This document shows, piece after piece, positions 1 to 38,130 of a stretch of DNA of 38,130 bases. Below the pieces are notes generated by a model, which saw nothing but the letters and a program-made list of their open reading frames with translations, was not told where the DNA came from and made no database searches. A program made the translations under genes and the position numbers. This stretch comes from Prevotella sp. (lineage in GTDB: Bacteria; Bacteroidota; Bacteroidia; Bacteroidales; Bacteroidaceae). The stretch is from positions 1 through 38,130 of the forward strand of contig JAFUVV010000005.1 of NCBI GenBank assembly GCA_017477435.1, written 5' to 3'. The number at the start of each line of letters is the position of its first letter. The stretch's first letter is position 1.

Positions 1-34
1 GCCCGGCGAGTATTATTGCCGCAAGCCAATACAT
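1..34 (-). CDS. Possible N-terminus of a membrane protein (cut by window edge)
   Basis: Eleven codons from an ATG at 34 run off the left edge and read MYWLAAIILAG, a hydrophobic start that would suit a membrane protein. A Bacteroidota -7 element on the minus strand (TAACTTTGC, 107-115) lies upstream and supports transcription in this direction. An alternative ATG at 44 in another frame is also open, so the frame is uncertain. The family cannot be named from eleven residues. Confidence 0.3.
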   Translation of the reverse strand, partial: MYWLAAIILAG

Positions 35-106
35 ACCGCTGCATCCTTTCGGGTGAAATCGTATCTTCAAATTCTATGTATCTCATACAGAATTGTCCTT
101 TGTGGT

Positions 107-115
107 GCAAAGTTA
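107..115 (-). promoter_or_regulatory. Promoter -7 element for the leftward gene
   Basis: TAACTTTGC on the minus strand matches the Bacteroidota -7 consensus TAnnTTTG. No clear TTTG lies 19-21 bases upstream, so only half of the promoter is convincing. It would drive the gene that leaves the window at base 1. Confidence 0.45.
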
Positions 116-170
116 CAAAACTTTGGCGAGAATCTGACATCAACATTGGGTTAAATTTTCTTTTCTCTAA

Positions 171-200
171 TTGTTTCCCGAAAAAAATGAGTAATTTTGC
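171..200 (+). promoter_or_regulatory. Promoter of the TPR-LuxR gene
   Basis: TTG at 171-173, 18 bases of spacer, then TAATTTTGC at 192-200 fits the Bacteroidota sigma-ABfr promoter. It lies 16-22 bases before the start codon, so the untranslated leader is very short. Confidence 0.6.
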
Positions 201-215
201 AGTCGAAAATCAGAA

Positions 216-1889
216 ATGAGAATGAAACATCTGAAATTGACAATATGTCTCATAGCCTTTCTGCTTGCTGCGTGTGGTAATCAGCAGCAGAAAAATATGA
301 TTGCTGACACGGACTGGATGCTCGAAAACAATCCTCAACGCGCCTTGACCATATTGGACTCTTTGGAGAATTCGAGCAGTCTGAACGACAAAGAACGGAT
401 GCATCTGGTATGGAACCGAGCAAAGGCACATCAGGCTTTGGGAATGTCGCTGGCTGAGGACGAGCAACTGCCGGAGGCTATAGCACATTACAGGATGGAT
501 GCTGACAAGCAGGCAGACAGCTATCTGTTAGAGGCATCCTATCTGAAATGGACGGGTAGGGAGGTGGAAGCCGTCAGTGCGATTGACAGGGGACTCGCAG
601 CAATAACCGACCCGACGAAACGGGTGCAGTTGCTGACGGCAAAGGCAGACATCCTTGAACATCTGCGGCAATACGGAAAGGCGGCAGTTGTACTGAAAGA
701 AGCGTTAGACCATGCCGCGCCAAAAAACGAAAGAGCCTTACTGAACTATAAGATAGGAGTGAACCTCTCGCTGACAGGCAACGGGCAGTCGGAACGTTTC
801 TTCGACGAGAGCATCCGACTGGCTACGGAAAACGGCGACACGGCCATGGCGTGTGAGTTCTTGCGCAACTATGCCGACTATTTGGCAAACAACGGGCAAT
901 ACAGCCGCTCAAACGATATGTACTACCAGATAGGACGGATGATGCCGCAGATGTCTGGGCTGTCTGCTATCCAGATGGCAATGGCAGGCAACTACATCAA
1001 CCTGCATCGGCTGGACTCTGCTCGCATCTGTAACGAAAGGGCCATCAAGAGCGAGGCAGAACTGGAAGCACAAGGTTATGCAAACATCGCCCGCCGAGCA
1101 GTAATCGAACAAGAGCGTTTCCTATTGGACTATACAAGCGGAAAGCCAGCATCGTATGTGGATTTTGCCAGATACTGCGACTCCTTAACGAGCGATATGC
1201 TAATGAAAGAGAACACATCGACCCGTAGGCTGGAAACAAAGAGCCGCCTACAAGCGGCCAACTACGAGTTGCGGCTTGGCAAGCAGCGTATGGGCTGGAT
1301 GCTTTCAGTAGCCGTTCTGCTGCTGGCTGTTGGCGGGGTCGGCGGCTATCTTTATTATAGGAACCGGGTTCAACGGATGGCGGAGGCCGAGGACAGGATT
1401 GACACGCTGACGCGAATGTTGGCTGATGCCCAGACCGTATTGGCAGCTGAAACGGTAGAGCAGGAACTGCCGAAGACCGACGACGATGCCTTCTTCAAGA
1501 AAATCCTGTTGCAGCAGTTGGGAATCATCCGACTGGTTGCCAGTATGCCAACCAGCCAAAACCAGGCTCTGTTGAAACGCATATCAGGTATCAGCGGTGG
1601 CGAGATTCCAACCCATAGTCTGCTCGTATGGTCAGACCTCTATCCTGTTATTGACCGGCTCTATGACAATTTCCATACACGTCTGATGGAACTTTATGGT
1701 GATGCGCTCACCGAAAAGGAAGTGCAGATTTGCTGTCTGCTTTGTGCCGGGTTCTCCACTAAGGAAATCGGTGTCATTACGCAGCAGTCGGACGCAACGA
1801 TTTATGTCCGCAAAACCTCTATCCGCAAGAAGATTGGTGCCGCTGAAGGGCAGGATATTGTGGCCTGCGTCAACAGCATTAAGGGCTGA
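216..1889 (+). CDS. Membrane-anchored TPR regulator with LuxR-type HTH
   Basis: A 557-residue protein. Residues 1-20 form a lipoprotein-like signal ending in LLAAC. Residues of about 25-340 are helical and TPR-like. A single membrane helix follows at about 359-380 (MGWMLSVAVLLLAVGG), then a short charged coiled stretch. The C-terminal domain (about 498-545, starting LTEKEVQICCLLCAGFSTKE) resembles the LuxR/GerE helix-turn-helix. This layout is familiar in Bacteroidota as a one-component regulator that senses outside the cytoplasm and binds DNA inside. The start is 216 or the second Met at 222. The next two genes (small lipoprotein and outer-membrane barrel) are plausible targets, by inference. 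Codon use here (many CGG, AGG and TTG) looks different from the GC-richer genes to the right. Confidence 0.75.
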   Translation: MRMKHLKLTICLIAFLLAACGNQQQKNMIADTDWMLENNPQRALTILDSLENSSSLNDKERMHLVWNRAKAHQALGMSLAEDEQLPEAIAHYRMDADKQADSYLLEASYLKWTGREVEAVSAIDRGLAAITDPTKRVQLLTAKADILEHLRQYGKAAVVLKEALDHAAPKNERALLNYKIGVNLSLTGNGQSERFFDESIRLATENGDTAMACEFLRNYADYLANNGQYSRSNDMYYQIGRMMPQMSGLSAIQMAMAGNYINLHRLDSARICNERAIKSEAELEAQGYANIARRAVIEQERFLLDYTSGKPASYVDFARYCDSLTSDMLMKENTSTRRLETKSRLQAANYELRLGKQRMGWMLSVAVLLLAVGGVGGYLYYRNRVQRMAEAEDRIDTLTRMLADAQTVLAAETVEQELPKTDDDAFFKKILLQQLGIIRLVASMPTSQNQALLKRISGISGGEIPTHSLLVWSDLYPVIDRLYDNFHTRLMELYGDALTEKEVQICCLLCAGFSTKEIGVITQQSDATIYVRKTSIRKKIGAAEGQDIVACVNSIKG

Positions 1890-2014
1890 TTAAGACTTCG
1901 AAAGTCAAGATTTAGAATTTAGAGAAAAGTATCCGTTGGTTTTCAATTGGTTACGTATCTTCTATTAAGACTTTTTATTTGGTGATTTAGTCGTTTTAAG
2001 GTGTGGTTCCGCCG

Positions 2015-2023
2015 TAACTTTGC
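2015..2023 (+). promoter_or_regulatory. Promoter -7 element
   Basis: TAACTTTGC, with no clear -33 TTG at the usual distance. It lies about 40 bases before the ATG at 2062 and overlaps the upstream alternative ATG at 2020, which argues for 2062 as the true start. Confidence 0.5.
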
Positions 2024-2061
2024 ATCGCAAAAGTTTAGTAAATCATCAAGTAAAAAAAGGT

Positions 2062-2490
2062 ATGAAACATTTAGTAAGAACATTGACAGTAGCATCGTTA
2101 ATGATGCTGGAATTCTGCTCCTGTGACGGTGTGCCCGGCACACAGGAATGGAAAGTAAGAAAGGCCGCCACGGCCTACATCAAGCAAGAACTGAAAGACG
2201 GTGAGCGTATGCGTTGGGGAGGCAATCGGTGGCGACTCCACCTCGATGTGAACGGAAAGAAATGTACTTATACTGAGGTGAAGTACACCGTTTCCGTAAA
2301 TGGGAACGAGGCACCAAAGACCCTCTACCTGCTGTTGTCAGAGAACTGTGATTCGCTCTATGCGGCCACAGACAAAAGGGGCGGGGATGTGCAGGATGCC
2401 GTCTGGCAGGCGGTCAATGAGGCATTAAAGCTATCGGTAGAAGAAGCAAAGCATACAATTAACGAAAAACTAAAGGAGATAGGAAAATGA
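2062..2490 (+). CDS. Small exported lipoprotein-like protein, function unknown
   Basis: A 142-residue protein starting MKHLVRTLTVASLMMLEFC, a signal peptide with a possible lipobox Cys just before DGVPG. The mature part is polar, with short beta-prone stretches followed by a helical tail rich in Lys and Glu (LSVEEAKHTINEKLKEIGK). I do not recognise the family. The ATG at 2062 is preferred over 2020 because the latter falls inside the -7 promoter element. The stop overlaps the ATG of the outer-membrane barrel gene by four bases (ATGA), so the two are translationally coupled and probably work together at the envelope. Confidence 0.65.
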   Translation: MKHLVRTLTVASLMMLEFCSCDGVPGTQEWKVRKAATAYIKQELKDGERMRWGGNRWRLHLDVNGKKCTYTEVKYTVSVNGNEAPKTLYLLLSENCDSLYAATDKRGGDVQDAVWQAVNEALKLSVEEAKHTINEKLKEIGK

Positions 2491-4571
2491 AACAGACAAT
2501 GATAATGCTGCTCTTTGTTATCAGTATGGTAGCGCAGGCACAGACAAACTTGAACGATACGATTGTTCATCTGGATGAGGTGACCGTCAGCGCCCAGAGT
2601 ATTATACAGAAGGTGGACCGTATGCTGATTATCCCGACACGGGATGCGAAGAAGAACGCCTACAATCCCTACGACCTGATGTTTAACATGGCCATTCCGC
2701 GACTTAGCGTGAATGTCATCGGCAAGGAACTATCGGCCAATGGCGGGGCTGTTCAGACACGCATCAACGGTGTCAAGGCTTCACCGTCCGAGGTGGCTGC
2801 GCTGTTGCCGAAAGAAATCATCCGCATTGAGATAATTGACAATCCCGGTAAGCGTTATGGTGACGAGGAAATCGGTGCCGTGGTGAATATAATCGTCCGC
2901 AAGCGTGAGGAGGGTGGACTGCTCAACCTGCAGACCACCAACTCGCCCCATGTGCTGTTTGGCGAAAACAGTCTCACGGCGACGTACCACCAAGGCAAGT
3001 CGCAATGGGGGGTGAACTACGCACTCAGCTATCGGGGTGTGAAAAATGACCGCACGGATAAGACGGAGGACTTCTTCCTGGAGACTGAAACCATTCATAG
3101 GGTACAGGAGGGTGTGAACGATGAGAAAAGGTGGGCTATACACGACATCGACCTGTCGTACAATTATGCCGAGCCTAACAAATACACGTTCAACGCCGTC
3201 TTTAGAAACAACGTCAAGCGTGCACCCCATCAGGACGAGACCAGCATCATCAACAAGATGCTGACATCCCGACAGCAGGTAAGGAGCAACAGCTACAGCC
3301 CGGCACTTGATCTCTACTACCAGCTCAACCTGCCCAATCAGCAGACGCTGACCCTGAACCTGGCGGGAACGCTGATAACGAGCAGCTATACCCGCACCTA
3401 TCGGGAGCAGGCGATGGACGGCGCGATGTTGGCCGACTATCTGACAGATGTGGACGGAAGCAAGCGAAGCATCATCGGAGAGGCCATCTACGACAAGCGT
3501 TTCAAAACCACGATGCTCAGTGCGGGAGTCCGCCACTACCAGATGCACGATAGGAACCAATATCTTGGCACTTCACCCGTGACATCGGAAATGGACCAGA
3601 TGCGCTCGTCGGCCTTCATGGAACTGCAAGGTGCATGGAAGAAAGTGAATTATGGTGTGAGTGCAGGGCTGGCCCGCACCAGCTTTGAGGAGGCAGGTGA
3701 GTCGCACACCTACTACACGTTTACACCGACCGTCCGCTTCGGCTATGCGCCACACAAGAACGGCTACGTGAACTACCGCTTCTCCACTGACCCGCAGATT
3801 CCCTCGCTTGCAGCATTGACTGATGTGGAGCAGGCACTGGACACGATACAGATTTCGCGAGGTAACCCCAATCTGCGTACTTACAATGCGTATAACAGCA
3901 CGTTCAGCTATTCCTACAACAAGGGCAAGATGATGGCGATGCTGAATGTCAGCCATGCCTATTACGACAACTGCATCATGGAGAGCGTCTTCGCAGAAGG
4001 CAACCGTCTCGTCATGATGCAGGACAATCAGAAGTCCTGGCAGACTTTGCAGATTGCCCCGATGATAGTATTCCGGGGGCTGGATGTTGGCAAACAGAAG
4101 AACCTTCTCATGTTGAGCCTCGAAGGTGGTTTTGCCCGCTATTGGAGTTATGGCCACAGCTACACCCATACCTACAGCAATTTCTACTACAACGCCCAGT
4201 TCATGCTCAACTACAGGGAGTTCAGCCTGGCAGGACAGCACAGCAAGAACCGCAACACTCTCTTCGGTGAGACCATCTTCAAAGGAGAAAACCAGACCGC
4301 ACTCATGGCCACATGGACGCACAAACGGCTGCAACTGGGTATAGGCATGATGTTCCCCTTCACCAACAACTACAAGACCGGACGCGAGCGGCTGTCGCGC
4401 ATGGCTCCCTATACCGCATGGAACTATACTAAGGAGCTGGGCCAGATGGCCGTCATCCGCCTGAACTATAACCTGGAGTTTGGCAAGGCTTACCATGCAG
4501 ACCAGAAGCGCATGAACAACCGCGACACGGAATCGGGTATCTTGGATATGGGAACATCAGGTACAAAGTAA
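2487..4571 (+). CDS. Outer-membrane beta-barrel (TonB-receptor-like) protein
   Basis: A 694-residue protein with a signal peptide (about residues 1-18, ending AQA). A plug-like domain follows (about 25-140), with LDEVTVSAQ near its start, a VQTRINGVKAS stretch and the motif IIRIEIIDNPGKRYGDEEIG. The rest is a long beta-barrel rich in aromatic-alternating strands, resembling the OMP_b-brl_3 family. It lacks the usual N-terminal CarboxypepD-like domain and no TonB box is obvious, so the ligand and the energising partner are unknown. It is coupled to the upstream small gene by a four-base overlap. No SusD partner follows, so it is not a classical polysaccharide-utilisation pair. Confidence 0.8.
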   Translation: MKQTMIMLLFVISMVAQAQTNLNDTIVHLDEVTVSAQSIIQKVDRMLIIPTRDAKKNAYNPYDLMFNMAIPRLSVNVIGKELSANGGAVQTRINGVKASPSEVAALLPKEIIRIEIIDNPGKRYGDEEIGAVVNIIVRKREEGGLLNLQTTNSPHVLFGENSLTATYHQGKSQWGVNYALSYRGVKNDRTDKTEDFFLETETIHRVQEGVNDEKRWAIHDIDLSYNYAEPNKYTFNAVFRNNVKRAPHQDETSIINKMLTSRQQVRSNSYSPALDLYYQLNLPNQQTLTLNLAGTLITSSYTRTYREQAMDGAMLADYLTDVDGSKRSIIGEAIYDKRFKTTMLSAGVRHYQMHDRNQYLGTSPVTSEMDQMRSSAFMELQGAWKKVNYGVSAGLARTSFEEAGESHTYYTFTPTVRFGYAPHKNGYVNYRFSTDPQIPSLAALTDVEQALDTIQISRGNPNLRTYNAYNSTFSYSYNKGKMMAMLNVSHAYYDNCIMESVFAEGNRLVMMQDNQKSWQTLQIAPMIVFRGLDVGKQKNLLMLSLEGGFARYWSYGHSYTHTYSNFYYNAQFMLNYREFSLAGQHSKNRNTLFGETIFKGENQTALMATWTHKRLQLGIGMMFPFTNNYKTGRERLSRMAPYTAWNYTKELGQMAVIRLNYNLEFGKAYHADQKRMNNRDTESGILDMGTSGTK

Positions 4572-5310
4572 AAACCATATGATGTGTGCTGAAATTGCAG
4601 AGGCCCTCAGCGAAAAGGATCTGGCAGAGGTCTATCGGACAAGTTGAGCCGGGTGCCAAACATCCGGCTCAACACCGATACTTTCCTGTAAGCCTGGTTA
4701 GAGTATGACGACACTCTCCATGAACTGTAAAGCATAGCCGATTTTGTAACTGCTGAGGCAAATGGCGTATCTTCTTGGCGAGACTACTGCAAAAGGTTAA
4801 AACATGCGAATGATTTGGTCGTTTCAGAATTTTATTGTACCTTTGCACCTGACAGTGAGTCATAATAAAGGCTGGTGGCTCAAAGTCGGAGTTCTTCGAC
4901 AAGCGAAGCGAACAAGTTCGAGCGCATTGAATGCAATTCATAGCAGAACGTAGAATTGAGAACGGTCTCCAAATCGTAACCCCAATTTTTCCCAATCCTC
5001 CGAACTGCCTTTATACAAAGAAAGATTGCAATTTCTTCCAAAGTTACGAAAAATCGAGAGTTGAGACTTGTCGAACGTAAGTGAAACCCACTGACCAAAG
5101 GGAAGTAACTTAAATAAAACTTATGTTTTTTTCAAATCCCCGCTTTATTGCCGGGCGTTATCAGAGGGCTCAGAATATGCAGGGATGCTGCTACTGCTTA
5201 ATATTTTTCATGCGGCGGGGCTGCAGAGTGTGGGTGACGGGGCGGGGGATGTTATCTTCCGGTCGCTCCACATTATTCGCTTACCGCTCCTTATCCTACC
5301 GTATGGCGGC
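4572..5310. other. Gene-poor region with isolated promoters and a hairpin
   Basis: No convincing gene was found. What can be seen: a 9-bp perfect stem (TTGAGCCGG/CCGGCTCAA, 4644-4652 and 4664-4672) without a T-run; a strong plus-strand promoter at 4814-4846 leading to no long ORF; a minus-strand TAACTTTGG at 5038-5046; and the first family A repeat array just beyond. Short ORFs on the minus strand at 4669-5098 show no recognisable domain and overlap the promoter elements. The stretch separates two blocks of different base composition and may be a scar of past insertion. Confidence 0.5.
4814..4846 (+). promoter_or_regulatory. Orphan promoter (consensus -33 and -7)
   Basis: TTTG at 4814-4817, exactly 20 bases, then TACCTTTGC at 4838-4846. 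This is one of the best consensus matches in the window, yet no gene follows for about 670 bases. It may drive a small RNA or be left over from a lost gene. Confidence 0.5.
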
Positions 5311-5398
5311 AGTACATGGGTCTTGTACTGGGAGTACATGGCTTTTGTACTGAGAGTACATGGGCTTTGTACTGGGAGTACATGGGCCATGTACTGTT
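5311..5398. repeat. Family A palindromic 22-bp array, copy 1 (4 units)
   Basis: Four head-to-tail units of exactly 22 bp start at 5311, 5333, 5355 and 5377. Each reads AGTACA-N7-TGTACT plus three variable bases. The last is a full 9+1+9 palindrome (AGTACATGG-G-CCATGTACT). The array ends 117 bp before the flippase start and about 97 bp before its -7 element. Confidence 0.9.
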
Positions 5399-5494
5399 GG
5401 CGACGGGTTTGTCAGGCGGCGGAGAAGAGGTGGTGGGCTTCGGCTGATGGTGCATTTTTTGCTTATTTGTTTTCGGTTATTACACGAAAATGTC

Positions 5495-5503
5495 TACTTT
5501 TGC
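5495..5503 (+). promoter_or_regulatory. Promoter -7 element of the flippase gene
   Basis: TACTTTTGC fits TAnnTTTGC and lies 12 bases before the ATG at 5516. The -33 region is weak. Confidence 0.5.
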
Positions 5504-5515
5504 CGTTAGTTATAT

Positions 5516-6964
5516 ATGGAAAGTCTGAAAGAGCGAACGGCAAAGGGTCTTTTCTGGGGTGGCATGAACAACGTGGTACTCCAGGTGGTGGGGGTGGTGT
5601 TTGGCATCATCCTCGGCCGCACGTTGAATCAGTCGGACTTTGGTATGATGGCGATGATCAGCGTTTTCTCGCTTGTTGGCACTACGTTGCAGGACAGTGG
5701 GTTCAAGACGGGTCTTGCCAACATGAAGTCCCCACGGCCGGAGGACTACAACTCGGTGTTCTGGTTCAATATTCTGATGGGTACGGGCATGTATGCGTTG
5801 CTGTTCTTCTGTGCTCCTCTGATTTCGCGGTTCTACGGCGTTGCCGAGCTTACTGCTCTCTGCCGCTATGCTTTCCTGTCTATCGTGATTGCCTCTCTGG
5901 GCACGGCTCAGAGTGCGTGGTTGTTTAAGAACCTGCGTGCCCGCCAGATGGCGAAGGCTTCGATGGCTGCGGTGATAGTGTCGAGCACCGTCGGTGCCTG
6001 CATGGCGATAGCCGGGATGGCCTACTGGTCGCTTGCCACGCAGGGACTGATGTATGTAGGAGTGAATACGTTCCTGCTGTGGCACTACTCTGAGTGGCGT
6101 CCGACGATGACTATCGACTTCGGCCCCGTGAAGCGGTTGTTTCCCTTCTCGATAAAGATATTGGCCACGAATATTACCACCAATATTAATAATAATGTGG
6201 TGAACATCCTCCTTGGCCGCTTTTTCGGAAAGCAGGCTACGGGAGTCTACAACCAGGCCTACCAGTGGGACACGAAGGCCTACTCGCTTGTTCAGGGCAT
6301 GGTCAGTCAGGTGGCACAGCCCGTCTTGGTGAGTCTCGACGACGATCGCGAGCGTCAGCTGAATGCGTTTCGCAAGATGATGCGCTTCACTGCCTTCATC
6401 GCCTTCCCTCTGCTTTTCGGGCTGGCGCTTGTGGCGCGCGAGTTTATCGTCATCGCCATCACCGAGAAGTGGCTTCCGAGCGTCGAACTGCTTCGGCTGC
6501 TGTGCATCAGCGGTGCCGTGATGCCTCTGGCCACGCTGATGTCGAACCTCATCATCTCTCGCGGCGAGTCGGGCATCTACTTCCGCTCCACCCTCGCCTT
6601 CTGCCTCACGCAGATTACCGTGCTCATCGCCATCCACAGCCTCGGCATACGTGCAATCGTCGTTGCCTATGTGGCGCTGAACCTCGTGTGGCTGCTGGTG
6701 TGGTATGTTTTCGTGCGTCGCCTGACGGGCTATCGTCTGCGCCACTTGCTGCTCGACACACTGCCCTTTGCCCTCGCCGCCGCACTGACAATGGCGGTCA
6801 CGTGGGTGATAACGCGCCAGATAGGGTCTCTGTGGGTACTGCTACTATCGCGCATAGCGATTGCCGCAGCCGTCTACTTCATCATAATGAAGTCGGCTCA
6901 CGCAAGGATTCTCGACGAGTGTATGGCTTTCCTGCTCAAGAGGAAACAAAAAAATGATCCTTAA
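5516..6964 (+). CDS. Wzx/WzxC-type polysaccharide flippase
   Basis: A 482-residue polytopic membrane protein with about 12-14 predicted helices. It opens with an amphipathic SLKERTAKGLFWGGM segment and the typical first helices of the Polysacc_synt family (VVGVVFGIILGRTLNQSDFG). The length is normal for WzxC-type O-antigen or capsule repeat-unit flippases, which move lipid-linked oligosaccharides across the inner membrane. It sits at the head of a region with LicD and several glycosyltransferases, which fits surface-polysaccharide export. The ATG at 5516 follows a -7 element by 12 bases. The stop codon lies inside the outer part of the inverted-repeat element that follows. The specific substrate cannot be read from sequence. 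Confidence 0.9.
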   Translation: MESLKERTAKGLFWGGMNNVVLQVVGVVFGIILGRTLNQSDFGMMAMISVFSLVGTTLQDSGFKTGLANMKSPRPEDYNSVFWFNILMGTGMYALLFFCAPLISRFYGVAELTALCRYAFLSIVIASLGTAQSAWLFKNLRARQMAKASMAAVIVSSTVGACMAIAGMAYWSLATQGLMYVGVNTFLLWHYSEWRPTMTIDFGPVKRLFPFSIKILATNITTNINNNVVNILLGRFFGKQATGVYNQAYQWDTKAYSLVQGMVSQVAQPVLVSLDDDRERQLNAFRKMMRFTAFIAFPLLFGLALVAREFIVIAITEKWLPSVELLRLLCISGAVMPLATLMSNLIISRGESGIYFRSTLAFCLTQITVLIAIHSLGIRAIVVAYVALNLVWLLVWYVFVRRLTGYRLRHLLLDTLPFALAAALTMAVTWVITRQIGSLWVLLLSRIAIAAAVYFIIMKSAHARILDECMAFLLKRKQKNDP

Positions 6965-7233
6965 ACCCAAATTGGTCATTAGAACGAGAAAAGGGATATT
7001 ATAGTTTGAAAAACTCTCTTTATACTATAGCTGCACCTGTTTTGCCATCTTACCGCCTTTATCATTACTTTCCCCTTCGGACATTTTTCAATACGTTCAA
7101 CAGCTCGTCGTCCTCAGACAGTGACCGTTGGTTCTCGTCGTAGCCCGCTACGTCTTCAAAGATAAAACCGCTAATCTGGCTAAAACAGGTGCAGCTATAT
7201 AATAAAGTCTAATGACCGATTTGGACTAAGGAC
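6958..7233. mobile_element. Inverted-repeat element, probable internally deleted IS (MITE-like)
   Basis: Nested inverted repeats enclose about 130 bp. The outer pair 6967-6983 and 7208-7224 (CCAAATYGGTCATTAGA) matches at 16 of 17 positions, and weak similarity (CCTTA) continues outwards to about 6958 and 7233. The inner pair 7026-7047 and 7177-7199 (TATAGCTGCACCTGTTTT then GCCA or AGCCA) differs by one inserted base. The interior holds the tail of an ORF on the minus strand. Long terminal repeats around the end of a decayed ORF are what an internal deletion of an insertion sequence leaves. No clear target duplication was found. A long hairpin of another origin is the alternative. Confidence 0.5.
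7065..7176 (-). pseudogene. C-terminal ORF remnant inside the inverted-repeat element
   Basis: The minus strand reads about 36 protein-like residues, including IFEDVAGYDENQRSLSEDDE and then LLNVLKNVRRGK, ending at TAA (7065-7067). The charged, helix-forming composition looks like a real C-terminus. No start codon or upstream domain is present, since the frame runs straight into the inverted repeat. It is probably the tail of a transposase whose body was deleted, but the family is not recognised. Confidence 0.4.
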
Positions 7234-7261
7234 TCTGACTTCCTTAAGGATTTTTTTTTTT
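7227..7261 (+). terminator. Hairpin with T11 tract downstream of the flippase
   Basis: AAGGA (7228-7232) can pair with TCCTT (7241-7245), and an overlapping TCCTTAAGGA palindrome is followed by eleven T (7251-7261). This suits termination of plus-strand transcripts before the convergent licD gene. Confidence 0.5.
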
Positions 7262-7284
7262 CACGACGCTCATTCTGCGGCTCT

Positions 7285-8127
7285 CTATCCGAACTTCAGC
7301 TCGTCGGGACGATGGTTCACCTTCATCTCGTCGGGGATGTCCTTGCGCAGATGCGGATAGTGGGTCTCCAGATAATCCAGCAGGTTTTTAGGTGCTGCCA
7401 CCATCAGCGGTCCGAACTCCACCTGCTGAGTATTCTTCACGTCGTTGGCATCGACGATGTCGTTGGTCGTGACGATGTTTTTCAGCCTGTCGGCACGGGT
7501 GTGATTGAACCATGTCTGTATCCACCTGATCGTGCCATAGATAGCTCGTTTCGGGAGCAACGCATTTACGATGCGCGTTATCAGGCACGCCGCAAATCCC
7601 CTTTCTCTCGGCACATCCACCTGGCACCGCCCGCAATGGCGCCACTGCCACAGCTCCTTGCCTATGAAGCAGGCATTGAAGAACCCGAGGGCCTCATACT
7701 GCAGCTTCTCGAGCCATGCCCGACGGGGTATCTTGTCGAAGGGAAACACGTCGACGAAGATGCCCTGATGCATGTCGATATCCTTAAAATCGTGCTCGGC
7801 AAAGAGAGTCCCGTTCTTTCTTATCTTTGCAAACCAGAACGGCGTGTGCTCCTCGCTGAGGGGGCTCTGGAGATAATACTCGCTTCTCAACACCGCCGGT
7901 GCCTCGCGGAGAAACCGCTCGTAGTCGCACCGAGGCATACCGATGTCGATGTCGTCGTCCCACGGGAGAATCGACTGCCAGTAATATGCGCCGATGGCCG
8001 TACCGCCGATAATGAAATAGCGCAGGCCCAGATGGTCGCACACGCGCATCATCTCGGAAGTGATATCGTAGAGCACAGCATGCAACTGATGCAGCTCCTC
8101 AGAGGTGTATTGATGACTTTTGTTCAT
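7285..8127 (-). CDS. LicD family phosphotransferase
   Basis: A 280-residue protein. The LicD signature is clear: GLRYFIIGGTAIGAYYW followed by the metal-binding ILPWDDDIDIGMPRCDYERF. LicD proteins belong to the nucleotidyltransferase fold and transfer phosphorylcholine or similar phospho-groups from a CDP donor to surface glycans. The start at 8127 (MNKSHQYTSEEL) is chosen over the longer reading to 8241 because a -7 element (8139-8147) lies just upstream and the extra residues are unlike the family. The neighbours are a flippase and a phosphorylcholine-phosphatase-like HAD protein, which fits decoration of a surface polysaccharide. The actual group transferred is inference. Confidence 0.85.
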   Translation of the reverse strand: MNKSHQYTSEELHQLHAVLYDITSEMMRVCDHLGLRYFIIGGTAIGAYYWQSILPWDDDIDIGMPRCDYERFLREAPAVLRSEYYLQSPLSEEHTPFWFAKIRKNGTLFAEHDFKDIDMHQGIFVDVFPFDKIPRRAWLEKLQYEALGFFNACFIGKELWQWRHCGRCQVDVPRERGFAACLITRIVNALLPKRAIYGTIRWIQTWFNHTRADRLKNIVTTNDIVDANDVKNTQQVEFGPLMVAAPKNLLDYLETHYPHLRKDIPDEMKVNHRPDELKFG

Positions 8128-8138
8128 AATTGGATGCT

Positions 8139-8147
8139 GCAAAGATA
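8139..8147 (-). promoter_or_regulatory. Promoter -7 element of licD
   Basis: The minus strand reads TATCTTTGC, 11 bases before the ATG at 8127. A TTTG lies 16 bases further upstream, shorter than the usual 19-21, so the -33 is doubtful. The very short leader is typical of this phylum. Confidence 0.5.
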
Positions 8148-8281
8148 AGGATTTTTCTAATAACAAAGAAAACATCGACAGTACTTCTGCACTTTCACCA
8201 TACATTTCCACCCGCAGTATCCGGCCTTGATACTGACGCATGACGGCATTGCATGCGGAAAAAAGTTATTTCTGCAAAACC

Positions 8282-8315
8282 TTTGACATTATTCGGAAAT
8301 AATGTGTAAATTTGC
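8282..8315 (+). promoter_or_regulatory. Promoter of the HAD phosphatase gene
   Basis: TTTG (8282-8285), 21 bases, then TAAATTTGC (8307-8315). The spacer contains a dyad ATTATT-CGGA-AATAAT, which could be an operator. The ATG follows at 8346. Confidence 0.65.
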
Positions 8316-8345
8316 AACAACGAATCTAAAAGAATAAAAACATAC

Positions 8346-9536
8346 ATGAAAATGAAAGAAGACACCGTAAGATCTGCTAAATTCACTTCGCGCAAAGCCA
8401 TCACGTTGCTGTTCTTCGCCGTCATGGCTGCAATCATCGCCCTATGCTACATCGCCCTTCACGACGAAGTGGCCTTCGACAAAGAAGGATGGGACCCTGA
8501 CGTCCACAAGGGTCTCAACTCGCTCATCATCGAGCGCTCGGGAATGGGCAACTATGCTGTCTTCGACTTCGACAAGACCACCATCGTGCACGATGTGTCG
8601 AATGCTCTGCTCGTATACCAAGTGGAGAACCTGAAGTTCGGCACTGCCCCTGACCACTCGTTCCTCGATGCCATCAGCGACATCGACAAGAAATTGCAAG
8701 GCACCGACATCACCTCGCGCGAGATGGGCGACACGCTCAAGGCGGAGTACGACCGCATGATGTCGCGCCTCGCTGCCGGCGAGAGCATGGAGGCGATTCG
8801 CACTGGCAACGACTACCTCGACTTCCGAGCCCGATTCATATCACTGCTCGATCTGCTCAGCCAGACATTCCCCGAGGAAGTGTGGTATGCCTGGATGCCA
8901 GGACTGCTCACCGGACTGACCACAGAAGAAGCACAGGCGCTCATAAGCGAAGCAATCGACGACCAGCTGGGCAAGGACAAGCTGCAGAAAGAGGAATGGC
9001 GGTCGCCGGATGGAAAATGGGGCGGTCCCGTAGAGAAAGGCATCTATCTGCCCGAAGAAATGAAGAATCTATATAAAGCCCTCAACGACAACGGCATCGA
9101 CACCTACATCTGCTCGGCATCGCTCGAACTGATAGTAGAAGCACTCGCATGTGACTCCGTGCGCGGACTGGGCCTCAGCAAAGACCGTGTCTTCGGACTG
9201 CGATTCGCGGAATGCCCACGCATCACAGCGAAATACGACCCCGAATACACCCAGCCGATGATGGAAGGAAAGGTGGAATGCATCAAAAACTACATCGCCC
9301 CCAACTACGGCGGTCGCGGACCAGTGCTCGTGGGCGGCGATAGCAACGGCGACGTGCCAATGCTCACAGCCTTCGACGACACACGAAACTCACTGATTAT
9401 CGACGTCGGACGTAGTCCCGAATCAAACATCGGACGCCTGGCAACGCAAGCAAAGAGCGAAGACAACAAAGGCCGATTCCTGCTCCAGCCGGCATTCGCC
9501 AAAGCAAAAGGCGACATAGAATGGGAAGGAATCTGA
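8346..9536 (+). CDS. Membrane-anchored HAD phosphatase (phosphorylcholine/phosphoserine phosphatase-like)
   Basis: A 396-residue protein. Residues of about 18-38 form one membrane helix or uncleaved signal, so the catalytic part probably faces the periplasm. HAD motif I is AVFDFDKTT with nucleophile D74 and acid/base D76. Motif II is likely YICSAS in the middle. Motif IV is VGGDSNGDVPML (D332, D336). The large cap insertion between motifs I and II matches the phosphoserine/phosphorylcholine phosphatase subgroup. It is divergently transcribed from licD, which makes a link to phosphorylcholine-type substituents attractive, but that is inference. A general phosphomonoesterase is possible. Confidence 0.75.
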   Translation: MKMKEDTVRSAKFTSRKAITLLFFAVMAAIIALCYIALHDEVAFDKEGWDPDVHKGLNSLIIERSGMGNYAVFDFDKTTIVHDVSNALLVYQVENLKFGTAPDHSFLDAISDIDKKLQGTDITSREMGDTLKAEYDRMMSRLAAGESMEAIRTGNDYLDFRARFISLLDLLSQTFPEEVWYAWMPGLLTGLTTEEAQALISEAIDDQLGKDKLQKEEWRSPDGKWGGPVEKGIYLPEEMKNLYKALNDNGIDTYICSASLELIVEALACDSVRGLGLSKDRVFGLRFAECPRITAKYDPEYTQPMMEGKVECIKNYIAPNYGGRGPVLVGGDSNGDVPMLTAFDDTRNSLIIDVGRSPESNIGRLATQAKSEDNKGRFLLQPAFAKAKGDIEWEGI

Positions 9537-9626
9537 GGAAAGCCCCCTCCCACCTCCCCCATGGAGGAGGAACTCTGAACATGAGAAGATGAAAATAAAT
9601 CACAGAGAGAAAAGCAACAAGGGAAT

Positions 9627-10643
9627 ATGAATGCGGCAAGGATTGACATATCGGTGCTGATACTCTTTTTCAACCGTCCCGACCACCTGAAAGAAGTATT
9701 TGAGGCAGTGCGCCAGGCACGGCCTGCACGACTGTTTCTCTACCAGGACGGCCCGCGCAGCGAGAAAGACATGGCCGGGATAACGGAGTGCAGGAAAATA
9801 GTCGAGGAAATAGACTGGGAGTGCGACGTGCGCCGGTGGTATCAGGAAGAAAACCAGGGCTGCGACCCCTCGGAGTATCTGTCGCAGAAATGGGCCTTCT
9901 CGATGACCGACAAGTGCATCGTGCTCGAAGACGACGACGTGCCCTCGCAGTCGTTCTTCCGCTTCTGCAAGGAGATGCTCGACCGCTATGAAGACGACCC
10001 CAGAGTGTGGATGATAGCCGGGTTCAACGCCGAGGAAAAGACCGAAGACGCTCAGTCCGACTACTTCTTCACGACGGTGTTCAGCATCTGGGGATGGGCA
10101 TCGTGGCGGAGAGTCGTCGATACATGGGACGAGAAATACTCTTGGCTCGACGACAAGAACACCGTTGAGCGCTTCGAGGAAATGGCACGAAAACGACAGT
10201 TGAGAAAGGACTTCCTGCCGATGTGCCGCGACCATCGAGAGTCGGGAATAGCATACTACGAGACCATCTTTTGGTCGTCGATGCTATTGAACAACGCACT
10301 GGCCATAATGCCGAAACAGAATATGGTGAACAACCTCGGTGTGTCGGCCGAGAGCACCCACTTCACAGCCAACCTGAGCACCATTCCTTCGCGCCTCAGA
10401 CGGATGTTCACCATGCCACGTTACGACATAGAGTTCCCGCTGCAACACCCCGACAAGGTGGAGGAAAACACTGCCTACAAGACACGCATCTACAAGATAA
10501 ACGCCTGGGGATACCCGCTCATAAAGATCAGATATTCGCTGGAAGAACTGTGGAACAATCTCCGGCAAGGCAATTTCACCCTCATAGCCAAGGCCATTTC
10601 AAACCGTATACGCAAACTGACAGGCAGAAAGAAATATCGATAG
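9627..10643 (+). CDS. Glycosyltransferase, GT-A fold (GT2-like)
   Basis: A 338-residue protein. The N-terminus ISVLILFFNRPDHLKEVFEA is a nucleotide-sugar-binding start of GT-A enzymes. CIVLEDDDVPS supplies the DxD-type metal-binding motif. A later stretch FSIWGWASWRRVVDTWDEKY is shared by Bacteroidota proteins of this group, sometimes labelled hemolysin-activation-like. No signal or membrane helix is seen, so it acts in the cytoplasm at the inner membrane face. It is the first of four glycosyltransferase-type genes read in one direction up to about 14.7 kb and probably adds a sugar to the surface polysaccharide unit. Donor and acceptor are unknown. Confidence 0.8.
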   Translation: MNAARIDISVLILFFNRPDHLKEVFEAVRQARPARLFLYQDGPRSEKDMAGITECRKIVEEIDWECDVRRWYQEENQGCDPSEYLSQKWAFSMTDKCIVLEDDDVPSQSFFRFCKEMLDRYEDDPRVWMIAGFNAEEKTEDAQSDYFFTTVFSIWGWASWRRVVDTWDEKYSWLDDKNTVERFEEMARKRQLRKDFLPMCRDHRESGIAYYETIFWSSMLLNNALAIMPKQNMVNNLGVSAESTHFTANLSTIPSRLRRMFTMPRYDIEFPLQHPDKVEENTAYKTRIYKINAWGYPLIKIRYSLEELWNNLRQGNFTLIAKAISNRIRKLTGRKKYR

Positions 10644-10658
10644 CGATAGGACGAAAGG

Positions 10659-10724
10659 GACGAAAAGACGATAACGAAGGGACGAGAAGACGATAACGAA
10701 GGGACGAAAAGACAATAACAATAA
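10659..10724 (+). repeat. Purine-rich 22-bp direct repeats
   Basis: Two and a half copies of a unit that starts GACGAAAAGACGATAACGAA and is 22 bases long begin at 10659, 10681 and 10703, decaying into AACGAAAACG-type sequence up to about 10750. The unit is not palindromic, so it is distinct from families A and B despite the same period. It fills the gap between two glycosyltransferase genes. Confidence 0.7.
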
Positions 10725-10771
10725 CGAAAACGAAAAAGAAAACGATAACAAAATCCACCATTGGGAGGATT

Positions 10772-11857
10772 ATGGAGAGCTCGACGACAAAGAAGATGAG
10801 AGCATACTACTACAACACTCGCGACGTGCAGTTCATGTGGCAGCAATGGGAGGACGGACAGATGCCTTCCCACCTGCTCTACGGAGCAACGCTCCTGCCC
10901 GAGCATGGCATCGAGCTTGTGATGCATCGCTCGTCGAAAGTGTGGACAAGATGGCGGCTGATGATTGTCACGGCATGGCGGATACTGACGTGCCGGCAGC
11001 GCTACGACGTGCTCTACGCCACCGCCTTCCGCGGCCTCGAACTGATTATATTCCTGCGGGCACTGCACCTCTACCGCCATCGGATCGTCGTATGGCACCA
11101 CCAGCCGATAGTGGAATCGAAGAGTAGGCTGCGAGAAATCGTGGCCCGTCTGTTCTATCGAGGCATCGACGACATGTTTTTCTTCTCGGAGAAAATCATT
11201 GCCGACTCGCTGAAGTCGGCCAAGGCCCGACCTGAACGGATGCACCTGGTTCACTGGGGTGCCGATCTCGGCTTCTACGACCGGATAAAGAGCCTCCGAC
11301 AGGAAAAGCAATACCAGTTTATATCCACCGGAAAAGAGCTGCGCGACCACACTACCCTTGTCAGGGCCTTCAACGAGACAGACGCTCGGCTCGACGTCTT
11401 CACCCTGAACTATCACGGCGACAAGAATCCCGACACCGCTCTCGAGACCATCCCTCTGAAGGAGAACATCCACGTCCACTACACCGACGGACGTCTCATC
11501 CCTCTCGAGCTGGCGAAGGAGGCAGACCGTGCCACGTGCGTCGTGATCTGCAGCTACGCGACCAACTACACCGTCGGACTGACGACGCTCGTGGAGGCTA
11601 TGGCACTCGGGCTGCCGATCATCTGCAGCCGAAACGCGCAGATGCCCTTCGACGTGGAAAAGGAAGGCTGCGGCATCACCGTAGGTTATGGCGACGTGGA
11701 AGGATGGAAAAGGGCTGTGGAATACATTCAATCCCACCCCGAGGAAGCACGACAGATGGGGGCAAAAGCCCGCAGGATGGCCGAGGAGAAATACAACGAC
11801 CGCATCTGCGCAAACGAAATTGCCGACATAATCAGGGGGAAGGGAAAGAAGGAATGA
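10772..11857 (+). CDS. Glycosyltransferase, GT-B fold (GT4-like)
   Basis: A 361-residue protein. The N-terminal half carries a Rossmann-like domain (YDVLYATAFRGLELIIFLRA, then HRIVVWHHQPIVES). The C-terminal half shows the usual GT4 donor-site region: GLTTLVEAMALGLPIICSRN, where the E of VEAMALG corresponds to the EX7E region. There are no membrane helices beyond possible peripheral association. The start at 10772 (MESSTTKKMRAYYY) has an alternative Met nine residues in. The stop overlaps the next gene's start by four bases (ATGA), so they form one transcription unit. The sugar specificity is unknown. Confidence 0.8.
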   Translation: MESSTTKKMRAYYYNTRDVQFMWQQWEDGQMPSHLLYGATLLPEHGIELVMHRSSKVWTRWRLMIVTAWRILTCRQRYDVLYATAFRGLELIIFLRALHLYRHRIVVWHHQPIVESKSRLREIVARLFYRGIDDMFFFSEKIIADSLKSAKARPERMHLVHWGADLGFYDRIKSLRQEKQYQFISTGKELRDHTTLVRAFNETDARLDVFTLNYHGDKNPDTALETIPLKENIHVHYTDGRLIPLELAKEADRATCVVICSYATNYTVGLTTLVEAMALGLPIICSRNAQMPFDVEKEGCGITVGYGDVEGWKRAVEYIQSHPEEARQMGAKARRMAEEKYNDRICANEIADIIRGKGKKE

Positions 11858-12852
11858 AAAAAGAAAAGCACGAAATGAACAACATACCCCTGTCCGGCAA
11901 AGGGCTGGAGGCAAACTCTGACCAGACTTCCCTCCTCTACATGCCCCGGCAGCTCCAAGAAGCTCCGAAGTATATCTACGGCGGAGTGGCTGCCGACAGC
12001 GACCTGAGACTGCTGAACGACTTCACGCGTCAGCCAAAGAACTTCGTCCATCGACTGCTGAAGTTCCTCTTCGTGGGTCGCATTCCACTAAGTGCCAACG
12101 TCGTAGCCCGACTCACAGGATTCGACGGATACAAGCAACTGACCCGGATAGCACCCTCCGACCGTCTTCTGCTCGACGGCGTGTCAAATCCGCGAACGCT
12201 GAAGGCAATACGATGGATCGTTCCCCGACAGACACGATGCTACGACTTTTTCAACAACTCCCTGCGCTTTGTCTACGGCAACACCGACATCGACGCCACG
12301 ACAAAGCGAATAAAAAAGATTGGTTACCAATTGGCAACCTTCGATCCTGCCGATGCTGAGAAATACGGAATGCTCTACACCGAGCAATACTATCGTTTCC
12401 CCGACGGGCCGGCAACCGTGGAAGAGGAGTACGACTTCTTCTTCTGCGGAGCGAGCAAGGACCGCACGGAACGCCTCCACTCGCTACGGTCGATGCTCGA
12501 AGGGAAGGGATTCCGATGCCTGTTCATCGACGTGAAGAGCCCCTCCGAAAGAATCAGCTACGAGCAATATCTCAGCTATTTGAGCAGAAGTCGCTGCCTG
12601 GTCGACCTCATGCAGGAAGGACAGACAGGCATCACCCGACGACCGGTAGAAGCACTGTTCTGGAACAAAAAGCTCCTCACCGAGAACAGTCACATCGCCC
12701 GTTACGACTTCTACGACGAGCGGAACATCTCTATCCTCACGGCTGAGACGGAGAAGGAGATAGAGAAGTTTATGTCGACTCCAATGTCGGAGGTGCCAAC
12801 AGAGATAAAACGCCGCTACGACATAAACCACTGGCTCAGATACTTCAAATAG
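11854..12852 (+). CDS. Polysaccharide-biosynthesis protein, glycosyltransferase-like
   Basis: A 332-residue protein. The ATG at 11854 overlaps the previous stop (ATGA); the frame stays open 318 bases further upstream but only as a shadow of the preceding gene. An ATG at 11875 is possible. The sequence has DFFFCGASKDRTERLHSLRS followed by YLSYLSRSRCLVDLMQEGQ and RRPVEALFWNKKLLTEN. This pattern resembles CgeB-like or LPS-core glycosyltransferases with a GT-B C-terminal domain. The family assignment is tentative, but coupling to the GT4-like gene and the surrounding pathway make a role in glycan assembly likely. Confidence 0.65.
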   Translation: MKKEKHEMNNIPLSGKGLEANSDQTSLLYMPRQLQEAPKYIYGGVAADSDLRLLNDFTRQPKNFVHRLLKFLFVGRIPLSANVVARLTGFDGYKQLTRIAPSDRLLLDGVSNPRTLKAIRWIVPRQTRCYDFFNNSLRFVYGNTDIDATTKRIKKIGYQLATFDPADAEKYGMLYTEQYYRFPDGPATVEEEYDFFFCGASKDRTERLHSLRSMLEGKGFRCLFIDVKSPSERISYEQYLSYLSRSRCLVDLMQEGQTGITRRPVEALFWNKKLLTENSHIARYDFYDERNISILTAETEKEIEKFMSTPMSEVPTEIKRRYDINHWLRYFK

Positions 12853-12970
12853 ACCATCACCCATCATCTTTTACTCATCACTCTGAGGCCAAATCCCCTT
12901 CGCGCACGCACACGTATTTTATAAAAGGTGAAGAGCGAAGGTGGATGGCGTGCAGCATGCGACCGACTAA
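12853..12970. other. Intergenic start of a 521-bp gap
   Basis: Begins with CCATCACCCATCATC-type microrepeat sequence (12854-12881), the reverse complement of the GGTGATGGGTGA motif found at other gene ends in this window. Nothing else was recognised before the family B array at 12971. Confidence 0.5.
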
Positions 12971-13102
12971 ACTATCAAGGCCGGATAGTGATGCTATCTG
13001 AAGCAGACTGTTTTAGTATCAAGGCCGGATACTATCAGTATCAAAGCCAGATACTGGTAGTATCAAAGCCAGATAGCGGCAGTATCAAGCCCAGATACTG
13101 GC
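12971..13102. repeat. Family B palindromic 22-bp array, copy 1 (6 units)
   Basis: Six head-to-tail 22-bp units start at 12971, 12993, 13015, 13037, 13059 and 13081. The consensus is AGTATC-N7-GATACT plus three variable bases. Unit 1 reads ACTATC...GATAGT, a paired change in both arms. Unit 2 is degenerate. The array ends 271 bp before the start of the next glycosyltransferase gene. Confidence 0.9.
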
Positions 13103-13223
13103 GGCAGTTTTTCCCGTCGGTTGCGGCATGCCTTTTTTTCTTCCATGATATTCCCTTCCGCCGGATTCGGCGTCCCTTTTTGACAGCTACGGAACTCCGA
13201 AGAAGAAAAAAAATCAAGTTTAT

Positions 13224-13253
13224 TTTGTTTTGCGCTCGGCTTTCACTAACTTT
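13224..13253 (+). promoter_or_regulatory. Degenerate upstream promoter copy
   Basis: TTTG (13224-13227), 19 bases, TAACTTTA (13247-13254). The spacer GCGCTCGGCTTTCAC closely resembles that of the good promoter 88 bases downstream, so the two appear to be a duplicated promoter. A short dyad AACTT-CGTTG-AAGTT follows it. Confidence 0.45.
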
Positions 13254-13311
13254 AACTTCGTTGAAGTTAGACGGCGTCTCGGGATAGAAAATAAAAAACT
13301 TATGTTTTTAT

Positions 13312-13342
13312 TTTGCTCTCCGCTCGACTTGTACTAACTTTG
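13312..13342 (+). promoter_or_regulatory. Promoter of the glycosyltransferase gene
   Basis: TTTG (13312-13315), exactly 19 bases, TAACTTTG (13335-13342), a full consensus. It gives a leader of about 25 bases to the ATG at 13374 and rules out the earlier in-frame GTG at 13356 as less likely. Confidence 0.7.
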
Positions 13343-13373
13343 TAGAGTCAAGTTTGTGCGAGCACCAAAAGAA

Positions 13374-14675
13374 ATGAAAGTTCTCATCGTCAACACCAAC
13401 CAGAAAGCCGGCGGAGCAGCTGTTGCTGCGGGCCGTCTCCTTGCCAGCCTCAACAATAGCGGGGTGAGGGCTAAGATGCTCGTCGTGGAGAAGACCGACG
13501 AAGACATCAACGTCGTCGGCCTCAGCGACACGAGCGGCAAGCGCAGAGGGCACGGCGGACTGCGACAGCGATGGCACTTTCTCTACGAGAGACTGACGGT
13601 TTTCCTCCGCCTGCACATGAAACGGGAGCACCTCTTCGAGATAGATCTCGCCAACAGCGGCACCGACATCACGCGACTGCCGGTGTTCAAGGAGGCCGAC
13701 GTCGTTCATCTCTCATGGGTGAACCAGGGCATGCTGTCGCTGCCGGTGATACGCAAGATAGTGGCATCCGGGAAGCCCGTCGTCTGGACTCTGCACGACC
13801 TATGGCCTGTGAGCGGCATCTGTCACTACGCACGCGGCTGCAACAGGTTCAAGAGCTGTTGCCAGCGATGCCCGATACTGCCCGGAGGAGGAAGCGAGAA
13901 AGACGTGGCCTACCAGGTGTGGCAGAAGAAGAAGGCCATCTACGGGAAAGGGAAAATAAAGTTTGTGGCCTGCAGCAAATGGCTCGAGGGCCAGGCGCGG
14001 CAGAGCGGACTGACAGAGGCGTCGGACGTGACGTCGATACCCAACCCCATCGACACCGCCGTGTTCCGCCCCACCGACAAGCGCAAGGCGAAAGCGGCGC
14101 TGGGCATCGACGCAGAGAAGCGAGTGGTGCTCTTCGTCTCCCAACGCGTGACCGACCAGCGGAAGGGAATGGAATACCTCGCCACGGCCACCGAACTGCT
14201 GAAAGAGACGCTCGGCGAGCAGGCCGCAGACATCGTCGTTGCCATCCTCGGAGGCCATTCCGACGAGGTGGCCGAACGGCTGGCGCTACCCTCGGTGGCA
14301 CTGGGCTACGTGGAAGACGAGGCAAAGATAGCTGCCATATACAATGCAGCCGACGTGTTCGTACTGCCCTCGCTCGAAGACAACCTGCCCAACACCATCA
14401 TGGAAGCGATGGCATGCGGAGTGCCGACAGTGGGATTCAAGGTGGGTGGCATACCCGAGATGATCGACCACATGAAGAACGGCTACGTGGCCCGGCCGCG
14501 AGATGCCGAAGACTTGGCAGCCGGCATAAGATGGGCTCTCTATGAGGCTGACAAGGAAGACGTGAAGGCAGAGGCACTGAAAAAAGTGAGCATAAACTAC
14601 TCACAAAACCGCGTGGCAATGAAATACATAGAAATCTACAACCACGAGCTGGCACTAAGACACTATATCCTGTAA
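13374..14675 (+). CDS. Glycosyltransferase family 4
   Basis: A 433-residue protein with complete GT4 features. The N-terminus MKVLIVNTNQKAGGAAVAAG carries the glycine-rich loop. HDLWPVSGICHYARGC contains a Cys-rich cluster seen in this subgroup (HYARGCNRFKSCCQRC). SIPNPIDTAVFRP opens the C-terminal domain. DVFVLPSLEDNLPNTIMEAM is the donor-binding EX7E region. It acts in the cytoplasm and probably adds a sugar to the same surface glycan as its neighbours. It has its own promoter and follows the family B array, so it heads a separate transcript from the three glycosyltransferase-type genes upstream. Donor sugar unknown. Confidence 0.9.
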   Translation: MKVLIVNTNQKAGGAAVAAGRLLASLNNSGVRAKMLVVEKTDEDINVVGLSDTSGKRRGHGGLRQRWHFLYERLTVFLRLHMKREHLFEIDLANSGTDITRLPVFKEADVVHLSWVNQGMLSLPVIRKIVASGKPVVWTLHDLWPVSGICHYARGCNRFKSCCQRCPILPGGGSEKDVAYQVWQKKKAIYGKGKIKFVACSKWLEGQARQSGLTEASDVTSIPNPIDTAVFRPTDKRKAKAALGIDAEKRVVLFVSQRVTDQRKGMEYLATATELLKETLGEQAADIVVAILGGHSDEVAERLALPSVALGYVEDEAKIAAIYNAADVFVLPSLEDNLPNTIMEAMACGVPTVGFKVGGIPEMIDHMKNGYVARPRDAEDLAAGIRWALYEADKEDVKAEALKKVSINYSQNRVAMKYIEIYNHELALRHYIL

Positions 14676-14781
14676 GGTGATGGGTGACAGTAATCGACAA
14701 ATTCGCTTTTACAAAGCACATAGCAACTAAAAGAACAAGGGTGACGGTCGGACTATCAACCTTCAGTTTTCAAATAAAAAA

Positions 14782-15558
14782 ATGATCCGCATCACAATAG
14801 CGACATGCACCTATAACGCTCACGACTGCGTCGGAGCCACCCTCGACAGCGTTCTCCACCAGACCTACCGGCAGGTGGAGCACCTCATCATCGACGGCGC
14901 ATCCACCGACGGCACGCTCGACATCGTCAGCGAGTATAAGCGCCAGTCGGACCAGTCGGACTGCTGTCACGACGTGGTCGTCGTCAGCGAAAAAGACCAG
15001 GGACTCTACTACGCCATGAACAAAGCACTGCAGATGGCTACGGGCGACTATATCGTCTTCCTCAATGCCGGCGACACACTGCCGTCGGAAGACACTCTTG
15101 AGGCCATCTCCGGCACCATCGGCGAGGAAGAGTCGCTGCCGGCAGTGATCTATGGCGACACCGACATCGTCGACGCCGAGGGCCGTTTCCTGCGCCACCG
15201 ACGCCTGTCGCCGCCAGCGGTGCTCACAGCCGACAGCTTCATCCACGGCATGCTCGTCTGCCACCAGGCATTCTATGCCCGCACCGACATCGCCCGTGCA
15301 ACGCCCTACGACACCCGCTACCGCTACTCGGCCGACTTCGACTGGTGTGTGCGCATAATGAAAAAGGGCGAAGAACAGGGGCTCAGGATGAAGAACGCCG
15401 GCATGGTGGTGGCCAATTACCTCGACGGTGGCATGACAGAGAAGAACCATCGCGCCTCGCTCCGGGAACGCTTCAGGGTGATGTGCCGACACTACGGAAC
15501 GCTGAAGACTATTGCCATGCACGCATGGTTTGCAGTAAGACTAATCACAAAAAAATAA
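14782..15558 (+). CDS. Glycosyltransferase family 2
   Basis: A 258-residue single-domain GT2. ITIATCTYNAHDCVGATLDS is the donor-binding N-terminus, HLIIDGASTDGT holds the first Asp, YIVFLNAGDTLPS stands at the DxD position, and YSADFDWCVRIMKKG is typical of the WcaA-like colanic-acid or capsule subgroup. The ATG at 14782 lies 106 bases after the previous stop, with no good promoter between, so it is probably cotranscribed. A GTG or ATG further upstream is not supported. It is the last glycosyltransferase of the region; the GH127 gene starts 17 bases after its stop. Confidence 0.9.
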   Translation: MIRITIATCTYNAHDCVGATLDSVLHQTYRQVEHLIIDGASTDGTLDIVSEYKRQSDQSDCCHDVVVVSEKDQGLYYAMNKALQMATGDYIVFLNAGDTLPSEDTLEAISGTIGEEESLPAVIYGDTDIVDAEGRFLRHRRLSPPAVLTADSFIHGMLVCHQAFYARTDIARATPYDTRYRYSADFDWCVRIMKKGEEQGLRMKNAGMVVANYLDGGMTEKNHRASLRERFRVMCRHYGTLKTIAMHAWFAVRLITKK

Positions 15559-15575
15559 TAAATAAAGCAACAAAC

Positions 15576-17456
15576 ATGAAACACTCACGCATTCTATTAA
15601 CAGCCGCCGTGCTCATCTGTTGCATCGGCAATGGTTTCTCACAAGGCAAAGTGATCAAGCAAGTAGATTTCTCCAACGTCAAGATCATCGACTCCTTCTG
15701 GTCGCCGCAACTGGAGAACAACGTGAAAGCCACCATCCCCGTCTGCATCGACCAGATAGAGAACCAGACAGGACGCATCCAGAACTTCGTCAACGCCGCC
15801 CGCAAGGAAGGCAAGCATTCGGGCATTTTCTTCGACGACAGCGATGTGTACAAGGCAATGGAAGGCTATGCCTACAGTCTGATAAACCATCCCGATGCCC
15901 AACTCGAAGCTAAGGTCGACGACTGGACGGCGAAAATCGCCGCTGCCCAGCAGCCCGACGGCTACCTGAACACCTTCTACACCTTGACAGGCCTCGACAA
16001 ACGCTGGACCGACATGGACAAGCACGAGATGTACTGCGCCGGCCACCTGCTCGAGGCGGGCGTGGCCTACTACAAAGCCACGGGGAAGCGCCAGCTGCTC
16101 GACGTCGGACAGCGAATGGTCGACTACATGATGACCGTCTTCGGACCAGGCAAGCGCCACTGGGTGCCAGGGCATGAGGAGATAGAACTCGCACTCGTGA
16201 AGCTATTCGAGACCACCGGCGAGAGCAAATACCTCGACTTCGCCCACTGGCTGCTCGAGCAGCGCGGACGAGGCTACGGCAGCAACAACCCCGAGAACAA
16301 CACGTGGAACCCCATCTACTATCAGGACTCCGAGCCCGTCGCCCAGCAGTATAGCATCTCAGGCCACGCCGTGAGGTCGATGTATCTCTTCTGCGGCATG
16401 GCCGACGTGGCAGCCTACAAGCACGACACCGGCTATCTCGATGCTCTCGACGGACTCTGGGACGACGTCGTAGGACGCAACATGTATATCACCGGCGGCA
16501 TCGGATCGTCGGGACGCAACGAGGGATTCACCGTCGACTACGACCTTCCCAACCTCGAAGCCTACTGCGAGACGTGCGCATCGATAGGCATGGTGCTCTG
16601 GAACCACCGCATGAACCAGTTCAGCGGCGACGGCAAGTATGTCGACGTGCTCGAGCGCGCCATCTACAACGGAGTGATCTCTGGCATCAGCCTGAAGGGC
16701 GACCGGTTCTTCTACGTGAACCCCCTCGCCTCGGAAGGCAATCACCACCGCAAGGAATGGTACGGCTGCGCATGCTGCCCGAGCAACGTCTGCCGATTCA
16801 TCCCCTCGATGGGCAACTACATCTACGGCACCTCCGACGACGCGCTGTGGGTGAACCTCTACATCGGCAATGAAGCCACCATCCGCATGGGCGACAGCGA
16901 CGTGAGTGTAGAGATGACCACTGGCTACCCGTGGACCGAGACCACGCAGCTGAAGATACGCAACGCGATGGACCGCGCCGTGAAGCTGCGCATACCAGGA
17001 TGGAGCAAGAACTACCAGCTGAAGGTGAACGGCAAGAGCGTGAAGACCACCACAGAGAAAGGCTACGCCACCATCCGCCGCCACTGGAAAGCAGGCGACT
17101 GCATCGAACTGACACTGCCCATGCCCGTTGAAAAAATGTCGGCCGACCCACGCGTCAGGGAAGACCAGGGCAAGCTCGCCGTGCAGCGCGGACCAATTGT
17201 CTACTGCGCCGAACAGGCCGACAACGCCGACGTAGACGACATCCGACTCTCGGAGAAGACAACCTTCCAGACATCCTTCCAGAAAGACATGCTCGGAGGA
17301 ATAGTGAAGATCACCGGCCGCACCGCAGGAAAGCCATTCACCCTCATACCCTACTACACCTGGGACAACCGCGAGGCAGGGAAGATGAGAGTATGGTTCC
17401 CCATCACCGAGGGCGAGCAGATACCCATCCAGAAGCGGCAGACATACCTGCCATGA
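15576..17456 (+). CDS. GH127 beta-L-arabinofuranosidase
   Basis: A 626-residue exported enzyme: a signal peptide (about residues 1-24, ending GFSQ), then the family's alpha/alpha barrel (formerly DUF1680) and C-terminal beta domains. The zinc/catalytic set of GH127 is visible: AYCETCASIG (E332, C334) and WYGCACCPSNVC (C398, C400, C401), corresponding to Glu338, Cys340, Cys417 and Cys418 of HypBA1, whose Cys417 is the nucleophile. It should release beta-L-arabinofuranose from plant glycans in the periplasm. The start at 15576 is the Met of the signal peptide; the frame is open further upstream only as a shadow of the GT2 gene. It lies beside a transporter, an exported epimerase and a uronate operon, which fits plant cell-wall use. 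Confidence 0.9.
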   Translation: MKHSRILLTAAVLICCIGNGFSQGKVIKQVDFSNVKIIDSFWSPQLENNVKATIPVCIDQIENQTGRIQNFVNAARKEGKHSGIFFDDSDVYKAMEGYAYSLINHPDAQLEAKVDDWTAKIAAAQQPDGYLNTFYTLTGLDKRWTDMDKHEMYCAGHLLEAGVAYYKATGKRQLLDVGQRMVDYMMTVFGPGKRHWVPGHEEIELALVKLFETTGESKYLDFAHWLLEQRGRGYGSNNPENNTWNPIYYQDSEPVAQQYSISGHAVRSMYLFCGMADVAAYKHDTGYLDALDGLWDDVVGRNMYITGGIGSSGRNEGFTVDYDLPNLEAYCETCASIGMVLWNHRMNQFSGDGKYVDVLERAIYNGVISGISLKGDRFFYVNPLASEGNHHRKEWYGCACCPSNVCRFIPSMGNYIYGTSDDALWVNLYIGNEATIRMGDSDVSVEMTTGYPWTETTQLKIRNAMDRAVKLRIPGWSKNYQLKVNGKSVKTTTEKGYATIRRHWKAGDCIELTLPMPVEKMSADPRVREDQGKLAVQRGPIVYCAEQADNADVDDIRLSEKTTFQTSFQKDMLGGIVKITGRTAGKPFTLIPYYTWDNREAGKMRVWFPITEGEQIPIQKRQTYLP

Positions 17457-17503
17457 GCCGCATAACGGCACAAATGGCTGAGGAGACAAACTACGACGAC
17501 AAC

Positions 17504-17591
17504 AGTACATGGGCCTTGTACTCCGAGTACACGAACGTTGTACTAAGAGTACATGGGCCATGTACTGAGAGTACAAGAACCATGTACTACA
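17504..17591. repeat. Family A palindromic 22-bp array, copy 2 (4 units)
   Basis: Four 22-bp units start at 17504, 17526, 17548 and 17570. Unit 3 is the perfect 9+1+9 palindrome. Unit 2 keeps the outer AGTACA/TGTACT arms but has a different centre (CGAACGT). The array ends only 33 bp before the GTG start at 17625, so it must lie in the leader or overlap the promoter of the transporter gene. Confidence 0.9.
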
Positions 17592-17624
17592 GTCAAACGA
17601 ACAGACAAACGGATTAACATCACT

Positions 17625-18644
17625 GTGAAGTCACTCGAAAAGAAACCTTCCCACGACACCGGCGCCGCCATCCGGCACGAAAACAGGATAGTGCGGCTAC
17701 TGAAAGACTGGACCCTGCCCGCAGCAATGTCGGTAGGCACAGCGGGCTATCTCTTCTTTGCCAACGTGCCCGCCCTCGACGGCGTGGCGCGGAAGATGGG
17801 CCCGGTGATGGACGACATGGTGCCCGTGGTCATGTTCTTCATACTCCTGGTCACGTTCTGCAAAGTCGACTTCAACAAGATGCGCATCACGGGATGGCAC
17901 CTCTGGGTGGCGGCCTTCCAGACGATACTCGTCGGCATGATGACGCTGGCCATACTCCACTACCGCCTCACGGGCGAACCCCTCATCCTCTGCGAAGCAG
18001 TGCTCACGTGCATCGTGGCGCCATGTGCCGCAGCAGCACCGGTGGTGACGCAGAAGATAGGAGGCGACCTGGAGCAGATGACGACCTACACGTTTCTCTC
18101 CAACTTCATCACCGCCCTGCTCATCCCCATCTGCTTCCCCCTCATAGAAAAAGGGGCTCACATGACCTTCCTCCCCGCCTTCCTGCAAATACTGCGCGAG
18201 GTGTGCATCGTGCTCGTGCTGCCAATGCTGCTGGCCTACGTGATAAAACACCACATGAAACGCCTCCACCGCCGCATCATCGGCGTGAAAGACCTGTCGT
18301 ACTACCTCTGGGCCCTGTCGCTCGTAATCGTCACAGGAGCAACAGTGAAAAACATATGCAACGCCCAGACATCGGTAGCCTTCCTCCTCACAATCGCATT
18401 CTCGGGCATGGTGCTCTGCATAGTGCAGTTCGCCGTGGGCAGATACATCGGCCATTTCTTCGGACATACCCTCGAAGCAGGACAAGGACTCGGACAGAAA
18501 AACACCGCCTTCGCCATATGGATAACCTACACCTATCTAAACCCACTCTCCTCCGTCGGACCAGGATGCTACATACTCTGGCAGACGATCGTCAACTCAA
18601 CAGAGATATGGCAGGCAAGAAGGAAGAAAAAAGATGACGGGTGA
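17625..18644 (+). CDS. BASS-type (bile acid:sodium symporter family) transporter
   Basis: A 339-residue polytopic protein with about 9-10 helices. The segments APCAAAAPVVTQKIGG and GQGLGQKNTAFAIWITY resemble the two crossover regions of the bile acid:sodium symporter and arsenite-efflux superfamily. The start is taken as the GTG at 17625 (VKSLEKKPSHD). The longer reading from 17553 would translate the family A repeats and is rejected. The substrate cannot be inferred; members move organic anions with sodium or protons. Its position between GH127 and an epimerase suggests uptake of a sugar-derived acid or metabolite, which is weak inference. Confidence 0.75.
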   Translation: MKSLEKKPSHDTGAAIRHENRIVRLLKDWTLPAAMSVGTAGYLFFANVPALDGVARKMGPVMDDMVPVVMFFILLVTFCKVDFNKMRITGWHLWVAAFQTILVGMMTLAILHYRLTGEPLILCEAVLTCIVAPCAAAAPVVTQKIGGDLEQMTTYTFLSNFITALLIPICFPLIEKGAHMTFLPAFLQILREVCIVLVLPMLLAYVIKHHMKRLHRRIIGVKDLSYYLWALSLVIVTGATVKNICNAQTSVAFLLTIAFSGMVLCIVQFAVGRYIGHFFGHTLEAGQGLGQKNTAFAIWITYTYLNPLSSVGPGCYILWQTIVNSTEIWQARRKKKDDG

Positions 18645-18673
18645 TGGCCGATAGCTAATGAGTGATGGATGAA

Positions 18674-18702
18674 AGTCCTATGCCAGAGCCTACTATAGGA
18701 CT
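18674..18702. other. Perfect 8-bp hairpin between transporter and epimerase genes
   Basis: AGTCCTAT (18674-18681) pairs with ATAGGACT (18695-18702) around a 13-base loop. There is no T-run, so it is not a standard terminator. It may be an RNA stability hairpin or a protein site. Confidence 0.4.
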
Positions 18703-18821
18703 GTCAACTGATAGCCTTGAGCCCTAATCCAGCACCCAGCACCCATAATACACAATAAATTGACAAAAAGAAAGTTATATATATATAAACCCAAAACCAT
18801 AAACTTAAAATAATTATCACA

Positions 18822-19955
18822 ATGAAAAAAATCTTTTTAATGCTCGCAGTGGCAGGACTCTTTGCAGCCTGCCAGACAGAGAAGAAGGAAGGACTCTCGC
18901 AGGTGAACCAGAAGGACTTCCAGAGTGAAATCAACGGTAAGAAGGTAGACCTCTACACCCTGAAGAATGCCAACGGCATGGAGATGACAGTGACCAACTT
19001 CGGTGCTCACGTCGTAGAGCTCTTTGCACCCGACCGCGATGGTAAATTTGCCGACGTAGTACTCGGCCACGACAAGCTCGACGAGTATGTCAACTTCGCT
19101 GGCGAACGCTTCCTCGGTGCTACTATCGGACGCGTAGGCAACCGTATCGCCAACGGTAAATTCACACTCGACGGAGTGGAGTACACCCTCGACCAGAACA
19201 ACGGCACCAACTGCCTCCACGGCGGAAACAAATCGCTCGACATGGTGGTATGGGATGCCGTACAGGAAAACCCGCAGAAGCTCGTGCTCACCTATCACTC
19301 TCCAGACATGGAGTGCGGATTCCCAGGCAACCTCGACATCACGATGACATACGAACTGACCGACCAGAACGAGTTCGTTGTCACCCATGAGGCCACAACC
19401 GACAAGAAGACCCCAGTGAACCTGACCCACCACTCGTTCTTCAACCTTCACGGCAACTGCGAAGGCGACATCAACGACCATGTGCTCACACTCGCAGCTT
19501 CGAAGTTCACACCAATCGACAGCGTGATGATCCCAACAGGCGTACTGCAGGATGTTGAAGGCACACCTATGGACTTCCGCACACCGACCGCTATAGGCGA
19601 ACGCGTGGATGCCGACTTCGAACAGCTGAAACTGGCACGCGGATACGACCACAACTGGGTGCTCGACAAGGGACAGACCGCAGAACCAGAACTTGCAGCA
19701 ACAGTCTACGACCCCGTCAGCGGACGCGTGATGGAAGTGCTCACGACAGAACCAGGCATACAGTTCTATGGAGGAAACTTCATGGATGGAAGCAGCATAG
19801 GAAAGAAAGGGGTGAAGCACAACTTCCGTGCATCGCTCGCACTCGAGACTCAGCACTATCCCGACACTCCAAACCAGCCGAACTTCCCGACTATCAACCT
19901 CGAGCCAGGACAGAAGTATCACCACGTCTGCATCTATAAGTTCTCGGCTAAATAA
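18822..19955 (+). CDS. galM: Aldose 1-epimerase (mutarotase), lipoprotein
   Basis: A 377-residue protein with a lipoprotein signal (MKKIFLMLAVAGLFAAC, lipidated Cys about 17), so it should sit in the periplasm on a membrane. Family motifs: RVGNRIANGKFTLDG, NGTNCLHGG (first catalytic His), VNLTHHSFFNLHG (second His), GYDHNWVL, and TINLEPGQKYHH carrying the catalytic Glu. It interconverts alpha and beta anomers of aldoses. Export fits work on sugars freed outside the cytoplasm, such as arabinose from the GH127 upstream. A sequence like TTGACA-N17-TATATA precedes the gene, unlike the usual promoter of this genome. It is followed by two hairpins. Confidence 0.92.
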   Translation: MKKIFLMLAVAGLFAACQTEKKEGLSQVNQKDFQSEINGKKVDLYTLKNANGMEMTVTNFGAHVVELFAPDRDGKFADVVLGHDKLDEYVNFAGERFLGATIGRVGNRIANGKFTLDGVEYTLDQNNGTNCLHGGNKSLDMVVWDAVQENPQKLVLTYHSPDMECGFPGNLDITMTYELTDQNEFVVTHEATTDKKTPVNLTHHSFFNLHGNCEGDINDHVLTLAASKFTPIDSVMIPTGVLQDVEGTPMDFRTPTAIGERVDADFEQLKLARGYDHNWVLDKGQTAEPELAATVYDPVSGRVMEVLTTEPGIQFYGGNFMDGSSIGKKGVKHNFRASLALETQHYPDTPNQPNFPTINLEPGQKYHHVCIYKFSAK

Positions 19956-20008
19956 CAAACAACGGAAACGAAAACGATAACGTCAACGGAAAACGAAGAA
20001 CAATAGCG

Positions 20009-20037
20009 AAGTTCCCCTGAGAGAGATCAGGGGACTT
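20009..20037 (+). terminator. Hairpin after galM
   Basis: AAGTTCCCCTGA pairs with TCAGGGGACTT around GAGAGA. The stem is strong but the T-run is short. Probably part of a double terminator together with the next hairpin. Confidence 0.5.
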
Positions 20038-20046
20038 TACAAGAAC

Positions 20047-20088
20047 AAAAACTCCCCGCATGACCATCAGTATCATGCGGGGAGTTTT
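20047..20088. terminator. Bidirectional terminator between galM and uxaC
   Basis: AAAACTCCCCGCATGA pairs perfectly with TCATGCGGGGAGTTTT. There is a T-run on both strands, so it can stop galM (plus) and the uronate operon (minus). A Bacteroidota-style ATTATGAATTATGAATTA microrepeat follows at 20095-20125. Confidence 0.8.
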
Positions 20089-20125
20089 ATCTATTATGCA
20101 TTATGAATTATGAATTACGCATTAT

Positions 20126-21529
20126 CTAAAAGCCAAAGTATCGCTTCGCGTTATAGTAAGAAATGTCTTTTACCATCTGCTCCACCCGTGGCATCTCCGA
20201 CGATGGTATCTCGCCGTTCTCCACGTCGCGGCCAATGAGATTGCACAGTATCCTACGGAAATACTCATGCCGCGGATAGGAGAGGAACGACCGCGAGTCG
20301 GTGAGCATACCCACAAATCGCGAGAGCAACCCAAGCAGCGACAGAGTGTTCAACTGTCGCTCGATGCCGTCCTTCTGATCGAGGAACCACCATCCGGAGC
20401 CCCACTGCATCTTACCAGGCACGCTGCCATCCTGGAAGTTGCCTATCATCGTGGCAACCATAGCGTTGTCGCGAGGATTGAGATTGTAGATGATGGTCTT
20501 CGTGAGTCTTCCCTCAGAACTGAGTCGGTCGAAGAATCGTGCCATATCGCGGGCACAGTTCAGGTCGTCCATTGAGTCGAACCCAGCATCAGGTCCCAGC
20601 TTTGCAAACATGAGCGAGTTGTTGTTGCGCAGCGGACCATAGTGGAACTGCTGCACCCATCCTGTCTCGGCATCCATCACGGCAAACTCGTGAAGCATTG
20701 CCGAGCGAAATCTCGACAGCTCTTCGCCGTCGGGTTGATGGCCAGTCATCACTCTGTCGAAGATATTTTCTATCTCCCCCGCCGTATATTCATCGGCATA
20801 GAAGCGGTCCATGCCATGGTCGGAGACGACACATCCCTGCTGGGCGAAGAACTCATGCCGACGGCGGAGCGCCGTCATCAAGTCGTCGAAGGACGTGATA
20901 TCCACATCGGCTGCCTCGGCAAGACGTAAGATGTATTTCTTATATGACTCGGGATTTTCAATCTGCATCGCCTTGTCGGGTCGCCATGCAGGAAGGACTT
21001 TTATTTCAAAACCGCTCTCTCGTGTCTGCTTGTGGTACTCGAGCGAGTCGGCAGGGTCGTCGGTGGTGCACACTACTTCCACACCATAGTGACGCATCAA
21101 GCCCCGGGCAGAGAAGTCGGGCCTACTGATAATCTCGTTGCACTCATCGAATATGTCGCGTGCTGTGTGCGAGTTCAGTACTTTGTCAATACCGAAGGCC
21201 GTCTTCAGTTCGAGGTGTGTCCAGTGATAGAGCGGATTGCGGAAGGCATACTCGATGGTCTCTGCCCACTTCTGGAACTTCTCCCAGTCTGAGGCATCGC
21301 CGGTGATATAACGCTCATCTACGCCGTTTGTCCTCATCGCACGCCACTTATAGTGGTCGCCACCAAGCCACAGCTCGGTTATAGAACGGAAGCGATGGTC
21401 CTCAGCCACCTCCTTTGGACTGAGATGACAATGATAGTCTATTATCGGCAACGATGCTGCGCAGTCGTGATAGAGATGGGCAGCCGTAGCGTTGGTAAGA
21501 AGGAAATCCTTATCGAGAAACTGTTTCAT
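20126..21529 (-). CDS. uxaC: Glucuronate (uronate) isomerase
   Basis: A 467-residue protein (E. coli UxaC has 470). It converts D-glucuronate to D-fructuronate, and D-galacturonate to D-tagaturonate, in the cytoplasm. The amidohydrolase-fold metal site is visible as IIDYHCHLSP (HxH) near residue 30; NPLYHWTHLELKTAFGI and CTTDDPADSLEYH are family signatures. The start at 21529 ([13 protein letters not shown]) shares one base with the kdgA stop (TGATG), which indicates coupling, and is preferred to the longer reading to 21571. It is the last gene of the five-gene operon, before a strong bidirectional terminator. Confidence 0.95.
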   Translation of the reverse strand: MKQFLDKDFLLTNATAAHLYHDCAASLPIIDYHCHLSPKEVAEDHRFRSITELWLGGDHYKWRAMRTNGVDERYITGDASDWEKFQKWAETIEYAFRNPLYHWTHLELKTAFGIDKVLNSHTARDIFDECNEIISRPDFSARGLMRHYGVEVVCTTDDPADSLEYHKQTRESGFEIKVLPAWRPDKAMQIENPESYKKYILRLAEAADVDITSFDDLMTALRRRHEFFAQQGCVVSDHGMDRFYADEYTAGEIENIFDRVMTGHQPDGEELSRFRSAMLHEFAVMDAETGWVQQFHYGPLRNNNSLMFAKLGPDAGFDSMDDLNCARDMARFFDRLSSEGRLTKTIIYNLNPRDNAMVATMIGNFQDGSVPGKMQWGSGWWFLDQKDGIERQLNTLSLLGLLSRFVGMLTDSRSFLSYPRHEYFRRILCNLIGRDVENGEIPSSEMPRVEQMVKDISYYNAKRYFGF

Positions 21530-22197
21530 CATCTGCTGATTCTGCTGATTATTTCCAACGACTGCCGGCACATGTCGGTGACGTACTGCCAGTCTTCGTC
21601 GGCCACCTTATCTTTCGGGAACAGCTTCGAGCCCATTCCGACGCAGAAGGCGCCTGCCTTCATCCATGCCGTGAGGTTCTCCTCGGTAGGCTCCACGCCT
21701 CCGGTGACCATTATTCTCGACCATGGCATCGGAGCCATCAGCCCCTTTACGAACTTCGGGCCGAGCACATCGCCTGGGAATACCTTCACAAGATCACACC
21801 CCAACTCTTGTGCCTGTCCCACTTCGGTCACGCTTCCGCAGCCAGGAGTGTATGGTACTCCGCGCCGGTTGCACACCTTTGCGACGTCGCTGTTCAGTAG
21901 TGGTCCCACCACAAAGCATGCTCCCATCTGTATGTAGAGCACTGCCGTGGGGGCATCGACCACCGAACCGACGCCCAATGCAAGTTCTGGGCATTCTTTC
22001 TCGGCAAACCGTATCAGTTCTCTGAACACCTCGTGGGCCATGTCGCCACGGTTGGTGAATTCGAATGCCCGCACTCCTCCGTCGTAGCAAGCCTTCACAA
22101 CGGCACAGGCTACCGACGCATCTTTGTGATAAAACACAGGCACCATACGCGTCTGTGCTATCTTTGTCATCACGGCAAGTTTGTCAAATCTACTCAT
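21529..22197 (-). CDS. kdgA: KDPG (2-dehydro-3-deoxy-phosphogluconate) aldolase
   Basis: A 222-residue class I aldolase of the Eda/KdgA family. The Schiff-base lysine is K138 in [14 protein letters not shown], and the E46/R50 pair in [11 protein letters not shown] matches the catalytic Glu and the Arg of the E. coli enzyme. It splits KDPG into pyruvate and glyceraldehyde-3-phosphate, the last step of the uronate route. It overlaps uxuA by eight bases and uxaC by one, so the operon is tightly coupled. It could be called eda; the choice of symbol is convention. Confidence 0.93.
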
Positions 22198-23368
22198 ATA
22201 GTGTCTTTGTTATACCCATCTCAAGTCCGCGGAGCTCTGCCAGTCCGCGCAGGCGGCCGATGCAAGAATAGCCCGGATTGGTCTTCTTCTTGAGGTCGTC
22301 GATCATCTGATGCCCATGGTCGGGACGCATCACGATGCCTTCGCCGCGCTTCTGCTGTATTTCGACGAATGCCTTCATCACCTCATACATGTCGACATCG
22401 CCCTCCAGATGGTAGGCTTCATAGAAGTTTCCTTCCTCATCGCGCTTTGTAGAGCGCAGGTGTACAAAGTGGATTCTGTCGGCAAAGCGTCGCATCATGT
22501 CGGCACAGTCGTTATCGGCACTCACGCCGAGCGACCCTGTGCAGAGGCACAGTCCGTTGGCCATGCTCGGCACGGCATCGATGAGGCGCTGGAAGTCTTG
22601 GGCATTGCTCATGATGCGTGGCAGTCCGAGTATCGACATCGGTGGGTCGTCGGGATGTATCACGAGCTTCACGCCAGCCTCTTCTGCTGCGGGACACACC
22701 TCGCGGAGGAAGTATATCAGATTCTCACGCAGTTTCTCGGCTGAGATATCTTTATATATGTCGAGCTCATGCTGGAACTGCTCGAGCGTGAAGCTCTCTT
22801 CTGAGCCTGGCAGCCCGGCAATCATATTTCTCACGAGCGTGTGCTTCTCCTCGTCGGTCATGCCTTCGAATCTCTTGCGGGCGCGCTCTTTCTCTTCGTC
22901 GCTGTAGTCGTTTTCTGCTCCGGGACGCTTTAGTATGAACAGGTCGAAGGCCACGAAGGCAGCGCGTTCGAAGCGCAGTGCGCGCGAGCCGTCGGGCATG
23001 AGATATGCCAGATCGGTGCGTGTCCAGTCGAGCACAGGCATGAAGTTGTAGGTCACGACCGTTATGCCACACCGTCCCAGGTTGCGCAGCGACTCCTTGT
23101 AGTTGTCTATATACCGCTGGAAGTCGCCCTCTTGCGTCTTTATGTGCTCATGCACCGGCACGCTTTCCACGGCGCTCCATGTGAGTCCGGCACGCTCGAT
23201 TTCTTCCTTGCGGCGCATGATTTCTTCCACTGTCCACACCTCTCCATTTGGGATGTGGTGAAGGGCTGTGACTACTCCTGTGCAGCCAGCCTGACGTATG
23301 TCGCTCAGGCTGACGGGGTCGTTAGGCCCATACCAGCGAAACGACTGTATTGATAGCATTTTGCTCAT
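22190..23368 (-). CDS. uxuA: Mannonate dehydratase
   Basis: A 392-residue protein, the normal length for UxuA. It removes water from D-mannonate to give 2-keto-3-deoxygluconate, using Mn2+ or Fe2+ in a TIM barrel. Visible signatures: [20 protein letters not shown] at the start, [36 protein letters not shown] and the metal-binding RPDHGHQM. The start overlaps the preceding SDR stop (ATGA). The neighbours supply its substrate (the reductase) and use its product (kdgK, kdgA). Confidence 0.95.
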
Positions 23369-24177
23369 ATAGAATATACATTAAATCCTCCGTCAACCAC
23401 GGCCACTGTACCTGTGACGAACTGCGCTGCATCGCTGATCAGGTAGTGTATCGTGCCGCATAGTTCTTCTGGCTGTCCCATGCGTCCCATCGGCGTCTGC
23501 TGGATGATATGCTCGCCGCGTGGCGTCCACGTGCCGTCGGGATTGGTGAGCAACGTGCGGTTCTGGTTTGTCAGGAAGAATCCTGGAGCAATGGCGTTTA
23601 CGCGGATGTTGGGACTGAACTTTGTAGCCACCTCCGTTGCCATGTATGCCGTGAAATTGCTCACGCCGGCCTTTGCCACGCCGTATCCTGCCACTCGTGT
23701 GAGCGGACGGAAGGCCGACATCGACGAGAAGTTGACTATTGCGCCTTTGCCTGCTTCCACCATCGGGCGCAGGAACACCTGCGTGGGCAGCACCGTGCCG
23801 ACGAGGTTGAGGTTCAGCACTTTCTCGAATGCCTCTGGACTGAGGTCGAAGAACGTTGCATCGGGAGCTATCGTCGCGCCGGGCATATTGCCTCCGGCAG
23901 CGTTGAGGAGCACGTCGATGCGGCCGTAGCGGGCCATGATGTCCTCCAGATTCTTCTCCAGCACGTCCTTGTTGAGCACGTCGGTGATGAGGAACATTGC
24001 GTCGCCGCCCATGTCTTCTATTTCTTTCACTCGCTCCTGACCCTCCTCCTCGCGGCGGTCGAGAAGCACTATCTTTGCACCCTGCTGGGCCAGATACTTT
24101 GAAATGGCATGTCCCAGAATGCCAGTACCGCCTGTGATCACCACAACGCGGTCGCGAATATCGAAAAGGTTATTCAT
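23365..24177 (-). CDS. SDR-type D-mannonate oxidoreductase (fructuronate reductase)
   Basis: A 270-residue short-chain dehydrogenase. The cofactor loop is [19 protein letters not shown], then NAAGG, the catalytic Ser in NFSSMSAF, and the YxxxK pair in [10 protein letters not shown]. It is not the long-chain UxuB family, but it sits between kdgK and uxuA at the step where fructuronate must be reduced to mannonate, and SDR proteins fill that role in many Bacteroidota. This functional call therefore rests on context. A gluconate-5-dehydrogenase-like activity is the alternative. The start at 24177 ([13 protein letters not shown]) is chosen as the usual SDR N-terminus. Confidence 0.85.
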
Positions 24178-24279
24178 AGTTCTTAATGCGTAATTAAGAG
24201 ACAAAAGGCAAGAGATTTGCTTTTTTACTGCAAAACATGTCTCACTCTTCGTTAATTTGTTAATTTGTCAACTTGTTTT

Positions 24280-25305
24280 TCACCTTTGCACTCTTCCCGA
24301 TCCGTCGCCTCCGGCAAGCGCTTCCACCTCGGCAGTGCTCACCATGTTCACGTCGCCCGGAATCGTATGCTTCAGCGCCGATGCTGCCACGGCAAACTCC
24401 AGCGCTTCGCCCTGCGTCGGCTTTGTGAGCAGGCCGTGGATGAGTCCAGCAGCAAACGCGTCGCCGCCGCCCACACGGTCCACAATCGGCTCTATGTCGT
24501 AGCGCCGCGAGGTGTAGAACTCGTGGCCGTTGTATATCATTGCCTTCCATCCGTTGTGCGATGCCGAGAACGACTCGCGCAGCGTGCTGGCCACATATCT
24601 GAATCCAAACTCGCGGGCCATCTGCTCGAAAATCACCTTATACCCCTCGGCGTCGGTCTTGCCGTGGGTCACGTCGGCCTCGGGCTTGAACCCCAGACAG
24701 AGCTCAGCATCCTCCTCGTTGCCGATGCACACGTCGACATATTCCATCAGCGGCCGCATCACGCTCTGCGCCTTCTCCGGCGTCCAGAGCTTCTTGCGGA
24801 AGTTGAGGTCGCACGACACGGTGGCGCCTGCCTTCTTCGCAGCCTTGCATGCAAGACCGATGAGCACGGCAGCACGGTCGCTAATCGCCGGTGTGATGCC
24901 CGTCCAGTGGAACCACCGCGCACCAGACATGATACGGTCGAAATCGAAATCCCCTGCCTCGGCCTCGGCTATTGCCGACCCGGCACGGTCGTATATCACC
25001 TTGCTCGGACGCATCGCCGAACCTGTCTCGGCGAAGTAGATGCCCACGCGGCGGCCGCCACGCACGATCATCGACGTGTCCACACCATACCGGCGCAGAG
25101 AGTTCACAGCTCCCTGTCCAATCTCATTATCAGGCAGTTTCGTCACGTAGGCCACCGAGTGACCATAATTGGCCAGACTCACAGCCACGTTTGCCTCACC
25201 GCCACCATAGACGGCATCCAGCACCTCAGCCTGCACAAAACGCTGACAACCCTGAGGCGACAAACGAAGCATAATCTCCCCGAAAGTTACTATACGATTT
25301 TTCAT
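24280..25305 (-). CDS. kdgK: 2-dehydro-3-deoxygluconokinase (PfkB family)
   Basis: A 341-residue ribokinase-like enzyme: an N-terminal FGEIMLRLSPQG start, a GGGEANVAVSLANYG substrate lid, and the PfkB signature DRVGGGDAFAAGLIHG with the catalytic Asp. It phosphorylates 2-keto-3-deoxygluconate to KDPG using ATP. First gene of the uronate operon; a -7 element and a dyad lie directly upstream, so it carries the operon's regulatory region. About 100 bases separate it from the SDR gene, a looser junction than the overlaps further on. Specificity for KDG is inferred from the operon. Confidence 0.92.
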   Translation of the reverse strand: MKNRIVTFGEIMLRLSPQGCQRFVQAEVLDAVYGGGEANVAVSLANYGHSVAYVTKLPDNEIGQGAVNSLRRYGVDTSMIVRGGRRVGIYFAETGSAMRPSKVIYDRAGSAIAEAEAGDFDFDRIMSGARWFHWTGITPAISDRAAVLIGLACKAAKKAGATVSCDLNFRKKLWTPEKAQSVMRPLMEYVDVCIGNEEDAELCLGFKPEADVTHGKTDAEGYKVIFEQMAREFGFRYVASTLRESFSASHNGWKAMIYNGHEFYTSRRYDIEPIVDRVGGGDAFAAGLIHGLLTKPTQGEALEFAVAASALKHTIPGDVNMVSTAEVEALAGGDGSGRVQR

Positions 25306-25324
25306 TGCTTTTGTCTTTCAGTTT

Positions 25325-25339
25325 GTTACAAACAGTAAC
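25325..25339 (-). promoter_or_regulatory. Candidate operator in the kdgK leader
   Basis: GTTACAAACAGTAAC is a 5-bp inverted repeat around a five-base centre, overlapped by GTTTG-TTA-CAAAC. It lies between the -7 element and the start codon of kdgK, a good position for a repressor acting on the uronate operon. No regulator gene is nearby. Confidence 0.4.
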
Positions 25340-25344
25340 CAAAA

Positions 25345-25353
25345 GCAAAGTTA
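25345..25353 (-). promoter_or_regulatory. Promoter -7 element of the uronate operon
   Basis: TAACTTTGC on the minus strand, about 40 bases before the kdgK ATG. The -33 region is AT-rich without a clear TTTG at 19-21 bases. Confidence 0.55.
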
Positions 25354-25497
25354 ATTCTTTTTTTTAATAATAAAAAAGAAAAAGTCAAAAAATTGTGCTC
25401 GCAAACAAAACAAATCCACTGCCGACACACAAAAAGCACAGCCGCCCGTCGCCGCCACACGTTCTTGTCATTTTCACCATAATTTAAACCTGTCGGC
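25354..25497. other. Intergenic region upstream of the kdgK promoter
   Basis: An A/T-rich tract (25354-25400), then GC-rich unremarkable sequence up to the family B array. I see no gene here. The gap between kdgK and dxr is 486 bases in all and also contains the array and a final stretch (25630-25791) with a CCTGCA/TGCAGG hairpin near 25735-25757 that could end the dxr transcript. Confidence 0.5.
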
Positions 25498-25629
25498 AGT
25501 ATCAAGCCCAGATACTGGCAGTATCAAAGCCGGATAGCGATGGTATCAAGCCCAGATACTGGCAGTATCAAAGCCAGATACCAACACCATCAAAGCCAGA
25601 CAGCGATACTATCTAGCCCAGATACTGCA
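25498..25629. repeat. Family B palindromic 22-bp array, copy 2 (6 units)
   Basis: Six 22-bp units start at 25498, 25520, 25542, 25564, 25586 and 25608, with the same consensus AGTATC-N7-GATACT-NNN as the array at 12971. Units 4-6 are more degenerate. It lies upstream of the kdgK promoter and downstream of the dxr stop. Confidence 0.9.
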
Positions 25630-25791
25630 GGCGAAGGAAACAATCTGCCTGTCTGTGCCATTCAGTACATGGCACAGAACGCATTTGGTCTCTCGCAAGA
25701 GAAACGTAAGGAATATGGGCTAGATATTATCCATGCCTGCATTCTTTGTTATGCAGGGCTAGGTTCGGATGGTTCGAAAACTGAAAAGAAC

Positions 25792-26946
25792 TTACGTGAG
25801 TTCTTCTCGGGCTATCTGTCGTGCTTCGGCGTCGGTGGCGAGATAGGTGTCGAGCGACGCGTTGCTGGAGAATGTTGCGCGGTGCATGGTGTGCTCTATT
25901 ATGCGTGCCACGTCGAGGAACGAGCATTGCCCGCGGCGGAAGGCGTCGTTGGCTATCTCGTTGGCTGCATTGACAATACACGGCATGTTGCCTCCCCGGG
26001 CGAGAGATTCGAATGCGAGGGCGAGGCAGGGGAAGCGACGGGTGTCGGGACGGAAGAACTCGAGGCGCTTGTCGAAGAGCGAGAGGCGCTCGCCGTTGAG
26101 TGGTAGACGCTCGGGGAAGGAGAAGGCATACTGAATGGGCAGACGCATGTCGGGCACACCGAGCTGCGCTTTCACCGAGCCATCGGCAAACTCCACGGCG
26201 CTGTGGACAATCGACTGGGGATGGATGAGCACCTCTATCTTCTCGGCAGGGACGCCGAAGAGCCAGCGTGCTTCTATCACCTCGAAGCCTTTGTTCATCA
26301 GTGTGGCAGAGTCGATAGTTATCTTTGCCCCCATGTCCCACGTCGGGTGACGCAGGGCATCGGCGGCGGTGACGGTAGACAGTTGCTCGTCGGAGAGCAG
26401 CCGGAAGGGCCCACCGGAGCAGGTGAGGAGAATTTTCGCCACTTCATTGTCGCCTTCTCCCACGAGGCTCTGGAATATGGCGGAGTGCTCGCTGTCGACG
26501 GGCAGGATGGGCACGTGGTACTCTGCGGCGAGACGGGTGATCAGTTCGCCGGCGACAACGAGAGTCTCTTTGTTGGCCAGACAGATTTTCTTCCGTGCCC
26601 TGATGGCGTTGACGGTCGGCTCAAGACCAGAGAATCCTACCATTGCCGTGAGCACCATGTCGATCGGGTCGGCCTCCACGATCTGACAGAGAGCGTCGCG
26701 ACCGGCGTAGACCTTGATATCTGGCATGTCGGCAAGGAGCTGACAGAGGCGTTCGTAGTGCTGCTCGTTGGCGATGACAACAGCAGCGGGGTTGAACTCG
26801 CGGGCTTGCTGGGCAAGCTGCTCAACGCGGTTGTTGGCGGTGAGGCAATAGACTTCGTAGCGGTCAGGATGCTGCCGGACTACGTCGAGGGCCTGCGTGC
26901 CGATGGATCCTGTGGACCCGAGGATGCATATTTGACTTTTTCTCAT
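25792..26946 (-). CDS. dxr: 1-deoxy-D-xylulose-5-phosphate reductoisomerase
   Basis: A 384-residue protein (E. coli 398). The NADPH-binding motif ICILGSTGSIGTQALDVV is at the N-terminus, CLANKETLVVAGELI follows, and LPVDSEHSAIFQ contains the metal/substrate-binding Asp-Ser-Glu. It makes 2-C-methyl-D-erythritol 4-phosphate in the MEP isoprenoid pathway. The start is taken at 26946 (MRKSQICIL) rather than 26967, since the earlier residues come from a microrepeat-like intergenic sequence. It ends a conserved Bacteroidota gene string with murA and rimM. The site-2 protease gene that often follows dxr in this phylum is absent here; the family B array stands in its place. Confidence 0.95.
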   Translation of the reverse strand: MRKSQICILGSTGSIGTQALDVVRQHPDRYEVYCLTANNRVEQLAQQAREFNPAAVVIANEQHYERLCQLLADMPDIKVYAGRDALCQIVEADPIDMVLTAMVGFSGLEPTVNAIRARKKICLANKETLVVAGELITRLAAEYHVPILPVDSEHSAIFQSLVGEGDNEVAKILLTCSGGPFRLLSDEQLSTVTAADALRHPTWDMGAKITIDSATLMNKGFEVIEARWLFGVPAEKIEVLIHPQSIVHSAVEFADGSVKAQLGVPDMRLPIQYAFSFPERLPLNGERLSLFDKRLEFFRPDTRRFPCLALAFESLARGGNMPCIVNAANEIANDAFRRGQCSFLDVARIIEHTMHRATFSSNASLDTYLATDAEARQIAREELT

Positions 26947-26999
26947 CTTCCTGTTTACAACTTTCAATTTTCAACTTTCACCTTTCACCTTCCACTCGT

Positions 27000-27527
27000 T
27001 CAGCCATTTAGCGAGGCGAGTCCTTCGGGGAGGGCGACGATGATCTGTCTTTTTTCTACATCTACGTGGCCTACTATCTCGTCGGCCACGGGTATGAGCA
27101 GTTCGCCGCCGTCGGGGGTGACGACTTCGATGAGTGTGTTGATGGTTGAGAGGTTGAAGTTTTTCACATGTCCGACCGTCTGACGGCTGTTCTCGTCGTA
27201 GACGCTGAATCCAACCATCTCTGCCCACGACAGGGTGCTGCCTTCGTTTGATGGCGAGAGGCGGCGCTCGAAATAGACGTCGCACCCCGTCAGCCGACGT
27301 GCTTCGTCGGTGGTGTCGATGTCGGTGAACTTAACGAGAAGCGTCTCGTCGGTACGGAAGCGGTACTCATCGAAGAAGAAGGGGACGAGGATGCCGTCGA
27401 CGTCGAGCACGACATAGTCGGCATCGATGCGGTCGAACACATCGTCGTCGATGTGCGTCGTCAGCTCTCCTTTCACTCCATGAGGCTTTCCTATCCGTCC
27501 GATACGGAAGACTTCGTTGTAATTCAT
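27000..27527 (-). CDS. rimM: Ribosome maturation factor RimM
   Basis: A 175-residue protein with the diagnostic N-terminus VFRIGRIGKPHGVKGEL of the RimM barrel, followed by a PRC-barrel C-terminal domain (NLSTINTLIEVVTPDGGELL). It helps 30S maturation through ribosomal protein S19. It lies between murA and dxr on the same strand; a GGTGATGGGTGACGGG microrepeat fills the gap to murA. Confidence 0.93.
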   Translation of the reverse strand: MNYNEVFRIGRIGKPHGVKGELTTHIDDDVFDRIDADYVVLDVDGILVPFFFDEYRFRTDETLLVKFTDIDTTDEARRLTGCDVYFERRLSPSNEGSTLSWAEMVGFSVYDENSRQTVGHVKNFNLSTINTLIEVVTPDGGELLIPVADEIVGHVDVEKRQIIVALPEGLASLNG

Positions 27528-27585
27528 AGTTATTGGTGATGGGTGACGGGTGGTTGGTGATGGTTGGATTTTGACCGATTCGTGA

Positions 27586-28896
27586 TCAGTCGTTCACCCT
27601 GGTGATCTTTGCTCCGAGGGCCTGGAGGCGCTGCTCTATGTTCTGATAGCCGCGGTCGATCTGTGCGATGTTGTCGATGTGGCTCGTTCCCTTTGCGCTG
27701 AGGGCTGCTATGAGTAGTGCTATGCCTGCACGTATGTCGGGGCTCGACATGCGTCCGGCACGCAGTCTGACTTTGTGGTCGTGGCCTACGACGACTGCCC
27801 TGTGGGGGTCGCAGAGGATTATCTGCGCGCCCATGTCGATGAGCTTATCGACGAAGAAGAGCCGGCTCTCGAACATTTTCTGATGGAAGAGCACACTTCC
27901 CCGTGCCTGTGTGGCAACGACGATGAGCACGGAGATGAGGTCGGGGGTGAGTCCTGGCCACGGTGCGTCGGCGAGGGTCATGATGGTACCGTCGACGAAG
28001 GAGGAGACGACATAGTGCGGCTGTCGCGGCACGACGATGTCGTCGCCGTCGATCTCGAGCTTCACGCCGAGTCGGCGGAAGGCATCGGGGATGAGTCCGA
28101 GGTTCTCCACGGAGACGTCTTTTATTCTTATTCCGTCGCCTACCATTGCTGCCATTCCGATGAACGACCCCACCTCGATCATGTCGGGCAGTACGGTGTG
28201 CTGCGTGCCTGAGAGTTCGTTCACTCCCTCAATGGTGAGGAGGTTCGAGCCGATGCCTGTGATGCGTGCGCCCATGCTGTTGAGCATGCGGCAGAGTTGC
28301 TGGATGTATGGCTCGCAGGCGGCATTGTAGATTGTCGTCGTGCCTTCGGCCAGCACGGCTGCCATGATGATGTTTGCCGTGCCGGTGATAGAGGCTTCGT
28401 CGAGGAGCATGTAGCATCCCTTCAGGTGGTCGGCTTCGATGTGATAGAGTCCCGACTGCTCGTCGTGTACGAACTCTGCTCCGAGCTTCTTGAACCCGAG
28501 GAAATGTGTGTCGAGCCGCCGCCGCCCTATCTTGTCGCCGCCAGGCTTTGATATCGATGCCTCGCCGAAGCGTCCGAGCAGGGGGCCGAGCATGAGCACG
28601 CTGCCTCTGAGCCGCGAGCACTTCATGATATACTCTGGGGAGCGCAGACGTGTGAGGTCGATGTTCTCAGCCGAGAAGGTATAGTCGCCGAAAGCATTGT
28701 GGCTGACGCTGACGCCGATGTCCTGGAGCAGTCGTATCAGGTTCACAACGTCGAGAATCTCGGGCACGTTCTTTATCCTCACCTCTTCCTTTGTGAGCAG
28801 CACTGCCCCGATCACCTCCAGCGCCTCGTTCTTCGCGCCCTGAGGACATATCGTGCCGCTGAGACGATGGCCGCCTTCTATTATAAACGATTCCAT
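27586..28896 (-). CDS. murA: UDP-N-acetylglucosamine 1-carboxyvinyltransferase, Asp-type
   Basis: A 436-residue enzyme catalysing the first committed step of peptidoglycan synthesis. The N-terminal GAKNEALEVIGAVLL holds the K22/N23 pair. The active-site loop reads SISKPGGDKIGRRRLD: the residue equal to Cys115 of E. coli MurA is D121. Asp in this position is known from Mycobacterium, Chlamydia and Borrelia enzymes and prevents covalent inactivation by fosfomycin. The start at 28896 (MESFIIEGG) is standard. The family A array 3 lies 55 bp upstream, in the gap to DUF4290. Confidence 0.95.
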   Translation of the reverse strand: MESFIIEGGHRLSGTICPQGAKNEALEVIGAVLLTKEEVRIKNVPEILDVVNLIRLLQDIGVSVSHNAFGDYTFSAENIDLTRLRSPEYIMKCSRLRGSVLMLGPLLGRFGEASISKPGGDKIGRRRLDTHFLGFKKLGAEFVHDEQSGLYHIEADHLKGCYMLLDEASITGTANIIMAAVLAEGTTTIYNAACEPYIQQLCRMLNSMGARITGIGSNLLTIEGVNELSGTQHTVLPDMIEVGSFIGMAAMVGDGIRIKDVSVENLGLIPDAFRRLGVKLEIDGDDIVVPRQPHYVVSSFVDGTIMTLADAPWPGLTPDLISVLIVVATQARGSVLFHQKMFESRLFFVDKLIDMGAQIILCDPHRAVVVGHDHKVRLRAGRMSSPDIRAGIALLIAALSAKGTSHIDNIAQIDRGYQNIEQRLQALGAKITRVND

Positions 28897-28951
28897 GTTA
28901 TTGCGGGATAATGTTAAGCATTTGAGTCTAATTCATAAAAGCATAGCCGGC

Positions 28952-29039
28952 AGTACATGGGCCATGTACTGCGAGTACATAGCTTCTGTACTTGGAGTAC
29001 AAAGGCTTTGTACTGAGAGTACATGGTTCTTGTACTTCA
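28952..29039. repeat. Family A palindromic 22-bp array, copy 3 (4 units)
   Basis: Four 22-bp units start at 28952, 28974, 28996 and 29018. Unit 1 is the perfect palindrome with ATGG/CCAT inner arms; unit 3 is also a perfect 9+1+9 palindrome but with inner arms AAAG/CTTT, so both arms changed together. The array sits between the DUF4290 and murA genes, inside what is otherwise a conserved gene string. Confidence 0.9.
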
Positions 29040-29060
29040 CTCGGTACATCCTACCAGCGT

Positions 29061-29642
29061 TCACTTCTTGCGTTTCCGGCGGTCGTAACGCGAGTCTTTT
29101 CCGACGTCGTCGGTGGTGATGCGTATCTTTCCGTCGGTGAAGTGTTCGAGGTCGGCCACTATCTTGTCGTCGTCGGGAGCGCCGTGTCCCCACTGCACGA
29201 GGTTGCGCTTCATCTGGTTGGCAACCATCTGTGTGAGTCTGTCGCGCTCGTTTCCCGGCGGCATTTTCTTCAGGCGGTCGAGGGTCTCGAAGATCATGTT
29301 GCCGTAGTGGCGCACGGGTATCTTCTTCATGGGATACTCCATCGGCTCGGGTTTCTTGCTTATCTGGGCCGCCTGAGTGATGTCGAACGGGTAATCGATG
29401 TCGAGTCTGAAGCCGCTCATCAGTGCCAGATGGTCCCAGAGCTTATGCTCGAAATCCTCGCTCGTGGTCTTCTTGGCGGTCATCAGCCGCATGACATTTA
29501 CGATTGTCTCTGCACAGCGCTGTCGCTCGCCACGGTCGGCAATCTCCACGGCCATGTCGACCATCTGCTGAATCTCACGCCCATACTCGGGCATGAACAG
29601 AGGCTCGCGCTGGGTGTTGTAATCAAGTCCTTCTATATTCAT
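29061..29642 (-). CDS. DUF4290 family protein
   Basis: A 193-residue, mostly helical soluble protein starting MNIEGLDYNTQREPLFMPEY, the characteristic opening of the Bacteroidota-specific DUF4290 family; YGREIQQMVDMAVEI and HGAPDDDKIVADLEHFTDGK also look family-typical. Function is unknown. Its constant neighbourhood with murA in Bacteroidota hints at a cell-envelope or housekeeping link, but nothing in the sequence shows a catalytic site. The C-terminus is very basic (RYDRRKRKK). Confidence 0.85.
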   Translation of the reverse strand: MNIEGLDYNTQREPLFMPEYGREIQQMVDMAVEIADRGERQRCAETIVNVMRLMTAKKTTSEDFEHKLWDHLALMSGFRLDIDYPFDITQAAQISKKPEPMEYPMKKIPVRHYGNMIFETLDRLKKMPPGNERDRLTQMVANQMKRNLVQWGHGAPDDDKIVADLEHFTDGKIRITTDDVGKDSRYDRRKRKK

Positions 29643-29650
29643 AGTTTAAT

Positions 29651-29682
29651 TTCACGATTTTACTATTTCACGATTTTACTAT
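29651..29682. repeat. Two copies of a 16-bp direct repeat
   Basis: TTCACGATTTTACTAT occurs twice in tandem between tsaB and the DUF4290 gene. It is a typical short intergenic microrepeat and shows no further structure. Confidence 0.6.
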
Positions 29683-29692
29683 TTCCTATGTG

Positions 29693-30385
29693 TTATAGTA
29701 ATTTCTTCGGTGTCTTTGCAACGAAGTCTTTGAGGTAGAAGGGCACGAAATAGGCCACGTCTTCAAAGTCGTCGTTGAGGAATTTCTTCTCGGCAAGGGG
29801 GAACATGTTCTTTGCCAAGGGTTCAATGCCGGGTATAAAGCGTGCATTATCATGGCCGATGGCGCTCATGCACTTCTCTGCCCCGTTTCCAAAGAAGTAG
29901 ACCACGTGCTCGTCGAGCAGGCTGCGATAGGTATTCTCGTCGACGACGTCGGCCTGTATACCACGCACCACCTTCAGGCTGCGGTCGAACACCTGGGCAT
30001 ATACCTCCATGCGTCGGGCGTCGATCATCGGACAGAGGAGCGCGTCGTCCTCCTCAATCTTCTCCTGAAGGAGCAGCGGCACGCACATCGTGGCAAGCGT
30101 GGGTACACTGATGAGCTTCAAGTCGCGGGCATAACAGATGCCCTTTGCCATGCTCACGCCGATGCGAAGACCTGTGTATGACCCAGGTCCCGAGCTGACA
30201 GCAACAGCATCGAAGGGGATGGCATGGTTATCGGTGAACGACATGGCCTCGTCGACAAACACTCCCAGATTAACTGCATGGTTGGGACCGCTGTGGTCCT
30301 CCTTACTGAAGATGCAGGCTCCGTTCTCGCTCACAGCCACAGAACACACATCGGTACTCGTGTCAATGTTTAATATGCACGACAT
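29693..30385 (-). CDS. tsaB: tRNA t6A modification protein TsaB
   Basis: A 230-residue ASKHA-fold protein: ILNIDTSTDVCSVAVSENG at the N-terminus, a loop containing HAVNLGVFVDEAM, and the TsaB/TsaD-type motif VSSGPGSYTGLRIGVSMAKG. With TsaC, TsaD and TsaE it forms N6-threonylcarbamoyladenosine at position 37 of ANN-decoding tRNAs. It starts its own minus-strand transcript from a -7 element at 30453-30461, which lies back-to-back with the yicC promoter. Confidence 0.93.
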   Translation of the reverse strand: MSCILNIDTSTDVCSVAVSENGACIFSKEDHSGPNHAVNLGVFVDEAMSFTDNHAIPFDAVAVSSGPGSYTGLRIGVSMAKGICYARDLKLISVPTLATMCVPLLLQEKIEEDDALLCPMIDARRMEVYAQVFDRSLKVVRGIQADVVDENTYRSLLDEHVVYFFGNGAEKCMSAIGHDNARFIPGIEPLAKNMFPLAEKKFLNDDFEDVAYFVPFYLKDFVAKTPKKLL

Positions 30386-30452
30386 AAAATATTTCCTTGG
30401 TCTTTTGACCCCTTAATTTCTTAAATTTATAATCGCACTAAATATTTAGATT

Positions 30453-30461
30453 GCAAAATTA
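30453..30461 (-). promoter_or_regulatory. Promoter -7 element of tsaB
   Basis: TAATTTTGC on the minus strand, about 70 bases before the tsaB ATG. Its -33 region overlaps the -7 element of the divergent yicC promoter. Confidence 0.5.
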
Positions 30462-30483
30462 TGCTTTTTTTCTTCAAAATTAT

Positions 30484-30492
30484 TACTTTTGC
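30484..30492 (+). promoter_or_regulatory. Promoter -7 element of the yicC operon
   Basis: TACTTTTGC, 25 bases before the yicC ATG at 30517. Only 22 bases separate it from the opposing tsaB -7 element, so polymerase can probably occupy only one at a time. Confidence 0.5.
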
Positions 30493-30516
30493 AGAAATTT
30501 AACGCGTTTATATACT

Positions 30517-31398
30517 ATGATTATGTCGATGACCGGCTACGGAAAGTCTGTCGTAGCCTTTGGAGATAAGAAAATAAATGTTGAGATAAAGTCGCTCAAC
30601 AGCAAATCTCTCGATCTCTCCACCCGCATCGCGCCGCTCTATCGGGAGAAGGAAATGGAGATACGTCAGATGGTTGCACAGCAGCTGGAGCGCGGCAAGG
30701 TGGACTTCGCTATTTGGATAGAGCAGGACGCCGCTGCCGATGCCACGCCGATCAACGTATCGCTGGTGGAAAACTACTACAAGCAACTGCGCGACCTGTC
30801 GGCAACGATAGGGGTAGAGGTGTCCAAAGAGTTCATCATCCCCACCCTTCTCCACATGCCCGACGTGCTCACGAAGACAGAACAGGAGACTCTCTCCGAC
30901 GAAGAATGGAGCTCCGCTCGCCAGGCCATCGACGAAGCACTGAAGGCCCTCGTTGACTTCCGCAAGCAGGAAGGAGCCGCTCTGGAGAAAAAATTCAAGG
31001 AAAAGATAGACAACATCGCAGCACTGCTCGCAAGCCTGGAGCCATACGAAAGTTCGAGAGTGGAGAAAATACGGCAGCGCATCTGCGCAGGATTGGAACA
31101 GATACCCGACGTGGAATACGACAAGAACCGCCTCGAGCAGGAACTCATCTACTACATCGAGAAACTAGATATCAGCGAAGAGAAACAGCGACTCGCAAAC
31201 CACCTGAAGTATTTCTGCGAGACAATGGCTGAGGATAGCCACGGTGTAGGCAAGAAACTCGGATTCATTGCCCAGGAAATGGGGCGCGAGATAAACACCA
31301 CAGGCTCGAAAAGCAACAATGCCGAGATGCAAAACATCGTGGTGCAGATGAAAGACGAGCTCGAACAAATCAAGGAGCAAGTGCTCAACGCCCTCTAA
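30517..31398 (+). CDS. yicC: YicC family endoribonuclease
   Basis: A 293-residue protein opening MIMSMTGYGKS, the standard YicC N-terminus, and closing with the DUF1732 C-terminal domain (FIAQEMGREINTTGSKSNNA). E. coli YicC is an RNase acting on small RNAs; the family is stress-associated. The start at 30517 is chosen because the -7 element at 30484 excludes the longer reading from 30451. An ATG two codons later (30523) is possible. It is followed directly by gmk, a very common pairing. The stop TAA overlaps a possible gmk ATG (TAATG). Confidence 0.92.
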   Translation: MIMSMTGYGKSVVAFGDKKINVEIKSLNSKSLDLSTRIAPLYREKEMEIRQMVAQQLERGKVDFAIWIEQDAAADATPINVSLVENYYKQLRDLSATIGVEVSKEFIIPTLLHMPDVLTKTEQETLSDEEWSSARQAIDEALKALVDFRKQEGAALEKKFKEKIDNIAALLASLEPYESSRVEKIRQRICAGLEQIPDVEYDKNRLEQELIYYIEKLDISEEKQRLANHLKYFCETMAEDSHGVGKKLGFIAQEMGREINTTGSKSNNAEMQNIVVQMKDELEQIKEQVLNAL

Positions 31399-31460
31399 TG
31401 GCATCTGAGACATCAATGCCATCGGCAACACCAAATGATACAGGCAAATTCACAGGCATC

Positions 31461-32063
31461 ATGAAAAAGCAAAAGAAAGGAAAGCTGCTCATCTTCTCGG
31501 CCCCGAGCGGGTCGGGCAAGAGCACCATCATCGGTTGGCTCATGGAGCATCATCCCGAGCTGAACCTGGCCTTCTCCATCTCGTGCACCTCGCGAGAGCC
31601 GCGTGGGACAGAGCAAGACGGAGTGGAATATTTCTTCATCACTGCCGAAGAGTTCCGCCGGCGAATAGAAGCCGGAGAGTTCCTTGAATATGAAGAAGTC
31701 TATGAAAACCGATTCTACGGGACTCTCAAATCGCAAGTGGAGCGACAACTGAAAGCCGGACAGAACGTCGTCTTCGACGTCGACGTGAAAGGGGGAGTCA
31801 ATATCAAGAAGTACTATGGCGACAAGGCTCTCAGCGTCTTCATCCAACCTCCGTCGGTGGAAGAACTGCGTCGCAGACTGCTTGCACGCAACACCGACTC
31901 CGAGGAGATGATTGCTCAGCGTGTGGCAAAAGCGGAGTATGAACTGACATTTGCACCGCAGTTCGACCGCATACTTGTCAACGACGACCTGCCGACAGCT
32001 CTCAACGAGGCCTACGAACTCGTCGGCAACTTCGTCTCCGACAACGCTGAGGAGAAGGAATAG
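31461..32063 (+). CDS. gmk: Guanylate kinase
   Basis: A 200-residue protein with the P-loop LLIFSAPSGSGKSTI and the GMP-binding stretch SCTSREPRGTEQDGVEYFF. It phosphorylates GMP to GDP. The start at 31461 (MKKQKKGKLLIF) gives the usual family length. An upstream in-frame ATG at 31398 overlaps the yicC stop (TAATG) and would add 21 polar residues; translational coupling makes it a serious alternative. The gene lies between yicC and nadD, 22 bases from nadD. Confidence 0.93.
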   Translation: MKKQKKGKLLIFSAPSGSGKSTIIGWLMEHHPELNLAFSISCTSREPRGTEQDGVEYFFITAEEFRRRIEAGEFLEYEEVYENRFYGTLKSQVERQLKAGQNVVFDVDVKGGVNIKKYYGDKALSVFIQPPSVEELRRRLLARNTDSEEMIAQRVAKAEYELTFAPQFDRILVNDDLPTALNEAYELVGNFVSDNAEEKE

Positions 32064-32085
32064 GGTTCTTTCGCTTTTTCCGAAT

Positions 32086-32691
32086 ATGAAGGCAGTCAGG
32101 AAGAAAATAGGCATCTACGGCGGGACATTCAATCCCATCCACGTCGGACACATACAGATTGCCCGCACAATGACAGAGCGTGGCATCGTCGACGAGGTGT
32201 GGATGATGATCTCTCCTCTCAATCCTTTCAAGCAAGGCTCCACCGACATCCTCCCCGACAACATGCGTCTCGCCCTGACAGAAAAGGCTCTCGAAGGTGA
32301 AGAGCGCATCGTGGCCTCCGACTATGAGTTCCACCTCCCGCTGCCTTCATACACATGGAACACTCTCCAAAACCTCAGCCGCGACTATCCCGACTGCGAC
32401 TTCACACTTGTGATCGGCGCCGACAACTGGGCTAGCTTCGACCGATGGAGTCATCCGGAGGAAATAATAGAGAACTATAAGATAGCCGTCTATCCCCGCC
32501 GTGGCTACGACATCGACGAGAGCTCGCTGCCCCAGAACGTGACAACCGTGAGCATGCCGCTCATCGACGTGAGCAGTACCGATATCCGACAGCGTATCAG
32601 AAAGGGGCTGTCGGTGCGCAAACTCCTGCCCAAGAGCATCATCGACGACTGCAAGAAGCTATACCTGAGAAAACTGAAAACTCAAAACTGA
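32086..32691 (+). CDS. nadD: Nicotinate-nucleotide adenylyltransferase
   Basis: A 201-residue nucleotidyltransferase. The adenylyl-transfer motif is KIGIYGGTFNPIHVGHIQIA (HxGH), and the C-terminal DVSSTDIRQRI corresponds to the ISSTxIR motif. It makes nicotinic acid adenine dinucleotide from NaMN and ATP in NAD synthesis. The start at 32086 lies 22 bases after the gmk stop; the longer frame from 31951 would overlap gmk and is not needed. It ends with an AAACTGAAAACTCAAAACTG microrepeat. Confidence 0.95.
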   Translation: MKAVRKKIGIYGGTFNPIHVGHIQIARTMTERGIVDEVWMMISPLNPFKQGSTDILPDNMRLALTEKALEGEERIVASDYEFHLPLPSYTWNTLQNLSRDYPDCDFTLVIGADNWASFDRWSHPEEIIENYKIAVYPRRGYDIDESSLPQNVTTVSMPLIDVSSTDIRQRIRKGLSVRKLLPKSIIDDCKKLYLRKLKTQN

Positions 32692-32802
32692 AAGTTTGTG
32701 CAAACCGAAGGCAGAGAGCTTGCTCTATGCTGAGGTGCAGCCAAACTTCATGGAGCAAAGCGACATAAAACTCAAAACATAAAACTCAAAACTGAAAACA
32801 CA

Positions 32803-33819
32803 ATGAAGAAAAATCTGACTAACCGTCTTGCGGGCTCAATACTCTTGCTGCTCGCACTGCTCATCTCGGGAACAGCCCATTCCCAGATAGCCAACCAAGG
32901 AGAGGCCGACCTCCTCAATCTGCGCGATAACCTTGCAGCAGCAACAACAGTGAAGGCAAAGAAAGACCTGCTGAAGCAAATCGGACACACAGGGACGTTT
33001 GTTGCTATGAACGTACTCGCCAACTATCTCCCCGATCAGCAGCTCGGGAAGACAGCTGCCGAGGGTATCTATGAGATTGCCATGGGTAACAAAGAGTACA
33101 ACGGCGCCATCACCCGCTCGCTCCTCGCAAAGGCAGCGCTCCAGCTCTCGGGCGGAAAGCGGAATGCCATCATCGCACGGCTCGCCGAAGCAGGAACGGA
33201 GGAGGGATACGTCTCTCTCTTCAACGGCAAAGACCTCTCGGGCTGGAAGGGACTCGTGGAGAACCCCATTGCACGGGCTAAGATGGCTCCTATAGAGCTG
33301 GCCGAGAAGCAGTTCGATGCCGACCAGCGCATGCGTGAAGACTGGAAAGTGGAGAACGGCCTGCTCGTCTACGTAGGCCACGGCTACGACAACATCTGCA
33401 CCCGGGAGCAGTACGGCGACTTCGAGATGCTCGTCGACTGGCGCCTCGACCCCAATGGTGAAGAGCCTGATGCCGGCATCTATCTGCGCGGCACGCCACA
33501 GGTGCAGATATGGGACATCGCCCGCACAAACGTCGGTGCACAGGTAGGCTCCGGCGGACTATACAACAACCAGAAGAACAAGTCTATCCCGCTCTGCGTG
33601 GCCGACCGCAAGCTCGGCGAATGGAACAGCTTCTATATCCGCATGGTGGGCGACAAGGTGACGGTGCGTCTCAACGGAGTGCTCGTCGTCGACAACGTCA
33701 CGCTCGAGAACTACTGGGACCGCAGCCTGCCCATCTTCCCCGTCGAGCAGCTCGAACTGCAGGCCCACGGCAGCCGAGTCTACTACCGCGACATCTACGT
33801 ACGCCGACTCGACAGATAG
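32803..33819 (+). CDS. Exported DUF1080 (3-keto-disaccharide hydrolase-like) protein
   Basis: A 338-residue protein with a signal peptide of about 27 residues (ending SGTAHSQ). Residues of about 30-135 are helical, possibly HEAT-like (MNVLANYLPDQQLGKTAAEG). The C-terminal DUF1080 domain (about 145-338) is a concanavalin-like beta sandwich: GYVSLFNGKDLSGWKGL, then ADAGIYLRGTPQVQIWD-type strands (here PDAGIYLRG), EWNSFYIRMVGDKVTVRLNG and PIFPVEQLELQAHGSRVYYR. Family members bind or hydrolyse glycans, some acting on 3-keto sugars; the real substrate is unknown. It is on the yicC-nadD strand after a 111-bp gap. Confidence 0.85.
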   Translation: MKKNLTNRLAGSILLLLALLISGTAHSQIANQGEADLLNLRDNLAAATTVKAKKDLLKQIGHTGTFVAMNVLANYLPDQQLGKTAAEGIYEIAMGNKEYNGAITRSLLAKAALQLSGGKRNAIIARLAEAGTEEGYVSLFNGKDLSGWKGLVENPIARAKMAPIELAEKQFDADQRMREDWKVENGLLVYVGHGYDNICTREQYGDFEMLVDWRLDPNGEEPDAGIYLRGTPQVQIWDIARTNVGAQVGSGGLYNNQKNKSIPLCVADRKLGEWNSFYIRMVGDKVTVRLNGVLVVDNVTLENYWDRSLPIFPVEQLELQAHGSRVYYRDIYVRRLDR

Positions 33820-33856
33820 GAATCGCCGTACAGGACTAAGAGAATTTCTTTCAAAA

Positions 33857-33893
33857 CAAAAAGAATCTCACCGCAGTGGGATTCTTTTTTTGT
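33857..33893. terminator. Terminator after the DUF1080 gene
   Basis: AAAAAGAATC-TCAC-CGC-AGTGG-GATTCTTTTTTT forms a long stem with T-runs on both strands. It ends the plus-strand operon and could also serve the decayed minus-strand gene at 34044. Confidence 0.8.
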
Positions 33894-34043
33894 TTCGTAA
33901 ACTCCGATGCAGAGCCCTACCGACACATGCAGGCAGAGTCGTTCTAATGTGCCCGCCTGCAGACGCTGCATGTCGCCGTACCAATAGCTTGCCGTGCATC
34001 CCCCGTCGATGAGGAAGACGGCCCTGCCCGGCACCAGACCAGG

Positions 34044-34214
34044 CTATAGTTGGCGAGCAGTCCGCTCACTTTCTTCGATACCTCTGAGAGGTATTTCGCG
34101 GTCGATCCACAACTCAGAGCAGTCCTGCATCATCTGCAACGCGGAAAAGAGCTTCAGACGGCCCTCGCTGTCGCAAGTACTTGTTGTCACTTTAAACTTA
34201 AGACTATACATTTC
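34044..34214 (-). pseudogene. Decayed acyl-ACP thioesterase, N-terminal remnant
   Basis: The minus strand reads MYSLKFKVTTSTCDSEGRLK then LFSALQMMQDCSELW, which matches the start of Bacteroidota acyl-ACP thioesterases (hot-dog fold). After about 56 residues a TAG stop (34044-34046) cuts the frame. The same frame stays open for another 80 residues beyond it but shows no thioesterase sequence, and the other frames do not restore it either. The rest of the roughly 250-residue enzyme is missing. An earlier start at 34244 (MSNFAVEKR) is possible, but that stretch resembles a -7 promoter element. A sequencing error is unlikely to explain the loss of the whole C-terminus. Confidence 0.5.
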
Positions 34215-34431
34215 GATTCGTTTTTCGACCGCGAAGTTACTCATTTCTTTCAATATGAAGAAAAATTCCGGGCATTATTCTTTGGCCGTAAGCAAAGACA
34301 CCCGAAAACTACGAATTGATATTAATCAAGCCGTGTTTCTTTCATTTTGTGACAATTTTTCAATAAAAAAGACCAGTTGATTTGACTTATGTCAAGAATG
34401 ATAACAAAAAAGCGGAAAAAGAAGCAAATTG
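34215..34431. other. AT-rich intergenic region
   Basis: No gene was seen. AT-rich sequence leading up to the promoter of the putative small RNA. Confidence 0.5.
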
Positions 34432-34465
34432 TTTGCGTGCACAAAGAGAAAGTTGCTACCTTTGC
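34432..34465 (+). promoter_or_regulatory. Promoter of the putative small RNA
   Basis: TTTG (34432-34435), 21 bases, TACCTTTGC (34457-34465): a full consensus promoter pointing into a stretch without a long ORF that ends in a strong terminator. Confidence 0.65.
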
Positions 34466-34545
34466 AATGTCAAAAGGTTAATAGATTGTTTAGGTTAGTA
34501 GTATTTTATTTAGGTTTTTAGTTATTATGTTAAGGTAAAGACTTA

Positions 34546-34602
34546 ATGAAAGTATTGTTTAACAGGATGACAATGGAGACCGGGAGGTTCCCATTCGTTT
34601 AG
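34546..34602 (+). CDS. Possible 18-residue peptide inside the small RNA
   Basis: The ATG at 34546 opens MKVLFNRMTMETGRFPFV, then TAG. It overlaps the central hairpin of the putative RNA. No ribosome-binding signal is expected in this phylum, so translation cannot be judged from sequence. It may be chance, or a dual-function RNA. Confidence 0.2.
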   Translation: MKVLFNRMTMETGRFPFV

Positions 34603-34632
34603 ACAAATTTTTGAGGTTAAACATATGCAAAA

Positions 34633-34669
34633 GCGCCGCTGCTCGTGAGAGCGACGGCGCTATTTTTAT
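34633..34669 (+). terminator. Terminator of the putative small RNA
   Basis: GCGCCG-CT-GCTC-GTGA-GAGC-GA-CGGCGC followed by TATTTTTAT. It has a GNRA loop (GTGA) and a strong stem. A weaker T-run on the other strand could also serve the convergent nuclease gene. Confidence 0.8.
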
Positions 34670-34685
34670 ACCATAATCCAATCGT

Positions 34686-35480
34686 TCATCTTTCCGATCT
34701 CAGCAGATTGACCACCGTATTTACCTCGCGCGGCATGATAGGCACAGCCACGACGCGGTAGCTATCGAAGTCGGGATGAAGCACGACGAGGTTCATGCGG
34801 CTCACGGTCAGGCCATAGTTCTTCTCGAGCATGTAGCGATATAGGTTCTGCTGCATGCAGTAGTGGGCATACGACGTGTCGGGCAGATGCTCCAGGCCGT
34901 TGATGCCCCGCGAGAAGCGATTGTCCTCATGCGGGTCTACCTTGTTGCTCCGCTTCCAGTCGTAGATCTCAAACGTCCCGTCGTCGCGCGAGCAAAGCAG
35001 GTCGATTGTCCCGGCAATGCCCGCCTCCTCGTCGAAGACACACCACTCCGTGCGGAAAGGATGATAGACAGTGGCGCGGTCGAAAGCCTCAAAAAACGAC
35101 CACTCGCGGGAGATGTCGACCTCGTCGGAACGGCGCACATACATCCCCTCGTAGCTCACACGACATCGCAACTCAGGCTCGGCACCGGTGTTGAGATAGT
35201 TCTCTATCTGCCGATGAAGGTGAGTACCTGCCTGGGCCGACGAGCTTCCCTTGGCATCCCATTCCTCACGCATCCGGGCAGCAGCGACAACGTCGCCGTT
35301 GCACTTGCGAAGACTCCAATAGACAGCATCGAATGGACGGAAAAACTTCGACACTACGGTGCTCACGGGAGTCATCTCCGCAACGCCGTCGACAAGATAC
35401 GTATGCGTCGACTCTTCAAAACTGATACGCTCGTCGCGAGGGAAAACCAAGTCGCTGCCATCTAAATTCACTTTCTTCAT
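34686..35480 (-). CDS. PD-(D/E)XK nuclease superfamily protein
   Basis: A 264-residue protein. The nuclease core is readable: an N-terminal helix region with GTHLHRQIENYL (His motif of RecB-like nucleases), RTEWCVFDEEAGIAGTIDLL (Glu, then the GxxD Asp), FEIYDWKRSN (D-x-K) and the downstream YAHYCMQQNLYRYMLE (QxxxY). This is the RecB/Cas4-like order. No helicase or Cas gene is next to it, so it is an orphan exonuclease-type protein, perhaps of phage or recombination origin. The length is close to stand-alone members. Confidence 0.8.
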   Translation of the reverse strand: MKKVNLDGSDLVFPRDERISFEESTHTYLVDGVAEMTPVSTVVSKFFRPFDAVYWSLRKCNGDVVAAARMREEWDAKGSSSAQAGTHLHRQIENYLNTGAEPELRCRVSYEGMYVRRSDEVDISREWSFFEAFDRATVYHPFRTEWCVFDEEAGIAGTIDLLCSRDDGTFEIYDWKRSNKVDPHEDNRFSRGINGLEHLPDTSYAHYCMQQNLYRYMLEKNYGLTVSRMNLVVLHPDFDSYRVVAVPIMPREVNTVVNLLRSER

Positions 35481-35673
35481 GCTCTGACCTATAATTGTAT
35501 AACAACACGCGAAATTATTAAAATATTCTTTAAAAGACCATCTTTCCGAACCGCTTTTTTCCGAGAAAAAAGAAAAAACTCTATCCGAATCGCTCCTCCG
35601 CCACAGATAGGAACAAATTCAGTATAAAAAGAATCATAAAAAGAAAATTATCGCTCCATCATGTAGTTTTTTG
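35481..35673. other. AT-rich divergent intergenic region
   Basis: Lies between the divergent nuclease and ECF sigma genes. The region 35520-35660 is AT-rich with runs of A; nothing else was recognised. Confidence 0.5.
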
Positions 35674-35682
35674 TATCTTTGC
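35674..35682 (+). promoter_or_regulatory. Promoter -7 element of the ECF sigma gene
   Basis: TATCTTTGC, 39 bases before the ATG at 35721. It overlaps the alternative ATG at 35679 and so supports the later start. It fits the housekeeping sigma, not an obvious autoregulated ECF site. Confidence 0.55.
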
Positions 35683-35720
35683 TGCGTCTAAAGAGTAAAA
35701 TCATACTGAACAGAACAACA

Positions 35721-36200
35721 ATGACAGCTTTAGAATCGAAATTTGCGCAAATCGTAGCAGAACAAAAGGGCACCATCTACACCGTGTGCTATATGTTCTC
35801 GCAAGATGCCGACGAGGTGAACGACCTCTTCCAGGAAGTGCTGGTCAATCTTTGGAAAGGATTTGAGAACTTCGAGCATCGCTCCGACGTCAGGACATGG
35901 ATCTACCGCGTGGCACTCAACACCTGCATCACGCTCGACAGAAAGCGCCGCCGCACGAAATCGACGAAACTGACTATGGACATCAACCTCTTTGAAGACC
36001 GCGACGAAGACACCCGCCAGGTGGACATGCTCCACAAGCGGATATCGCGCCTGCAACCCTTCGACCGAGCCATCGTACTTCTGTGGCTCGAAGACATGCC
36101 CTACGAGGAGATCGGGCAGATAGTAGGCATCACGGCAAAGAACGTCAGCGTAAGACTGTTCAGAATCAGAGAGCAACTTAAAAGAATGTCAAACGATTAA
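35721..36200 (+). CDS. ECF-type RNA polymerase sigma factor
   Basis: A 159-residue sigma-70 family protein with only regions 2 and 4. Region 2 shows DEVNDLFQEVLVNLWKGFEN and RTWIYRVALNTCI; region 4 shows LEDMPYEEIGQIVGITAKNV with the DNA-recognition helix in SVRLFRIREQLK. The length is typical of ECF sigmas. There is no FecR-type anti-sigma or TonB receptor next to it; instead a membrane protein follows 15 bases after its stop. The target regulon is unknown. Confidence 0.92.
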   Translation: MTALESKFAQIVAEQKGTIYTVCYMFSQDADEVNDLFQEVLVNLWKGFENFEHRSDVRTWIYRVALNTCITLDRKRRRTKSTKLTMDINLFEDRDEDTRQVDMLHKRISRLQPFDRAIVLLWLEDMPYEEIGQIVGITAKNVSVRLFRIREQLKRMSND

Positions 36201-36215
36201 CTCTTTATTAAGACT

Positions 36216-36794
36216 ATGGATTACGAACTTGAAGAAATGCGCCGGCAAATGCAGACGCTGAAGGATAAACTTGAGAAACAAGAGATAGTGAACGAGCATA
36301 TCATAAAGAAATCGATGAAGAAAAACGTCGACAGCATCGCCCGCCGATATTATGTCCTCATTGCCGTCGCCTTGCTCATGCTACCCTACGGCTACTGGGC
36401 CTTCGTGATGCTAAACGGCTTTTCACACGCATTCTGGATCGCCACATGTGTCATGATGCTGATATGCGCCGCAGCCACATACTACAATAGCAGGAACGTG
36501 AGCAACGTCGATATGACACGAAACAACCTTGTGGAGGTCGGGAAGAGAATGGCCCGGGCAAAGAAATTCGATGCCGACTGGCTGTTCCTCGGCATACCGA
36601 TGATAATAGCGTGGCTGGGATGGTTTGTCTACGAGGTCTACAAACAAGACAGCGACGTCGTCTCAAGCCCTCTCCTATGGGCAGGATGCGTCGGAGGTGT
36701 CGTCGGAGCAATCGTTGGATTCTCAATTCACTTCAAGACCCAGCGCCAGTATCAGGAAATCATCGACCAGATAGAAGACATCACAGGCGAATAA
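36216..36794 (+). CDS. Four-helix membrane protein, candidate anti-sigma partner
   Basis: A 192-residue protein: a charged N-terminal coiled coil (about residues 1-40, MDYELEEMRRQMQTLKDKLE), two membrane helices close together (about 46-90), a cytoplasmic or periplasmic loop with VGKRMARAKKFDADWL, two more helices (about 125-170) and a short charged tail. I do not recognise the family. It follows the ECF sigma gene by 15 bases and must be cotranscribed. A membrane protein with a soluble N-terminal helix in this place is what an anti-sigma factor would look like, but no known anti-sigma motif is present. Confidence 0.7.
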   Translation: MDYELEEMRRQMQTLKDKLEKQEIVNEHIIKKSMKKNVDSIARRYYVLIAVALLMLPYGYWAFVMLNGFSHAFWIATCVMMLICAAATYYNSRNVSNVDMTRNNLVEVGKRMARAKKFDADWLFLGIPMIIAWLGWFVYEVYKQDSDVVSSPLLWAGCVGGVVGAIVGFSIHFKTQRQYQEIIDQIEDITGE

Positions 36795-36850
36795 ACAAAC
36801 ATGCCCTGCCTGAAACCGACTAAATCGCAGGCAAGGCATATAGCAAGAAA

Positions 36851-36910
36851 GAAAGAGCAGAAAGGCACTACGGGGATATCGCTCTCCGAGTGCGACCTTT
36901 CTGCTCTTTC
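36851..36910. terminator. Bidirectional terminator between the membrane-protein gene and greA
   Basis: GAAAGAGCAGAAAGG at 36851 pairs with CCTTTCTGCTCTTTC ending at 36910, with an inner GCACT/AGTGC stem, making an unusually long hairpin. It can end both convergent transcripts. Confidence 0.75.
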
Positions 36911-36918
36911 GCCTTTCT

Positions 36919-37386
36919 CTATCCCAGCGAGATGCTTTCGATGCGCAGCTTCATCACCCCTGCCGGCACGCGCACCTCCACGATGTCGCCCACGCGCCGG
37001 CCCAGCAGTGCCTGGGCAATGGGCGACTTTATGGAAATCTTTCCCTCGTGGATACTCGCCTCGTGAGGACTCACAATCGTATAGCTCATCCTGCTGTTGT
37101 TGTTCATGTTCACTATCTCCACCTTGCTCAACAACTGCACGCCGTCCGACCTCAGCTTCGACATGTCGATCACCCTCGCACCCGCCAGCACCTTCTGCTT
37201 GAAACGGATGCGACTGAGCAGACGTCCCTGCTCGCGCTTCGCAGCATGATACTCAAAGTTTTCACTCAGGTCGCCCTTATCGCGAGCCTCAGCAATAGCA
37301 TCCCTCACACGAGGCAACTCAACATTCTCCAACTCACGGAGCTCGGCCACAAGCTTGTCATAGCCCTCCTGCGACATATATTCCAT
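36919..37386 (-). CDS. greA: Transcription elongation factor GreA
   Basis: A 155-residue protein, normal GreA length. The N-terminal coiled coil starts MEYMSQEGYDKLVAELRELE, including the acidic tip region (DAIAEARDKGDLSENFEYHA). The C-terminal FKBP-like domain contains SPIAQALLGRRVGDIVEVRVP. It rescues backtracked RNA polymerase by stimulating transcript cleavage. The start at 37386 is preferred to the 11-residue longer reading to 37419 because GreA proteins of this phylum start M-x-YMS. A gene stub of a helicase lies just upstream. Confidence 0.95.
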   Translation of the reverse strand: MEYMSQEGYDKLVAELRELENVELPRVRDAIAEARDKGDLSENFEYHAAKREQGRLLSRIRFKQKVLAGARVIDMSKLRSDGVQLLSKVEIVNMNNNSRMSYTIVSPHEASIHEGKISIKSPIAQALLGRRVGDIVEVRVPAGVMKLRIESISLG

Positions 37387-37425
37387 AATACGATATTCTT
37401 TTCCGTTAATATAATTCATTTAAGT

Positions 37426-37533
37426 TTAGGAGTTACGGAGCTTCTTGTCGCGCTGGTAAACCGGAAGACCATCCAAGACCCTCTTCTGGTAACTCCTCCA
37501 CGTACCTTTGAACACAAGTTTTCTCTCCTCCAT
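37426..37533 (-). pseudogene. 35-residue N-terminal stub of a DEAD/DEAH-type helicase
   Basis: The minus strand opens ATG at 37533 and reads MEERKLVFKGTWRSYQKRVL then DGLPVYQRDKKLRNS before a TAA. TWRSYQKRVLD is the typical entry to Bacteroidota superfamily 2 helicases, just before the Walker A motif, which is missing. The gene is therefore cut after its first 30 or so residues and is followed within 40 bases by greA. It may still be transcribed as part of the greA leader. Confidence 0.5.
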
Positions 37534-37572
37534 GTCTCACGTCGTTAAAAATTCAAGACCTCTTCTGCTGCC

Positions 37573-37640
37573 TTCGGCGAAGCCGAAAAAAAAGGGGGGG
37601 GGAGCCGCCTCGGGCGGCTTAAGAAAAAAAAGGGGGGGGC
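37573..37640. repeat. Two A8G8-9 homopolymer blocks around a hairpin
   Basis: TTCGGC-GAA-GCCGAA is followed by A8G9 (37586-37602), then AGCCGCC-TCG-GGCGGCT, then A8G8 (37624-37639). Read on the minus strand, the blocks are C8-9T8 tracts after short stems. The homopolymers are prone to slippage. The region separates the helicase stub from the small membrane-protein gene. Confidence 0.7.
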
Positions 37641-37710
37641 TTAAAAATAGAAATAGGTATGAAATACCCCTATTGCTGTCACCCTGTCACGCTGTCACAC
37701 TGTCACACTT

Positions 37711-37842
37711 TCATTTCTTCCTTATCAAATATCCCACTGCAAAGCCTATAGCAAATACTATCAGCAGGGAGATAGGCAAATAGATTTTTCCCCCGGGAGT
37801 GAACCACGCAGCAGGGAGATATTCATACCAATGTTCTATCAT
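37711..37842 (-). CDS. 43-residue single-pass membrane protein
   Basis: The ATG at 37842 opens MIEHWYEYLPAAWFTPGGK, followed by one membrane helix (about residues 20-39, with LPISLLIVFAIGFAVGYL) and the basic end IRKK. A complete promoter lies directly upstream on the same strand (TTG at 37888-37890, 20 bases, TATCTTTGC at 37859-37867), which makes this a likely real gene despite its size. The function is unknown. The charge distribution predicts the C-terminus in the cytoplasm. Confidence 0.6.
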   Translation of the reverse strand: MIEHWYEYLPAAWFTPGGKIYLPISLLIVFAIGFAVGYLIRKK

Positions 37843-37858
37843 ATCATTTCTTTTTTTT

Positions 37859-37890
37859 GCAAAGATAGCATTTCTATTTCAATCCTGCAA
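37859..37890 (-). promoter_or_regulatory. Promoter of the 43-residue membrane-protein gene
   Basis: The minus strand has TTG (37888-37890), 20 bases, TATCTTTGC (37859-37867). The leader to the ATG at 37842 is only about 10-15 bases. Confidence 0.65.
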
Positions 37891-37916
37891 CCCCATGTGT
37901 TAATAAACGATAAAGA

Positions 37917-37947
37917 GGGTGTTCCGCCTCTCCGAGGCAGAGCACCC
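37917..37947 (-). terminator. Terminator of the gene at the right edge
   Basis: Read on the minus strand, GGGTG-CTCT-GCCTC-GGA-GAGGC-GGAA-CACCC is followed by TCTTTAT. It lies about 45 bases after the stop of the partial gene that enters from the right edge. Confidence 0.75.
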
Positions 37948-37992
37948 ATCTTGGGAGTATGCAGAGATGAAAACCATTTCTTGCTTTCTCTC

Positions 37993-38130
37993 TTACGGCT
38001 CAACTGGCTTGCTGGTATCGACAGCGTTCTTTGGAGCTTCCTTGATCTTCAGTCCATCCTTCAGATAGAAACTCTTCTTGCTGCCCTTCTGGCTGCCACC
38101 CTTGCCCTCAGGGACAAAGTTGACTTTCAC
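37993..38130 (-). CDS. C-terminal end of a protein cut by the window edge
   Basis: Forty-five codons are open from the right edge to TAA (37993-37995), reading VKVNFVPEGKGGSQKGSKKS then FYLKDGLKIKEAPKN and AVDTSKPVEP. Codon use is regular (AAG, GTC, GAT-rich), a terminator follows, and the frame carries no stop, so it is a real gene end. The low-complexity, Lys/Gly/Ser-rich tail does not identify the family. Confidence 0.6.
   Translation of the reverse strand: MKVNFVPEGKGGSQKGSKKSFYLKDGLKIKEAPKNAVDTSKPVEP

What the first reader, a model, noticed from the sequence alone, without database searches (positions are those of the whole stretch)
5311..29039. Two families of intergenic palindromic arrays with one shared 6-7-6-3 geometry
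Five arrays of exactly 22-bp units lie in intergenic DNA. Family A (5311-5398, 17504-17591, 28952-29039) is AGTACA-N7-TGTACT-NNN; family B (12971-13102, 25498-25629) is AGTATC-N7-GATACT-NNN. Sequence differs, yet arm length, centre length, spacer and period are identical, and both start AGTA and end TACT. This suggests two specificities of one system, such as related DNA-binding or recombination proteins. At 22 bp each dyad falls on nearly the same helix face. I do not know a described repeat class that matches.
Basis: partly seen in the sequence, partly recalled or inferred. Interest (0 to 1): 0.88.

Follow-up and report, generated by a model that had tools for sequence, protein, structure and literature searches.

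The report
Four-dyad 22-bp intergenic binding-site arrays
A Prevotella-group bacterium carries an estimated hundred or more short intergenic arrays of four near-identical DNA "landing sites" set about two helical turns apart, and relatives carry arrays with the same spacing but different letters, which suggests an undescribed family of DNA-binding systems whose spacing is fixed while its sequence changes between species.

Summary
The own genome has 400 adjacent AGTA-N11-TACT pairs in the 22-bp register (reversed control 0), 6 of them strict family-B pairs. In 736 kb sampled (32%, not random), all 47 multi-unit family-A arrays have exactly four units and lie between called genes. Family B has a shorter core, TATC-N7-GATA, and 2-6 units. 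Both share a directional centre, and hybrid units exist, so "two specificities of one system" is supported.

The wider finding: in 80 Prevotella-group loci around murA, 37 tandem-dyad arrays have period 22, and at most 4 any other period from 15 to 40. Arm sequences differ between species.

Arms are conserved while centres and spacers vary. Inner pairing is below expectation, and no pairing between units is supported. This favours protein dimers on duplex DNA over hairpins. No excess at RAYT loci, no target duplication and no family-A pair in viral contigs were found. The binding protein is unknown. Even spacing (about 9 kb) holds here but not in a second high-copy genome.

Closest published: PINSR of P. 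intermedia, function unknown.

The parts
5311..5395 (.). Family A array, 4 units AGTACA-N7-TGTACT, 3-bp spacers; flanks GGCGGC / GTTGGC
17504..17588 (.). Family A array, 4 units, between a GH127 gene and an SBF-family (PF01758) transporter gene
28952..29036 (.). Family A array, 4 units, between DUF4290 and murA; no array at this junction in the RUG12886 bin (L255) or in the 17 relatives whose upstream side was printed
12971..13099 (.). Family B array, 6 units in the 22-bp register, core TATC-N7-GATA; units 1, 2 and 5 are not AGTATC-N7-GATACT
25498..25626 (.). Family B array, 6 units in the register, between the PfkB-family kinase gene and dxr; only unit 1 matches AGTATC-N7-GATACT in full
8216..8234 (.). 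Single B-type dyad AGTATC-N7-GATACT outside any array

Best explanation
Each array is a platform for a sequence-specific DNA-binding protein that sits on duplex DNA as a row of dimers. Each 19-bp dyad takes one dimer, and the 22-bp pitch (about two turns of B-DNA) puts successive dimers on nearly the same face so they can contact one another. In family A the platform is four dimers. Families A and B are read by two related proteins, or two specificities, of one type, and other Prevotella-group species have their own versions. Because the family-A arrays stand at an estimated hundred or more intergenic sites without regard to gene direction, the most likely role is chromosome-wide (nucleoid or domain organisation) rather than control of particular genes. 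Shown: geometry, copy number, four-unit rule for A, intergenic placement, arm conservation, low inner self-complementarity, recurrence of the pitch in relatives. Inferred: the protein, cooperative binding, the chromosomal role.
For: Exactly four units in 47 of 47 multi-unit A arrays, a unit being counted with up to 4 of 12 arm mismatches. Arms nearly invariant (23 mismatches in 1200 letters; 58 in 2256 in the larger set) while centres and spacers vary. Between two strains 97.2-97.7% identical, 3 of 4 arrays scored: arms 1/144, centres 4/84, spacers 3/27; small numbers, no test run. No pairing between centres of different units beyond chance. Centre positions 7/13 complementary in 0.17 of 84 A units against 0.44 expected and 0.15 of 68 B units against 0.41. 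47 of 47 in called intergenic regions; flanking gene directions resemble the background, no formal test. Even spacing, CV 0.45 against about 0.85 for random intergenic sites, 0 of 1000 simulations as even under each of two nulls. Period 22 in relatives: 37 arrays against at most 4 at any other period. No strict A pair in the viral-contig collection.
Against: No binding protein was found; among the 14 largest neighbour clusters printed I recognised no regulator. Even spacing fails in a second high-copy genome (G404, AGTAACC family, CV 0.90, as random); there 8 of 42 listed arrays have a fourth strict unit and the rest three. Lrp/AsnC, the octamer I first thought of, is present in 58 of 61 genomes of the family at 1-4 copies and gave no lead. 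Position-specific signals and lineage-specific amplification also fit copying of a mobile block. Spacers, unlike centres, are alike within an array (0.53 against 0.40 between), which no step of this model explains.
Confidence: 0.5

Rival explanations
1. The arrays are non-autonomous mobile elements (REP- or MITE-like) copied as a block by an unknown transposase that reads the dyads; the lack of close neighbours is insertion immunity or loss by recombination between near copies.
For: Lineage-specific amplification. No array at the DUF4290-murA junction of relatives. Unit positions carry their own signal across arrays, 0 of 200 permutations. In P. vespertina and P. veroralis about ten of 19 printed GTTTCA arrays have, by eye, conserved flanks that are inverted repeats of each other. 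No same-family neighbours closer than 2.9 kb here or 6.6 kb in G404 (P 0.002 with estimated contig lengths). 2 of 4 Y1 transposase hits of the own genome have an array within 1 kb.
Against: No consistent target-site duplication in 47 arrays. No near-identical copies, best pair 93%, median 79%. Arms conserved far above spacers. Loci around 33 Y1 hits: the scan found 2 arrays in 100.8 kb (one doubtful, and it missed the B array known) against 4 in 128.4 kb around murA (one doubtful).
Confidence: 0.3
2. The array works as an RNA or single-stranded DNA hairpin (terminator, RNA stabiliser or structured RNA).
For: The array RNA folds far better than shuffles, z -6.3 to -10.0 for the three A arrays on both strands, unit 1 with 4 and 2 with 3. 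22 bp is two turns of an A-form helix (recalled). In B the variable outer letters show a weak excess of pairing within a unit, 85 of 136 against 73.5, p 0.024, but p 0.10 when permuted within arrays.
Against: Any row of palindromes folds so, and dyad sites for a dimer also give symmetric outer letters. No pairing excess between units for centres or spacers or for B outer letters in the long-hairpin register (75 against 73.4). Inner positions pair less than expected. Convergent genes not preferred, 10 of 47. No Rfam match in the window.
Confidence: 0.08
3. Self-DNA tags for uptake or recombination, with a species dialect, like uptake sequences.
For: Species-specific sequence, no strict A pair in viral contigs, even spacing in this genome.
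Against: Copy number is low for an uptake tag; arrays rather than single words; no competence link was tested.
Confidence: 0.05
4. Ordinary minisatellites that happen to be palindromic.
For: 22-bp arrays that are not palindromic also occur (9 of 47 and 20 of 91 non-palindromic arrays). Spacers are alike within an array (0.53 against 0.40).
Against: Fixed four units in 47 of 47 A arrays, centres not homogenised within arrays (0.571 within, 0.579 between), arms conserved.
Confidence: 0.05

Closest known systems
[quoted passage not shown]
   Same: Intergenic, 177-184 copies, found in one Prevotella group, no terminal inverted repeats, function unknown, said to have played some role in rearrangement
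   Different: Described as one 188-bp repeat; section 3.4 mentions no 22-bp dyad phasing; its sequence is in a figure that is not held, so I could not test whether it is one of these arrays
REP/BIME elements with RAYT (TnpA-REP) transposases (search listing only; details recalled)
   Same: Short intergenic palindromes in high copy, species-specific
   Different: No excess of arrays at Y1 transposase loci; inner pairing below expectation; fixed 22-bp tandem pitch
BrickBuilt MITE of Porphyromonas gingivalis, PMC4596501 (abstract and passages)
   Same: Intergenic element of a Bacteroidales species built of tandem short units between flanks
   Different: 23-nt unit, the word palindrome does not occur in its text, 19 copies in one strain, leader and tail with small inverted repeats
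Palindromic candidate RNAs of Bacteroidetes, PMC8040213 (passages)
   Same: Intergenic candidates of 80-132 bp seen on both strands
   Different: Found beside particular genes or predicted terminators; sequences not held, not compared
Chromosome-wide binding sites such as parS, Noc sites, SlmA sites (recalled)
   Same: Dispersed palindromic protein sites
   Different: Those are single sites of one conserved sequence; here phased arrays whose sequence differs between species

Membership tests
REP/BIME (RAYT-linked) | Linked Y1 transposase (PF01797) flanked by the repeat | tested here: not met
   33 loci, 100.8 kb: 2 arrays found (one doubtful) plus one known array that the scan missed; murA loci 4 in 128.4 kb. 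Loci were held for part of the hits only
REP/BIME (RAYT-linked) | Stem-loop maintained by pairing | tested here: not met
   No pairing excess between units; inner pairs below expectation; weak within-unit excess at B outer letters, p 0.024
MITE | Target-site duplication | tested here: not met
   No consistent flanking duplication in 47 A arrays
MITE | Terminal inverted repeats | tested here: inconclusive
   Short GGC..GCC flanks in family A; mirrored flanks in about ten of 19 GTTTCA arrays of two other species, by eye
PINSR | 188-bp sequence of the P. intermedia group | not testable with these tools
   Sequence is in a figure only
Structured RNA families (Rfam) | Match at gathering score | tested here: not met
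   0 matches in the window
Lrp/AsnC octamer site | Regulator presence follows the arrays | tested here: inconclusive
   58 of 61 genomes of the family have 1-4 copies, own genome 3; arrays were not counted in those genomes
Chromosome-organising site | Bound in vivo by a dedicated protein | not testable with these tools
   No binding data

The most novel reading that the evidence does not exclude
A Prevotella-group-wide, undescribed chromosome-organising system in which dimers of a fast-diversifying DNA-binding protein family assemble on arrays of 3-6 dyads at a fixed 22-bp pitch. Specificity turns over from species to species while the pitch is kept, so geometry, not sequence, is the conserved signal.
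Probability: 0.3. Interest if true: 0.9.

Novelty: new variant of a known kind. Interest (0 to 1): 0.7.

Why it matters
Bacterial repeats are grouped by sequence; here the kept feature is geometry. If the binding protein is found, the Prevotella group becomes a natural experiment in co-evolution of a protein with its many sites in one genome, and a test of whether bacterial chromosomes carry dedicated anchoring sites. It may also explain PINSR, an unexplained repeat of an oral pathogen.

Tried and rejected
RAYT/REP origin: not supported on loci around 33 Y1_Tnp hits. Against this: in the own genome 2 of 4 Y1 hits have an array within 1 kb (C21, about 0.8 kb; C56, just downstream); the C56 gene's upstream carries a different repeat, and the scan missed that B array.

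Lrp/AsnC octamer as the binder: no lead; a true tracking test was not done.

Hairpin or terminator: strong folds, but no pairing excess between units and no gene-end preference seen. B outer letters pair within a unit slightly more than chance.

Spacers complement each other less within an array than across arrays (z -3.4 to -4.8). I first read this as avoidance; it also follows from spacers being alike within an array (0.53 against 0.40), since like words of odd length do not pair fully.

Polarity of arrays against GC skew: no relation, r -0.19, n 44.

Common regulator beside arrays: 342 neighbour proteins clustered; only the 14 largest clusters were printed and I recognised no regulator.

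Empty site at DUF4290-murA: no array in the RUG12886 locus, but too diverged for a clean boundary, and a lone AGTA-N11-TACT word lies there. Among relatives only the 17 with murA on the plus strand had the upstream side printed; the scan covered both sides of 29.

Even spacing as a general rule: not borne out in G404.

The RUG12886 bin (G480) looked at first as if the sister shared the arrays (36 pairs with up to 1 mismatch). The array-bearing stretches that I read on two of its contigs are 97.2-97.7% identical to the own genome (one 839-base piece 90%), while its murA locus is about 80%, so I treat the bin as mixed. Arrays of the true sister are unknown outside that locus, where one array of another family appears.

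Viral contigs with a looser three-unit AGTA pattern: 5 stretches, none with AGTACA arms. One 131-base array query found nothing in phages or plasmids; short and diverged, so of limited reach.

Limits: gene calls are my own heuristic (489 genes, coding fraction 0.77). The 735,817 bases of the own genome (of 2,320,315) were not drawn at random: contigs were taken because their lengths or hits were already listed. The 80 loci all lie around murA and some come from genomes already. Unit counts outside families A and B are approximate.
Full report
What is in the window. Three arrays of family A (5311-5395, 17504-17588, 28952-29036) each hold four units AGTACA-N7-TGTACT with 3-bp spacers; two arrays of family B (12971-13099, 25498-25626) each hold six units in the same 22-bp register. 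The pattern AGTA-N11-TACT occurs 18 times in the window, with 0.15 expected. Family B is looser than the finding says: 4 of its 12 units in the window match AGTATC-N7-GATACT in full, and over 14 B arrays and 68 units its constant core is TATC-N7-GATA (19 mismatches in 544 letters), with variable outer letters (one mixed array left out).

In the genome. The window is in contig C9 of a 2.32-Mb draft (62 contigs, 78% complete). Two adjacent AGTA-N11-TACT units in the 22-bp register occur at 400 places, the reversed control at none; strict AGTATC pairs make up 6. I read 735,817 bases, not chosen at random. Counting a unit with up to 4 of 12 arm mismatches, family A gives 47 arrays of exactly four units and none of 2, 3, 5 or 6, besides three lone units; family B gives 15 arrays of 2 to 6 units (the window's two are trimmed to four by this rule) and six lone units. 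By extrapolation the genome has roughly 130-150 A arrays (inference).

Placement. All 47 A arrays fall in called intergenic regions of at least 120 bp and none overlaps a called gene. Flanking directions (14 --, 13 -+, 10 +-, 10 ++) resemble the background (73, 53, 38, 67) (no formal test), so they do not look like promoter or terminator elements as a class. Within contigs they are evenly spaced: 31 gaps, mean 8.7 kb, CV 0.45, none below 2.9 kb. Random choice among intergenic regions gives CV about 0.85, and 0 of 1000 simulations was as even under either of two nulls. This did not generalise: in G404, whose AGTAACC family has 91 exact three-unit matches, the 42 arrays of the cut listing have CV 0.90, as random, though again no close pairs (minimum 6.6 kb, P 0.002, contig lengths estimated). 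There 8 of 42 have a fourth strict unit; of four read in context two have a degenerate fourth.

What is conserved. Arms: 23 mismatches in 1200 letters; 58 in 2256. Two strains of the species differ in arms at 1/144, centres 4/84 and spacers 3/27 in the three arrays scored; the fourth was dropped by the script's flank filter and, by reading, differs by one spacer letter. The numbers are small and no test was run. Units within an array point the same way (summed polarity 119 against 64 by random flips, maximum 91 of 2000), unit positions carry their own signal (0 of 200 permutations), centre identity within arrays does not exceed that between arrays (0.571, 0.579), and no two arrays are more than 93% identical. 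Spacers behave otherwise: they are alike within an array (0.53 against 0.40). I infer that the arrays are not freshly copied, and that spacers have a constraint of their own that I cannot explain.

Duplex sites, not hairpins. The arrays fold well as RNA (z -6.3 to -10.0 for A), but any row of palindromes does. Centres of units 1 and 4, or 2 and 3, do not complement beyond chance, and spacers complement less than across arrays, partly because they are alike. Centre positions 7 and 13 are complementary in 17% of 84 A units (44% expected) and 15% of 68 B units (41% expected): most units join a TG-type half to an AA-type half. The one result in the other direction is a weak excess of pairing within B units at the variable outer letters (85 of 136 against 73.5, p 0.024; 0.10 within arrays), which a symmetric dimer site would also give. 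So the arms are kept as sequence and inner self-complementarity is low, as for dimer sites on duplex DNA. The same directional centre in A and B, and four hybrid units of 253, tie the two families together.

Relatives. A scan that asks only for palindromy at a fixed period peaks at 22: 24 regions in 795 kb of other genomes of the genus against 1-7 at other periods, 1 in a shuffle and 1 in 262 kb of other families of the order. With a filter for unit similarity it gives 19 against at most 2; in 80 loci from named records, all around murA (1.47 Mb), 37 against at most 4. Other genera of the family gave 3 at period 22 among 8 in 388 kb, with period 16 equal at 3; other families of the order gave none at 22. 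A plain tandem-repeat scan agrees (palindromic arrays: 13 of 16 and 19 of 33 at period 22) and shows that non-palindromic 22-bp arrays also exist. Arm sequences differ: GTTTCA and AAAAGGG types in P. vespertina and P. veroralis, GTAAAA type in P. bivia, AGTAACC in G404, AGTACG in several others. Names come from matching contig lengths. In P. vespertina and P. veroralis, 12 of 19 GTTTCA arrays printed have four units (some are orthologues of each other), and about ten have, by eye, mirrored flanks made of degenerate 22-bp repeats. An inversion between these two species has arrays of one family at its breakpoints.

What it is not. Y1 transposase loci show no excess of arrays, though 2 of 4 in the own genome have one within 1 kb. 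No consistent target duplication, no Rfam match in the window, no strict A pair in viral contigs; one array query matched no phage or plasmid record. Lrp/AsnC proteins are near-universal in the family and gave no lead.

Known relatives. PINSR (PMC4755523, abstract and section 3.4 read) is an intergenic repeat of about 180 copies limited to the P. intermedia group, with unknown function. It is the best candidate for a described member, but I could not compare sequences. BrickBuilt (PMC4596501, abstract and passages) has a 23-nt unit. PMC8040213 (passages) lists palindromic candidate RNAs in Bacteroidetes that I could not compare. My searches of the open library (listings, and passages of four papers) showed no account of a 22-bp dyad class.

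Judgement. The duplex multi-dimer platform is the best-supported mechanism (0.5); its chromosomal role is weaker, since even spacing fails in the second genome. A mobile block with strong constraint on its dyads remains the main rival (0.3). The missing piece is the protein.

Noticed in passing
window 10655-10719: A third intergenic 22-bp tandem repeat, three copies, purine-rich, between two genes; it does not look palindromic.
   Followed up: partly
window 26954-26991 and 32763-32803: 7/14-bp tandem repeats; 14-bp period arrays are also common in other genomes of the genus.
   Followed up: no
L037 3300-4400 (own genome C56): A Y1 transposase gene whose upstream carries its own CCCCGAAGGGG-type repeats, with a family-B array just downstream.
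   Followed up: partly
G480 (bin RUG12886), L255 against L339/L340: The public bin appears mixed: array-bearing contigs are about 97.5% identical to the own genome, the murA locus about 80%.
   Followed up: partly
own genome C5 23337-27048: A segment of about 3.7 kb present here and replaced by about 76 bases in the other strain ends about 12 bp from a family-A array.
   Followed up: no
L089 and L092 (P. vespertina), L095 and L098 (P. veroralis): Inversion between the two species with CAAAGAG-type 22-bp arrays at the breakpoints.
   Followed up: partly
own genome family-A arrays: The three spacers of an array tend to be alike and G- or C-rich on one strand (variance 15.3 against at most 12.4 in 2000 permutations).
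   Followed up: partly
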